Assembly (NCBI GenBank): GCA_013115135.1
Contig: JABANP010000059.1
Span: forward strand, 62,001 to 126,000
Reading direction: 5' to 3'
DNA length: 64,000 nt
Origin: Perkinsus olseni
Lineage: Eukaryota; Perkinsozoa; Perkinsida; Perkinsidae
A program made the translations under genes and the position numbers. Every line of letters starts with the position of its first letter. The first letter of the stretch is position 1. Shown here one piece after another: positions 1-64,000 of this stretch. Below the pieces are notes generated by a model that saw nothing but the letters and a program-made list of their open reading frames with translations, did not search any database and was not told the DNA's origin.

Positions 1-60
1 TATTGATGGTATTGCTGCATCGCTCCGCTGTGTCAGTGTTTCATCTTTGCTACTTTACAG

Positions 61-3000
61 GCGCGAATGTACCCAGTGAATCCAACTGGCTTTTGAAGAA
101 TGTGAACCCGGCCACTGGTGAGCTGAATGGATATGTCAGGGCCTCGGTCGCGGAGGATGGCCAGACTGCAATTGAGGCAGCGGAAGAGGCTTTTAAAAAT
201 GGTGAGAAAGCAGATCGGCGGGTCCATCTCCATTACGCCTTACCACTTGCAGCTAGTATTGTTTCTACAGTATACCATTGAGAAGTCTATTAGCCGTGAT
301 ATCATATCAGGCTTTTATGATATTAGGCTCCTCATTGGCGGAATTGACCCCCCTACTCGAGGCCCTCCGCCAAACTGGCCTCTTGATTCGACAACTTGAT
401 GTCCCTATCACCACCGTACCACCGAACTGCTGTCTTTGCTCACTAGTATGGTATTTTCGGCCGCTGGAATAACGGCCTCACTCTAGGGCGAGTAAATGTC
501 CCAATGTTATAGAGCCATCGAAAGGTCTTGTCATTCGACAGTTTCCGCCTTCGGGCCACTTGAGGTTTCCTGTTGCTGAGGTGACGTGGTTTAGGCCCCT
601 GGCCCAAGATGAGCCGTAGTGAGCGGGCAGCAGTGCTGGAGTCAATCGCGGATCTAGTTGCTGAGAATAAGGAGGAGCTGGCGAGGCTGGAGACCGCTGA
701 TACCGGCAAGCCGTTGACTGTGGTCAGTACGGGTTCACGAGTACCGCAAGATATCTTCCTGTGATCAAGCTCCTATCTAGTTCTTATCTCGCGCTGCTGT
801 CTCGAAGGAATCCGTATGCGGTAGCGCCTTCCTCAGTCTCGCAATGTGGACATCTCCCGAGTTGAGGAAAACTTCCGCTACTTCGCGGCGAAGTTGCGAG
901 TACAGGAGACCTCGTCTAGCTCGCTGAGGCCAGGCAAGTGCTGCCCCTACGGTGGAAGGCTGACCTCCATATTCCAGTTTTAGACGTCCTCAGCTACACT
1001 AGAAGGAGTCCTCTGGGAGTCTGCGTTTTGATAGCCCCCTGGAACCTCCCTCTTTACTTGATGACATGGAAAATCGCTCCCTGTAGGGCCTCTTCGAAAG
1101 AGTTGGCTTCAGTGTCACCAGTCAGGCATAGCCAGTGGCAACACGTGCGTGTGTAAGCCCACTGAGCTCGCCTCATCTACTCTCGCCAAATTAGTCGCTC
1201 TGATTGCATCTGACTCAACAATCGGACCTAAATTGAAGGGAGTCATAAACGTGGTGAACGGCAGAGGTGAAAGATTCTCTCCTGGATATCTTAGCTCATG
1301 CAAGAAATCTCAGGCCAGGATCTTGGCGATGTCCTCTGTACCCATCCCTCGGTGAGCGCCATCTCCTTCACCGGCGGGACCGCCACAGGCCGCAGGATCG
1401 CCTCCGTAAGTGCTCCCTGGTCACCGCTGTGCCGGAGGGTCATATATCAGCTCGCCGCCCCGCACTTGAAGAAAGTGTCCCTCGAGCTTGGCGGTAAGAA
1501 TGCCACTATAATATGGAAGGATGCTCCAATCAAAGGAGACCGCATGATGCCTACGGTCATTCGGAGCGCCTTCGCCAACTCGGGTCAGGTGAGTGGCTTC
1601 CATTCTTCTGCGTGCTGCGGCGTATCTTTCCCAGATTTGCCTTTGCGGGTCTCGGATACTCATCCACGAGGACATTTACGACGAGTTCGCATCAGCGCTC
1701 GTTTCTGGAGCTTCCAAGTTGAAAGTTGGAGATCCTCTAGACCCAGGCACGACCACCGGTGAGTGGTAGGAGAGTAGCGCAGATTCAGGAGTCGCAGGCA
1801 GACGCGTTCATACCAACTCTTACTGAACGGGCAGAAGTATAACTGAGAAGGCATCATGCTACTAGTATACCATCACTACCCATTGAGACAACCCAACCCC
1901 AGACCTGGCTCGATAGAATCTTCTTTTATATATCGTGCTGTACATGGTAAGATTGCCACGTCGATCAGCACAAAGGGCATCGCCGGCTGCCACGCCAATG
2001 TGACTCCCCCGGTTCACGATTCGTGATCAAGAAGCGACAGTTTGCCTCTCGTCAGGCCCTTTAGTTTCCCGAGAGCATGCCTGGCGCGTGCACAACTTCG
2101 TCCTCTGGTCGCTCCACGCCAACCCAGCGGCGAGAGTGCTGCTCGGTGGTCCTGAGAAATATGATGGTGATATTCTAGCGTCACCGTCACCTCTGCTCTC
2201 GCATTGAAGCAGGTACGGCATTCTACCCTATCACTATTCTCGAAGGTGTAGACCATGATTTTGTGGCGAACAAGGTGACTACCGCATGCCCAGTGTTTGC
2301 GTGTCGCCGACGTATCGCGCATTCAGGAATTCTTCGGCCCAGTGGTGTCCCTGCACAAGTTCTCGTCTGAGGAGGAGTGCATCCGACTGGCAAATGCATC
2401 TTGCTATGGGCTGGCAGGCTCCTTATGGATGCAGGGTAAGAGTGAATGGGATATTCTTCGTCTTAGTAGAGCATGGGAGCGGAAGTTCGCAAATTTATGG
2501 TATTGATTGTGGCACAGCCCTATGAGTAACGTCATGAAGAAATGGAGTCTACTTGTTATGGTGCCAAGAGCAGTCAGTGATACCTGCTACAGTCACTGGC
2601 GTCCTGTGTGGCGGATATCGGATCAGCACATTAGCTGCCGTACCCGTACGCCCCCTCAACCTCCGTCGCCGCTACTGCTGCTGCTGTTGAACCGCGGCCG
2701 AGCAGCACGGCAGCGCTCGAGTTCGAATGAACCCCTAACCTGACGAATGACACCATTCTGTGCTTAGAATTTGAATCGATACAGAAGAGAGGTTGCTCCT
2801 CCCGGGCGATACGATCTCAGAGCAGCTCGATGATCTATCTTATCTTCAGATTTCGCGGTGGCCCACCGGCTAGCCCGAGATATCGATACCGGCATGCTCT
2901 GGGTCAACACATGGATGGAGCGCGATCTGAATACACCATTCGGTGGGGTGAAGCAAAGGTACCGAGAGAGGCGAGCCTTCGTCGGACGACATTATCATTC

Positions 3001-3083
3001 TCAGTGGCATGGGTCGGGAAGGCGGTGACTACTCTATGAGCTTCTACACGAAAGACAAGGATGTGACCATGAATCTGACATAG
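61..3083 (+). CDS. ALDH8-like aldehyde dehydrogenase (5' partial, about 12 exons)
   Basis: The window opens inside an intron and the first visible exon starts at 61. Spliced exons give the full ALDH core in order: NPATGE near 110, PWNLPLY near 1037, CKPTELAS near 1152, SFTGGTATG near 1365, the general-base motif LELGGKN near 1480, the catalytic cysteine in ICLCGSRI near 1635, the [12 protein letters not shown] segment near 2330 and TPFGGVKQ near 2935. The last intron (2959-3004, 46 nt) is exact: it joins KQ to SGMGREGG, and the stop is at 3081-3083. The W-x-x-R-D-L-x-x-PFGG context resembles ALDH8 (2-aminomuconic semialdehyde dehydrogenase), which oxidises an aldehyde to an acid with NAD in tryptophan catabolism. 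Subfamily assignment is from memory. The exon between about 1770 and 2110 is not clear and that stretch holds a dispersed repeat. The start codon lies outside the window. Confidence 0.85.
1926..2000 (+). repeat. Dispersed intronic repeat A, copy 1
   Basis: About 75 nt beginning tatcgtgctgtacatggta inside the aldehyde dehydrogenase intron region. It aligns over most of its length with 44996-45085 and 36409-36470. The shared core is tcgtgctgtacatggta, followed by a divergent stretch and then ggctgycacgccaa in copies 1 and 2. I see no coding capacity. Confidence 0.7.
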
Positions 3084-3794
3084 CCTCCACTACTATGGGT
3101 GATTGTGATAAATTATTTTTTCGTGCGTTTCTATGCAATGATATTGCAGCATTGTCTTGTCAATTTGATGCTCTTCTGGATCGCCAGCGCTGTAGTCTTC
3201 ATCTGTTCGCTCTCCAGTCCTCGCGCGCACCACAAGCGACCTGTTCGTCCAATGACTCAAGGCTGGCCTCTCTCGGCCAGGCAGTCGTTGAGCTCGAACA
3301 ACTCACCACGAAGCAGGACCGCTCATCTGATCGGCGTCACCTTCAAGATTTGGCCGGCACTCTCGTCTTTACTCACGAAAAATCGTAACATCAAAATTAA
3401 AGGCATGATTTTGAATTGCCCATTATCAGGATAATTGATGGTAGGTCTTTATTATTCCTTAGGTGGGAATATGATAGGAATCTTATTAATCCATTTTCTG
3501 AGATCATGTGATGCTCATACAGGGTGCCGACCACCCCTCATGGATTTTTCGAGTAAACGAGTTGGCAGTTGTAACGTACACCAATCGGAAGCTCTAGTCC
3601 AGCTGGACACTGTAGTTTGGCACCTCGTAGTAAGCTTCGTTCTGCACGTATATCACACCCATCAGCTTCTTGATGTTGAGTCATGCTACTATCTACAACA
3701 ACACGACCATCGACGGACAGGATATCCTTCCTCCCACCGCAAGTAGGTGGCTGGAAATCCGAAGTTCACGTCTTTACGGCTCTCTTGTAGAACG
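3084..3794. other. Intergenic or untranslated stretch
   Basis: This follows the aldehyde dehydrogenase stop. An open frame at 3099-3434 has a hydrophobic start but no family I know, and its composition is AT-richer than neighbouring exons. A short run of plausible codons at 3660-3745 may be a first exon of the next gene, but its phase did not fit the following exon. No RNA gene was seen. Confidence 0.4.
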
Positions 3795-6700
3795 CACCGC
3801 AGGGACCGTCACAGGCAGCTCCCGAGGTTGTCCATCCTGAATCGGTTCCGCATGATGTTGCAGAGGATGGAGGGAAGGCGGTGATGAAGGACTTGGCGGC
3901 GGAAGGCGAGAAGTCACTGAGCTACCACTCGCTCCCTGGCTGGGTATGTTTCTTTTTCTCCCGCTCCGACGGTTGCTGATTCTCGGAAGTCCCGCGTTGC
4001 GTGATTTCTGTACTGTGGTGGAAGCAACTACGCAGCGTACGGATGCCGCCAACCTACGCGTCCTGTCTCGCATGTTGACGCAGCGTTATTTTCCGGAGGG
4101 TTGGGAAACGCCATGGCCCTTTCTTGGCAGACACGGGAGGATGATAACGACGATGATGAGGAAGTCGTCGGACCGCAGCTGTCAGAAGCTCTACTGAAGG
4201 TACATCGGTCTTGTCTCGATATATGAAGGACTCGAGCTGTGTCCTTGACCAGGCACCCTTCTTCGACATCAACAGGTTCAAGATACCCCAGAAGTTGTTG
4301 ACCGTCCAGGCTGACGTCTCTCGATGCGTAATCATCATCGTCCTTCGCTGCTGCTGCTGCTGCACGGTGACTGCAGGTGCTGTGCCGAGCGATGCTGCTC
4401 AACTTCGGCGTTGAGGGCGGCAGCGAGAGGCCCATACGGCAGTCGGAGCTCTGCCGTCTCCATGAAATGCACTACGTAAGCCGCTCCCTCAGCAGCACGA
4501 TCGGGACAAGGAGTCTGCCTTCTTCCCAGCAGCCAATTGCCCCGTACGCATGTCAGGTTCGGTTTTACCTCTATAAGCTGATTCTGTCGAGAGATCCTGG
4601 CGGAACGGTGAGGTCGTCAGCAGTAGCAAGCCTTCGGTTCGCCTGACCTGCTGTGGTCTCAGGGAAGGCAAAGACTCAAGCAACTCCGTGCTAAGGCGGC
4701 CGACAAATTGGAAGCCTTAGAGCGACCGCTCATGGCCATCAGCGTGGGGTAAGATGGAAATTTTTTTCGAGCGATTCTACAATGTTGTTCATGCATAGAT
4801 ACGTGGAGGGCGTCACTGCAAACGCTAGGCGGTATCATAAGGAAACCGAAGACAGAGTCCTTCGAGACGGCCTGGCTGAGGTGAGGCCTGCCTTATCTTC
4901 CTGAGAGTGGCGGCTGCTGCCCATCAAAGTCGCAGGGACCCCTGCTTGCTGTCAGATCAATCGCTCCTACAGACGTGTGGCCTTCGATAACAGTTCGCTT
5001 GTGCGCTCACGCTCAGCATCGCCCAGCCGGAGTCGCAGGAAGAAAATCTCTATGTAAGTGCCAGAGCGGAATTTCCCTTTGGCAACCCGCGGCAGGTACG
5101 TGCCGGAGTCTCGCTTCGCTGAGTGGCATGGATCCGCCGAGCTCGGTGAAGCAACAGAAGTTGAAGGAAGCCCTCAAGCGGAGCAGCGAGGTTCATGTGA
5201 GCGACACGCCCGTAGCGGCTCGCGAAAGACAGGAATGCTGCCTGCAGACCATGTGGGTGCGGATGGCCTTGGAGGCGGAAGATTTGGAAGAAAAGGAACG
5301 AGTGGGGTGGTTCCAACGATCGCAGTTGCGCAAGGAGAGAAGGGTACGCAGCCGAGAAAGAGTTCAAGCGAGTAAGATCGCTGGCAGCCACCTCGCTATT
5401 TTCATATCTTGGTCCTCAGAACTGGCCGAAGTTCGGACTATTAAAGAGGAGACCAGCAACGACCTGAGGAGAAGTGGGTCCAGTTCCGTCTATCGCTGAT
5501 CGTGGACTTGGCCTGCCCTAGTTGATCACTGCCTTTTCAGCCAAGTATGAACGTGAGAAGATGCTGGCTGAGAAGCGAGTGCACGCGGAGGTCGAGAAAC
5601 TCCGTGTTGATACTCATGCAAAGAAGGAGGCGGAGGTGACGTGTTCCCTTTGATGACTTTTCACGATCATTTCCCTTCTCGTCAGATAAAACGTTCTTTT
5701 GCCCAGTACACGGTTCGGTTACGGAAGCGGCTTTTACCGATTGCCTGTAAATTTAATATGGATAAAGGATTGGTAAGAGGGATGCAGCAAGCTCGCGGTC
5801 GATTTTCCCTTTTCCCAGATACTCCATCGCTACATGGCCTTGGCCACCTGCCTGGCGAGCTCAAGGGCCGTCACATTACCACAACTCAACTCAGCTGCTG
5901 ACTGCTTACAGTCTGCCGGGCTCTGGTGCCCTCGAATACAGTCCACGATAGAGGTGGTGAGGGAGGGAGGCGGGTCGTTACTGGGTCATGTCCTATCTTG
6001 GCCCTGGTGATAATACACAGTGGTATTAGCGTTATGGTAGGACAGTGGATACTCTCACAATTCCCATTATAGCACTGAGATGGAGAGTTTTTGAGTGCTA
6101 ATCGATAGAGTAATCGATATGGACACATTCTCGCATTCGCAGTGGAAGAGAATCGCTACTGAAGGAGTGCTCCGGAGAGTGGGAACCATGTCAGTCAATA
6201 ATGGTGACGAGGAGACGAGAATGTTGTTTTCTTATTTCATCGATTTTGGAAATTTTTCGAAGCTCGCTCCATACTTCAGTTCACGTTAGTCTCTTGAGAA
6301 GGACACTGAGACGCTCCCCTCAGGCTAAGTCGGTCGAGAAGGCCCGATGGAGGCGCAGTTCCCTGTTGGATCCCACCGAAGCATCGGCCGCTAGATCAGC
6401 AGCCCCTGTCTCTGAAGAGGTTGGTAACCGGTCACATCGGGTAGGTTGGGGGCCAGGCTTGGACAAGGGAGGAATACCATGAGGTGCTTCTTGTTACAGG
6501 ACGGCAGGGCGTCGATTCGAGTGGTCGCGACGAGCGACCAGCAGCAGCAGCCGTCTCGGCTCCAGCGAGAATCTGTGAAGAGCGAGGGCCAAAGGAATAA
6601 TAATGTGGTGCAGGTGAGCTTAGTCTTGCACGTGATAGGATGCGGGGACTCTCTCTCAAGGGAAGAATTTTGCAAGGGTTGGGGTAATTGAATCCTGCCC

Positions 6701-7015
6701 GCTAGGTGCGTGTGTGAGTTTGGAGCATTACGGCTTAGTTAGACTAGCACCGATGTACCTCTGCGTGGTGGATCGGTGTAGCATGTTGAATGGACCCTGT
6801 CATCAAACCAAGGAATGAATAGCCCGCTTAGTCGCCATTCTGCGGTGGCTGTGCAATGGACGTGGGTCTCTCGCTCAGGCATATGCTCCTCCTCCCCCTC
6901 CTGCCTACTCTATCCGCAGCCTACCCCCGCCACTTACGAGGGCGACCATCGGAGTTCCCCTATCCTTCACGACAAGCTCATGGCAGCCGCAGCCCACAAT
7001 CAGTAAGAACACTGG
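3795..7015 (+). CDS. Multi-exon charged coiled-coil protein, unrecognised
   Basis: A chain of plus-strand exons with good GT-AG borders. An acidic exon ends PQLSEALLK at 4198. Basic/helical exons follow near 4665-4750 (RQRLKQLRAKAADKL), 4800-4880 (VEGVTANARRYHKETEDR) and 4955-5055 (RSRSASPSRSRRKK). Coiled-coil exons lie at about 5140-5372, 5419-5474 and 5541-5635, where REKMLAEKRVHAEVEKLR is typical heptad-like sequence. Further exons at 5685-5773, 6325-6420 and 6500-6615 are basic or Gln-rich. Two joins are exact: 5373-5418 and 5475-5540 both keep frame. I do not recognise the family. The start, the end and whether all exons belong to one gene are uncertain. Confidence 0.45.
6705..6770 (+). 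repeat. Dispersed repeat B, copy 1
   Basis: The segment ggtgcgtgtgtgagttt, then cttagttagactagcac and cgatgtacct, matches 41837-41880 (ttagtcaggctagaaccgat) and, inverted, 46506-46555 (ggtgtgtgtgagttt on the minus strand). It lies in intron or flanking DNA and has no open frame. Confidence 0.55.
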
Positions 7016-7140
7016 CGGATTTTACTCCTTACTGTTGGGCTCGTGAATCAGCGAGTTCCACCGCAAATGAGATTGGACCAAAATTTGAAGAAGAGAAGGG
7101 TTTGGGGATGCGGTTACCTACGCTGCTGGCTGGGGGATAA

Positions 7141-8488
7141 AACTCAGTAAATTTTAGTAGAAAGTATAAATTTCGGTTGGTAAATAGAGTGGCAATGAAT
7201 CTGGTTCAAACTCTCAGTAGTTGAGGCGAAATTAACGTTTACTTTATACCAAATCAATTTGGAGCACTGTAGCATCTTCAGAGTGTACCGAGCGTAGTGC
7301 AAGCTAAGGTGTGTCTGGTCATTCTTCCGGCCCATTTCACGCTGGTTGATTCTCTTCCGCATTCTGTTTTGATCAGATCCCTTCATGCCCTTCCAAACCG
7401 AGGGGTTTCATCTCCCCGTTAATATGATACCGAATGCCGGGCGTTGGTAGCACACGTCAAGTGTCTTCATCATTCATTTTCCACCAGGATTTACTATCCC
7501 GGACATGTATCCACGTTGCGATGTCCTCCTTTATCAATCGTTGTGAAGTTCCGGAGAGTTTGCGTTTCCGAGTCGGGGAAGGGCCACCCACAGCGCTACA
7601 GACAGGGGAAGCTTTTTGACAATCTGTCTGATTGCGCTGCATGCCACCGCTACAGAAAGTCTACAACTGTGCACATCGGCAAGAGTCTAAGCCGGGACCA
7701 GCGTTCTACGCCGGTTGGACGATCAGCGATACTAAAGCTTCAGACTTGAACACGCAGTATATGCTGGGATGAGCTGGTTCTACTCGTTTGCATACCATAT
7801 CGGAAGACCCTGTACTACAGGGCCTGTACTGAGGCTAGGAGACTTCCCTGATGAAGTTCTAGGCGACTCAGGACACCGGTTGTATCAAGGTGAAGGGCCC
7901 TTCGAGTTCAACTTCAAGAAGACCACTCCTACCAAACGGTATTACACCTATATGCAGGTTGATGGGGAGCCCTTGAAAGTTGTCCTGAGTCGGTTGCCAC
8001 CTCTTGCCATGTGCCGAAGGGCACGCCCCCGGATCTCTCCACGATGGGGATCGGGTTGCGGACTCTCTCTGTCGTCCGCTCCCCTTTTGGAGTGATCCGC
8101 TGGATCCCTATGAAGTTCAACAGGGCCTGTCGAACTTCATCAGGAAAGTCTCCGAGCGACTTGACGGGCTCGGTGTTTTGAACAACACTCCTGTCTCTGA
8201 TACGATTTTCTCACAAGCTTCTGTCGACGGCTTTCATTTCGTTAGCAATTTGCATCTCTAAGTCGCTTCGACTTCATTTCCGCTCAAAACGATAGACGGA
8301 CTCCATGGGAACGATATCCATCTCGGGACGTCTCTCGACCAGAAGCGGACGTCTCGGTCTGCACTGGGAACAAAACATCGAGTGTGGAGAGTAAATTGTA
8401 TACACTGTAGAACGATACCAGTTGAATACAAAATCTATTGTTGGCGGAAGAGAAGGAGAGGAGATCTCCTGAGACTATGAGACAACGG
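7141..8488. other. Stretch without a confident gene
   Basis: Several plus-strand open frames occur (7444-7749, 7769-8095) but none gives a recognisable family or a consistent splice chain. Part of 7850-7975 reads like real coding sequence (EGPFEFNFKKTTPTKRYYTY) and could be an isolated exon or a decayed copy of a secreted-protein gene. 8300-8488 has nothing I can support. Confidence 0.3.
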
Positions 8489-9860
8489 CTACGAGGCGGC
8501 TCCGAACGGGTTAGAGTAAACGTTGGGCTTTGGCTTGGGAGGCAGGTCATGAACTGGTCGCGGATCCGTGAGATCTTCCCGCACCGCGAAGGATTTCGGA
8601 GCATACACCGGATGCTCGAGGAAGTCGTCAGAAGGTAACTTCTTAGAGGGCGTCTGATTGTATTGCCGCGTGCAAACGGGAATGTCGGTGGGCGGAGGAG
8701 CTAAGTCCTTCTCGTCAGCCATTGGGGCTCCTGTACGCCACGCAGGCCGCTCTCCAGGAAGCTCACCTGAGTAGAAACTCACAGAGGAAACACAAGAAAA
8801 TCAGAAAAAAATCAGATGCGGCCTACCTTGGGCGCCCGTCTGTATGGCAAGATTGGCCTGCCGGTCCTCCTCTGTCTCACCACCACGTAATTCCCAGGTC
8901 TTTGCTGCTCTCGTCGAAGTAGTAACGGTTCTCCACTCCGACCTGAATGGTCGTAGGATTCTTCAAAGCGACTTGGAGATGGATTTTTTTGACCCAACCA
9001 AGATGATCGTCAAAGCCACACTCTCAGTCGCCTCACTCTACTACTACCATTCACTACGATTGAGCCTTTAGGAATGGCCAATTACACAAGTCCATGACCA
9101 CCTCGCACACTACCAAACTTCACCCAAATCATAATTACCAAGAATCATCGATAATTCCCAAGGCGGACGTAATGGCAGTCAAATTCGCTACATACACCGC
9201 ATCTTAGGCGAGAACGGATCTATCGTCATAACCAAACCTCATGACGTTATTCTTTTCCGTCATGAAACGGCTATAAAGACTGTCTAGTATACCAAAATTA
9301 CTCCTGATCACCGAGCACCCGTCACGCGCCACGAAATTGTACCTCTCGGTGTTCAACGCACATGCCACCAAGCCAGTCAGTTAGGGAATTCCAGAAGCCA
9401 GGAACGGGCATGCAGGACTTCCCTTCGTCGTCGTCCTGCGGGGAAGAGGAGGTCATACTAGAAGAAATAAAACTAACATGGATAGCTACTCTGCGGCAGT
9501 AGAACTCTAATTGACGCTGCTGCTAGTGCAGCACTATTGACCCAGTCCGACCACGCGGGTCAACATAAACGAGACATCCGAGAGGGCCATCTGAGAGCGA
9601 TGGAGGGGCTGCCCTCGACCTCCGATCCGTGGTGATACATCAACGAATTCTGGCATGGGTCACCGGCAGGCACGCAGGATTGTCAATGGCAGCCTCGCCT
9701 GCCCTTCCAACACCAATTACCGCATTCCCACCGACGGTGTAGACCGCTTCTGTCAGAAAGGTTTCTCATTTCCCTCGGGGAGGCAAACGCCCTACACTAC
9801 CACTGCTATAGCGTGATGACAAGCGGTCCAACTAATGCTTTCTATCCGCCGTATGCTAAA
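8489..9860 (-). CDS. Unrecognised multi-exon protein
   Basis: The 3' terminal exon runs from about 8770 down to the stop at 8489 and is Pro/charged, with MADEKDLAPPPTDIPV and ending NVYSNPFGAAS. A 49-60 nt intron with an AT-rich tract and ctactcag acceptor precedes it. Upstream exons on the same strand near 8850-8990 (HLQVALKNPTTIQVGVENRY), 9206-9350 (RYNFVARDGCSVIRSNFG), 9551-9605 (MALSDVSFMLTRVVGLG) and 9680-9765 (EAVYTVGGNAVIGVGRAGEA) look strongly coding by composition. The exon near 8870 runs into TGG TGG TGA with no clean splice, so the structure is incomplete. I do not recognise the family. A Gly/Val-rich segment could be membrane-associated, but that is a guess. Confidence 0.45.
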
Positions 9861-10211
9861 CTACCTCTTCGACTTTACAGTACTAATAAGGCCACTCTAC
9901 CAGAGCCTTACTACAACGCGCAGAACAGCGCGTCTAGCGTTGAGTAACGGTAAGTGAGCAAGATTGCTCGAGCGCGGTTGACGATTCCGCCGGGAATAGC
10001 ATCGGGCACATTTCCTTCGTCTCAACCCCCGCTTCAAGATCACCGTAAAGGACCATACTATTCCCACTTCTACCGCGTCACTCTCGCCAGGAGAAGTCGT
10101 CTGCATCTGATTTTCACAAGGGGCGTAAAAGCGCTGTTTTTGACAGCACGGCGGGTTGCCCTCCCCCTGAGGGGCCCCAGGTCCGTTGACAGCTTCTGTG
10201 AAAACCAGCTG

Positions 10212-10231
10212 CTGTTTTTTTCACCCATAGA
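10212..10231 (+). promoter_or_regulatory. Candidate splice or trans-splice acceptor just before a start codon
   Basis: A T-rich tract followed by cacccatag ends one base before the ATG at 10232. In organisms that add a spliced leader, such a polypyrimidine-AG next to a start codon is the expected acceptor. It could equally be the acceptor of an upstream cis-intron. Confidence 0.35.
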
Positions 10232-12518
10232 ATGTCGCTGCAGGACTCCCGTCGTCTGTCTGATGAGAAGGAGGGTAGTCAAGGGCCGGGAGGGAGTTCC
10301 GTTAGTTCTCTCTCAGGAAGGACTCTCGTCGGTGGCAGCAGCAGTAGTAGTAGCAAGTACAAGAGAATCATGGTAAGGCTTAGACGCGGTACTGCACTCC
10401 AGGGCAATGGCCGTGATCAGGACACCTCCCTCCTGGACGAGTTCGGTCTGTCCGCGAATCTGGTGAGACTTGATCCGCCCTCGGGTGTCGAGCAGCCCTC
10501 GACGATCAGGAGAGGGGGTCAAAGGTCCACTCGCCAAACTATATGTGGATGGTGCAGCAACGTCGGCATGCCGAGGCTAATGAGGGTCTGTGTAGACCTG
10601 TACGTGGTATAGGGAAATGAGGAGGTCTTTTTAGTCTACCCATCGACGCGCCGGGAGGAAACAGGGTATTCTGCGGAATGGACCGTAGGTGTAGAGAGGC
10701 GCCCTTCAACGTTGGATATGCCGCCTGCAACTCAGCAAAGTTCTCGGACCCCTGACCTTGATCGCTTCGGTCGATCCCGGTCACGTTCGTCCCTGAGCTC
10801 GGAGGTGTACTCGACGCCGTACTTCAGCAAGCATGGCAGAACAGTAATGTCCCCTTTGTTATGAGACTGGGAGACTATCAGCCTTTCAGGCCGGCTTTTT
10901 CGACCGAACTCCCTCCGATGCTGTCAGCAGGGGGCGGGGAAGTCTGGGGAGCTTCTCGTCATCTTCCTCAAGTATAGTTTCTCCTAGCCTTGCTATGACC
11001 AAGAGCGGGGCATCTTCGGTACGTGCCGGAGCATCGCGCCGCTAAGGAAAGAGCGATGATGGGCAATTGAGGGAAGAGCGTTATACTAATTTGAATGAGA
11101 GTTCAGCGTGGTGTGGTATGGATAGGTGGTCTTCCACAGGGGAGGGCTTCGAGTATTCGATCGAGCCTTCGTGGAGGAGGTGTAAAGCAGCTATTGGCTG
11201 CTTATGGTGGGTATCGTGATGAAAGGGATGCTTGGAAGAGCAACCGAGTATGTCGCTATTGGGTCAACATAAGTTACCCTTCGTGGATCAGTCTTCAGGA
11301 AGCTCAGTGAAGGAAGCCAGGAGCGGCGACCTGCTCGCGTCGCCCACAGGTGGAGGTAAGATACGCAGTCAACTAGGTTGAGGGACCTTCACCGCAGCAG
11401 TAGTGCACAAGGAAGGCGCTGTGAGCGAGCATGCTAACAGAAGGGATAGTATCAAGATAGAAGGGGAAGAGCCATTGGCCGGTATATTTTCTACGCTCGA
11501 GGTCAGTGGCGATCGCGTTTCCTCCCGCAGATGCATGTGGCTGCCATCTGTGTGGGACATTCATGCAGTATCGTCTGAGGGGCCGGAAGAACGACGATAA
11601 TAGTGAGGAGCTCGTTGCTGACATATGGTGTAGGGGGATTCAGCGCCCTTGTTCGGAGCGTGCTGCCGTCGCCAGTGGTCACGGCAGGTACTGGAGACAA
11701 AAGAGGAGCGAGGGTAGCGAGGTTGGTGCACCGACGATCGGCCGAGTGCCAGAGAGTTCTGTGCCTCTCGAAGCCTCCGGCGTGCAGCTGACTGCTGGCT
11801 TGAAATCTCTGATTGAGATTCTAGAGGCTGATACGGACAGGAGCTCCAAGAAGGGACTTGATAACTACAAAATAGATGCTATTGTTAGCCACAGGTGATT
11901 TGCGGAATTTTTGGTATGCCCTTCTCGTCGTGCGCGCGTATTCATATATTCGAGCGCTGTTCCTGACTGGGTCAGAGCAGACATATAGGGTGGGGATAGG
12001 TTGGCGTATCTTGCCGCAATGGAACCTTACGGAATAGGTCAACTTTGAACCTAGGATACTCTCGAGCGTCTTGTGTGGATAGAAGCCTGTCAGCTGAGAT
12101 CGAGGAGCTTGATTCTCTTGGAGATATGCCATGAAATCTCGCGGCGTTTCTGAAGGAGAATTGTCGCACTTCTGTATCCCAGTAGCGGGTTTTCAGATAC
12201 TACAGCGACAACGGTGGCGTGAAATGCTCGATATGCATGGATGAGCTCAGGAGTGGAGACCTCGTCAAGGGTCTGCCGTGTCTCCACACTTTCCACACTA
12301 AATGGTAGCCTGCTGCTGCTATTGGAACTGCGGCTGGACTTCTTGTGTCATCTTGCGTGGGCGTGCATAGCTAGTGCTGCATATCTTAGCTTGACCATGA
12401 GCCATGATGAATGAGAAAGATATGCTGTTATCCCCCGTTCCTCTTCAGCATCGACCATTGGCTCCGAGTGAATCATCGCTGCCCGATATGCAAGTATGAT
12501 ATCACCAGAAGACGCTGA
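10232..12518 (+). CDS. RING-H2 zinc finger protein, likely E3 ubiquitin ligase
   Basis: Starts at ATG 10232 with a Ser/Gly-rich exon to 10372, then a 30-nt intron and DEFGLSANL. Later exons are Ser/Arg-rich and low in complexity (RSRSRSSLSS near 10780) and continue to about 11895. The C-terminus is diagnostic: CSICMDEL near 12218, then PCLHTFHTK at 12276-12302, and after a 144-nt intron (12305-12448) the frame resumes to complete the sixth zinc ligand, followed by HRCPICK and the stop at 12516-12518. This is C-x2-C, C-x-H-x2-H-x2-C, C-x2-C, the RING-H2 pattern of ligases that recruit an E2 enzyme. The long N-terminus is disordered, with no transmembrane segment that I can see. Middle exon borders are approximate. 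Confidence 0.8.
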
Positions 12519-13123
12519 GGCCCGTCCCCCCTGATGAGAATAAGTTTTCTTTCTCGTGTTGTCTCTTATCGCTACGCCCACAGTTGTTTTCGAAACGGTA
12601 TGCTACTCCTCGCAGTCAGTATATAGGTGTTAGCGTTTTTTCACTATAAAGTAACCACCGACCCGTCTTGCTCTGTTGTGCAAGTTGGCGACGGTGCGGC
12701 TGTTGCCATCCTCCTGCTGCTGCTGTGAGCGCCTCCACAGCGTATTGTTGATTATTAGTACTTTTGTAATTTCGTGGCGCGTGACGAAGTCGCGGATGGA
12801 TAGTAGCACCATGGAGTTTCATGTGTACAGACTGATGGCTTGGGCTTGTCAATCACCAGGGGGGGACTGCCATTGCAGTTCATTTCCTTTTTCGGGATCA
12901 GCGTCCTTGCTCGCGGAAGAGAGTGACAAGCATCATGGCTGAGGGTCCACGGTAAGCGTGCCGGCTGCTCCAAATTGATTCAAGGTCACAAAATTAAGTA
13001 TATCTTAGCGCATACTGCGTGTTTGAGTCTAGAGAAAATTGTCAGGCTCAGACCAATTTCCGAAAATTTATAAGAAATCTTCAAAATTTTCCAAAATTTC
13101 CCTGAAATTCTAGTATCGTATGC
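12519..13123. other. Intergenic stretch
   Basis: Between the RING-H2 gene and the sugar transporter. Contains short CTG/CAG-like runs near 12700-12725 and an AT-rich segment at 13000-13120. No coding exon or RNA gene can be supported. Confidence 0.4.
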
Positions 13124-14289
13124 ATGAATATATTTATGGCTAAGTCTATGAATACAGACCAAACTCGTGCAGTAGTGGAAAGTAGATACTACGACCCTGG
13201 GCGGCAGCTGCTGTTGAGCCTCTTCAATAGCGGTGACACGGTAAGCCTCTCCCCCTATACCCACAACGCAGTCCGTGAGTGTCGTCAGGCTTCTGCCACT
13301 CATCATCACCATCAGCCCGCCGATCTTGCTGCTCTCGGAGCCCAGCAGCAGCACCATTTTCAGCACCACGACGACTTGGGTGGTCTAGACTGGCTACGAA
13401 CTCTGACGTGAGAATGCTGCTCTGCTGTTCTTCCTCTGCTTAGTCGAATATTCAGGTACATGGCCATGGCGCTTTCAGCGTTATCGGTGCTATCTCCTCT
13501 GCCAGACTTCATAGAGATGCTCCGAGCTAAGCGAGCGAAGGGATCAGCACTGCCCTACTCTACCCTGTTCACGCAGGTTAGCGATACCCTCGGGGTTTTT
13601 GCGATATTTATCGCCGACTTTCCTCAGGCGTACTTGTGGGTGTGGTACGGCTACCTGACGGCCCACTGGGATATCGTCCACATCAACCTCCTAACGGTGT
13701 TCATCTCGGCTTTTTACGTCGCCGTTTTCGCCTCCTACGACGGCCATGTTGTGAGCAAAGCCGCTACGCTGCTGTCGGTGATGGCAGTGGTGGTTGGTGC
13801 CCTCATCTGCAACACAAGCCTTTCTGACACCAAGCTTAAGGTCCAGGTTTTCGCCTACAGTGCGACGACTCTCAGTATCATTCTCTGTGCGGCTCCGACG
13901 CCGCAGATCGTCACGGTGGTCCGGTCGAAGTCGCTGGAGGGATATCCGACGGCGTTGACGGTAGCGGGCTTCATCTCTTGTTGCCTTTGGGCGCAGTGCA
14001 GCATCCTCATGCACTCCCTGCCGTACCTGATTCCCAACCTCGTTGGTGTGTTTTCTTGAACGGCGCTCAGCTGATGGTCGTCATTTGGATCCACTCGAAG
14101 CCGCATCCGGAGCTCTTTGCAGCCTCGCCTCCGACATCACCACAATCTATCGATCGGGCGGCGGCGGCAGAGATTGTACCACGCTTGGTCAGCCGTGAGC
14201 CCTACAAGACTCGGAAGAAGGCCGCCGACGTCTTTGGCGTGGGCGACCGCTTTACGGTCTACGGCAGCGTCTTCAGTGCGCAGGAATAG
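13124..14289 (+). CDS. SWEET/MtN3-like sugar transporter with a 2-nt frame break
   Basis: Exon 1 13124-13240, intron 13241-13288, exon 2 13289-13407 (His/Gln-rich cytosolic N-terminus), intron 13408-13443 (36 nt), exon 3 to the stop at 14289. The first MtN3 repeat contains LSPLPDFIEMLRAKR and SALPYSTLF. The second contains APTPQIVTVVRSKSLEGYP and SLPYLIPNLVG. Multiple hydrophobic segments fit the seven-helix sugar uniporter fold. The normal ending of the last helix (FLNGAQLMVVIWIHSK) is present but two bases out of frame: the frame closes at a TGA near 14057 unless a gt is removed from ggtgtgtttt near 14050. A 25-nt intron here would not restore the family pattern. The rest of the tail is cytosolic and charged. 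Either an assembly indel or a recent pseudogene. Confidence 0.75.
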
Positions 14290-14440
14290 AAACGAGCATG
14301 GCCTTAGAAGTTTACTACCATTACAATATTTTATGTGTCTCCATGCATGTTCACGATGATGTTCGAGTACACGCAGGTCCTTGCGTTACTGTCAATCACA
14401 GTGCGAAGATGCCCGGGTGTTCAATAGGCCTGTCCTGAGC

Positions 14441-14502
14441 TTCAGGAGCGCTCGCAGGGTCGTCTCCTACTCGTTAAGTTTCATTTTGGGAGCGCTCCTG
14501 AA
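14441..14502. repeat. Perfect 13-bp inverted repeat with 36-nt loop
   Basis: Arms ttcaggagcgctc (14441-14453) and gagcgctcctgaa (14490-14502) are exact reverse complements. It lies in the short gap between the sugar transporter and the next gene. Could be a 3'-end hairpin or the termini of a very small mobile element. Confidence 0.6.
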
Positions 14503-14562
14503 ATTTGATAGACGCACCCTGTAGTTCTCGACGCTGTTGCCAGGCTACTTTCGCTTTTGGGC

Positions 14563-17273
14563 ATGCTAAACATCATCGTGGTGGCTGATGGTGGCGGCTC
14601 AGTCCGGAGGGGCCCTGGCAAGGTCCTCGGCCTCGTCTCGGCCTGGCAGTCCGGAGCGTCTCCCATTGGATCCTCCCAACCTTGGCAGCGAAGTCGTGTT
14701 GACGAGATGGAGCACGGGTTGGCAACTGACGCGCCAGTCGACGTGGTAGGGGGGCAGAAGCGGAAAAACTGGGAGGAGCTCCTCGAGGAAAATAGGGCTA
14801 AATCGGCAGAGGCCAATGATGAGGTGAGATGCGTCTGTTTCGCATCGCTCCGTCGGCTTGCTCTCTCATCTCTGTAATATGCTGACCAGCGGCGTGAGGC
14901 GACTCCTCCAACTGCAGCAGAGCACCATGACTCGCTGCTCTGGATCTAGCATTCGCTATGCGTTGTGAGATTTCGTGGTCCTTGTCGGCTCCCGTTGAGT
15001 TACGGAAATTCTGGTATTGAATCAATTTTCGGGACTGTGGTTTCACCAAAAACCATTTCAGATTAATCTCGCTTCAACCGTCAAGTACGTGACAATTTGA
15101 GCTTCAAAAGATATCTTTATCCTCACCCGAGCATACCGCTTACCAAACACGCGGATAGCTCGGCTGGTGAGACACCGTCCTTGGCTGTGGGACATAAGGG
15201 AAGACTACACCTGTGTTGACGTTAGCCTTAAGGCGGGCGGGCTGGTCACGGCCCGGTGCATCCCGGAGGGAGGGGCTGCCGGGGACGCGGTTACGCTGAC
15301 CTTCCACTTTGAGACCGTAGAGGATGCGCGCAAATTTGAAGAAAAGTGGGGAGGGCCTCTACCGGCGAGAAGTTCGGCTCCTCCTAAGCTGGTTCTGCCT
15401 TATTCGAAAAGAAATGTTCCTGAGGAGGTGAGTCTCAGACTGGTGCCGTTGCTGTTATTCAGTCTCGCTATGTCCCAGGTTTCAGCGCTAACGGCGGCGC
15501 GCTCGAAGGTCGGCATTGGGTGGTGAAGGCCGACGGTGCGCTGGAAGACTCTAGCAACTCCCAGGGGGGATTTTCCGCTAAGGAGTGTCTGGTGTAACCC
15601 AGGCTCTACCTCTCATAGCGGCCCGTCCACAAAGCTCTCCTCGGCATTACCGAGCAGGCCTCTTACACGTTCAAGTGGTAGCGTGCGTTAATGTTATGCA
15701 CGGTGTACGCGCTGTCCCTTGTGTGATGCCGTGACCTTCTGCTGTGGCGTTCGTCAATCACCAGGAGTTTCTTCTCGACCCGCCCCGGAGCCTCGGCCGA
15801 ATGCAGTGGGATGCCGCTCGGCCTCGGCCACTGACGTACTTCTGTCGCTGCGAAGTTGTTTTGTCTAATTTGGTCGGCCCTGTGAATGCTGACGTCACCT
15901 GGCCTGCGGGCCCTCGTGATGGCCCTTCTCAGCTTGACGAGTGGGGTAAGATGTGGTATCGCCACGTCGATTCTTATGATCTTTTTCTCCCGTACTGGGC
16001 GTGTACTGTATTTCCAATGTGTAGCTTGTAGGAGCGGTAATATATGGTTTCCGGCTGCTTAGGTACAGGCGAAGTTGGACCCGCCAAATCTGGCAACCAA
16101 AGTGTTGTACGCTCACATCGGTGATGACCCGATGAAGTGGGAGGTGCTCACTGCGTTCAAGCGGGGAGCCAGTCGAGCGATGCGAGTGAAGATAAGGAGC
16201 TCCTTCACGAAGAAGATTCTCCGGCCCTACTACTGCAGTATGGTGCAACGAAGGCCACCGGAAGGCTCGACGATTGCTGCCACGATATGTACCAAGCCTG
16301 GCGGGAAAGCTGCTGACAAGCGCTCCGTGTACTTCCACTTTCCGACGCATGAAGACGCGGTGGAGTTTGCGGAGCTCTGGGGGAACGTTCACCGGTTTAA
16401 GACGCCGGTGGAGCTGACCAAGGAGATACCGGACGATCAGCAAGTCCGCGAGGATTGGGAGGCAGTGCTGAACAGGACGAGGTCGAAAGTTGTAGAGGCG
16501 GATGGAGTGGTAAGGCGTGGTGGCTTTTACGTGGGTTCCAAAGCTCAAGGTTCCCCTTTTTCATACTCTTGATGAATTGTTTTGGACAATACCGCAGAGT
16601 TGAACGACGCTTCCCAGTATGGTAGAACTTGCAATGTTCTCTGTTGTACTACTGCTATACAGTCTGTAACGCAAAAAATGCAACCCACAAAAGTGAGATC
16701 TCTATGCCCGTGGCGAGAACGGCGGTCGATATTGTATGGATAATATAGTGTCCTATCGCTCTGCAATAGTTGATGTATATCAAAATTCATCCCCATACGT
16801 AGTGATGGCCTACCGGGCTCAACTTTGCATGCGGCATTTTATTCGTTACAGCGCAATCTTCGGGGAAAGGCAATTCCCTCCAATCATTTCAGGTGAACTA
16901 CGCGGGGCCAGTGAAGTACGTCCGGATCGGTTCGGATGGGGACAAGTTCGTTGCGACGCACGCTTACCGGGACGAGAAGGCCGGCGTGCGGTTGTTGAAG
17001 CTCGTGGAACAGAAGGCCAACCTCTGGGACCTGCAGGAGACCTTCTACTGCGACGAGATTGTCTCTAAGCCGTGGGGGACTTTCATAGACGCTAAGTGCG
17101 CGAGGCCAGAGGAGCCGAAGAAAAAGTACCTGTTCGTCCTTCACTTTGAGACGCAGGGCGATGCAGTCTACTTCGCTGAGAATTGGGGAGCGCCTTTCGC
17201 AGAGGGAAGCGTGGAGGCCTCGAAGAAGGGGAGGACTAGTGCTGCACTCGGGTTCGAGCTATCGAGCGAGTAA
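14563..17273 (+). CDS. W-G domain repeat protein, segment 1 (three domain copies)
   Basis: Exons near 14563-14823, 15165-15429, 16065-16509 and 16892-17273. Three degenerate copies of one domain are visible. Each ends with an aromatic-rich strand, then D-A-x-x-F-x-E-x-W-G: FHFETVEDARKFEEKWGG near 15305, FHFPTHEDAVEFAELWGN near 16335 and LHFETQGDAVYFAENWGA near 17140. Each is preceded by Tyr-Cys and a second Cys about 20-30 residues on, suggesting a disulphide and an extracellular fold. A charged helix KRKNWEELLEENRAK is near 14760. I do not recognise the domain from any named family. The frame stops at TAA 17271, but a donor at 17270 can splice to 17339 in frame, so this may be the 5' part of the next entry. 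The first intron's acceptor is not resolved, and no signal peptide was found. Confidence 0.6.
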
Positions 17274-17338
17274 TGGTAGCTCAGCAGGGGGTAGCATCGC
17301 TCCGCCGAGGTTGGAGTCGGGAGACGGGTGACACTGAG

Positions 17339-20300
17339 GATAGCAGTGCTGCCAGCGCTCTGGGTCCTTCGGCCGGATGGCAGCGGCGGAGAAGCTTCCA
17401 CTTCCGGGTCCGAGGCGGTAGCTGATGAAGCTCCCGAAACGGAAGTCCCGGAAGATTCGGATGGTATGCTCGATGAGGGGAGTACCGAGTCTGAAGGTGA
17501 GGTGACACCTGAGGGGAACGAGAATGACAGCGAAAGTGAGAGGGAGGAAGAAGGGACTAGCATCGCTGACAATGAGCAGGAAGAACCAGCGGGTGTTGAG
17601 GCGACCGACGATGCCCCAGACGAGGGGAGCACCGAGTCGGGCGATGGCGAAGATGAGCTGACGGCCGAGGGGAGCGAGGATGATGTTAGTAGTTCAGCGA
17701 AAGAGGAAGAGGCTAGCGAGGACTCAGAGAGTAAGCCTGCTGCCGATGGGCTGATGGGTGAATCAACGGGTATTGAGGCGACCGACGATACTCCTGATGA
17801 GAGTAGCAGCGGAGATGAGGAGGATACGGTTGGTGATGAGGATACCGCTGGGGAGGGCTCGGAGAATCAGACTTCTGAGGATAACCGTGGAGGCGGTGCG
17901 ACTGAGGGCTACTTGGAGGGGGATGTGGAGGAACCTAAAGGTGACGACGACGAGGAGGCCGACGTCGGATCGGAGGATGGTGCAGAGGAGCCGACGGGTG
18001 ACTCCAATACTGTTGAGGATTCTTCGGAAGAGGTAGGTGGCTGTGTGAGTACCCCTCCCGGAGCGTCCCATTGTCGAGTCGATTCACTTACTTGCCATGC
18101 GGGCATGCTGAAGGAACCGTGCGCTCAATTATAGCCCGTGCCAGGAACCGAGCTTAGAAGGCTTCGAGGACACTCCTCCGCTGAATGATGAGGGTGATTC
18201 CATCGACCAGCCCTCATCGACCTCTGCTCAGTGGAGCAGTTCGGAGAAGTACCCTGAGGTGAGCTGCCTTCGGGAAGGCGACAGTCTTGGTCGTCGATTA
18301 TACGGTGCATCAGGCCCCGCTGCCACCGACCTTCCCTGCCACTGACGAGTCGGTCAATGCCGAGGTCGAAGGAGAGGAAGGCCATGGCGAGCGAGTTCTC
18401 GATAGGGACGATGATGAGCTGGAAGAGTCTCTAAGAGAGGGTTCGCGTTACGATGACCAGGTAGGCTGGTTCGTGCCGCCACCGCCGTCGCGTTCCTCTT
18501 GCCTGGTGGAGCTTTGACGTTGGCTCCAACGTTAATCGGCCTTTTCTTCGTCGATTACTAGTGGCTCGCAAATCATTCCTCGGTGATCGCTATCCGTCGT
18601 GATCATGGGCGGCAGCTGGCTCATTGAAAGTCTGACCGTCGAGCGGAGCTCCCGAGGGAATTCTCATGTTTCTTCTCAAGCAGGCGCCCGAGGAAGCTGC
18701 TGCCGAGCCTGAGGCTGCCTCGCTGCGAGGCTACAACAGCGATACCGGCGATCAAGACGAGGAGGAGGATGGTGTCCCTGAGGACCTGCCGGGTTTTGAG
18801 GACGCAGATGAGGTAACTACTGGCCAGGGCGTGAGGGTTCTCTTGGGGAACAGGAGGCGGCATGGCAGCTATATGCCAACGAGGATTCGTCGAGCTGTAG
18901 TACGGAAAACCTCAGGTTCACCATCTCGCGAGACTCTCATCTGGACTCGAGGAGGGATTCTCTCCGGGAGATGAGGTGAGTTTTTCGAGCGATCGCCTTT
19001 CCAGTGATGGTGGTCGTGCAGGAGAGCTCTGGTCACGGGGAGCCCGAGGTGAGGCATTTTTCGGAGGATAATAGGGTCGACCGCTACAAGGTGGGTGGAG
19101 GGGAATTCTCTGCGTTCCTTGTTTCCTCCACAGCTGCTACTGATCAGGCCTCCTTCGATGACGAAGCACACAGTAGTGATGAGCTAGAGGCCGACACCGC
19201 TGCGGTCGAGGAGGGCGGCGAGGATGGGGACGTGCTCGACTCGTCAGGGGAAGAGCATAATCCAGAGGTGAGAATTGCCGCAGCGGATTGACACGCCTAA
19301 CGGTCGTGCTCTCAGTCTGAGGAAGCGTTCGGCCCATCTCATTCTGAGGAGAGTGGCGGTTCGTTCGTGCCCACTGATGAGGTGACGGGCTGCTGCCATT
19401 CGGTATAGTCAAGCATTGCACGGTGTTCAGGCTGGCTTTGGCACCTGTCGGGAGTTCCGCCCGCGCCACAGCTACAAATACGGCAAGATCACCGCCTTCG
19501 ATACCTCGGGGAGGAGGTTTAAGGTCGGCCTTCCTCATCGCCTGGTTCTGATGCTGGCAGGGCAGGTTCGACGCCAGTACAAAGGGGAGCCTGAGGTAGC
19601 AGCTTGCGAGGAGGTGGTCACGCGACCGAAGCACCGGGCTGACCTAAACGACTGGCTCATTCCGGTGAAGTGCAACATCATCGGTATCGGTGGCGTCGAG
19701 ACAGTCGAGGGGAAGATTCGCTGTGACTCGGAGTACGAGGCAAGGACGCTCGCCAAGCTGTGGGGCGGCTTCGATGTGAGCTAGCGAGGTCCCGGGTTCG
19801 ATCCTCGGAGCCTGCTTTTCGTCCAGGATCCCTCTTGGGTCCCTGGCCCGTATTCACTTCCCGGTATGGCTGGTAACGGCATGCGGCTGCCAGATGGAGT
19901 GGAAGGCAGCAGCAGCGGGTCGTGGTACACCTACGCTGGGGGCTCCTGGGGCCACCACGCCACCGTAAGGATGGAGGCGACCTTATTTTGCTAACCCTTT
20001 CTCTCTCTCAGGGGGCGAGATCGCAGCCGTCGGCCGGTCTACCGGCAGCACAGGTGAGAGGAGAGCGTGGGCGGTTCACCCGGAAATGGTGTCGTTGTAT
20101 ATTTCAATATGCTGATCGAAACTCGCAAGGGACAGCAGCAAGTTGCTCTCTCATTGTTCTTAGTGAGTATTGGTGGGTTCCCACCTGTCGTCTTTTCAGT
20201 CCTGCACCAAACTCATTGCGGACTTCTCAAAGGGGAAGGCGGATGACATCATCGACTTCGACGCTCGAAAGCGGGAACTCACAGTAGGACTGAGGCTTGG

Positions 20301-23300
20301 CGTTATGCGGGACCGAAGTTCCTGGAGCAGGTCCTCCCACCACTGACGATACATCCACTGCAGTTGAGGTGCCGGCCAGTAGAGGTGCCTCCGGAGGGCA
20401 AGGGAGCTACCTGGCTGGTCCGTGTGGACTGTCGGGATTATGAAGGTGGGTCTGAAGGAGATTTAGGGAGATTTGCGGTATGGAATTCTGCTAGGTCACG
20501 GCCGATCGGGTGGGGGAGTTGTGGTATGCGGCGATCGCGGTGATGCTGAGGTCTTGGCGAGGGCCTGGGGCGGCTTCCAAGTGAGCCTGTGTTACTGGTT
20601 TTGCCTCCTCTATCAGCCCTTCAGGGCGGAGAGGGGGCTGTCGAGACCGGCCCAATTCCCGGCGGGGCGAGGTCCTCGCACTCCTCGGGATGGTTCCAGC
20701 ACGTTGTGATGTACCATAAGGAGGAGGTAAGGACCTCAACGACCACAACGACCACGACGACAACCACTACCACAACGCCGGCCCCGACGACGCGCTCGTG
20801 GTGGTACCAGTTCAAGCACTTCGCCTGGTCGGGGTTCACAACAGTAGGTTACCCTTGCCGCTCAGCCTTCTGTAAGATGCCTGCCTCAGGCTGTCACGAC
20901 CACTACCACTACGACCACTACTACGACCACCACGCCGACGACCACTACCACCACTCAGAGGGTGCGAAGTCGTATGCAGCGCTTCGGCGATCGTTGTTCC
21001 TGTCAGTCGTTCCTTGGGAGCTGCCAGGAGATGGTCCCCCTGTCCGGCCCGAACCACATGCCTCAGCACATCGCCAACTTCCTCTTCGACAACCGCGGCC
21101 TATCCGTGAGTCGAGCCCTGAGCCCAGCCCGCGACGGCGGACTTGTGCCTGCAGGTGTCGCCCTGGGGAGAGAAGGGAGGCCAGGCCCAGACGATGGCCT
21201 GCGACCCAGTCCGAGCCCCTCCTGCCAAGGAGGGCGATGGCCGTTACCGCGTCTCAGCAAGCTGCTACATGGCTGCATCCTCGAGGGTGTATGCTCATGT
21301 TGAGGAGGAGGGGATAGTGTGTGGCTCCTATTGGGATGCCCAGCTCCTCGCGGTTATGTGGGGAGGCTATGAAGCGGTGAGTTGGGTGGAGTTTGGTACG
21401 CGTCTCGACAGCAGGGGCAAGCACGAGTTCGATGTGAGGGGATTAACGCGCTCGTATCGGGGCTGTCGAGTGGTGCATCGAGGGGTTGACAACCGACCCT
21501 AGCACCGTCGCCGGCTACTTTTCTATCGAAAGAATTGCTACTGAGAATAACCTGGCGACCACCGCTTCTCCGTCCGCGATGTTACTCTAAGGGTTGGGTC
21601 TCTCGAGATTTTTATCGCTTCATCAGAGTGCCCCGCCCACAGAGCCCCCTCCTACCACTACTACCACCACGACCCAGGCCCCGAGGGTTCACAGGCAGCA
21701 GTCGGCCTGGTGGATGGTACATGCTGCTGGAAGTTACACTTGGAACCACCCTCCCACGGTGAGTCCCCTTACACGCCATCTTAGGACTTGCTGTTCCTTA
21801 GCCCCGCCCTGACTACCACTAGCACTACAACGACCACCACTACCACGACGACTACTAGGAAGCCCAGGGTGAGCTGAGCCGCTCTTGTGACTCACGCAAC
21901 ACCGCCCTTAGACTTGGTACCCTACTTGCGAGACCATGCGGCCTGACTGGTCCGATGGCGGGCAAGCGGATGAGGTCCTCGATATCTGGCCTCACGGGCG
22001 GCGGCTCCAGGTGGGCTCAAAGAGACCATGCTTGTGGGGGAGCCGCCGGCGCAGGTGCGGCCCTTCTACGCGGAGGGTATCCTATCCCTCACCTGTGAGC
22101 AAGTCATGGAGCTGCCGAGAAAGGACTATGATGTTGGCGGAGGAGGGGAGGGCGAGCAGTGGTCTGTTCCGGTGAAGTGCGGAGACTCTGAAGGTGAGTG
22201 GGATGTCTGCGGTTCTTTCGGTGGTCTCAAGCTGCGCTTGGTTAGGCCAAGGGTTCGTCAGCCAAGGGAGGATCCACTGTGCGTCTCACTATGATGCCCA
22301 GCTCCTTGCCATACACTGGGGTGGTTACAGACCGGTAAGTTTTCCCTAGGCTTGGTGATGACTTCACTTGATGATGTTAGCCGACAACGACCACCACAAC
22401 CACGACTACCACTACAACGACCACAAAATCGACAACTGCTGCGAGGGCCCACCAACGGTCTTGGTATTACTACTACTCAGGATTCGGCGCTCACTCCCAG
22501 GCGGTGGTAAGTTGACACCATCCCCTTCTCTTTATTATTTCCTCTTCACAGGCTCCGCGAACTGCGACTAGTACTACCAGGCCCACCACTACCACAACTA
22601 CGAGGACTACTACGACCAAGGTGACGGCGCTTTGGCCGGAGATCTCGGGGATTCGCTCCGCTTCTCAGGGTCGGTTTCGGCAGCTGTAACAGGATGCAGT
22701 TTGGCGGAATGTTCTCGACGGCACCCTCCTTCGATACTCTGGTCGATGCTCTGGCGTCAGGTCGAGAGCTCAAGGTTGGGGAGGTGCTAGGCAGCGCGGC
22801 CTTCATCAGTCGGTCAGGTTTTACCGGCTGGGTTGCGCAGGGCGCACTCTTTGTTCTGCGACAAAGTCAAGCTGAACCCTACGGCGTGGCAGGGGCAGTG
22901 GTATGTCCCGGTGAATTGTGAAGACTATGACCGTGAGGACGAGCTGACGACGGCGGCCGTCCTGATGATTTCTTGTCTGGTTCAGATCCGGAGAGCTCTG
23001 GTGACGGCAATGTGATCTGCGGATCCTACTGGGAGGCGGAGATGTTCGCAATACTCTGGGGAGGTTATCAGCCTGTAAGTCTCCAGTGGCGGGTCGCTCC
23101 GCCCACAGAGAGAGGGCCCGTTGCAGCACGCTCCAGTCGGCGTGGCGGCCTCGGTCGATATTGGTACTCATACTGCGTTCTACTGACTGGGTATGCCTCA
23201 GGAACTACCACCTACGACCAGTTCAGCCACCACTACTACGACGACAACCACACAGGCCCCCACACAGAGTGCTGGCTGGTGGAGCGGGTTCCAGCAGTTC

Positions 23301-25474
23301 GGGTGGATGGTGAGTGCGGTAACTCACGAGCCGTGGCGTTCATCTCAAATTCAGACTTCTGGCTCAACCCAGGCTTCAGCGAGTGAAAAGTTGGCGCCGC
23401 CGAAGCCACTCCCGACGGGCACCGCTCCTCCGCCTCCTCGTCCGCATGTGAGCTGCTTTCCATCTCCTCTGGCGATCAAGTGTGCTCTCGCTCAGACTCG
23501 GTACCCCAGCTGTACGGCAGCTCAGCCGGAATTCGCAGTGGCTGCTGAGATGGATGAGATCATGGACTTGGCGATGGATCCCGGACGGATAATGAAGGTA
23601 ACGCTGGTCAAAAGATTTCAAGCCATTCCTTTGTAGCTTCAGCTCACGCCCCTTTCGGCTTCCCGGATGCCGTGTCATTGTCCTGTGACGGAGTAGAGGG
23701 CCAGCCGACTGAGTGGGAGGGGAGCGGCAAGTGGCAGATCCGGACCAAGTGCCACGACGCCCAAGGTGGGAAGGCTGGTTACCGATTCGGCCGAGTGTTG
23801 CCCACGATGCTGTCAGGTTGGGACTCCGGCGTGACCTACCGCATCGTCTGCGGTACCTACTGGGATGCAGAGTTCCTGTCGATCCTCTGGGGCGGATACA
23901 GACCAGTAGGACCGTGCCGCCAGGGCCACTTGGTGATGTCTTTTGGTGTAGGCTAAGATGCCGCCGATGCCGCCCACTACCTCCGCCCCACCCCCAGCTC
24001 AACACAAGCGATACACCCAGCAGGCTGAGCTCTTCCACTTCAGTTGGGGGGCCGCTTCATCAGTAAGGCCCGCGTTGGGGCCAGCGGTCTTCGGCCATCC
24101 CGTCGCTTTTAGGAGGCCACGACCGTGCCCACTACTACGACTACCACCGCCCCGCCGGTTACCACGCCAGCTCCTGTGTCGAGCAGTGCTAGCGGAGGCT
24201 GGTTCAATTTCGCTCACTTCGGCTGGGGATCTTCGGTGAGTTCTCAGAAGGTGTGATCGCCTTCCCAGCCCTCCCGGTCTCAGTCCTCCGGCAGCAGCGG
24301 CAGCACTCCCCAAGTGATGACCCCTCCACCCGGCGAGCCTCTGGTAGGACATCCCACCCGAGCGCTTGGTTAGTACGATGGTATGCAGGTGCCGTTCGGA
24401 AGCTGTGGTCAGCTCCAACGGGAAGCTACTCCCGGCATGGCCGATGACCTGCTCGACCTCAAGACCGCTGGGAGGATGCTCACTGTAGGACAGTGACGAG
24501 GTTGATCCAGGCACAAACACTGTCACTAGATACGCGCGGCCCAGGACCAGGCCAGCCTCCTGCGCCGCTTGACCTGCGACGCCGTGAGCTCGAGTCCTGT
24601 GTCGAGTAGAGGAGGAGACGGCAAGTGGAGGGTCCGTGTTGGCTGCCATGAGGGCTTTAGTGAGTTCTGCTAATCTCTAGCGTTTCGTCGTACCACATTT
24701 CCCCAGATTCACCCGATGTTATCAAGGGTAACATCATCTGCAACACCTTCCGGGATGCCCAGATGCTCTCTGTGATCTGGGGAGGCTACACGCCCAAACC
24801 AGTGAGCCCCCACCGCTCCAATGCGCCTGTCCATGCTCCTCGTCTTAGGTTCTGCCACTCGCCAATGCTCCAGCTCAAGGTGAGAGAAGACGACCGCCCT
24901 TCGTGGCCGTCAACGCTGTGCTCAGGTCCCTCGGCTGTGTTACCGCACCATCTCAACGTCCGGGTAACACGACTCGGATCGGAGGTGGTGAGCCGCGTAG
25001 GGGCGGTTGACCCTACTCCGAAGGAGCGCGCTAACTGGCATGAGATGCACATACTCTACGACAGCCTACGGTAGGGGTCCTCGGCCAGACCACCTTGCTA
25101 ACCTCGGAGCTTTCCTCTGTGCAGGTCCGGCGAGAAGACCATCTGGGGCGAGACTCTGGACGGCAAGAAGGTGAACATTATTTTCGACGAGCCCGGCATG
25201 GCGGAGTTGCTCATGCGGCAGTTCTCGGGCCGCGTCCAGGAGGTGGGGTCCGATCGCTTTTGCCGGATAAGACTTCGTGTTCCCCTCAGGTCACCACTGA
25301 TATCACTCGATTCGCACAGGCTCTCGGTGTAAGGAGTCTCTCCAAGGCACAGAGTCCAGTAGGGCAACGGCAGGCCACCGACCAGCAATCCCGACGGGGT
25401 AAGACCCGCCTCGCTGCGGCAGTCAGCCATCATCTTCAGGCTGGAGGGCTACTAAGGTTACCAGAAGGAAGTGA
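17339..25474 (+). CDS. Giant secreted-type protein with acidic arm, Thr-rich linkers and about eight W-G-G domains
   Basis: Begins with a long acidic Glu/Asp/Ser arm (17339-19380, several exons). Domain copies end in a W-G-G-[FY] box near 19765, 20570, 21365, 22320, 23065, 23895 and 24785, with a weaker last copy near 25210. Each copy reads roughly: Cys, about 25 residues, [LI]-x-x-V, a Cys-rich middle with W-x-V-x-V-x-C, then C-x-S-Y-[WD]-D-A-x-x-L-A-x-x-W-G-G-Y. Linkers combine Thr runs (for example 20735-20790, 20881-20955, 22376-22420) with a Trp/aromatic motif such as SWWYQFKHFAWSGF. Splice joins were checked in every domain and keep frame in all but one: copy 6 near 23620-23690 is one nucleotide out. 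The protein ends WRATKVTRRK with stop at 25472-25474. Thr tracts suggest O-glycosylation. Role unknown; a surface or matrix protein is an inference. The start is uncertain. Confidence 0.65.
19776..19826 (+). repeat. tRNA-like intron 1 (51 nt)
   Basis: Whole intron between a W-G-G domain exon and the next linker exon. Contains ccggg-ttcgatc-ctcgg (T arm, five pairs with one G-U), then gagcctgc and tttt, like a tRNA 3' end plus Pol III terminator. Sense orientation. Confidence 0.7.
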
Positions 25475-25718
25475 CCTGACCCTCCTCTACCCCCTGCGAA
25501 GCCGTATACTGCCGTGTGGTGAGGAGAGCTGCTCTCTCCGTTGTGTGGGTGTCTTTGTACTTATCATGATGTTAGATGTTGTCAAGCCTTCATGGATGTC
25601 CTTGCTTCATTCTCTTGAGTTCACCAATAAGGTTGCCGCCGGCCCTGCTTCGCGTGATCGCAGTCCCTAGGCTCTCTCTACCTTCATCGGTTTGCCTCAG
25701 TTTGTTGGGAGGGCTCAT

Positions 25719-28140
25719 GTTGATCTATTTCCTCCTGGTTGTTGCTCTGCCGTTAACAACATCGAGGGAGCCCCACCTCGCAGTAAGCTTGGCTTTTCGG
25801 TTGAGGAGTTGAACGTCATTCGGGTGATTCCTCTCAGAACCAGATTGATGGAAAGCTCTCTACAGCAGCATGGGGAGCCCCGGAGGGGTCCGATGGGGAT
25901 CCTGATGTATCCATGTCCAGAGGGCGACTTCGAGCTACCATCGTCGGTCTTCCCCTGTCAGGTTCTCGAGCCGTCCGACCCCCAGGATGAAGCTCGAGCA
26001 GAGCATCGATAAGGACTCAGTGGACGCAGAGGACGTCGCCGCGGAGCTGGCAAGCACAGATGAGGCCGCCGCAGAGATGCTCGGGGAAAGTTCAGTAGTC
26101 GAGGATGATGCTGAGGCCCTTCCAGCTGGCCTGGTACGTCTGTCAAGCTCCATCTGTGACTGACAAGGGCCGTTTTCTTTGGCTGTAGGCACCTAGTGAG
26201 GGCGTATCGCCTTCGCCGTTTCCGGAGGTTGATGAGACGGTCGAACCAGACAGTACAAACAAGAGCACAGACACGGAGGCAGAACGATCCGAGGCTATCA
26301 TCGAGGAGGACGGTACGAACGAGGAGGAAGTTGAAGGACGGGAGCCTGAGTCAGAAGATGAAGGCGAGCCTCGGGCTGCTGATGGGGCTTTGGAGGAAGA
26401 GAATGCCGAAGATGGCACGTATTCTCCTGACGAGGATGATGTTGATGTTGACGAGTCGGAGGAGCTCAAAAGAGAGAACGATGCGGAGCTTGCTACAGAG
26501 AAGAGTGTAGGGTCTGAGGATGTCGATGCTGAGGAGGTCCCTGGGGAGGCCGCGGAGGACGAGGCTGGAGGGAGCGGTGAGGACGAAACGGACACCTCAG
26601 ATGGCATGGATGGAGATATTGATGAGGCAGAGTTCCCCTCGGTAGAGGAGAGTGACGGGGAGCTGCCTGCTAGGGAGAGAGACGGGGTCGCTGATGAGGG
26701 AATTCCTGAACTCCTGGGAGATGTCACCGATGATCAGAATGAGAGTGATGAAGGCCTGGAGAGTGTCGATCGCATGACACGGGGAGTGTGAGGACGAGGA
26801 TGAGGCTGTGGATGATGAGCGCAGAGCAGAAGAAAGCGTTTCTCTGGGCGATGGAAGCCCACCACCACCCGAGAGTCTGTACGAGACCAGCGATTCCGAC
26901 CTCGCTCACCGTGACACCGAGGTGAGTATTCCGGACTTCGATGACGATGGAGAGATGTTCGACCCGCTGCCGACTGGCCATGAAAGGGCGGACCCAGGGA
27001 AGCCCGAGTTCGCCAGCAAGGCTCGTGCGGGCGGGACTTGGCCCCTGCCAAGAGATCGACCGGTTGGTACCGCTGATTCAGGAGGTAGTATCGCCATGGA
27101 CTTGCTGCATGAATCTGTTTTTCCTCAGCCGAGTGGCAACCCGACCTCCCTGATATCCCCGATTTTTCGAACGACTTCTTCCCACCAGGAGACGCTACTG
27201 ATGATCTTCCTAGGGTGAGCTGAATACTCATCTGTTTCTAAAGGAAGCTGCCTTCAGGAGGCGATGGATGCCGATGCGGCTGTGGAGACTCCGCCACCGC
27301 CGGTGTCCACTGAGCCGCCGAATGATGGAGACATAAAAGCTTCTCGCTCTGGTCGGGGTGAAGGATCGGACGGGAAGAGTGATGAGGAGGAGGCGGATGG
27401 TGTGTCCAGCGCTGACGAGCAAGATGATTATGAAGATGCAAGTACAACTCGAGAGAGAAGCATTCAGACCTTGGAGCCTACCACTCCATTCTCAACGGGT
27501 CGAACTTTGCGTGGTATAAGACCCGTAATGACTGCCCACGACGGACAGTTGCAGCGGAGCGGCGGCACCCATCACGTGCAGCACTCGGCCTTCGCCTTCA
27601 CCTCCCACGGCTGGTCATCCGGAGGCTCGCCGCACGGTGAGGGAGCTCAGCATCTACCGTATTGGGATATCGCTGCTTTTTAGCTCCTGTCCTCCCGCCA
27701 ATGCTCCCCGGGCAGATCGACGGGGCGCCGAAGCTCGTCTACACAAGCCCCTCGATGAACGAACGACGTCAATCCACTGAGGTGAGCTGCCACAGCAACT
27801 CCCTCCTCCCTCGACTGCCCGTCGGGGATCGACTGAGACCTACTCCCGCTTCAACTTCCCACCGGGAGCACTAGCAGGGACGCTCGGGTTTGCAAGCACT
27901 CTCGCGCTGTCAGGTGAAGATCCTGGCGGACACCATGCATGTAGAGCTGCAACAGCATGCCGGGGCCTCGATCGTCGGTAGCGACATCACTGGGAGGAGT
28001 GTGGTCATCTATTTCCCCACTGATCACGCGGCGCAGGAAGGCTTTCGTCTGCTTAGCTCTCGCATAAGGAACGTAAGACACTTAGTGCGTGGGAGTTACT
28101 TATTTTCCGTTGTCAGACGGAGATTCACCGGCAAGGATGA
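25719..28140 (+). CDS. Secreted acidic protein with one degenerate W-G domain
   Basis: ATG 25719 opens a signal peptide (MLIYFLLVVALPLTTS) that ends at the donor 25784. The body is a long Glu/Asp/Ser arm in exons at about 25836-25943, 26003-26132, 26189-26784 and 26790-26920, followed by Asp/Pro-rich repeats (IPDFDDDGEMFD near 26930 and DIPDFSNDFF near 27155). An exon from about 27252 ends with the aromatic linker FAFTSHGWSSG near 27600. The last domain copy (27912-28078) keeps YFPTDHAAQEGFRLLSS but has lost W-G-G. The stop after RIRNTEIHRQG is at 28138-28140. Around 26781 the frame either passes through a 64-nt intron (donor near 26720) or needs one G removed from gggg; I cannot decide which. 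Paralogue of its neighbours. Confidence 0.6.
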
Positions 28141-28261
28141 TTTCGCTGCTTTCATCAAGCGAAGGCTAGAGGCCAAGATCAAACCTACTAGTCGGCCTTG
28201 GAAATTCTTCGCTACAGTATTTTCTTGCGTCGAGACACGATGTACTTCGTGTGACCTCTTG

Positions 28262-28294
28262 CGCGCTTCGACCGCGCTTCGACCGCGCTTCGAT
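28262..28294 (+). repeat. Three tandem copies of an 11-bp unit
   Basis: cgcgcttcgac is repeated at 28262-28272 and 28273-28283 exactly, and at 28284-28294 with one change. It lies in the gap (28141-28418) between two secreted-protein genes. No coding exon is seen in the rest of that gap, which otherwise becomes T-rich before the next ATG. Confidence 0.7.
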
Positions 28295-28418
28295 CTTATT
28301 CTTTTTACGGTTTTTCTATCAGTTTACTCTAACCATCTATAGATGCATGTTGATGTTATGTGAGGTACTCCGGTAACCCTTCTATCGAGTTTTTGTTATC
28401 TTGAGGGAGGTGAGACAA

Positions 28419-31400
28419 TGCAGTTGTGGTTATTGTGCTGTTGCCATATGCTTTGCTCTCACACGCCCTTATTCGTTTTCATCGCAGCCTTGGCCAGCAG
28501 CCAGGTGAGCTACTGCTCGCCGGACACGACAGTTCTGTAGCTCTCCTCAGGCTGCGACTCGACCTGGCGATCCGCTAGGCCCCGCCATCGCCGATATACC
28601 TGACATGCCAGAGATCCCGGACCTTGACTTCGGCGAACCGCAGAGTTCACCGGAAGGAGAGGACAGAGAGGAGCCGGATCTGGAAGATATCGAAGCTACT
28701 CCTCAGAGCTTCGGGGAGACGTTACCGACCTTTTCCGACGCGACAGATCTCTCCGTAAGCCTCATCTCAATCCTCGTTCATCAACTCATCAGCGAGATGT
28801 CGCCGTATCTTTGTGGTACTGTTCCTAGGATTTTCTTATGGTGTCAGTCGGAGAGCCTCGGCCCTGACCAATTGAACGAAGAGTTCCCGACAATCGACGA
28901 GAGCCCTTCAGCTTCTGCTGATCATTCGGTAGCTTGTCCCTCTTCTCTGCTTCACCTCGACTGGCTCGACTGCAGCCAGCGTGGGAAGTCCTTTCGAATG
29001 TTCAGATTACATCCACTGACGCACAGGAGGAGTCGTACGACGATATGGCCCGTGATGAGACCGATGATTCATTCACTGATAACCCGCCGACCGATGAAGA
29101 AGCCATGATAGCCTCCGCTGTTGATGAGCCCGACTCCGATCACGTGGAAACAGATCAGGTAGGCCGATGTCTTCAAGCCACTGATGCTCTGCTGAACTCG
29201 GTAGAGGTCGCTGATCGGGAGTGTTGAATTCGAGTAGTTGTATGCTTATCAGATCCCAGAGCAAGAGTTCGAGACACCTGTAGTCGATCCCGGCTCGGTA
29301 AGTCATGCGTATTGTGGGGTTGGACGTCCACAAACAATGACTTGCTTTTCCAAGCGGCTTTGGCGCAGTAGGTAGCGCGTAGGTCTCATAATCCTAAGGT
29401 CGCGAGTTCGATCCTCGCAGGCCGCATTTTCGAGACAAATTTGCATTACACTGCTCTTGAGAGCACGCGGTCACTTCTGCTTCTCGCAGGCCGAAAGCTC
29501 CAGCGAAGAACCACCACATACGACGAGCTATGATGGAGTCTCTGAGGGCTCTGAGGGCCTCACGGCTGATGCCGAGCCAGTGTCGCCGAGGAAGCCGTGA
29601 ACCCAGAGATGCCCGACGTCTCTGAGGAGGCACAAACACCCCCGTACAGCGATACTGCCGATACCAACGACCTGCAGGCTGCAGAGGCAATCGATGATAC
29701 GTCCGATGATATCAGCAGTGAAGAAGAGGATGACACGTCTGGGCAAGAGAATGATGCGGCTGAGGACGACCTCGAAGACGACGACAGAGCTCCAAATGAA
29801 GAGCTCGATGTCCTCTCGGACGATGATATAGACGATACTGAGGAGCCCTCGTATGAGGCTAATACTGACGAGGACTCTTCGGCTGAGGTGGGTTGCACCT
29901 CCGCTGCTCGCATGGATACCCATTCATATCGTAACGTCATCACGGTAACGGACTAGTAATGTTCGCAGGTGGATTCCGATGCCGGTGAATCGGAGGAAGG
30001 AGACGTGAGGCTATCAGGCTTTGCTTCTTTTGTCCTCCCCACTGAGAATTCGTACTCAGGTTGAATCCACCAGCAGCGATGGGGCAGCGGCCGACGACGC
30101 TGATCAGGGAGCCGCTGAGGAGGACTCGGACGCGCCTGCTGATGTAAATGGTGGAGAGGAGGACACGGCTGAGAAGCAGCCACACATGCCCGCTGTGAGC
30201 TACCCTCCTGCTGACAAGACTGGAACGCGATGCTGCCAGGATGAACTCCTTGACCACTGCCCTGCCGTCTCATTCGAGGGCCATCCGTACTCCAAGATTT
30301 CCTCCATTTCGGATGGCGGCTTCATGGTGAGGTCCTCCTCGACCACTCACTCCCGATACCAGTGTCCCTTCAGATACCGCGAGAGCAAGGCGAAGGACAA
30401 TCCTTCGACAAGATCGAGTGCGCCGGAGCCGAGTCCCGACACGAGCCCGACGCTCGCTACCCCGAGGTCTCGGCCCTCTGCCGGAAGCCCGGCTCGGAGG
30501 GGGCGTTCGACACTTGGGTCAGCCTCAAATGCTTCAACAAAGAAGCAGCTAATACTGTGGCCCGGAAGTGGAACACGTACTCGGTAAGGAAATCTGTCTT
30601 CCCGTGCTTACCGGCTCATCGCTTTGCTGACGTCCTTCAGGACGCCAGGATAACAGCGGAGTGCACCACAGTTGACTTCGGTGATCACACCGAGGAGATC
30701 GGCGAGCTCAACAACGACAAGCGTGAAATTGAGGTGACGATCTTCAAGCTAATAATCTCGGCTTTCACCGATGGCCTCCTCAGTTCGCGGAACCGAGCAG
30801 CCCCGCCCTCCGCTGCCACTCCGCCACTTCTCACCCTACGGACGCCGGAGCTCTGCCTGTCACTTGCGATGGCGCGAATATTAAAATCCAATGCTCTTCG
30901 AATAACGCCGCGGCCTTCCTAGCCGCCGAGTGGGACGCTCCGGTGTCCCACCCGAGGCCTTCGTCTCCACCTGATGTCGCACAGGTGAGGGAGGGTATCA
31001 CGGCTGGCCCGCGGTACACGTATAACACTCAGGAGGAGTTTGGGCAAGATGCTGCGTCACCGCGCCGCGAAATTGACGTGAAGCCTCACGACGACTCCCA
31101 GATGGTATATCGGGGATGGCCAGCTCCTACTCCCAAAGCCCCATCCAAGGCAATCAATATCGGACCGGACGTAGGCTACACGAGTTGACAGTTGTCGATT
31201 CGAATGGCGTTTCTTCAGGCTGAGCAAGAGAGGTGCTCCCAGGCCTCTGTTCTGGGCGCTGGTATCGTTGAAGTTAAGGAGATCCATAAGGGCTCTATAA
31301 CGGTAGGCGTTGGGGCATCTTGCGTCGCATTCTCTGAGATAAACGCCTGCCCGGAGTTTGGAGACCTCGGACGTGGAAATAATAATTTCGTACGTAGCGC

Positions 31401-32093
31401 TAGTTTCCGACTCTGTCCACGGAGTGACGGACGAGAATATCCGATCTTCGCAGCGGAGGAAAGGCAATGATCTGCCGCTCTATGAAGGGCCTCGCGGTGC
31501 TGTTCAGGTCGAGCTGCCCGACACAACCTACCTCCAAAGGACTGGTCCACAATTAGTCACCTACGAGTGCACGGGATTCACTCTCCCTCCTCGGGGATTG
31601 GCAGCTCGTTACACTGTGCGACAGCAGTGCCGCGACCCAGCATCACCTCCTGCATCCACGGAGGATGGCTATAATATCAGAGTGTCCCTTATCTGCGAGG
31701 GCGAGGTGGAAGTGGAGGAAGCAGCTCATGTATGGGGAGACCCAGCCCCCTTGAACAACGTGAGTCCGGTGATGCTCATCAGTCCCTAGGGTCGAGCTTA
31801 GATACGCCTCTGAGCCTTCTTCTTTTCAGACGAGCATTGCTCTCCCCACTGGAGACGTTGCCAAGGATATGGTCGTTGAGGTGGTCGATCACAATACAGG
31901 TCACAAGCAGTACAAACAGTTGGTACTGAACCCCTCTGAGACGGAGAAAGGTCAGCTGAAGGAGCTCAAGCTCAACTTGAGAGCGTTGAAGCGCGGAGAT
32001 AAGAGCATCTCGAGCGTCGATGCTGAGAACGATGAGGTTGTGATTCATACTGCGGGAAGACAGGCTGGCCGACAAAGATACTCGATACACTAA
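28419..32093 (+). CDS. Secreted acidic protein with three W-box domains and a tRNA-bearing intron
   Basis: ATG 28419 starts a Cys-rich signal peptide (MQLWLLCCCHMLCSH, then LFVFIAALASS) ending at the donor near 28506. Exons then give Asp/Pro-rich sequence (IPDMPEIPDLDFGEP near 28600) and acidic arms to about 30190. Three domain copies follow: WVSLKCFNKEAANTVARKW (about 30515-30575), IKIQCSSNNAAAFLAAEWDAP (about 30888-30940) and EGEVEVEEAAHVWGDP (about 31695-31748). The glycine pair is lost in two of them. Introns again fall before a Val near the domain middle (for example after KREIE at 30735 and KGSIT at 31302). The C-terminus is a charged helical tail ending at TAA 32091-32093. Intron 29298-29489 contains a complete tRNA-Met gene. 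Around 29580-29600 the frame shifts by one and either a 29-nt intron or an indel is needed. Confidence 0.65.
29354..29426 (+). tRNA. tRNA-Met (CAT), elongator type, nested in an intron
   Basis: 73 nt. The 7-bp acceptor gcggctt/aggccgc pairs throughout with one G-U, and the D arm is gcgc/gcgc. The anticodon loop is ctcataa with a T-T pair closing it, as in known elongator Met tRNAs. The T arm is gcgag-ttcgatc-ctcgc, the discriminator is A, and a T-run terminator follows at 29427-29430. Box A (tggcgcagtagg) and box B (gttcgatcc) fit the Pol III consensus. It lies wholly inside the 192-nt intron 29298-29489 of a protein gene, in the same orientation. Confidence 0.95.
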
Positions 32094-32341
32094 AACGTAG
32101 GCTGCGTGGATCGAACCTGTGCCTGCTGAATCGATGCTTTTAGGTGACGCTGGTGCTCTCCACGTGAAGTCGGCATGAGAGTCATGTGTTGTGCAGTTGT
32201 CTTTAGTTGTTCGTTATGCACTGCATCTGTACAAGTCGAGTTGTTGTTGTGTCCTTTCCAAGCTGTTGAGTTTCGCCCCCTGCTCGCCGCCGAGAGAATG
32301 GTTCTTGTGATGGTGATGGTATAGTTCATGCACTCTGTCAA

Positions 32342-33129
32342 ATGCCACGTTACTCTGCTGTTTTCGTCCTGTCACTAGTGTTAGCTGTAACCTCGGCGAC
32401 GACTCTGCGCGCTGCCGACCAGGTGAGAGCTTCAATTGACGAGTCCTCCGTACATCCCCTTCAGGCGGGGAGTCCTACAACAAGGAGGCTTGACCGTCTG
32501 GAGAAGCAACTCACTGGCCTGGCTGGTAAAGTTGACAAATTAGTCGCTCATATGTCGGCAATGACCGCTTTCACGTACAAGGTATAAACTCCACTGCGAT
32601 AACTGCGCTGGATTTTTCTATGGTAGATAGAAGTCGAAGCCGGTGTCGACAGAGCCTGCAGTGCTCTATTCGTGGACGGGTCTCTGAGCTTCAAGAAGGG
32701 CGACAAAGATTATTCAATTGCCTGGAAGGGCAATGGTAGACTCATCACTTACTGGTGAGTACATATTCTGCTGCGACTTGCATCCTCCATGTCGAACGTC
32801 TTCGTCAGGGAAAACGTGGATGCGGAGATCTCCTTCATGGATTTTAACGTTAAGAAGCACAGAGCGTTTCGAGGGGACGCCAGAGGCTGTGATGAGGTTA
32901 TTCTCTCTTGTCCTCCCATTCAACCTGACCGATTTGATGCCAAAAATAAAACAATTATTCGATGGGCGTATGACTGAGGATAAATGCTCCATACTGATGA
33001 AGGGCGTCCTACAAAACCCACCCAAAGAGTACAAGCAGGTTGAAGCCCTGGCTGCAAAAGTTCATTCAAGACAAAATGGCTGAAGCCTTGGAGCTAGCAG
33101 GCAAGCACGGTGGTATACTGGATTGGTAA
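32342..33129 (+). CDS. Small secreted protein with C-terminal amphipathic helices
   Basis: ATG 32342 starts a signal peptide (MPRYSAVFVLSLVLAVTSAT). Introns at 32422-32465, 32583-32625 and 32736-32808 keep frame. Exon 2 is a coiled coil (RRLDRLEKQLTGLAGKVDK). The last exon encodes hydrophobic-amphipathic helices (PFNLTDLMPKIKQLFDGR) and then EALAAK. To reach the natural-looking ending FIQDKMAEALELAGKHGG with stop at 33127-33129, one A must be removed from the aaaa run at 33056-33059; otherwise the frame ends at 33081. I see no W-G-G domain, but it sits directly after the array and is also secreted. Product unknown. Confidence 0.6.
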
Positions 33130-34114
33130 ACACGTCTAGTGTACATGCCGTTGTGATGATGTTGCTGTGTGTTGATGGTATTGTTGTGTTCAATAAAGTA
33201 CACTAGGAGGAAGTATGGACTGTATCTTCCAACACAGTGGAGCTGCAGCTCGAGTGACGCTATAATTTTCCATTCCCACAACGCGGGCTGGAGCGAAGCA
33301 ACGAAGAGAAAGCGATTTACCACTTAAGCAACCACCCAGTGAGTGCAGGTATGACAAGTTGAGAACGAGTTGGAGTGAACGGGGTCGCGGGGTATCAATT
33401 GTCAGAAGAGGTGATGTTATTATCGACGAAGTGTCTGGTACAGGCAGAGGGTGTCAGGCTGGTCCTCCCGGCCCGTAGGTTTGCTCCGAAATTGGGTGTA
33501 CTGGGCGACCCAATGATCATGGCGAACCCTTGATTTTTAAAAGGGTTGTACAGTTCATTGCCTTCGCGTGCCAAACCTCGACTCGAACACAAGGCACCAC
33601 AGGATTGGGCTATCATCTTAATCAGCGGCTCGATTGAGCAGATATACAGCAATATCCATATACAACCGCCGACCAAGCACGACAGGGCACTAAGCCGATA
33701 TACATCAATGAATCGGACGCTGAACCTGCCCCGTACAAAGAAGAGAGAGAGAAAAGAAAAAAAAAATCGGTGTGTTGGGCACACTCGCCACAGTAACTGG
33801 TCTGAGCGTCACAGCATGCGTGGAACTAATGGCCAGAGCGCGCACAAGAGTCCTGCAATGGGCTGACACCTGCCGCTAGCTGAGACCGACAGAGTTGTGT
33901 GCCAAACACAAAATAGGGGACGAGCAAGGTGAGGTAACGACTCCGGCTCGAACTGTACCTCCAAGCACACGTGCTTTCCAAATTTCGTACCAATCGAATT
34001 CACTAGTGCCATTCTAGTGCATACCCGCGCAATGCGCAGTCGGCCCCCTTTGCTCTTTCAGAGTTACTTCTGACGACTCAATAAACACAAGAGAAAGTCT
34101 CATCAAGTCGCAAC
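33130..34114. other. Intergenic stretch
   Basis: Between the plus-strand secreted array and the minus-strand RNA-processing cluster (convergent 3' ends). Contains a purine-rich run near 33735-33770 (gagagagagaaaagaaaaaa). Open frames here do not look coding and no RNA gene was found. Confidence 0.4.
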
Positions 34115-34635
34115 TCAACCAATGCGCTTTCGCTTCAACTTGGACGACCGCTTAGTCACTTCCGCCATCATCGACTCGACGTAGGGGTTGAACCCACCGT
34201 AGGACCTGCTACCCAGGGTCGCGTTGAGGAGAGGACAGCTGACCAGCCAGGCCGCCTCAAACCTCCCAAAAGATGATTCATCCGAGCATGCGGAAACCAC
34301 TAATACTTTGAACCCTGAGTTTCACCTGCGTCCATGCAGCACGACCTGCTTGAGAGGTTCCCCAGGTTGTCGTATTTGCACCTCGGTCGACTTAGTATCC
34401 TTGAACCCTGGCACGCTCCACTCCAACCTCTTCCGTATCTGGCCGGCAACCCCGTACAAATCCATCGAAACCGTAAGTCATTATCACCGCTCTCTGCTCC
34501 TGCTCCAACTTCTGCTTAGCTGTAAGCTCCGCCCCTCGACTCATGAATCTCAGCTTGCTCACAGCACTCGACAGGCCAGCACTGTCATCGGCTGTTGAAA
34601 GGCTGCTGTGCCGAAGCAGCCTTGGAGTCAGTCAT
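34115..34635 (-). CDS. MPHOSPH6: MPP6-like RNA exosome cofactor
   Basis: Spliced minus-strand product contains the two MPP6 hallmarks: an N-terminal LRFMSRGAELTAKQKLEQE segment and the C-terminal SRSYGGFNPYVESMMAE, followed by a basic KRSSKLKRKR tail and stop at 34115. A 49-nt intron (GCG/GTGATAATG to GGCCAG/ATACGG, near 34445-34495) joins EQEQRA to IRKRLEWSVPG in frame. A second intron near 34240-34345 joins LHGR to SCPLLNATLG. MPP6 is a short nuclear/nucleolar protein that links the RNA exosome to its helicase for rRNA and ncRNA processing. The only upstream ATG (34635) is one base out of frame with the conserved region, so the true N-terminus is unclear. It lies 140 bp after the Y14 stop on the same strand. 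Confidence 0.75.
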
Positions 34636-34775
34636 GGTGAGGAAAGGGCCTGCTTTTGCCGTCGAATAGGTATCGCAACCCAACACCCTCGGTGTGATGT
34701 CAGATACTAATGTCCTATCGTTTCTCCATTCTACTGTCTCATATCAATGCTTCGTAATTCCTCTGCTTTTCTTCC

Positions 34776-35503
34776 TTACAGACGTCTACTCCTCATTGAG
34801 CCTGGAAGATAAAATAACCCAGGGGAGATTCGAACCCGCGACCCCTGTACAAGACACGACGCTTACCCATCGGAGGAGGGCGGACGAAGGCCCAGTCAGC
34901 CGTCACCGGTGTCTCCAAGATCATCTTGCCACTCAATCCTAAAACGAATCCCTCCATAATCTAATATCCATGCCCCCCTACCCTACCCGAGATAGCACTG
35001 GAGGCTTCAGTCTTGCTCTCGTACTCGATGAGGCAGTACCCCTTCACGAAGCCTGGCACGGGTAGCTCTTCCCATCAGCATGCCCCTATCGAAACTCACC
35101 TGTTCGTCGGTCCAGATTCAAGTGCAAGTTGCGGACATCTCCGTACTCCTGTGCAACCTAAAAGCAGCCCTACCGAGAGATCTCCCGCCTCCTCGACCTA
35201 CCTCAAACACATCATCCTCTTGAGTCTCCTCATGAAGACCGGTAAGGAAGATGACCCATCCCTCGATAGCTGACAACGAGCATCAAACCGCCGGTGCAAC
35301 GGGCGTGCCCTATATTACATCTAGCAGGGGCACCGGGCTGAGCGGCAGCCGAAGACTCCGAGTCAGTGTCCATGGAGGTGGCACCCTCAGCGCCAGAGTC
35401 GAGGGAGTCGAACACACCCGACTTCCCTGAGTACCTGATCGAAGGCATCCGCAGCAGTCCTACGGAACGCTCGGATGTACCTGTCTTCGCTCATGCTGGC
35501 CAT
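34776..35503 (-). CDS. RBM8A: Y14/RBM8A, exon-junction-complex RNA-binding protein
   Basis: Start ATG at 35503 (MASMSEDRYIRAF). Intron 35386-35434 leads to an acidic Ser-rich segment. After the next intron comes RSIEGWVIFLTGLHEET, the start of the RRM, then YGDVRNLHLNLDRRTG (RNP2/loop) and FVKGYCLIEYESKTEA (RNP1), then ILETPVTADWAFVRPPP and a short Arg tail ending at 34776-34778. All joins keep frame and the whole matches Y14, which pairs with Mago in the exon junction complex deposited on spliced mRNA. The last intron (34802-34866, 65 nt) and the first (49 nt) both contain tRNA-like T arms. Y14, MPP6 and NOP2 are head to tail with gaps of 140 and 200 bp. Confidence 0.9.
34802..34866 (-). repeat. 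tRNA-like intron 2 (Y14 last intron, 65 nt)
   Basis: On the minus strand the donor gtaagcgtc looks like the D-arm 3' strand. An anticodon-loop-like cttgtac (TGT in the anticodon place) follows, then gcggg-ttcgaat-ctccc and a tail ending in gggttatttt. It reads as a tRNA missing its 5' quarter. Confidence 0.7.
35386..35434 (-). repeat. tRNA-like intron 3 (Y14 first intron, 49 nt)
   Basis: Minus strand: gtgtg-ttcgact-ccctc, a worn T arm (three of five pairs). The weakest member of the set. Confidence 0.4.
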
Positions 35504-35703
35504 AATTAATAAGGAAATCGGCAAGAGGACACCGAACTGAGAAGCGAGATCGTCTTCCCGCACCCACTGCCCCTAAGCACTGTAACGCTACGCTTGGGCT
35601 CTCAGCGAGCAACTAGAAACAATTACGTGGTAGTAATAGATGATTTACGTTTGTAATGGACAACGTTGGTAAGAAGGTACCGAAGGTGAGAGGTCTGCAT
35701 CAA

Positions 35704-38700
35704 TCACGCCGATGCCTTGGCCTTGCCGCCCTTCTTCTGAGAGACCAACCGTCCGCACAGGTCTCGGAACTGGGCGGCCCTCACCTGGAATTTCCGTTTT
35801 TTGAACGACTTCTCCCTTCTGAGTAGCTGCCTTCCCACTGGCGGGTTTCTCAACCTACAAACAAACACCTTCCGAGTACGAAGCGCCCGCCATGACGATC
35901 GATAACCGTCATGTAAACTCACCTTCTCCTTGCTGGGCTCTACTTTCCTCCTCAGCTTTCTCGGCCCTGAAAATTCTTCAAATACTTCAAAAAATCCCCC
36001 CATCAATTCTACTACTGCTGTTGCTGCTTTTCCAACTTCCGCCTCTTCTTCGAAATCTTAGGCTGCACTTTCTTCTCCTCCGGCGGGGGGAGTTTGCCCT
36101 CCTCTTGCGGGAAGTCGGTCATCACGGTATCCATGAACTCAGTTTTCCTGAAGGCATATCTTTCTCGACCGAATGCGCACAGTGAAGATTCGCTATTACC
36201 ACTTATCCTCACCCCAAGCATGTGTGACAGCCTCGGTCGGTCGACGGTCCTTCCGGACACCTACAGAGACACTCGTAAGTCGAACAAGATGCTCCTCCCG
36301 AACCTTACGTTGGGGGATCTCATTGCTGAACTTCTGCAGTTTGCAAACGAAGAAGCCATCCATATTATGCACCTGCCAGAGGAAATGCAAGGACCTCGAC
36401 GATACGATGGAAGCTTTCCTCATACATCACGCTGTACATGCTACAATCGCCACGCCTCTCAGCACGAAAGAGCGCCAGTGGATGATAGAAGCAGTGACAA
36501 TTCCCTCATTCACTGGGCAGCGCTATTGAGTGAATAATTCTGAGCGGCCCCAGAGATCTTTCTCCCAGAATTGCAAGTAGTAAGCGCTGTAAGGTACGAG
36601 CTGTGGTTATCCTATATTACATGGGGGAAGAATCTTCTAGAATGTTTGAGGCTAGGATGGAACTGCTTGCCACGGAAGGAGGTAAAGCCCTCAGAGCCGA
36701 AGCTGACGACGTCATCGAAGGGAACCACTCGGACATTTCGGGCCTTCAAGATCTGTCAACAACAGGTTATGGCAGCAGCAGGAAGGAGACGGCTCTTACC
36801 GCGTCTATGACCATCTCGTCCTCCTCTACCGCCATGGAGCACGTACCTGTCATGAAGAGATGCCCAACGGTTGCTTCAGAAATCACTCAGGAGCAAGAAC
36901 ACGAGCGCCTCCTTACTGTAGACAATAACGCCGCCCTCCCCGGTGGTTTTGGTGTCAGCATCAACCATATCAATCGCCGTCAAAAGCAGCTCACGTTGAA
37001 GCGACGCATGCTCGGTGAACTCCTTCACGTCTAAAGTAGAAAAGCAGGCCGTGGGTGTCGAACCAGCGACCTTTGGATGTCCTGTCAATGGCCCTACTTC
37101 GTTTAACCTTGATCTTCGGGTCACGGGCGATGATACCAGAACCACTGCACGGGGCATCCAAAAGCACCTGCGTAGATTCCTATTATGCCCGTCAACTCAC
37201 AGGAGGTTCGCAACCGCATTCCAACTGTATCCAACTTTCCCAATACCCTCGACCCTACCCTATCCAACTTCGGCAACATATCTTTAACTTCCTTCCGTCC
37301 ATAGCAGTGACAACGACGTTCGAGAGCCCCAGGCGGTGTACGTTGGCGATGAGGGCCTTGCACCTGAGAATGGCGTATCTTGAGGTTAAGCTGGGCGGAG
37401 ACAAAATCGGCCTACCGATCCTCTCTCAGATCGTTGGCGAACAGGACACCTTGGTTCTGCATCATCTGACCGATGTAGGTGGTCTTGCCTCCAGGAGCTG
37501 AGGGGTAGTCGAATGGTCGTGGGTTCAATCCCGACCCCCTACTATTCTACCTGCACTCATATCAAGGACGGTCTCGCCTGGTCGAGCATTGAGAGCTTGA
37601 ACAGGGACGAAGGACGAGGCGGACTAAGAGCCGAAGATACCATTCCGAAAAACCTTTCGGCTGCGCACTCACCTGTAGCATATAACGACCAGAAAGATAC
37701 TCCGGAGTGGCACCGATGGGTACCGTGGACTCCTTCACAGTGAGGCCCACCTAATGACGCGGAGTCCTCGAGAGCTGCAGAAATTCCCAAGCCCTACCTT
37801 GGTCCATTCTCCCGTGGGTTCTACCTGGCATCCCCGAGCAATCAGCTGCTGTGCAAGAAGGCGTCGACGAGTCTACCACAAAAATAATCTTTCAAACTTC
37901 GCTCCGCCGCCTTTATCCTCACCTTGATAGTATTGGCCCGAATGGTCATCGGTCTCGGCCGATCGTTAGCCTCGAAAAGCTGGACGGCCTCTCCCGGGGC
38001 GAACATGTCCAGTATGTACCTGGAGAGGAATCTTAGGTTGAAGCTGGCACTTGGCGATCTTACGCTGCAAGCTCCTCGTTGTAACCGTAGTAGTTGGCGC
38101 ACAAGCGTGCCTGAGGAGAGGCCAAATCGAAAAAGCAGCTTCGGCTCCGCCCAGGTCGTTACCAGTTCCTCGCGGAGTTCCTTGCTGGTGCACCCTTGCT
38201 TCCGAATAGCCTCCTTGCCAGCAGCCAATAGACGGATGACCTCCTCTAGGCCTGATTAACCATCCAATAACCCAGGTTCTATCCTAGCATTCTACGTTTT
38301 CACACGCCTTCCGCATGACCCAATACTAAGACGCTCCCGTATTACGTTTCTTAAGGGAAGGGATATCCACAACGGCAGCCGAGGTCGCGGCCGCCTCTCC
38401 AGCCTCCTCCGCCTCCTCAAACTCCTCCATCTGAGATCATCAAAAGAAATTCCGATGTCGTTACGCACTGGTAATACGCACGCGCCACCCGAGCAAGGGT
38501 CCCACGCAGATTGCTTTCCTTACCGCCGCTGCCTCCTTTAAGATCCTCCTCATCAGCCTCGTCCGGCAGCTCCTCCTCATCAACATAAGCATCCTCTTCT
38601 TCATCATCATCACTGCCAAAGCCAGCTTCCTCCTCTTCTTCTGCCTCATCATCATCCTCACGGATCCTCTTCTTACTGGCACGGACCAACAGGCCTTCAT

Positions 38701-39129
38701 CGAGGTCCTCCTCTTCGTCGTCGTCATCACCTGGACAACCCAGCAAGCTCCTGAACCCAGTGATCCATTCACGTTGCCAACCTAGAAGGTTCTCCTGATG
38801 GTGCTCAGCATCCTCGACTTCCTCTGCTGCCTCCTCTTCGGCGGCCACTTCCTCTTCAGCCTCCTCCTCTTCGGCGGCTTTTTCTTCGACCTCCTCTTCC
38901 TCAGGCATTGAAGTAGCCTCTACAGGCTCCTCGACAGTCGCCTGGTCCTCTACCTCGTCAGGAACCTTCTGAGTGGGGGCCTGAGGGATGGCGTTCGATT
39001 CCCCTGCCCGCCACTACGGCCAGCATCACCTCCTCCGGTTCCGCCTGCCCTTCAGGCTCTGCCTTCTTCTGATGAGCCCCCTTAATGAAAGCTTGCTGTC
39101 GTCTGACCTTTCTAGAGCGCCTTGCCATT
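35704..39129 (-). CDS. NOP2: NOP2/NSUN1-type rRNA cytosine-C5 methyltransferase
   Basis: Start ATG at 39129 with a basic nucleolar-type N-terminus (MARRSRKVRRQQAF). Intron 38981-39029 follows, then a large Glu/Asp-rich region (38430-38908). The catalytic domain shows TVLDMSAAPGGKTTYIGQ, the AdoMet motif, joined exactly across intron 37498-37550, then RDPKIKVKR near 37105, then HASLQRELLLTAID near 36985 after intron 37031-37097, and NMDGFFVCKLQKFSNE near 36330. The tail is Lys-rich, with the stop near 35704-35706. NOP2 methylates 25S/28S rRNA and is needed for large-subunit assembly in the nucleolus. Three introns carry tRNA-like modules (two antisense, one sense) and one (around 36370-36540) carries dispersed repeat A. 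Exons between 37550 and 38430 and at the 3' end are only roughly placed. Confidence 0.88.
36409..36470 (+). repeat. Dispersed repeat A, copy 3 (in NOP2 intron, antisense)
   Basis: gaagctttcctcatacatc and cgctgtacatgctacaatcg match copy 2 at 44996-45040 closely, then cagcacgaaag. It lies in the intron that precedes the NOP2 exon ending near 36370. Confidence 0.65.
37031..37097 (-). repeat. tRNA-like intron 4 (NOP2, 67 nt)
   Basis: Minus strand: aaaggtc variable-loop-like sequence, gctgg-ttcgaca-cccac, then ggcctgc and a tttt run. Same strand as the gene. Confidence 0.65.
37498..37550 (+). repeat. tRNA-like intron 5 (NOP2, 53 nt, antisense)
   Basis: Plus strand: gtggg-ttcaatc-ccgac with four of five pairs, then ccccta, which can pair with the upstream gaggggt as an acceptor stem. 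The anticodon arm seems missing. Opposite strand to the host gene. Confidence 0.65.
38981..39029 (+). repeat. tRNA-like intron 6 (NOP2 first intron, 49 nt, antisense)
   Basis: Plus strand: tggcg-ttcgatt-cccct then gcccgcca, a tRNA-like 3' end. Three of five stem pairs. Opposite strand to the gene. Confidence 0.5.
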
Positions 39130-39606
39130 TTAATAGATCGGACGGGAGCTGAAAGGTGGGCCGTGGAATCAGTATTTCCAATCTAAGGTCACGACATTCT
39201 AAATGCGAAACATGCATCGCTTCGCTCCGCTAGAATTTTCAACTTCACCGCGCCACGAAATAGGCCGGCTTAGTAAGAAGAGCACATCATCATCAATGTG
39301 TCGATGGTGTATTGAGAACGCCTGCAATCATTTTGAAGGGGAGTATCTTGAGGCGTTCATGGACGTATCCAGAAAGGTTGACCTCATTTCTTGAGGTGGA
39401 ATTTTCTCAAAGATACGCCGCTTTGCAGCGGCAGCTGAGCAGTTTGATGCGCAGGACTCAGTCGTCGAAGTCGATTTTTTAACGAGCGTCTGGGATGGCG
39501 GCGCGGGCTAGGAGGATTGGATTGGATATGAATAAAGTTTGGAATCTTCGGGCAGCCTTTCCGGCGGAACCTCGCTTTGCGTTTTTTTGATTCCAAGTCC
39601 CGACGG
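39130..39606. promoter_or_regulatory. Divergent intergenic region between NOP2 and AP-4 mu
   Basis: 477 bp separate two start codons facing apart, so both promoters should lie here. Contains gcatcgcttcgctccgct at 39214-39231, a variant of a short motif seen elsewhere in the window. I see no TATA-like element that I would trust. Confidence 0.45.
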
Positions 39607-42162
39607 ATGACACCGGCGACGGTCCTCGACTCGGTCTCCCAGTTTTATATACTGTCACCACGAGGAGATACCATCATCACAAGGGACTGTAATGCCGGGG
39701 AATCTTAGGTTACGCCGTGCAAGATGCAAAATAGGTTCACCAGAGTTGTCGTCTGCTCGCTTTGCTTTCGTCAGTACTGAATATTCTCTTTCAGTCCGCG
39801 GCGATATCGTCAAAGGTACGGCTGAGATCTTCTTCCGGAAAGCGAAGTTTTGGAATGGCGGAGAGCCACCGCCGATCTTCGTAATATAAACGGAATAGGT
39901 TTTCTCGATGCTCGCGCTCCAGGGGATAGATCATACTTGTTTCGATGGACTCGGTCTTGACCTATTTTGTATCTTGCCAGAATCTAGATGGGATATCTTT
40001 CATTTACGTCAAACGATCGGGCCTATACTTCGTCCTCACCACCCAATGTAACGTGAGCCCTATGTGGGCAATAGAACTACTCAACAACATGATCAAGGTG
40101 AGGCCTCGGGTTCAATCCCGGGTACGGGCACTCTCCAGCTCAGGTTATCAAGGACTACTGCGGTGTCCTCAACGAGGAATCCCTACGAAAGAACTTCGTA
40201 CTGGTTTACGAGATCTTGGACGAGATGATAGACTTTGGAATCCCCCAGACTACCAATACTGAGGTATTTCCCCCCTTTGGTGGTACCACTCCTTCACCGC
40301 AACAGCAGGTCCTCCGAAGCTGTGTCCACAACGAGGCGATTATGGTTTCGGATAGCCCCGGCACGGCGACAGGCGGGGGTATATTGTCTTCACTGCCAGC
40401 CTTTAACACTAGCCGGACGATGCCATCCACTGCGGTAGGATGCCTTCTGGGAAAACCCTTCGTACTTACAAGTGGGAGTCTAGGTTCATCGTCCTATCGG
40501 CCCGGTAGCCCAGCACGTACCACAAGCTCCTCCTCAAGTCCCGGTCTCTGCAGCCAACTCTACCATAGCGGCTGCTCAGAGTGTGGCGTCCTCGGTAGGT
40601 CGAGCGGGTGTGGTCCGCTCCGTCACAGGCGCTATTGCAGGTTCTCTCCACAGCGACTTCGGCGGTCTCAAGTATGGCGGCTGGACACATACCAGGCAAG
40701 GCTGCTGCTGGAGACCAGAAGAATGAGATCTTCGTTGATATCCTCGAACGGTTGACGGTGAGACACTTCCTCGCCCTACCATTTGGAGTTTGATGTGACT
40801 TCCCGTAGGTTCTGATGAACGCCCAGGGTCAAGTGCTCAACAGCAGCATCGACGGCTCGATCCAAATGAAATCGTAATGTTGTTGAGGGCCTTTCGAGGG
40901 TATCTTTTGTGGTCGCAGGTATCTCACAGGCAATCCCGAGCTGCGGCTAGCGCTGAATGACGATTTGGAGATCCTCAGTCAGCCTAGGGAGGCCGCTCCG
41001 ATGCCCAACTATGGCGGGGGGCCGCAGCAGGCTGTCGTGCCGTTGGACGATTGTAATATTCGCTGCTAGAGGTGTCAGAAAACTTGTGTCATCTTCTGCA
41101 GGCACGTTCCATCCCAGAGTGGACCTCAACGATTTCGACTCCCAGCGGATCCTCTCCTTCGTCCCACCTGATGGAGAGTTTAGCGTTATGAACTACCGCA
41201 TTGACTCGGGTAGGTCAGGCACGGTGAAGCTGCGCTCAATGCGTATCTTGTCTTCTGGATCTTCCTAGGGGGGACCTCATTCTCGCGACCCTGGGTTTCA
41301 TCCTCGGTTAAGATTCCTACACCACTTTCGTTCATGTCAGAATTCCGTCCGCCCTTCCGCGTGACGCCGTTTGTGGACTCGGTGTCGCAGTACAAGGTCG
41401 AACTAGTGATTAAGATACGGGCTGAGGTAATGGTATCTTAGAATTCTTCGCTGTGCGCAATTTCGACTGAGTAGGTGCCGGAGTCTAACTATGGCGGTAA
41501 TATCCAGATGACGATACCGACCCCGCCTGGCACGGCCTCGGTTAATTGCGACATGTCCGCTGTTGGAGGTGAGTGGTCGTAGGCCTGCTCGAGGGAGGTC
41601 TTTAGTCGGCTTGGGTGGCGTCCACTCCGTTGTACTCAGGAGCGTTCGTAGGGGCCGGCCCGAGAGGGATGCAGAAGCCTCCGCCGGTGCAGCAGAGCGC
41701 TGACTTTGTCGAGTCCGAGAGGAAACTATATTGGAATATCAAGAAGCTGCAGGGGGGCCATGAATGTAATGCCAGCCGCTCATCGTCTACTTGCCACTGT
41801 CGAGTGGCCCGGACTCGGACTGCGCTCCCTTGTGTACGGCGAGAGCCGGCTTAGTCAGGCTAGAACCGATGTACCTTGATTTGAGGGGGGGTTGGTATAG
41901 GGGACAGATGCTGACCTCAGGTACCCTTCGAGCGCGTTTGAATTTCGCTCAGCCTGTCAGCGGGAAGCCGAGGATAGGCCCTCTCGCTCTCACCTTCGAA
42001 GTCCCCATGTATGTGGTTAGCGGCCTTCAAGTGAAGTAATACCAATTCGGCATTCCGTGTCTGTCACGGGTCAACCTTAGATACCTCCGAATAGCAGATC
42101 GGTATCAGGGCATGCCCTATGGATCGACACAGGCACCTCAGGGAGCTCAGGGCAATCCGTAA
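39607..42162 (+). CDS. AP4M1: AP-4 adaptor complex mu subunit
   Basis: ATG 39607. Exon 1 encodes [19 protein letters not shown]. After an intron comes [20 protein letters not shown]. Next come [18 protein letters not shown], then [33 protein letters not shown] and [15 protein letters not shown], the longin-like N-domain with the AP-4 style signature. The mu homology domain follows: [87 protein letters not shown] and [20 protein letters not shown]. The stop is at 42160-42162. At least ten introns keep frame. AP-4 sorts cargo at the trans-Golgi network. Intron 40098-40143 is a 46-nt tRNA-like intron, intron 41766-41920 carries repeat B, and the intron ending near 41100 carries the gctagaggtgtcagaaaac motif. 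Confidence 0.92.
40098..40143 (+). repeat. tRNA-like intron 7 (AP-4 mu, 46 nt)
   Basis: The intron begins gtgaggcc, then tcggg-ttcaatc-ccggg, then tacgggca, like a tRNA 3' end. Almost the whole intron is tRNA 3' half. Sense. Confidence 0.7.
41065..41083 (+). repeat. Intronic motif C, copy 1
   Basis: gctagaggtgtcagaaaac inside the AP-4 mu intron that ends near 41100. Identical, inverted, at 43662-43680. Confidence 0.7.
41837..41880 (+). repeat. Dispersed repeat B, copy 2 (in AP-4 mu intron)
   Basis: cgagagccggcttagtcagg and the following taccgatg-like segment lie in the 155-nt intron 41766-41920. A 24-nt stretch (41837-41860) matches the reverse complement of 46506-46529 at 22 positions by my count, and ttagtcaggctagaaccgat resembles copy 1. 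Confidence 0.65.
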
Positions 42163-42456
42163 GTCTGCTTCGCTCCGCTCGAGATCGCTTCATGATAACG
42201 GAGATTCATCACCAGATACCGATGGGTACGGTATGTGACGCAGAGCCAAAGCTATATGATACGGATGGACTGATTGATGGTAGTGGTAAGGAGAGGCCTC
42301 CCACGTGTTTGATACTTACCCCGGGGACGATCTCTGCTGCGTCCCTTGATAAGCTTACTACAGTTTCTCTCGGTCTTCGTGCTTGTTGCTTCTGGATGCC
42401 GGAGCGGTTCCTGGACGCCCCTCTTGTTGTCAGCTATTTATTCATATACTTTTCTA

Positions 42457-45326
42457 ATGACGGAGGCACCCGAAAAGGTGACAGTCCCCGCGGAGGTCAC
42501 TCCTACTCTTTCTAGAGGTACAAGCTCGGCTATTACTGACGAGCTTGCCGACCCTCTCAACACTCTTTCAATGGCTGATCTGCTTGGTCATGCGCCTGAG
42601 GAGAGCAGCAGCCCCAAGTGGTCTGATGTAAAGAACGAGAAAATGCTGCCGAGCAGAGGCAGTCAGGAGACGATGAAGGCAGCGGCTAGCTCCCCAGAGC
42701 TGCCCCAGTCTGAGGACCAATCTGTGGGAAATGCCCCCTCACTGAGTACGTCCATGTCCTCAGCGAGCTCTGCTACTGTGGACATAGGAGTTGGAGATGT
42801 TAGCGTTTATGGTAAGATCACCGTGCATCGCTCCGCTTATTTTTGGAAGAATGTTTTGGAAATTTCCTGTGTGCGTCAGGTCGCTCTTCTGATGCGAGCA
42901 TTTGCACCCTTGGCGGAGGCAAGCCTTTGAAGGCTCACAGCTCATTGGGTGAATCGATGTGGGCCTCAACAATCGGCCCGCGAGCTGCAGGCACGATGCT
43001 CAAGGTATTAACACCGTCGTGGACTAGTCGAAGTCGGGGTGCCTCTTGCCCTTTAATAGAAACACCCGGGTTCGAATCGTGGTTACGGCATTCTGGCGTC
43101 GTTTATAGGTGCCGCTGCGTCGGTTCATGGGTCACTCCAAGAGAAAGTCGTGGAACTCCAACATGGAATCGTAAGAATCGGCAGGGTCGCTCAGCCTTTC
43201 ACTAACCCATGGTCGTGGGTTCGAATCCCAGGGGCATCACTTCTATCCCTGCCTTTAATAGGTACATCAGTGCCTTGCGCTCCGTGGGGAAGCATCTTTC
43301 CGGCATGAGCGTGGATCGCGTGAGGAAGCTGGCCGAGAAACCGTTACCTAATATGATGCTTCCGAAAGGAGTGGTACTACTAGAAGCTTCCTTCTCACCC
43401 GTTTTTCGATGCGTCTTTTTCTCTTCAGTTTCGCTTCGCTCAGTCTCTGAACATCGAGGGCCACAAGGAGCCTCTCCATCTAAGTAGTATCTTCGCCATC
43501 ACGCACAGTCAGGAAGGACGCTGACTCGTCGTCGTCTTCACCTCAGCTTGGATGTGGCCCAACGACATCACACCCAAGAGACCCCCGGAGCTTGCCGTCC
43601 AGGAGATCGGGCCCAGCATCAGCGTCCTCAAGACGAACCCGATCATACTGTGAGCGGAAGTGTTTTCTGACACCTCTAGCTAACGTTTTTCCTGTCCTCT
43701 AGGTATGTCCCCGGCACTCCTTTCTGTGTGTGGGGCAAGGGCGTTCATCGCTACATGCTGTATCTCCTGGCTAAGAGGGCGGGCGCTATTGTGTAAGCGA
43801 CGACGAGTCTGTTGTCAGCCGTTGTGAGCCCGATGGTCTCTCACTGCACATTGCCAGGTGCTGTTTATCGAACAACTCCCTACCGCCAGCTTGCTCTTTG
43901 GAGGAAGGGGTGTGCGATATCAAGGCCGTGTAGGAGGAGGGCTCGGTATGAGTATGGGAGAATGACTTCGCCTCGTGTCCAGATACAAGCATTTCATCGA
44001 TGACATTGGAGTGGACCCAGGCTGCATGTCGGTTGCAGGAGACTCTCTCGGTGCTGGCATGGCGACCTTGGCTCTGGTGGGCCTCAGGGACGAAGGGGTA
44101 GGTGTCTGCTACATGCTAGCTAGAGGTGTCAGTAACTTGATACTTAGGTGCCGCTGCCGAACAGTGCCTGCCTGATGTCGCCTATCACGGACTTGGCTGA
44201 CCAGGTCGATGACGACTCCGACGACTTCAGTTCTTCTGCGGGGGGAGAGTCCGCAGTCCTCGACGATACGAAGTCGTCTAGCGTCGATGGTATTACGGAG
44301 AAGCCCTCTGAAGCGGCGGACACGCCTAAGGATGATTCGGCGGACACGAAAAAGGACGAGGAGACTGGCGGCCTTGGAGATGACATCGTGAACAGTGAGG
44401 AGACGGGCGAGGCTGCGAAGGAGCCCGATGGAGGTCAGCCTCAGTCGTCGAAGTCTGAAAGCTCAAAGGCGAATACTGAGGAGGAAAAGAGCGTGTCGAA
44501 ATCCGAGGGTAGTGAGGAGAAACCCGCAGAGAGTAACGAGAAACCCGCGGAAGCCGCTGCCCCTGCTGCCACACCGGCGCCGTCGAAACCAGTGCCGCCG
44601 CCGGAGAAGAAGGAGTGTGTTGATTACGTTCAGCGTGATCTGGTGAGTTTGTGGTACTATCACTCTGTGCTGGGTGATGTGTTGTCGGCTGGTAGGTGTC
44701 AAGTGTGGCTCAGTATGCTATCGGCAACTGCTGTCCGAACTCACAAGAGGTTTCGCCTTACTACGCTGATCTCAGCGGCCTTCCCAACATGCTGGTAAGC
44801 TCCACGGTTTATCACGGAAGCACGTCTGATAGCCGACACTTTGCCTCAGATCCAGGCCGGGCAGGATGAACTTTTCCTTCCTCAAATCGAGAGGTTCGCC
44901 GCTAAAGTGTCGGCTATGAAGAGCCCGGATACTCACCTGCAGTTCCAAGAATACGAGGAGATGGTAGTGTGGAGGGGCATGGCATTCTGCTGATTGAAGC
45001 TTTCCTTATACATCGTGCTGTACATGGTACAATCGCAACGTCTTCCAGCACAGAGGGCTCCGCCGCCGGCTGTCACGCCAATTTTACGCAATAGTGGTCT
45101 CCAAAACTCTTCCAGTCGCCAGCCCGTCACTGCGCTGTTTCAGGTCCACTGCTTCCAGCTATTCAGTTTCTGTACCTCTGAAAGGGACGCTCCCCGCAGG
45201 GCCCTGGGGACCATGGCTGCCTTCGTGAGCTCTTGCCTGGCCTTTCCTTCTCCGTTCACTCTGTTGTGTCAGGTCCAAGAACACATCAGACCGAGGGGAA
45301 CAAGCGACTCGAACCCTCTCGCCTGA
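42457..45326 (+). CDS. Alpha/beta hydrolase (lipase/esterase type) with a long acidic insertion
   Basis: ATG 42457. A Ser-rich N-terminus ends near 42812, then exons encode LRSVGKHLSGMSVDRVRK, SISVLKTNPIILYVPGTP (oxyanion-strand region, lacking a classical HGGG), HRYMLYLLAKRAGAI and EEGVCDIKAVYKHFIDDIG. The nucleophile elbow AGDSLGAGM is near 44040. VPLPNSACLMSPITDL precedes an insertion of about 145 residues rich in Glu, Lys, Ser and Asp (44203-44640). The fold then resumes with YYADLSGLPNMLIQAGQDEL (Asp of the triad) and MVHCFQLF (His), ending VQEHIRP and the stop at 45326. The order matches the hormone-sensitive-lipase-like hydrolases. Substrate unknown. Introns 43005-43108 and 43171-43261 are tRNA-like, two others carry the gctagaggtgtcag motif, and intron 44962-45145 carries repeat A. 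Confidence 0.82.
43005..43108 (+). repeat. tRNA-like intron 8 (hydrolase, 104 nt)
   Basis: ccggg-ttcgaat-cgtgg (four of five pairs) then ttacggca. The region before it (aatagaaacac) may be a remnant of the anticodon arm. Sense. Confidence 0.65.
43171..43261 (+). repeat. tRNA-like intron 9 (hydrolase, 91 nt, tRNA-Glu-like)
   Basis: The fullest relic. After the donor comes cagggtcgctcag, box-A-like, then cctttcacta (ctttcac is the Glu anticodon loop with TTC), then ggtc, gtggg-ttcgaat-cccag and gggcatca. Sense. Confidence 0.7.
43662..43680 (-). repeat. Intronic motif C, copy 2 (inverted)
   Basis: gttttctgacacctctagc, the exact reverse complement of copy 1, in a hydrolase intron (about 43650-43710). 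Confidence 0.7.
44119..44132 (+). repeat. Intronic motif C, copy 3
   Basis: ctagaggtgtcagt inside the hydrolase intron that ends at the acceptor cttag near 44148. A related ctagaggtgtc also occurs near 61727 in the ankyrin gene region. Confidence 0.55.
44996..45085 (+). repeat. Dispersed repeat A, copy 2 (in hydrolase intron)
   Basis: gaagctttccttatacatc, then gtgctgtacatggtacaatcg, and ggctgtcacgccaa at its end. It lies in intron 44962-45145 in the sense direction. Confidence 0.7.
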
Positions 45327-45707
45327 GAAAGGCCAACTTAGACTCTTTTTATCACACACTTTTGTGACCCATTGACGACGTCATCCAACTCTCGCTGTAA
45401 AAGCCACTTTTGCCGAACCGTCACTCGTTAATACGATACACGCCTCACTAGCAACTGATGCTACTGCCTTCAAGATCGTCGTCATCTTGAAGGCATGCTA
45501 TTCAGGTTATTGTTGAATTTGTATAAGTCCTTCGGGCTCGGCGGCATCGGTCCTGCCGCAGGCCCGAGGTTCCCACATTTTGGGGCCATCTGTTCCTCTG
45601 TTGTACGGTGTACCGTTCGGGCTTTCAGTTTCTCCCACTTCTGAGCGATTGCGTGGCGCGTGAATGGGGACGGCCGGAGTGTTCTCAGTCTCTTTGTTCG
45701 CTGCTTC

Positions 45708-46490
45708 ATGGGTGGGAAGCTGTCCTGCTCCCCGATATGCGGCGGTAAATCGAAATCGAAAAGAAGAAGCAGCCGAAGCTTGTCACTGACCAAGTGGCGT
45801 GTGATGTCTGCCACGCGGTGCAGTCGCTTCCGTAATTATCAGCTTTTCATTGATGGGAAAAGATATTTTGTGGTGTCGTTCGTCAGGGCTGGAGCAAATG
45901 TGTTTGTCTGTGAAACGTGCCGGTCTGTCAATAGGGTCTACCTGGTCGCAGGAGAGCGCAGGCTGAGCACCGTCCCTGACCCGACCGTGAGTTCCGTTCT
46001 CGACCCTCTTGTCAGCATCATTCCCTTCCCAGGTGATTCTGGACAATGTAACGGGGGTCGTCCCGGTGAGTAGTGAAGTGACGACGAAGACCATCACGCC
46101 GTGTTCCGTGTGCCTCGATAACCCAGGAGATATGGTCAGTGACGCGACCGTGTCTCGAGATCGTCATGGAAATTCACAGGTTATTTTACCCTGTGGGCAC
46201 GCGGGAATTTGCCAGTCCTGTGCGGTGCACATAGCGAGTAACGAAGCTGTTGGAGGCAGTTGTTGCCCCAAGTGCCGGACAGACATCGACCAGCTGGTAC
46301 TGGTCATTCTGGGTATTCAGCATCGGTTACGAATCCTTCACGCTAGGTACGTATTGGGAAACTGTATGATACCTCTATCCAGGGATGTGAGGTCCCCTTC
46401 TCCCGACGGGTGAAGGCCCCACCTTCTGTACCACCGCCCCCAGGGCTGGAGAAAAGTCAAGGTACTTCCAGGGCCTGTTCGGCGGAGTAA
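45708..46490 (+). CDS. RING-HC protein with candidate N-myristoylation start
   Basis: ATG 45708 begins MGGKLSCSPICGGKSKSK, a possible N-myristoyl plus polybasic membrane anchor. The next segment (KKQPKLVTDQVACDVC) is in another frame unless one A is added to the aaaa run at 45759-45762, so this join is doubtful. An intron near 45834-45891 then joins AVQSLP to AGANVFVCETC, giving a Cys-x2-Cys pair on each side (zinc ribbon). After a further intron the RING reads CSVCLDNPGDM, then across a 45-nt intron (46135-46179) VILPCGHAGICQSC and CCPKCRTDIDQL. That is C3HC4 and fits a ubiquitin ligase. The C-terminus is Pro-rich and ends at 46413 or, with another splice, at 46490. Confidence 0.7.
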
Positions 46491-46505
46491 CGGTCCGCCT
46501 TATGT

Positions 46506-46555
46506 GCCTGACTAAGCCGGCTCTCGGCGTTGGACTTTAAACTCACACACACCGC
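46506..46555 (-). repeat. Dispersed repeat B, copy 3 (inverted)
   Basis: Read on the minus strand, ggtgtgtgtgagttt precedes the agccggcttagtcaggc block, giving the same order of blocks as copy 1 at 6705-6770. Just beside it (46481-46500) is a short inverted repeat ggcgga/tccgcc. It overlaps the 3' end or UTR of the RING gene. Confidence 0.6.
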
Positions 46556-46556
46556 C

Positions 46557-47102
46557 TTATGTGTTTTCAGGGCCCGACGAAATCATAATTGCTTGACTGC
46601 GGTGTCTTTTTCTCTCATTGCATCCTCACCCTCGTGCCTGGATTCAATATGAACTTCAAGGAGAATGCATCATTATTTTACGCGCCATACTACTACTTTT
46701 ATTATCTGCATTGATGAACATCTTAGTCAAAACGGGCAGTGCTTGTGTTATAGTATTCTCAAAGTCGCGGAAACGCCAAGTTCGCATACCAGTAAGAGCA
46801 ACGGGGGATCGTAGCAGCTCACCCAGTGACCATTCGTTTCCGTTACCCAAAGCGAGAAGTGCAACACTGCGTGGCCTATCCTCAACAAAGTTCGCGTTCG
46901 TGTTTCCTGAGCCTCACGGGAAAGACTGAACGGTATTGAGAATTGGTGTCCGTTTGCCTTTGAGATGTTGGGCGTTCAATCCTACCCGAACCCTAGAGTT
47001 GCCCCCAATGAGTTTCGACTACTAAAGCAACGCATCACAGTATGAGAAGCAAATCTTCAACACAGTAGAGTAATCAGCCCACACGTCACAAAACGCTCAG
47101 AG
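46557..47102. other. Intergenic stretch, convergent genes
   Basis: Between the plus-strand RING gene and the minus-strand P5C reductase. No coding exon can be supported. A box-B-like gttcaatcc at 46976-46984 could be a worn tRNA fragment, but the flanks do not fold convincingly. Confidence 0.4.
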
Positions 47103-48311
47103 TTATATCTTGGACAATTCTCGGCTCCTCTCTGTGGCCGCCTTGACTGCATCCATCGCAGCGCTGCGGAATCCGTTGCGTTCCAAAGCCGCCACGCCGG
47201 CAATTGTCGTACCTGATTGAAGCGTCACCTTGAAAAAAATTTCGAGGAGTGTTCGTTACCGGCCGGGCTGCAAACACTATCCTTGAGCTCGCCTGGATGT
47301 CTGCCGGACTCCAGGACCTGAAAGCAGCAATAACCGGCCACCGGAGAGGCTTATGGGATGTACCATCTTGCCAGCTCCAACACACGTTTGCGCTGCGAGC
47401 TTCAATGCCTGGGCCCGAGGAAGCCCCTGTTGAACACCTCCATCAGCGAGCGCTTCGATGAAGAGGAAGAAGTATCTGGTATATTAACTAAGTGGAGAGC
47501 GAGAGGAGAAAAGGGGACTCACGCAGGGCCGCTTCCCGAGAGACCAGTAACGGCGTCGATGAGCTTCTCATCAACGGGAACGACGACGCCAGAGAAACAT
47601 TCAAGCATTTTGCTCGCGAGGGCACGGTCCTGATCCGTACCTGAGAGTAGAGAGCTGCGACCAATGAATTTAGAATGTACCGCTTCGGCGGAGCTCCACG
47701 ACGGAGGGATAGGAACGGCGAATGTTCGCAAGTTCCAGAGTGGATATTACAGCCTGGTCCCATGCAGAAAGCAGAAGCTCCAGCGCCAACAAGAGCCGGA
47801 GTATTCGGCATAACACGAACCTGACGCGGATGAGACGACTATCAGATACTGGTGATTCGACCAGGCTTACGATTCTCTGGGAAGGGAGCAGCTGGGCGAG
47901 GGTCTCCAGAGCAACGCCGGCACAGATGGAGACGATAAGAGGCTTGTGGGCGAAGGACAGTCCGCTGAGGGCCGCCTTCAACATTCTGAGTTGTGCAAGT
48001 CAATCATCACGCAAACGCTCATGCGAACTTACTGTGGTTTGACAGCAATAAAGACGACGCTGCACTGAGCCGTGGCTACATCAGCGCTGTTGGTGGTGAT
48101 GTGGATACCGGGATAGGTCTTCAGCAGGTACCTGGGCGAGTACGTCCATGGCCGTTGAGCGAGGCGGTGACGCTTACTCGCCACGAGCTTGCAAGGGTTC
48201 ACTAATGATCACGCTGTTCTCGACCGTGATGCGAGAAGTGAGCATCCCCTTCAGCAGAGCTTCGCACATGTTACCACCGCCGATGAATCCAATATTGAGA
48301 GGAGAGGACAT
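47103..48311 (-). CDS. PYCR: Pyrroline-5-carboxylate reductase
   Basis: Start ATG at 48311: [19 protein letters not shown] carries the GxGGGNM dinucleotide-binding loop. Then come [121 protein letters not shown] and [18 protein letters not shown], ending ELSKI with the stop at 47103-47105. All landmark motifs of the family are present and in order across about six introns. The enzyme reduces P5C to proline with NAD(P)H, the last step of proline synthesis. Nothing looks missing. It is the 3'-most of three minus-strand genes with PIG-P and a basic protein upstream. Confidence 0.92.
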
Positions 48312-48720
48312 CACGAGTTAGTTTATGGACAAGACAATAACTTGCAGGAGACAGATAAAGCCACTTGGGCGTTAACCCCGTGCGCGCCGAAAAGGTGGAT
48401 GATACAATACCAACCAATAATCGTACCAACTCGCACGAGCAAGGCCTCACGACTCAGCGAGGTTGTACACCACAAGGGAGATCGGGACTCGACAATTTTG
48501 GAAGACGCCAAGGAGACACACGGCTCAACGCAAGCCTTGATAATTCACTCAGGAAGGGGATGAACTTCGTTGTTGTGATGATTATGACGACGCTTCCGAC
48601 GAAACTCACGAAACTTCCACGCGTTGACCTCGCTCAACTTTATGTCGACTGCTGTCGGGATGTCGAACTTCGACGATTCCCTGGGAAAAAGGATGTCGCA
48701 GGGCACAACGAAGATCTAAC

Positions 48721-49372
48721 TTACGTATCGCTGGAGACGAATTGATTGTCGCCTCGTGAGGGGTCCTCAATGAGCCTCTTGTCGGTGAGGGGTGGGGCCA
48801 GGGCCCAGGAGAGGGACGGCAGGACGACTCCAGCAGTCCAGAAAATTATGAGGAGAAAAATTGTAGGGATGACCACGGCCCACCATTTTGAAGGGTAATA
48901 CGTGATGCCCATCTGCAAAGGGTGTAAGGCTCTCGATGGCTGCTGGAATCAGAAGGAAGAAGAACTCCCCACTACAGCGAATATTTAGTTGACTTTACTC
49001 CCCCCTAGTTGAACGTCTAGCCAATCCGAAAATAGCTATTTACAGAAGTGTGCGAAGAGAGGTATGAGCAGATTGTGGAAAGTCCTATCATCAATGATTC
49101 CTATACTATAACAGTGATAGCCGGTCGAACGAGCTTACCTCTCTCGAACACTTATCCGGAATAAAGGCCCAAGCCAGATAAATGACTCCGGCAACCAGAC
49201 AGGCGACCCATGATACGAACCCGTACACCTCCACCGACTTGCTTCCTGGGGACGTAGGCTCTGCTGTCGTGGACTGGTATAATGTCTGCAACGGAGACAC
49301 GGGCGACGGGCGGTCATCAGCCACCGACGCTCGACGCCGGTGAAGGCGACTCTTCAGTTCTCCTGCAGGCAT
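48721..49372 (-). CDS. PIGP: PIG-P, subunit of GPI-GlcNAc transferase
   Basis: Start at 49372 (MPAGELKSRLHRRRAS). A cytosolic Ser/Pro-rich N-terminus leads to VEVYGFVSWVACLVAGVIY, the first transmembrane helix, and LAWAFIPDK. One intron (about 48915-49140) follows, then MGITYYPSKWWAVVIPTIF with the second helix, and DKRLIEDPS. The stop is at 48721-48723. Two helices separated by WAFIP...YYPSKWWAV are the PIG-P pattern. The protein supports the first step of GPI-anchor synthesis in the ER membrane, so surface proteins here can be GPI-anchored. Length and layout fit the family. Confidence 0.88.
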
Positions 49373-49511
49373 TATCCCTCAGAGTAACGAACTGCCGTAT
49401 CAAGTAGGTCGTATCGAGGCAGTCCCATTGACCCCGAACTGGAACGCGGGAAAGCACGGAGTAAGTAAACGTGGTAAACGTAGATCTCCTTCGGCGTTGA
49501 TTAAGGTTCTA

Positions 49512-50307
49512 TTAGATAGCGTCCTCGTCGTTCTCATCGACATCGATTTCCATCCTCTTGTACTTCACAGACCCGCTGACGATGCCTGACAAGTAGTAAC
49601 GGCGGTTAATCCGACCACCACGACCGATGTGAAAAGTCGCGCTCATTGCGGCTGGCGATGAACCTCCGAGATCCCGACGCCTCCCCTCTCACTACCCGCT
49701 TCCTCCAGCTCCCGGTCGTGCTTCTCTCTGAGATCGGCAATGAGCTTCTTGATCTCCTGACTTATCAGCTTCTTCTTGTCCTTGTTGCCCTTCTTCGGCA
49801 ATCTCATCCTGAACCCAAGCCGAGTGCAACGAGAAGGACTTCTCCAACGACTCGAGCTTCACCATGGCCCAGCCTCACTCCGGGGGCCAGGCCTCGAAAA
49901 TGCCACGGCCGGGAACGATACCACACTACCGCTGCCTCTTGAGGTCGGCTACTCGAACTTTCATTTTCTTCCACTCCTCGGTATGCCTTCGGAATATCTC
50001 ATGATTGGAGACCGTCTTGTCACCTTCATCCGCGGCGCTCTCTGCAGTGGTCTGTAGAAAGCACGAATGAATTTTTCGTCCTACAAGAACTACCAAGACC
50101 GCGGCCGATCAACTTTCGCTTCAATTTTTCTCGCCCTCGGCAGCAAGGTCGACACGCCACTACCTTCTCAAAGTCCGGTTTTTGTTCTTGCTGCTGTACA
50201 TCGGCTTCGACCTCCACAGCTGTATCGACGTCCATAGCCGTCGACTCGAAAGGGGTGGCTCTCTTCTTCTTACCCGCGCTTCTTGACTTGCGAGGAGCCT
50301 TAGGCAT
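49512..50307 (-). CDS. Basic coiled-coil protein resembling an OTUD6-type N-terminus
   Basis: Start 50307 (MPKAPRKSRSAGKKKRATPF), a strongly basic, nuclear-type N-terminus followed by an acidic stretch. Exon 2 gives EEWKKMKVRVADLKRQR. Exon 3 gives KGNKDKKKLISQEIKKL and ADLREKHDRELEEA, a charged helix like that before the catalytic domain of OTUD6 deubiquitinases. No OTU domain follows: the protein ends FHIGRGGRINRRYYLSG and an acidic tail, with the stop at 49512-49514. The last intron (gtagtgagagg to gccag) keeps frame. The OTUD6 similarity is by eye and may only be coiled-coil likeness. Function unknown. Confidence 0.6.
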
Positions 50308-51179
50308 GATTAACGCGATTACACTGCGACACGTAAATAAACGTTTCACTTGCGACTTGCACAATCTGCCACGGCAGACGTGATTGCGTTTCCACTGACC
50401 CCGACTTCAGTACCGACCCGTGGTCGGCCCGAAACTTCGACAAGCAAGACCCCATATAACGACCGATATCGCTTTGCTCTTCGAGTCTGGACGCGAGACT
50501 GGAGAACGGGAACTGTGCATCCAAGTGTGTTCCGACGGAGTTGAATTTCACTTTAAGAATGCTTCACAGAATGCTGACGTATGGTGACATTCCAGCGGGA
50601 TAAACCCACTCGTCTGTGAGGATACCTTTCCTCAAGCTCCGTTGGCCCATGTCCAAGCGGGAAGGCAGCAATCGAAGTTATAAGAGAAGGAAGTAAAAGA
50701 CGCAGTTCCGACGTTTCTACAGGCGTGAGTCGAGACAATTATTTGGGAATGTGTGCCAAGGTTAGTTACCGACCCAGGTATGGCTATGCCGGTTAGAATG
50801 GTAGACGGTGAAAATCTAAGCGAGAGGGCGAAAATCTAAAGAAGGAGAAAAACTAAAGGAAAAAGGACCTAGTGGAGTACTGACCGTAACCCCCGTCAAC
50901 CCGAAACCCGACTCAGGTCGCCCTTCGGGCGACCATCACCTCAAACCCGAAGGCCTAGGGTTATAGGTCATAGGTTATCCGAGAGTCAAAAGCGTAGTCC
51001 CAATCCTCTCCCGGGCGAGCGCGAGCGTTCTTTAGAAAATGGCCGCATTCTTTAGAAATATGGGTTTTCCCGGTTAGGATGGTGCGCGCGGCGCCACGAA
51101 ATCAATCGCTGCGCCCGGAAACTAATCCGCCCGAAGTCTGCTTTCCAACAACAGCCATCCGTCTCGTCAGAGTACTTCG
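50308..51179. promoter_or_regulatory. Divergent intergenic region with repeats
   Basis: 872 bp between a minus-strand gene and a plus-strand secreted-protein gene. It holds purine-rich direct repeats near 50830-50870 (gaaaatctaaag, gaaaaactaaagg), a perfect hairpin at 50916-50934, a telomere-like patch (cctagggttatagg) near 50953 and a direct repeat of ttctttagaaa (about 51030 and 51050). It probably contains both promoters. Confidence 0.45.
50916..50934. repeat. Perfect 8-bp hairpin with 3-nt loop
   Basis: ggtcgccc-ttc-gggcgacc is fully self-complementary. It is centred in the divergent promoter region. On RNA it would be a very stable tetraloop-like stem; on DNA it could be a palindromic protein site. 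Confidence 0.75.
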
Positions 51180-52112
51180 ATGTTGATTTTGCTCCTTCTC
51201 GCTCTCACAGCTGAACCCAACAAGGGGATTCATCATCCAACCCTGCCGTCTATCGGTACCTACAAATTTAATCGCTCGTCCGAGACCCGCTTGCCTGCGG
51301 GTACGACGGACGTGACGATTCATATAGGAGCTTGCGGGAGTAAAAAGCCGGTCAGATTCGCCAAACTGGGCTTTGCCCTGGAGAACGGGGAAACAGCAGA
51401 CCTCAAGGGCCTCGGGCTGAATCGACCTCGTAGACCAACGTCTGATTTGCAACGGTTCGTTCATGACAACTGCTACCGTTTGGGGTATCAATCCGACCAC
51501 TCGCGGTACTTCTACTTTGCACGGCATTTCCCTGAGCTGAAATATGTAGGGCCGGGGACTACGCATGTGTGTGTTGACGAGAACAGTGAGACGGACGATG
51601 GCACATACTCCCGGTTGACCATCTTTCTCGGTAGAACAATATTGGAAGGCGTATGGGCTGTACAATGCAAAATAGGTATGACACTACAAGCTGGAGAGGT
51701 GCAGAGCCCATCGCCAACTAGAGTGGGTGGGAGCGCCGACGGTCAGGGGCATGCTGACGCTCACCCAAGCAGAGCGGCAGCAATCCAAGCTCCCATTCTT
51801 ACGCGGATTCAGCAATCAGGCCTCCTCGGGATTCGTAGGGCGGATGAAATGGCATTCAGGAGGTCGGTGGAGACGGAAGGGGGCTCGCGCTATTCGCCGT
51901 CGCAGAGCGAGGATGAGCGCCAACCTGGATCTAAATACATGTTCGGAGGCGACGGGAGTTTGTTCAGCTATGGAACAGCTTCTGCAACCACCGCACCTCC
52001 CCAAGAGGAACCCGTCGATTTATCTATGAAGCGCGGGAAAAAGTCATGGGACGACTCTACCCATCGTGTCTTGCCCCCCAAAAAGCGTACAAGGGTAGAC
52101 GTTACCGACTGA
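51180..52112 (+). CDS. Intronless secreted protein with PxDLS motif and nuclear localisation-like tail
   Basis: 310 aa from ATG 51180. The hydrophobic N-terminus MLILLLLALTAEPN is a short signal peptide candidate. Residues about 20-165 form a beta-rich domain starting IGTYKFNRSS and containing several Cys. It belongs with the domain repeated in the next gene (compare GIYQS, GVYQN starts and the C-L-K-Y block). The C-terminal half is disordered. At about residues 278-284 it has EEPVDLSMKRGKK, a match to the CtBP co-repressor docking motif PxDLS next to a basic cluster. Near residues 299-306 is LPPKKRTRVD, a monopartite-type nuclear localisation signal. The combination of secretion signal and nuclear motifs suggests an effector acting in another cell's nucleus, which is inference. 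No introns, unlike almost every other gene here. Confidence 0.7.
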   Translation: MLILLLLALTAEPNKGIHHPTLPSIGTYKFNRSSETRLPAGTTDVTIHIGACGSKKPVRFAKLGFALENGETADLKGLGLNRPRRPTSDLQRFVHDNCYRLGYQSDHSRYFYFARHFPELKYVGPGTTHVCVDENSETDDGTYSRLTIFLGRTILEGVWAVQCKIGMTLQAGEVQSPSPTRVGGSADGQGHADAHPSRAAAIQAPILTRIQQSGLLGIRRADEMAFRRSVETEGGSRYSPSQSEDERQPGSKYMFGGDGSLFSYGTASATTAPPQEEPVDLSMKRGKKSWDDSTHRVLPPKKRTRVDVTD

Positions 52113-53112
52113 TGGCTTGCAGACCCGCTAACTTTCGTGGATTTCAGCGCGGCTCTAGTGAAAGGCCTGTGGTGAGCGCCATCGTCTTTAACATACCCGT
52201 CGTCTATCTGCATGGAACTTCGTTGTATCTGTGTTTTTGTGAAGATGTTATGTCGCTAAGAAACTGTCGCGTTGTTGAGTGGTACTTTGTGGGTGCGGGC
52301 TTTCCCTTCGGTGAGCGACTCGAGGAGAACAGCTTGTGACGGAAGTGTGATCAAAAGAGTAATCCCAGATGTATAGCATTAAACATTCCTTCCGTCTGAG
52401 TATGCTGCATCGAGACATGATTTCGGGCTCGAACGACGCGGACCTCATTGCTAGTGTTTTCGCCATAGGCCTCGTGGAGTCAGGCTTGCTCCCAACAAGA
52501 TGTCCGTACAGATATTTCGGCACTCCTTGCTGGTCATGAAAGTGGTCGACATTGTCGAGGCTGCGCGGGTTCCATCTGAGTTTGCTCACACAGCGGGGGT
52601 GGAGTAGGGCTTGGAAAGGTGCTGTGGACCAGACTGCACCGCGTATCTTAATCTTTTGAATCCGCCGTTGACAAGGCAACCTCCCCGAGCTGGACCAGAG
52701 GAGCTTGATTGATATGACCGTCGGGGCCTGACGACAGACTGTTACTGGTAGACATGCGACTATCTTGACCTATAATAATGCAACGGTTATACGAAGGCTG
52801 CTGTCAATAACCATAAAAATTATCTACGGACGTAGCAGCTAGTGTATCGTGAGTCCATCGGGGATGGCGAATTCGCCCTGGGCAGAAGGTAAGAGCGAGG
52901 TCGATCTCTTACCCTCACGCAAGAGGAACCGATGGGTCGTAACAAGTCTTCGTCGCGACCTATTGAATGATGCATTACGCCCCACAAAGTAAGTCACATG
53001 ATCTGTGAGGAATCATGGCGTGTTCTGGAAGGTTGGGAGGAGACTGTCTTTCGGAGACACGCGACACGACAGAAGTTTTCCACTTTCAGCGTCTCCATCT
53101 CACAGCCAGTCA
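52113..53112. other. Intergenic stretch between related secreted-protein genes
   Basis: 1 kb. A plus-strand 45-codon frame at about 52402-52539 (MLHRDMISGSNDADLIASVF) has coding-like composition but no known family; it may be a small gene or a decayed piece. The remainder shows no exon or RNA gene. Confidence 0.35.
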
Positions 53113-55315
53113 ATGATTCGACAACTCCTAACCGTCCAACTCATCCTCCTCGAGTTGATCCAGCCGTACACCTCAGCCACCGGTAGCAGCACCATCAGAG
53201 CTGGGATATATCAGAGCATAGCTCCCATCGGCAATTTCACGACGGTCGTTATGATGCTGCATACGGATATGACGACGTTTTTCACGTTCTCCCTGTCCGG
53301 TTTAGCCCGGTCACTTTCCGTCGGTAGCCATAAGTTCGAGCCCGACGGAGCCGGATGTCTGAAGTATTATGCTGGCAAGTTCAGTGATACCCAAAAGCTT
53401 GATTCGGGCTTCGAAAGGTTGAACAAGATGCTCAGCAAGGATTTCTCCCCGGAGCCTTGATTGGCGTGATGTGAGAGTCTGCCCAGCCACTGATACGACT
53501 GTTGCTCTAGTGCTTCACGGGCAAGCATACATGCTACATAGGGTTAGTGAAGTCCAACCGGTGGTTACAACGAGCAAACATCCCAGCAGGATAACACATC
53601 AGACTCAGAATCAACGGAAGCGAGCCACTAAGGGCAAAGGGTCTATTGCAGAGCTTCTCGTCAATGCTACCTATGAGAATGTTGACCCCATATTAGGATT
53701 CACGAAGGTGACATTCACTGTGTCCGAGGGGCTATTGTGCTTCTTCGACTTCTATTTTCCCGAGGATTTACCCTCCAGGAAAATAGGTCCCTACAGAATG
53801 GCTGTTGATGTCCTGAGCGGGTGCCTCAAGTATGACACCAGCGATCACTACCGGAAGGTTGCCTGGGAGTTTTATGCCCTCTTCAAATCAGTCACCGGTG
53901 ATGAAATCGAGCACATATCCGCGTCTGGTGTATCACTCTGCTTCACGATTCCCAAGCAGGCAGAACTGTTCCTCGGAACAGGACGGTATAGAATGGCGAC
54001 GCCAGGAGGGCGCGACGCTGGAGATGGCTCGCATCTCGCTACTACTGGGTTCGCCTCAATCGACACTGGAGGAAACATTCTGGTTCCTCAAATTCGGAGC
54101 AGCTCCCTCGCGACCCCGGCTTTGCAGCCGCCGGCTGGCGTCTACCAAAACATCTCCTCGATCCTCGGTTTTACGAAGGTGATGATGACTGTGACGGCAG
54201 GCCCCCGGTGCTCTCTTAAGCTTTCGCTCCCTTGGAGAGGGGAGCCAGTTTCGGTCCGTCCCTTGGGCATGATCTACGAGGATATGACCAGTTGCTTCGT
54301 GTTCGATACCAGGGACCGAGCGAAGCGTTTGAAAGTACGCTGGGCTTTCAAGAAGCTGGCCGACGAGCTCGAGGAGAAAGGGTTCGAAGCCATCGAAGCA
54401 ACTGATGTCAAGGTTTGCTACTCACAGTCGTCGAAGGTGGAGCTGTGTATCGTGGGGATACGTTACCCGATGACACTGATAACTCCAGAAAGAGGAAAGT
54501 CACGGAGATCCACTCTCAAAACGGAGGCCAAGCGCCGAAAGACCTTACACAAGGAGAGATCCGCTCGAGGTGCGAATCGCCAGCTCAGTGGGGAAGAACC
54601 TCCAGATCCTGCGGTGACCAATACCGGAAACGGTGGAATCACTCAGCCCCCACAGAATCCAGCTGTAGGGTGGGAAGATTCCGACATCTTAGATTTTTTC
54701 GACGACCTCAAGCCCAAGGACGATTTGAATCTGAGTCCTTCGAGTTCAACCCAGCTGCTGGATTTCTTCGCGAATATATTTCCTTCGCATTCTTCCTCTA
54801 CAATCTCTGCAACGACCGGTGCCGAAAGAGGAGCTGCTGAATTTCATTCGGAGAACGAGCCGTTAGAGTTGTGGGGAGCCCAGAGATGGTCTCCAAGCTC
54901 TGCCTTCACCAGTAGTGTTCGGAGGATGCGGCCGTCTGGCCTGGTTACTAGGAAAGACTTGGCCGGGGATACCGTCATCAACCCTAACCAACGGCTGCGA
55001 TACCAAGTAGAGAGTCAGACCAGACCGGCTGCAATGCGACCTGTCTCCTCTAATGGCGACCAGTGGCTCCCTCAGAACGGCTACCGTCAGAACCGCTGCG
55101 ATGACGACTCATCTCGACCAATTCCAATGGCGAGTACTGGCGCAGGTGAACACACCCAGACCTCGCAGACCTCGGCCGAGGCATGGGCAGATTTTGATCT
55201 TCCCCTAGACCTTTGGTCCCACGAAGGTTCGGGTACCCCTCCTTGGAGTCCAACTGATTTTGATATGGATGCTTTCGAGAATGTGGCGAGTACCAGACAT
55301 GAAGGCGCTGTTTGA
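53113..55315 (+). CDS. Secreted protein with three copies of the same domain and an acidic nuclear-type tail (one frame break)
   Basis: ATG 53113 begins a signal peptide (MIRQLLTVQLILLELIQPY). Domain copy 1 starts GIYQSIAPIGNFTTVV, and its last strand (WRDVRVCPATDTTVALVL) lies in the next frame after a stop at 53458-53460. Removing one C from the cccc run at 53446-53449 makes the copy whole, and the downstream frame has no ATG of its own. Copy 2 spans about 53660-54000 (VDPILGFTKVTFTVSEG, SGCLKYDTSD, SASGVSLCF). Copy 3 spans about 54130-54480 (SSILGFTKVMMTVTAG, EATDVKVCYS). The C-terminal third is disordered: a basic cluster (KTEAKRRKTLHKERSA), then acidic-hydrophobic motifs (SDILDFFDDL, FDLPLDLW, FDMDAFENV) of the kind found in transcription activation domains. 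Intronless. Same family as the gene at 51180. Function unknown. Confidence 0.65.
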
Positions 55316-55754
55316 GCTGAGTCCGTCGTTATCCATCATAAACTTAAAGAGAGACTGCTGAAGGCGGGAGTCGGTGCAGTCTGTTGCCGTTGCCAATTCG
55401 TGCCGTAGCCTGTCCTCAGTCGTGTAGGTTTGGCTACTGTGTGTGAAATTCGATATGCGGGTTCTTGCCTCGTTTTGGTAATAGGATGTTATAAGCATGC
55501 CAAGATGATCGTGTTCAGTAGTGACAAGTCAAACAAGCTCTTCCGCGGGGCTGGTAGCCAGCGCTATCGAGCCGCGACTCCGCGATGACCACGGTTTCCT
55601 GGCCTCACAACAGGCATCATTGTAACACGATAGTGTGAAGACCAAAGAGCTGCAGGATTAACTCGACTAGCTGTTTAATCCGGACAAACTGTAGGAGTTC
55701 CCCCAGCGGGACTGGGTTCATGACATGAGAAGCTGTTTCCGTAATGACTCTTGT
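55316..55754. other. Intergenic stretch
   Basis: Convergent 3' region between the secreted-protein genes and the next minus-strand cluster. No exon, RNA gene or repeat that I can support. Confidence 0.4.
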
Positions 55755-56696
55755 CTACCCGTCTGCTCCATCATCTGTATAGAACGAGTACGAATAGTTA
55801 CGGCGCTCCAGAACGAGAAGTACGAGAACTTCACAGAGGCGACGAGCACTAAATCGTTTCTGTGCGCGTATCCATGGCCGCTGTGTGGATAAGGATGCCG
55901 TCCCAGAGATTAGCTGCGAATGTGAGTGGTAGCGGTGACGTTTACAACGCAACCATTTTTGGCGGGCCAGAACCAATGGTCTTCTATGCGAGAAGAACAC
56001 AAATTATCTACGGACGTTGCTCATCGTGAGCAGCCCTGCCATGAGAACTGCACTCACCAGCACACCAGCAAACGCACCCGTCAGGTACCTGAGCCATTTC
56101 GAACCGGACTCCACACAGACTCCCGCTGCGTGCCCGAAGGAGGCTCACTCCTTAGAGAAAACGATCATCCCACGGAGCTTGTCGTCCTTCATCTCGCCAC
56201 TCTTCTCGGATTCGGTCGAAGCGGAAGTAGGCTCCAAGGCACTGACCAGATCCAGCACTAGCATCATTCACAACTCAAGGGCCACAGAACACTTAGGAAC
56301 AAAGATCGAAGGAATCGTTGACGTGAAGAGGAACTGAGAGACGTCAAAGTGGCTTACGGGAGGACGATACTCGCACGAAGGGTGGACTTCCTCGGGCTCA
56401 GGGACGATGAAGAAGGCGAAGTGTTTACACGAATACTCTGTCGGGACGCTTGGTGATGCAGCGTACTGTTTCCTGGAAAACAGGGAACATCGCTGAAGTT
56501 ACGATGTCGTAGGGAGTCGGGCAGGTGGTTAGTTGCAAGCGCCACGCGGAACCGGAGGGGATTTGGACGAAGATGCATCTTGGATAATGAGCACGACCGA
56601 ACGATACGAAATGAACTAGAGGTTAATAGAGTGTCCTACCGTATTGAACGCTCGCCACGTTACCATCATCGGGAACTTGCTCTTGAGACTCCATCT
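55755..56696 (-). CDS. Unrecognised protein with C-terminal transmembrane helix
   Basis: Minus-strand start ATG at 56696 (MESQEQVPDDGNVASVQY). Good coding exons follow near 56360-56480 (KHFAFFIVPEPEEVHPSCEY), 56160-56240 (STESEKSGEMKDDKLRGM) and 56030-56110 (WLRYLTGAFAGVLVSAVLM), a single membrane helix. A basic 3' frame to 55755 may be UTR. The layout suggests a tail-anchored or type II membrane protein. I cannot name a family. The exon-2 frame and the stop codon are not settled. Confidence 0.5.
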
Positions 56697-56811
56697 AAAC
56701 ACCAAACGTGAAACCAATTCGCCCGCTGGTGCACCGGTCAGGTACAAATTTCGAGGCGCGGACAAGGGAACAGCGGCCGAGGACCGAGTGTTCATCTCAC
56801 TGCAGTCTCAA

Positions 56812-59800
56812 TCATTCGTCTGAACTGACTGGAGACAGGCTGCTTACTTCTTCTCCTGTGGCTGCCTCCAGCTGGAGGTCGTTGAGCGGGAACTCCTCGG
56901 GGAGGGCATGTGGTACCATAGGAGCACGGAATGACGGGGATCTGAGATTGGAAAAATAACTATAGAGCTGTTGGCCTCCGGGTGTTGCCTTAGGAACTGT
57001 TTTTCAGCGTATCCCATCAGTGAGTCGCCCTTAGGACGCTCGCCTTGGATTATTGTCCATTCTTCTTGATAGGTTCGAACACGGAACCTGCACCCGAGAG
57101 GTAGTGATAGTCGGTTGTCTTGCTTCTGTACAGCCGTACTTGTGCCTTATGCTGGGAACGTTTGTCTTATGTACGTCGTTTCGCGACCGGTCCAGAGAAC
57201 CCACCCAGTGAATCTTATCGTCGTCAGGGAATCTGCGGTATGAGTTCGTATGCATTTCGATCGAAGGAAATCACTCCCAACAACGGGCGAAACTTACCCT
57301 GACATCAGAACCGAGTTTCTGGCGATTTCGCACATGTCAACTGAGTTGAGCCGCCAGACCTGCAGGAGTAGCGAATGCGACTGAAAGGTGAATGCTGACC
57401 CCTTTTCTCACCTGTTTGGCGATGCTGTACTCCTCAACCAACGGTTCCCTTGTCTGATGGAACATGAGCGGATCATCACTGGAAAGACTGACGTTGAGCC
57501 CTCGGGCAAAGAATGCTGGGAATGGATTCTTGTTGTAGGACAAAAACAACTGGTTGTTAGAGCAAGGCGAAACGGCGATGCCTGATGAACGACACTTCAA
57601 GACGAGACGCGTTGAACGATAACGCGCTGGTGGTACCGATTTGAGCGAGGTAGAACAGATACTGCAGGACGGGACTCTTCCTGAGGTTGATGCCGTGGGA
57701 GATGTTATGAGCGAGCAAGAAGGCCGTGTCCAAATGGTGTATCTCTCCAGCCTCCCCACAGTGGGGCCTGAGCAAAACAAATGACGCCGATGACGAAAGC
57801 GCGACGCAAAAAGAGCATTTGTGCGTCTAAGACTTGGCAAAGAGACCCCTCGTTCAGCAGAGCGATTGAGAAGTGGCAGAGATAGCGCGATCATTGAAGG
57901 AAAGTAATGGGCGCGTGTTCAGCAATCGACATACCTGAAGTCGAAGGGACGCAGACCGCGATGTTCCCGAAGCATGTTGAGGACTCTGATGTTGGCGTAG
58001 ATGTAGTAACTGAAAGCAGGAGCCGCGGTCATAACTCCATTGTCACCAATCTCTTCGCAGGGGTCCATCCACAATGATGTTGATCCCCTATGTGGTTCAC
58101 CTATAGTATTTGTAGCTCGGGTTATCCGCAAGATCCCATCTGTCGGGGGTGAGCTGGCGACTCGAGAAATTACGATCATTGGGCATGGGAGACTTCGATT
58201 CATCGTCAACCGTGTCGAAACCAGATACCTGATTCCGTCAAGCGAGCCGTGAAGCACCCTACGATCGGGCTGATGACTCACTTGGTCCATGAACTTATAC
58301 ACCTCTGGATGAGCCTCGGGATCGAAGGTGGCTTCGAAGAGGGGTTCGAAGATGTTAGCCAGAAATTGCTGGAAATTTTGAATCTGAAAACCGCAGCCGA
58401 GGCCAATGGCATGCGTCGCTCCGCTAAGGCGGAGAAGTGCTTACCTCCCCATTCTTTTTATATATCGAATAGAGTCGCGGTATCTGGATCATCCACCGGT
58501 TGTTCTCGTGGATCAGGCCGTGATTGAGGACCCACTGAAGCAAGAGAGACGAACAAACGAAGGATCATCAGAGACATCTCCACAGTGATGAAAACTCACA
58601 GCGGACCCGGAAACCAGTATGAGCGAACATGAGCTGATAGGCGCGTGGCGTGTTACAATTCCAACGCCGAAAACCGGCCATCATCGATGCTAAGGGATTT
58701 GAGAAGGATTGTTCGAGAAGGGTTGGCTAGTATGCGAGTTGATTCGCGAGCGAAGATTCGAAGGTCCAATGAATTAGAGAAATGCTCCGACATGCGGGCT
58801 TACACGTGATAGCTTGAGCCACTCGTCCCTCGAGCGGCCATATATCGAGAGACGCCATTCGGTGTTCTGATATTTATTGTCTTTCAAGTCGTCAAGTAGC
58901 TCCTTAGTGAGCTCAGCAAGATACCTACAAAGCAAGACTGTGCTCTGGACCTACCACAAGGCAACCCACCGGCCACCCATGTAGTTGTCAGTTTTCAGGA
59001 AGATGGTCCTTAGCATGGGCTCGCCTAGGGGAGAGTACTTCGCATTGAAGCGGTCGAACCTTAAACATGGACGAATCTCGGAGTACACTGCGGTTGAATA
59101 CAGCACGTTACCTGTAGAGTGTGCTCTTGTCTGCGAGTACGTTGAGCTTGTCCAGCGACAGATCGTAGGGCTTCACACCTAGCTGGTCGAAAACCTGTGT
59201 CGCTTCGCACGTGAGGGTGATGGTGAAAGCCGCCGAAGTTACCTGGCCCAGCGTCTCGCCTGGGAGGACTTCGTCGTCAGGGTGATTGGCCACTTTACGT
59301 TTGATGAATCGCAGCAAATGCTTCGCTGACACAGCGCAGTGATTAACACAGCCGTCCGGTCGTAGTCCGGATCGGAGGCTTACCATTCATGGCAGCCGAG
59401 TGATGAATATGCGTGTCGACTTTTCTGACGTTGTAGAAATCGCGGTGAGGTATCGCGCCACATTGAGTGTTCTCCTACACGAAAATACAACTACCGCTGA
59501 TACATGACTCCTAGAGATCGTCAGGCGGGAGCTGTATGATTCACTCCGCAGTATTAAAACAAATTATCAATGGCGCTGATCAGTCTATTCCTGAGTTCTA
59601 GTCTGCACTATGACTGCGCGGTCTGGTAACCAGGTATCGGTTAGCTCAGTACTCCAATTCCCGAGATGCCAGCAACTATCGCTACCACCGAGGAGCAGAA
59701 ACCACGTGCTAGTCTCTCAGGTAGAATGGGGACGAGAGAGGCCCCGTGCGAACCCAGAACGAATGCCCCACCGTCTAACAGATGAGGCTGACGTAAGAAG

Positions 59801-60631
59801 TTTACAAGTATGCCCATTCAACGTTACGAACCCTGTCGAATAGGCTACAACGGAGAGCACAGAAGATACCGAGAGGGAAGACGAAATAGAACAGCCGAAA
59901 GGAAGAGCCCAATCGGCTTTTCCTCTTCCAGAGCGCACCACCTACCTGTTCGGCACAAGTCATGCCATAGAGCTCGAACTTCGTCTCCAGCATTCGCAGG
60001 CGTAGAAAGGAGAAACTAGCCGTAGGCCCTGACGTACGTATCCTGAGCGAACACAACAGTCTCGTTAGACCGTCACTCACAGAGCTGTAAGATATGTTTC
60101 AAACTATCTAACCTGAACAGGGTGTTCATGTCCTCATAGTATTCTCCCAAAGTAGGAATCTCGAAGGCCATGTCCTCCTCAGTAGGGTTTTCTGGGTCGC
60201 TGTAGATGTGGTAAACTCCCTCCTCGAGGACGAAGAATCCCGGGATTCTCGCTGAAAGACAACGGGGCCATTTACAGCGTAGTAGTCAATTATGCACAGC
60301 CAAAAAACCCGAGGCAGGGTCATCGCGAAGAGCAACAGTTGGTTACGCCTCATCCAAAACAGAAACCAGAAACGGCTCTCGGAGAGAAAACAGAACTCAA
60401 AAGCCCGATATTCTGCCACCCCTCACCGTTGGGCGCAACGTAGCGGATGTGGGGAGATAGTTCGATCGACCGACGGTTTCCTCGAGAGTAGTCGTGTATC
60501 TGATAACGATCATGAGAGTAAGTCAGAGGCGTAGTACTCACCCCGACTCCAATGTACTTCTCCCTCAGTGCGAGGGCATCCTGAAGATCGACGTAAACTG
60601 CATCGAGCTGATGCTCTTTGCCCGAGGACAT
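56812..60631 (-). CDS. AMPD: AMP deaminase
   Basis: Start ATG at 60631 ([20 protein letters not shown], then LREKYIGVG). Core exons in order: [30 protein letters not shown] (zinc ligands HxH), [125 protein letters not shown] (zinc His and catalytic region), [34 protein letters not shown] (catalytic Asp pair), EEYSIAKQV and [16 protein letters not shown] last exon ends [18 protein letters not shown] with the stop at 56812. It deaminates AMP to IMP in purine interconversion. The N-terminal regulatory region is very short compared with animal forms. About 15 introns. Confidence 0.93.
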
Positions 60632-60892
60632 GGTGGAAGTTCAGAAAACGGAGCAAAGCTGCTGAATGAGGAATTCGCGCGAGCTGGCCATGAGCTGCTG
60701 TGCCGAACAACCTCTGGCGAGAGACGCCATGAGCGAGGTGCTCTATAGAAGTGCGCCCTGGTGAGAAACACCCCGCTTGGTCGCTCCCATTTTGTCATCA
60801 ACCTCAAAGACTTGCAAATCTCCCACTCATTTCCTCACTCAAGAGCTTGTGATACGACGGTCAGTTGAACGATACATGTGTCAGCATGGCGG

Positions 60893-62300
60893 CTAGCCTC
60901 GGTAGGATGTGTGTGTCGAGGTCCTTCGGTAGACAGATAGGCCTCCTACAATGATCAACAGGACGACGGTACTGGCTACTCGTCGAGTTTCGCTCTTCCT
61001 TACCGGCGGCTGGCGTATCTTTACCAATCACGCTGGACTTCAATTTACCTCCCCTGGCTTCCAGAAGATTCCTCAGGATCACGACCGACTCCTTGTCCTG
61101 ATGCCATAGATCTACCACTCTAAGGACTACTATCGCGTTGGAACAGGGGGTGGCATGCCACCAGCTGTGAAGCGCAAGGCTGTGAGAGCTCACGATGTCT
61201 CTTACAATTGTATTACGGGGGTCTACTTCCTGGAGTATGCCCAGAGGGGTGCAGCCACTCCTGATCGAACGACGAAGCGGGGCATCAGGAACACCATTGC
61301 GGGCAACAACGGATCCAGTTATTAGAAAATCGGAGAAAGAAGAAGGCGCCCTACATCAAGGCTCGCCGGAAGGCCGACTCCCTTACCGGTGCCCTTTATT
61401 AGGGTCGGCGCCTAGAGCTAGCAGCTCGAAGGCCAATGGGGGGTTCCTCCACCGTACTGCTAGAGCCAATGCGGTATAGCCGAACATGTCAGGACTAAGA
61501 AGAAGCTAGTACACGGGCTGTGGGATAGGCCGTACAGAGGGCCAGAGAGGGTAGGTTAAAAGTTCTACGATCATTCGACGCATAGCCCTCTAGCAGGGAG
61601 GAGCCAGCCGAAAAGAGATCTGAGTTCATCACCATGAGGCTCCAACGCGAGGAATTAAGACTAGTTGAGCGACTATTCGAGCTGATCACGAGAGACGCCG
61701 AGGGTTGGCTTACCGAAAACGAAGTCTAGAGGTGTCTGCCTGCCCGGCCTGCTCACAGCATCGCCATCTAGCCTACCGCTCCGTGAGAGTGCAACAAGCG
61801 TTTATGTCCATCGATAAGTCCACTACCAGCGTTTGTAACATATGCTTGGCCTTCGTAAAATCCTCTGGGGTCGCGCGCTCACATACTCGATGCACCTTGA
61901 GAGAACGCATCCGATTGGTTCGAATCCAAATGGTCGACTGGACGACAGAATGACGGCCGGGGATTTGACCAGCGGCAACACTAGCGGTCCTTTTGATACT
62001 ACCAGATTTTCGTTGCCCGGGACGCCTTTGACTCGGAGCCCGCCGTGATGCACAAGGATTCTCGCGATCTCAACATCCAATCTGACCACGCACGCATCGA
62101 GAAACGCCGAGTGAACCAAACTCGGGACCTGACCACAAAGAGCAGTAGGGTTCCATCCCGAACCGGGGTGTGGTTACGAAATCGCCAGAGTGCGCCGCAG
62201 CTAAGATCTCCTTCACATCTTCCTTCAACCCCGCTTCGCATGCCTTACGTAGAGCAAGGGAAGAAACGTAACTTAACAGGGCAGCTGCGAAGCTACACGT
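60893..62300 (-). CDS. Ankyrin-repeat protein with C-terminal transmembrane helix
   Basis: Minus-strand exons show ankyrin-type helices: LRKACEAGLKEDVKEILAAA near 62260, then across a 46-nt intron VPSLVHSAFLDACVVRLD and EIARILVHHGGLRVKG (62010-62120), ALALAVRWRNPPLAFELL and ALGADPN (61400-61470), then GCTPLGILQEVDPRNTIVRD (61200-61260). The C-terminus has VASTVVLLIIVGGLSVYRR, a membrane helix, with the stop at 60893-60895. This is a tail-anchored ankyrin protein, a scaffold by inference. The intron 61865-62002 holds an antisense tRNA-like T arm. The start codon was not found and one frame step near 60995 is not explained. Confidence 0.65.
61865..62002 (+). repeat. tRNA-like intron 10 (ankyrin gene, 138 nt, antisense)
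   Basis: Plus strand: attgg-ttcgaat-ccaaa (four of five pairs) at about 61913-61930 inside a minus-strand gene's intron. The acceptor part is not recognisable. Confidence 0.5.
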
Positions 62301-62419
62301 AGGACGATAGCCCAGTAGTGCAAAAAAGGCCACGACCCGTCGTCATTCGAGGCCGTTCACTCCCGTAGTTTACTAGAAAAACTTGGTAGATTCTCCGACG
62401 TGGAACACCCAGTACGGTA

Positions 62420-62650
62420 CTACCAGTCCTGCCACGCAATAGGATCCTCAGCCCTAAGTGCAGAGATCCTCTCCTCCTCAGCCTGTTCATCTCGGAAATA
62501 CAGTACGGTGCCCAGCGATGCCGTGGTGGGAGCTGGAGAAGGGATAATTGCATAAACGCTGCTGCCTGGCCGCATACTGACTCCCTCGATCAAAACGAAA
62601 CGCCCCGACGGAGATCTCCGCTGCCTGCCTCGATGACGATCGAATTACCA
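62420..62650 (-). CDS. 3' terminal exon of an unrecognised gene
   Basis: One minus-strand frame reads GRFVLIEGVSMRPGSSVYAI, then TTASLGTVLYFRDEQAEEER and ALRAEDPIAWQDW, with the stop at 62420-62422. Composition and the lack of stops look strongly coding, and a gcag acceptor lies near 62640. A further possible exon is near 62760-62850 (RNALRYLSGGLGVFSWKQA). Family not recognised. Confidence 0.5.
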
Positions 62651-62859
62651 TCACAAAAGAGCCAACACAAAACACTGTGAAGAATACGAGTCTCGGGCTT
62701 CCGGCCTCATCAGGCAAGAAGAGCAATTGATGCTTCCGAGAACACAACACACATTAATAGGATTACGTTAATCACGAGTTCGCTTGCTTCCAGGAGAAGA
62801 CACCCAACCCGCCACTGAGATAACGCAAGGCGTTTCTGGATGAGCAACGCAGACCGAGG

Positions 62860-63875
62860 GCCGCGGACTTCACCGTGCATGCAGAAAAAGTATACCGCCT
62901 CCCTCGTCGTATAGCAAATTACTACTAATTTCTGACTTAACAATAGCATAGTAATGACAGGGTTATTGATCTACATCTTTGCCTACTCTACTAGGACTAC
63001 CAGGACTACCCAAGAGCCCTAATGTGCAATAAAACAGATGACAACGACGAAGACAAAGCACTTCGACAACAGGGCATATCAATGGTAGAATACTTAACTC
63101 ACAGGAGACTGCTAGCACATGTAGCCATGGTCGAGAATAGAAGGCGAACCCATAGGGGCCGGGACGAAGCACCGGATGGGACGGCTTTTCGCTTCACGAC
63201 GGAAACATACAGGAATTGATAGCTCCTGCCAGTGGCGTTAGGCAGAACTGATTGCCGTTCTGAGAAAGGAAAGCAACTGATATCTTCCGATATCTAACAC
63301 AAACACTCGAGCTAGCAGCTCTACATTTCGATTCAGAATTTCAATAGATCCCCGCCACGAAAGGCCGACCATCTACGCCGCCCCCTGGGATGACCTCATT
63401 GACGTTCTCCTTGCTATCACATAAGGTAGCCACTCTCGAGGAAGCCTCCCGTCCTAATCGAACATGGTGATAACGAAGCAGTCGCATTCCATGGGATCCT
63501 AGTATCATGGGCATGTCCAGTATCATATCGAAGCTAGCAGAATTCGACCGAGCACTCTGTTGAGCTAAAAGCTATGCGATGACTTATCCAATAGCCGCAG
63601 TGTCCCTCCCCCACCATCCTAAAGGCCTGCGAGTGCTGCTCATGGCAATACCGCTCAGCGAGCGAGCTACAAGTACTCGCTTAATAAACTGTGCAGCAGC
63701 AGGCTATTCAAGGCGACGCCTTGTGGGAGACCAGCCATATCGAGAACGACGCTGCTCACGCTTGGTCCGATTTGCTCATGGCAAGTCCGTCGGAAGGGAG
63801 GGCAGCAGAGAACTGTGAGACCATGCTCTCCGTGGAAAATGGTGAGTAGCCTTCCTGAGTCGTGCCTTGCAAAGG
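62860..63875. other. Stretch without a confident gene
   Basis: Frames on both strands (63022-63219 plus, 62963-63172 minus, 63667-63897 minus) compete and none gives a family. A plus-strand exon at 63778-63839 (MASPSEGRAAENCETML) ending at a good gtgagt donor is plausible. Confidence 0.3.
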
Positions 63876-64000
63876 ATGAAGACTCCCAAGGTTGCAACCG
63901 CCGTTGTCATCAATTTCGCCCTACTACATGTAGCATCACTTGGAGTGTCGTCCGGCATGAGCAGCATGTCAACCTCGCGATACGTCATCGAACCCGGCTC
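63876..64000 (+). CDS. Start of a possible secreted protein (3' partial)
   Basis: ATG 63876 opens MKTPKVATAVVINFALLHVA followed by SLGVSSG, a good signal peptide shape, and runs open to the window edge. The opposite strand also has an open frame with a hydrophobic stretch, so strand is not certain. It could be exon 2 of the gene suggested at 63778. Confidence 0.35.
   Translation, partial: MKTPKVATAVVINFALLHVASLGVSSGMSSMSTSRYVIEPG

What the first reader, a model, noticed from the sequence alone, without database searches (positions are those of the whole stretch)
19776..62002. Many introns are built around tRNA T-arm modules (possible tRNA-derived introners)
At least eleven introns in seven unrelated genes contain a T-loop GTTCRAN with a partly pairing five-base stem on each side, most with the fuller box B GGTTCRANNC, and often a tRNA-like 3' end (ggca, gcca, gcatca) plus a T-run. 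They lie at 19776-19826, 29298-29489, 34802-34866, 35386-35434, 37031-37097, 37498-37550, 38981-39029, 40098-40143, 43005-43108, 43171-43261 and 61865-62002. Both orientations occur, and several introns are only 46-67 nt, so the tRNA piece is most of the intron. By a rough count the strict box B should occur less than once by chance in this much intron sequence. Introners from DNA transposons are known. Introns made from tRNA or a tRNA-SINE would be, as far as I know, undescribed.
Basis: partly seen in the sequence, partly recalled or inferred. Interest (0 to 1): 0.88.

Follow-up and report, generated by a model that had tools for sequence, protein, structure and literature searches.

The report
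Introns built from tRNA 3' ends
In this clam-parasite genome (Perkinsus), roughly one in fifty of the very short introns seen consists largely of a piece that looks copied from the tail end of a transfer-RNA gene, in either orientation, which suggests a new raw material for making introns, although the birth of such an intron was not caught.

Summary
One holds an intact tRNA-Met gene (29298), one is weak (38981), two fail (35386, 61865). Genome-wide the B box exceeds its control by about 6,100 copies, the A box by about 92; variable loop plus T arm occurs 800 times against 3. So the 5' half of the tRNA is missing. In a 314 kb sample the strict B box is about five times denser in short introns than in exons plus DNA outside genes (P = 1e-4; outside the window P = 0.005). 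tRNA landmarks that were not searched for (C48, C72, A73, T run) mark the intron hits more than the others (P = 0.0009). Three such introns interrupt conserved proteins. In 8 of 11 the rest of the intron is 34 nt or less. Both orientations occur; no target-site duplication was seen. Best reading: copies of pre-tRNA 3' ends, inserted at DNA level, became introns. Against it: one sits where a paralogous repeat has a tRNA-free intron. Gain against relatives was not tested.

The parts
19776..19826 (+). 51-nt intron; tRNA 3' segment nt 44-76 at 19787-19819, sense
   Evidence: gene finder gives the same ends; frame; landmarks 9 of 11; position shared with a paralogous repeat
29298..29489 (+). intron region holding an intact tRNA-Met(CAT) gene at 29354-29426; my gene model ends it at 29590
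   Evidence: ARAGORN, Rfam RF00005 67.6 bits; frame
34802..34866 (-). 65-nt intron in a Y14/RBM8A-like gene (name recalled from the motif DWAFVRPP); tRNA 3' segment 34812-34844, sense; my gene model has the same donor but extends to 34592
   Evidence: frame; landmarks 9 of 11
37031..37097 (-). 67-nt intron in NOP2; tRNA 3' segment 37040-37072, sense
   Evidence: spliced protein aligns without a gap across the junction; landmarks 9 of 11
37498..37550 (-). 53-nt intron in NOP2 within DMSA|APGGKT; tRNA 3' segment 37514-37546, antisense to the gene
   Evidence: landmarks 7 of 11
38981..39029 (-). 49-nt intron with a weak T-arm-like stretch, antisense
   Evidence: same ends in gene model; frame; 12.1 bits (weak)
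40098..40143 (+). 46-nt intron in an AP-complex mu gene; tRNA 3' segment 40101-40133 = 72% of the intron, sense
   Evidence: gapless alignment to AP-2 mu; P. olseni protein P0001; landmarks 8 of 11
43005..43108 (+). 104-nt intron; longer tRNA-like sequence ending in the segment 43061-43093, sense; my gene model splits it (43005-43059)
   Evidence: frame; flanking columns 5.3 bits
43171..43261 (+). 91-nt intron; 3' segment 43210-43242, sense, with a possible D arm upstream (read by eye); my gene model starts it at 43215
   Evidence: frame; landmarks 8 of 11; no second copy of the whole intron in the genome
35386..35434 (-). 49-nt intron by frame; T-arm resemblance not supported; my gene model reads it as coding
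   Evidence: frame; not among hits above 9 bits
61865..62002 (-). proposed intron with a chance B box; splice junction not supported

Best explanation
Copies of the 3' part of pre-tRNAs (variable loop, T arm, 3' strand of the acceptor stem, discriminator base, Pol III terminator T run; no CCA) have been inserted at DNA level, in either orientation, into genes of this Perkinsus (P. olseni or very close). In the compact cases the inserted segment became the body of a new spliceosomal intron. In the sense orientation the T run lies close before the AG and can serve as polypyrimidine tract. The splice sites come from the target (AG|GT) or from a few added bases. Shown: tRNA 3' character of the segments, their concentration in introns of the sample, both orientations, absence of the 5' half genome-wide, and that three of them lie inside conserved coding sequence. 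Inferred: insertion of a cDNA or captured fragment (reverse transcription from the U-tailed 3' end that stops early, or uptake at a break), and birth of the intron by that insertion.
For: B box excess about 6,100 (10,458 vs 4,350) against A box excess about 92 (3,893 vs 3,801). GGTCNNGGGTTCRANNC 800 vs 3. Short-intron odds 5.1 against exons plus outside DNA, P = 1e-4; outside the window 4.4, P = 0.005. All 18 strict hits in predicted introns, two intact tRNA genes removed: C48 15, C72 13, A73 10, T 42 of 72 and G 5 of 72 in the four bases after nt 73, CCA 0; the 14 strict hits elsewhere: C48 3, C72 4, A73 3, T 18 of 56, CCA 1. Landmark score P = 0.0009; outside the window P = 0.008. Conserved protein alignments through three introns. 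Rest of the intron 34 nt or less in 8 of 11, while introns reported for P. marinus genes are 39 nt or longer (PMC3101222, passage). Reverse transcriptases present: 150 scored of 421 candidates, 143 without internal stop.
Against: Intron 19776 lies at the same codon and phase as the tRNA-free intron 20581 of a paralogous repeat, so there the intron may be older than the segment. No target-site duplication beyond the AG|GT consensus (all short introns together). No second copy of 43171-43261, so no visible recent burst. T-stem pairing does not discriminate: intron hits exceed their shuffles (33 of 54 vs 22.6), but so do exon and outside hits (27 of 42 vs 16.9). Of the 18 strict intron hits, C1:160054, C1:120393, C1:170069, W:61917 and W:45313 have negative flanking scores. 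The sample's own excess is 14 hits (34 vs 20), about 2,700 if extrapolated, not 6,100; I could not place the rest in introns, and some B boxes lie in an array upstream of an SL gene.
Confidence: 0.5

Rival explanations
1. The introns are older; tRNA genes or tRNA 3' pieces landed in them and later deletions restored the usual 45-55 nt length, leaving mostly the T arm.
For: All three intact tRNA genes found by ARAGORN in the sample lie within predicted introns (29354-29426; tRNA-Ser and tRNA-His in C1). Intron 19776 shares its position with a tRNA-free intron of a paralogous repeat. Predicted introns are short (median 54).
Against: Random deletion should leave A boxes as often as B boxes, yet the A box excess is about 92 against about 6,100. 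8 of 11 introns would have to lose all but 34 nt or less of their old sequence while keeping the segment. An intron of the finder's minimum length (36 nt) plus 33 nt would be 69 nt; 6 of 11 are 54 nt or less.
Confidence: 0.3
2. The segments are kept for a function: B boxes bound by TFIIIC (extra-TFIIIC or boundary sites) or used as promoter elements, which happen to sit in introns.
For: B-box-like units also occur in an array upstream of an SL RNA gene near U4 (L013) and U4/U5/U1 (L016). Two other short motifs, GGAGTGGTAT and GCGGAGCGAAGC, are also intron-rich in both orientations.
Against: A bare B box site does not need C48, C72, A73 and a T run at tRNA spacing, which mark the intron hits.
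Confidence: 0.12
3. Chance matches picked out by eye.
Against: 800 vs 3 for the 17-base pattern; enrichment repeated outside the window.
Confidence: 0.02

Closest known systems
Introners (Gozashti et al. 2022, PMC9860276; abstract and passages seen)
   Same: Sequence-similar introns in unrelated genes; insertion as source of introns; aquatic unicellular host
   Different: Described there as mostly consistent with DNA transposition; the words 'tRNA' and 'SINE' occur 0 times in its main text. Here the source looks like a tRNA 3' end, and no TSD was seen
Amoebophrya introner elements (Farhat et al. 2021, PMC7789003; passages seen)
   Same: Repeated introns in a relative of the dinoflagellates
   Different: Those have 8-20 nt inverted repeats, 3-5 nt direct repeats and mostly non-canonical splice sites; here GT-AG and tRNA sequence
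tRNA-derived SINEs (recalled)
   Same: tRNA origin; possibly reverse transcription
   Different: SINEs keep A and B boxes at the 5' end and carry a body; here the A box is missing and the segment ends at the tRNA 3' end and terminator
tRNA genes nested in introns (recalled)
   Same: tRNA sequence inside introns; true for 29354-29426
   Different: Intact genes; the other segments gave no Rfam tRNA match at the gathering score
Intron gain by repair of breaks (recalled, Daphnia)
   Same: Would fit both orientations, many small sources and no mobile-element ends
   Different: Short direct repeats at the borders, which I recall as expected, were not in excess

Membership tests
Introner | Similar introns at unrelated positions in several genes | tested here: met
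   seven window introns and four in C1 with tRNA landmarks
Introner | The element makes up the intron, with splice sites at or near its ends | tested here: met
   8 of 11 leave 34 nt or less; not met in 43005, 43171 and C1:101436
Introner | Recent gain: absent from relatives or paralogues at the same site | tested here: inconclusive
   No relative genome at hand. One search (window 34000-46600) listed no gene copies, but it did not list its own place either, so it shows no absence. Intron 19776 has a paralogous intron without the segment
Introner | Transposition marks (TSD or TIR; not present in all families) | tested here: inconclusive
   no TSD excess in 636 short introns together; the T-arm introns alone and TIRs were not tested statistically
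tRNA-derived SINE | 5' tRNA region with both A and B boxes | tested here: not met
   A box excess about 92, B box about 6,100
tRNA-derived SINE | Many similar copies with a shared body and tail | tested here: inconclusive
   only one intron, 43171-43261, was searched whole: only itself found
Intronic tRNA gene | Complete tRNA found by ARAGORN or Rfam | tested here: not met
   in the window met only at 29354-29426
Extra-TFIIIC (B box) site | TFIIIC bound without Pol III | not testable with these tools
   needs chromatin data

The most novel reading that the evidence does not exclude
A retrotransposition-like process that turns the 3' ends of pre-tRNAs, taken from many different tRNAs, into spliceosomal introns: the Pol III terminator doubles as the polypyrimidine tract, and thousands of introns of one protist were born this way, in both orientations.
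Probability: 0.35. Interest if true: 0.9.

Novelty: new variant of a known kind. Interest (0 to 1): 0.72.

Why it matters
Where new introns come from is an old question. Known introners mostly resemble DNA transposons. A class whose source is an identifiable host RNA gene would allow direct dating, give an orientation-free test of DNA-level insertion, and explain part of a genome with very dense introns (median predicted exon 110 bases). Ten searches of the held library (open-licence papers only, listings seen) showed me no title or abstract start on introns made from tRNA.

Tried and rejected
Chance: rejected. Reverse splicing of tRNA into mRNA: disfavoured, since antisense copies exist (37498, C1:71833, C1:101436). 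Mature tRNA as source: disfavoured, CCA follows nt 73 in 0 of 18. Target-site duplication: no excess of matching between the two junctions over permuted pairs (one search stopped with an error in its second part). T-stem pairing as evidence for structure: first taken as support (P = 0.004), dropped because exon and outside hits pass the same test. Gene models: one search timed out, chained genes; one search is the one used. It still merges neighbouring genes and misplaces some ends, and its minimum intron length of 36 nt limits the short tail of the length distribution.

Rows dropped: the 18 elements were chosen by me. They hold 15 strict hits in predicted introns plus C1:53330 and W:43069 (called exon) and C1:61663 (called outside genes), kept because they looked tRNA-like; strict intron hits C1:170069, W:45313 and W:32115 and the intact tRNA genes were left out. 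One search repeats the counts on all 34 strict hits with only the two strict tRNA genes removed; those are the numbers to use. The PWM was trained on the 18, so only its leave-one-out and control results count. The eleven introns leave out C1:54860-54962 (weak, 3.0 bits) and the failing C1:120356 and C1:170067.

Full report
Organism. The assembly has 61.5 Mb in 968 contigs and the window is C545:62001-126000. The Perkinsus-type spliced leader occurs 94 times against 0 for the control (one mismatch allowed). The AP-mu protein of the window is 96% identical over 97% of its length to AP-4 mu of Perkinsus olseni; in the alignment three single residues differ, besides differences of gene model. I take it as P. 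olseni or a very close species.

What the window shows. The core is present at all eleven places. I trained a simple gene finder on the window, C1:1-200 kb and C445:1-50 kb (314 kb in all): 838 introns, median 54 nt. Ten of the eleven junctions splice in frame; 61865-62002 does not within the flank shown. The spliced NOP2 and AP-mu proteins align without a gap to solved homologues across three of the introns, so these must be removed exactly; a P. olseni protein has the AP-mu junction closed in the same way.

More than chance. Genome-wide the strict B box has 5,307 + 5,151 matches against 2,130 + 2,220 for the reversed pattern. With the variable loop, GGTCNNGGGTTCRANNC has 435 + 365 against 0 + 3. 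In the sample, short introns (120 nt or less) hold 12 strict boxes against 2 for the reversed pattern in 35 kb; long predicted introns 8 against 2 in 68 kb (two of the 8 are intact tRNA genes); exons 11 against 11 in 140 kb; outside genes 3 against 5 in 71 kb (one search gives nearly the same with weak genes left out). Short introns against exons plus outside: odds 5.1, P = 1e-4. Without the window, which was the discovery set: 7 against 2, odds 4.4, P = 0.005.

Are they tRNA? Columns outside the searched motif decide. Over all 34 strict hits, two intact tRNA genes removed, the 18 in predicted introns have C48 in 15, C72 in 13, A73 in 10, and a T-rich stretch right after nt 73 (42 T, 18 C, 7 A, 5 G in 72 bases), as a tRNA gene with its terminator would; CCA follows in none. 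The 14 in exons or outside have C48 in 3, C72 in 4, A73 in 3, and 18 T in 56 bases. A landmark score with fixed recalled tRNA positions gives means of 6.6 and 3.2 of 11 (P = 0.0009); outside the window P = 0.008. The three highest 'other' hits, C1:53330, W:43069 and C1:61663, are probably introns or leaders that my model missed. T-stem pairing is above shuffled pairing in both groups and so does not discriminate. In my chosen set of 18, 15 score above zero on flanking columns leave-one-out; C1:160054 (-3.0), C1:120393 (-14.4) and W:61917 (-28.7) fail. The 9 exon and 2 outside hits not in that set score -5.2 or lower; of the intron hits not in it W:32115 scores 1.8, C1:170069 -1.2 and W:45313 -14.4.

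They lack the 5' half. The A box pattern TRGCNNARYNGG, with the same information content as the B box pattern by my count, has 3,893 matches against 3,801. Of the three intact tRNA genes in the sample one fits the A box pattern and two the B box pattern. On that thin calibration, whole tRNAs would bring some 3,000 extra A boxes with the B box excess. Three tRNA genes in 314 kb extrapolate to about 600, so tRNA genes explain only a small part of the B box excess.

How much of the intron. In eleven supported introns (seven in the window, four in C1) the 33-nt segment is 32 to 72% of the intron; in eight the rest is 34 nt or less. Only 10 of 838 predicted introns are under 40 nt, but my finder allows none under 36; introns of P. 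marinus genes were reported as 39 to 1,622 bp (PMC3101222, passage). Eight are sense to the gene and three antisense. In sense introns the segment ends 5 to 19 nt before the end of the intron.

Mechanism. Shown: identity, location in the sample, orientation mix, loss of the 5' half, 3' end of pre-tRNA rather than mature type. Inferred: DNA-level insertion of reverse-transcribed or captured pre-tRNA 3' pieces, followed by use as an intron. Reverse-transcriptase domains are plentiful (150 scored of 421 candidates, 143 without internal stop). The two junctions of short introns match no more than permuted pairs, so target-site duplication is not supported. The one intron searched whole has no second copy, so the segments are old or come from many source tRNAs.

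Evidence against creation. In the repeated-domain gene at 18-25 kb, intron 19776 follows WGGF at the same codon and phase as intron 20581 of a paralogous repeat, which has no tRNA sequence; four further repeats have introns one to three codons further on. There the simplest view is an older intron whose content was replaced.

Scale. The sample's excess is 14 strict boxes (34 against 20) in 314 kb, about 2,700 per genome, below the 6,100 of the whole-genome count; the sample seems poorer than average. Whether the rest is intronic I could not read. At L013 and L016 an array of B-box-like units lies upstream of an SL gene near U4 (L013) and U4, U5, U1 (L016), so not all boxes are intronic.

Not alone. 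Introns also carry two other short motifs in both orientations: GCGGAGCGAAGC, 1,749 against 6 genome-wide, and GGAGTGGTAT, 1,104 against 135. A 130-bp repeat fills most of intron 44964-45143, with at least 39 copies elsewhere at 82-89% identity.

Literature. Gozashti et al. 2022 (PMC9860276: abstract and passages), Farhat et al. 2021 (PMC7789003: passages), a 2011 Perkinsus paper (PMC3101222: passages; 69.2% of 104 genes with introns) and a 2022 Perkinsozoa SL paper (PMC9399869: passages). None of the passages seen describes tRNA-derived introns.

Noticed in passing
whole genome; related forms in window introns 37873-37922 and 42812-42879: GCGGAGCGAAGC occurs 1,749 times against 6 for the reversed pattern, and it and related forms sit in short introns in both orientations. 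Unexplained.
   Followed up: partly
C1 introns at 32812, 33241, 56417, 58577, 70839, 94258, 158624: GGAGTGGTAT core in short introns, both orientations; 1,104 against 135 genome-wide.
   Followed up: partly
44964-45143: 180-nt intron mostly filled by a 130-bp repeat with at least 39 copies at 82-89% identity elsewhere; parts of it also in predicted introns 1759-2055 and 36373-36620: a possible conventional introner family.
   Followed up: partly
L013:613-1248 and L016:681-1262: Array of B-box-like units (steps of 34-35, 50-51 and 76-85 bases in L016) upstream of an SL RNA gene with U4 nearby (U5 and U1 too in L016); L014 has a T-arm segment about 100 nt upstream of SL.
   Followed up: partly
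41053-41101 and 43650-43702: Two otherwise different introns share 19 identical bases in opposite orientation; other pairs of 17-20 bases exist.
   Followed up: no
18033-24850: Gene with about seven repeats ending in WGG[FY]; six are followed within one to four residues by a predicted intron.
   Followed up: no
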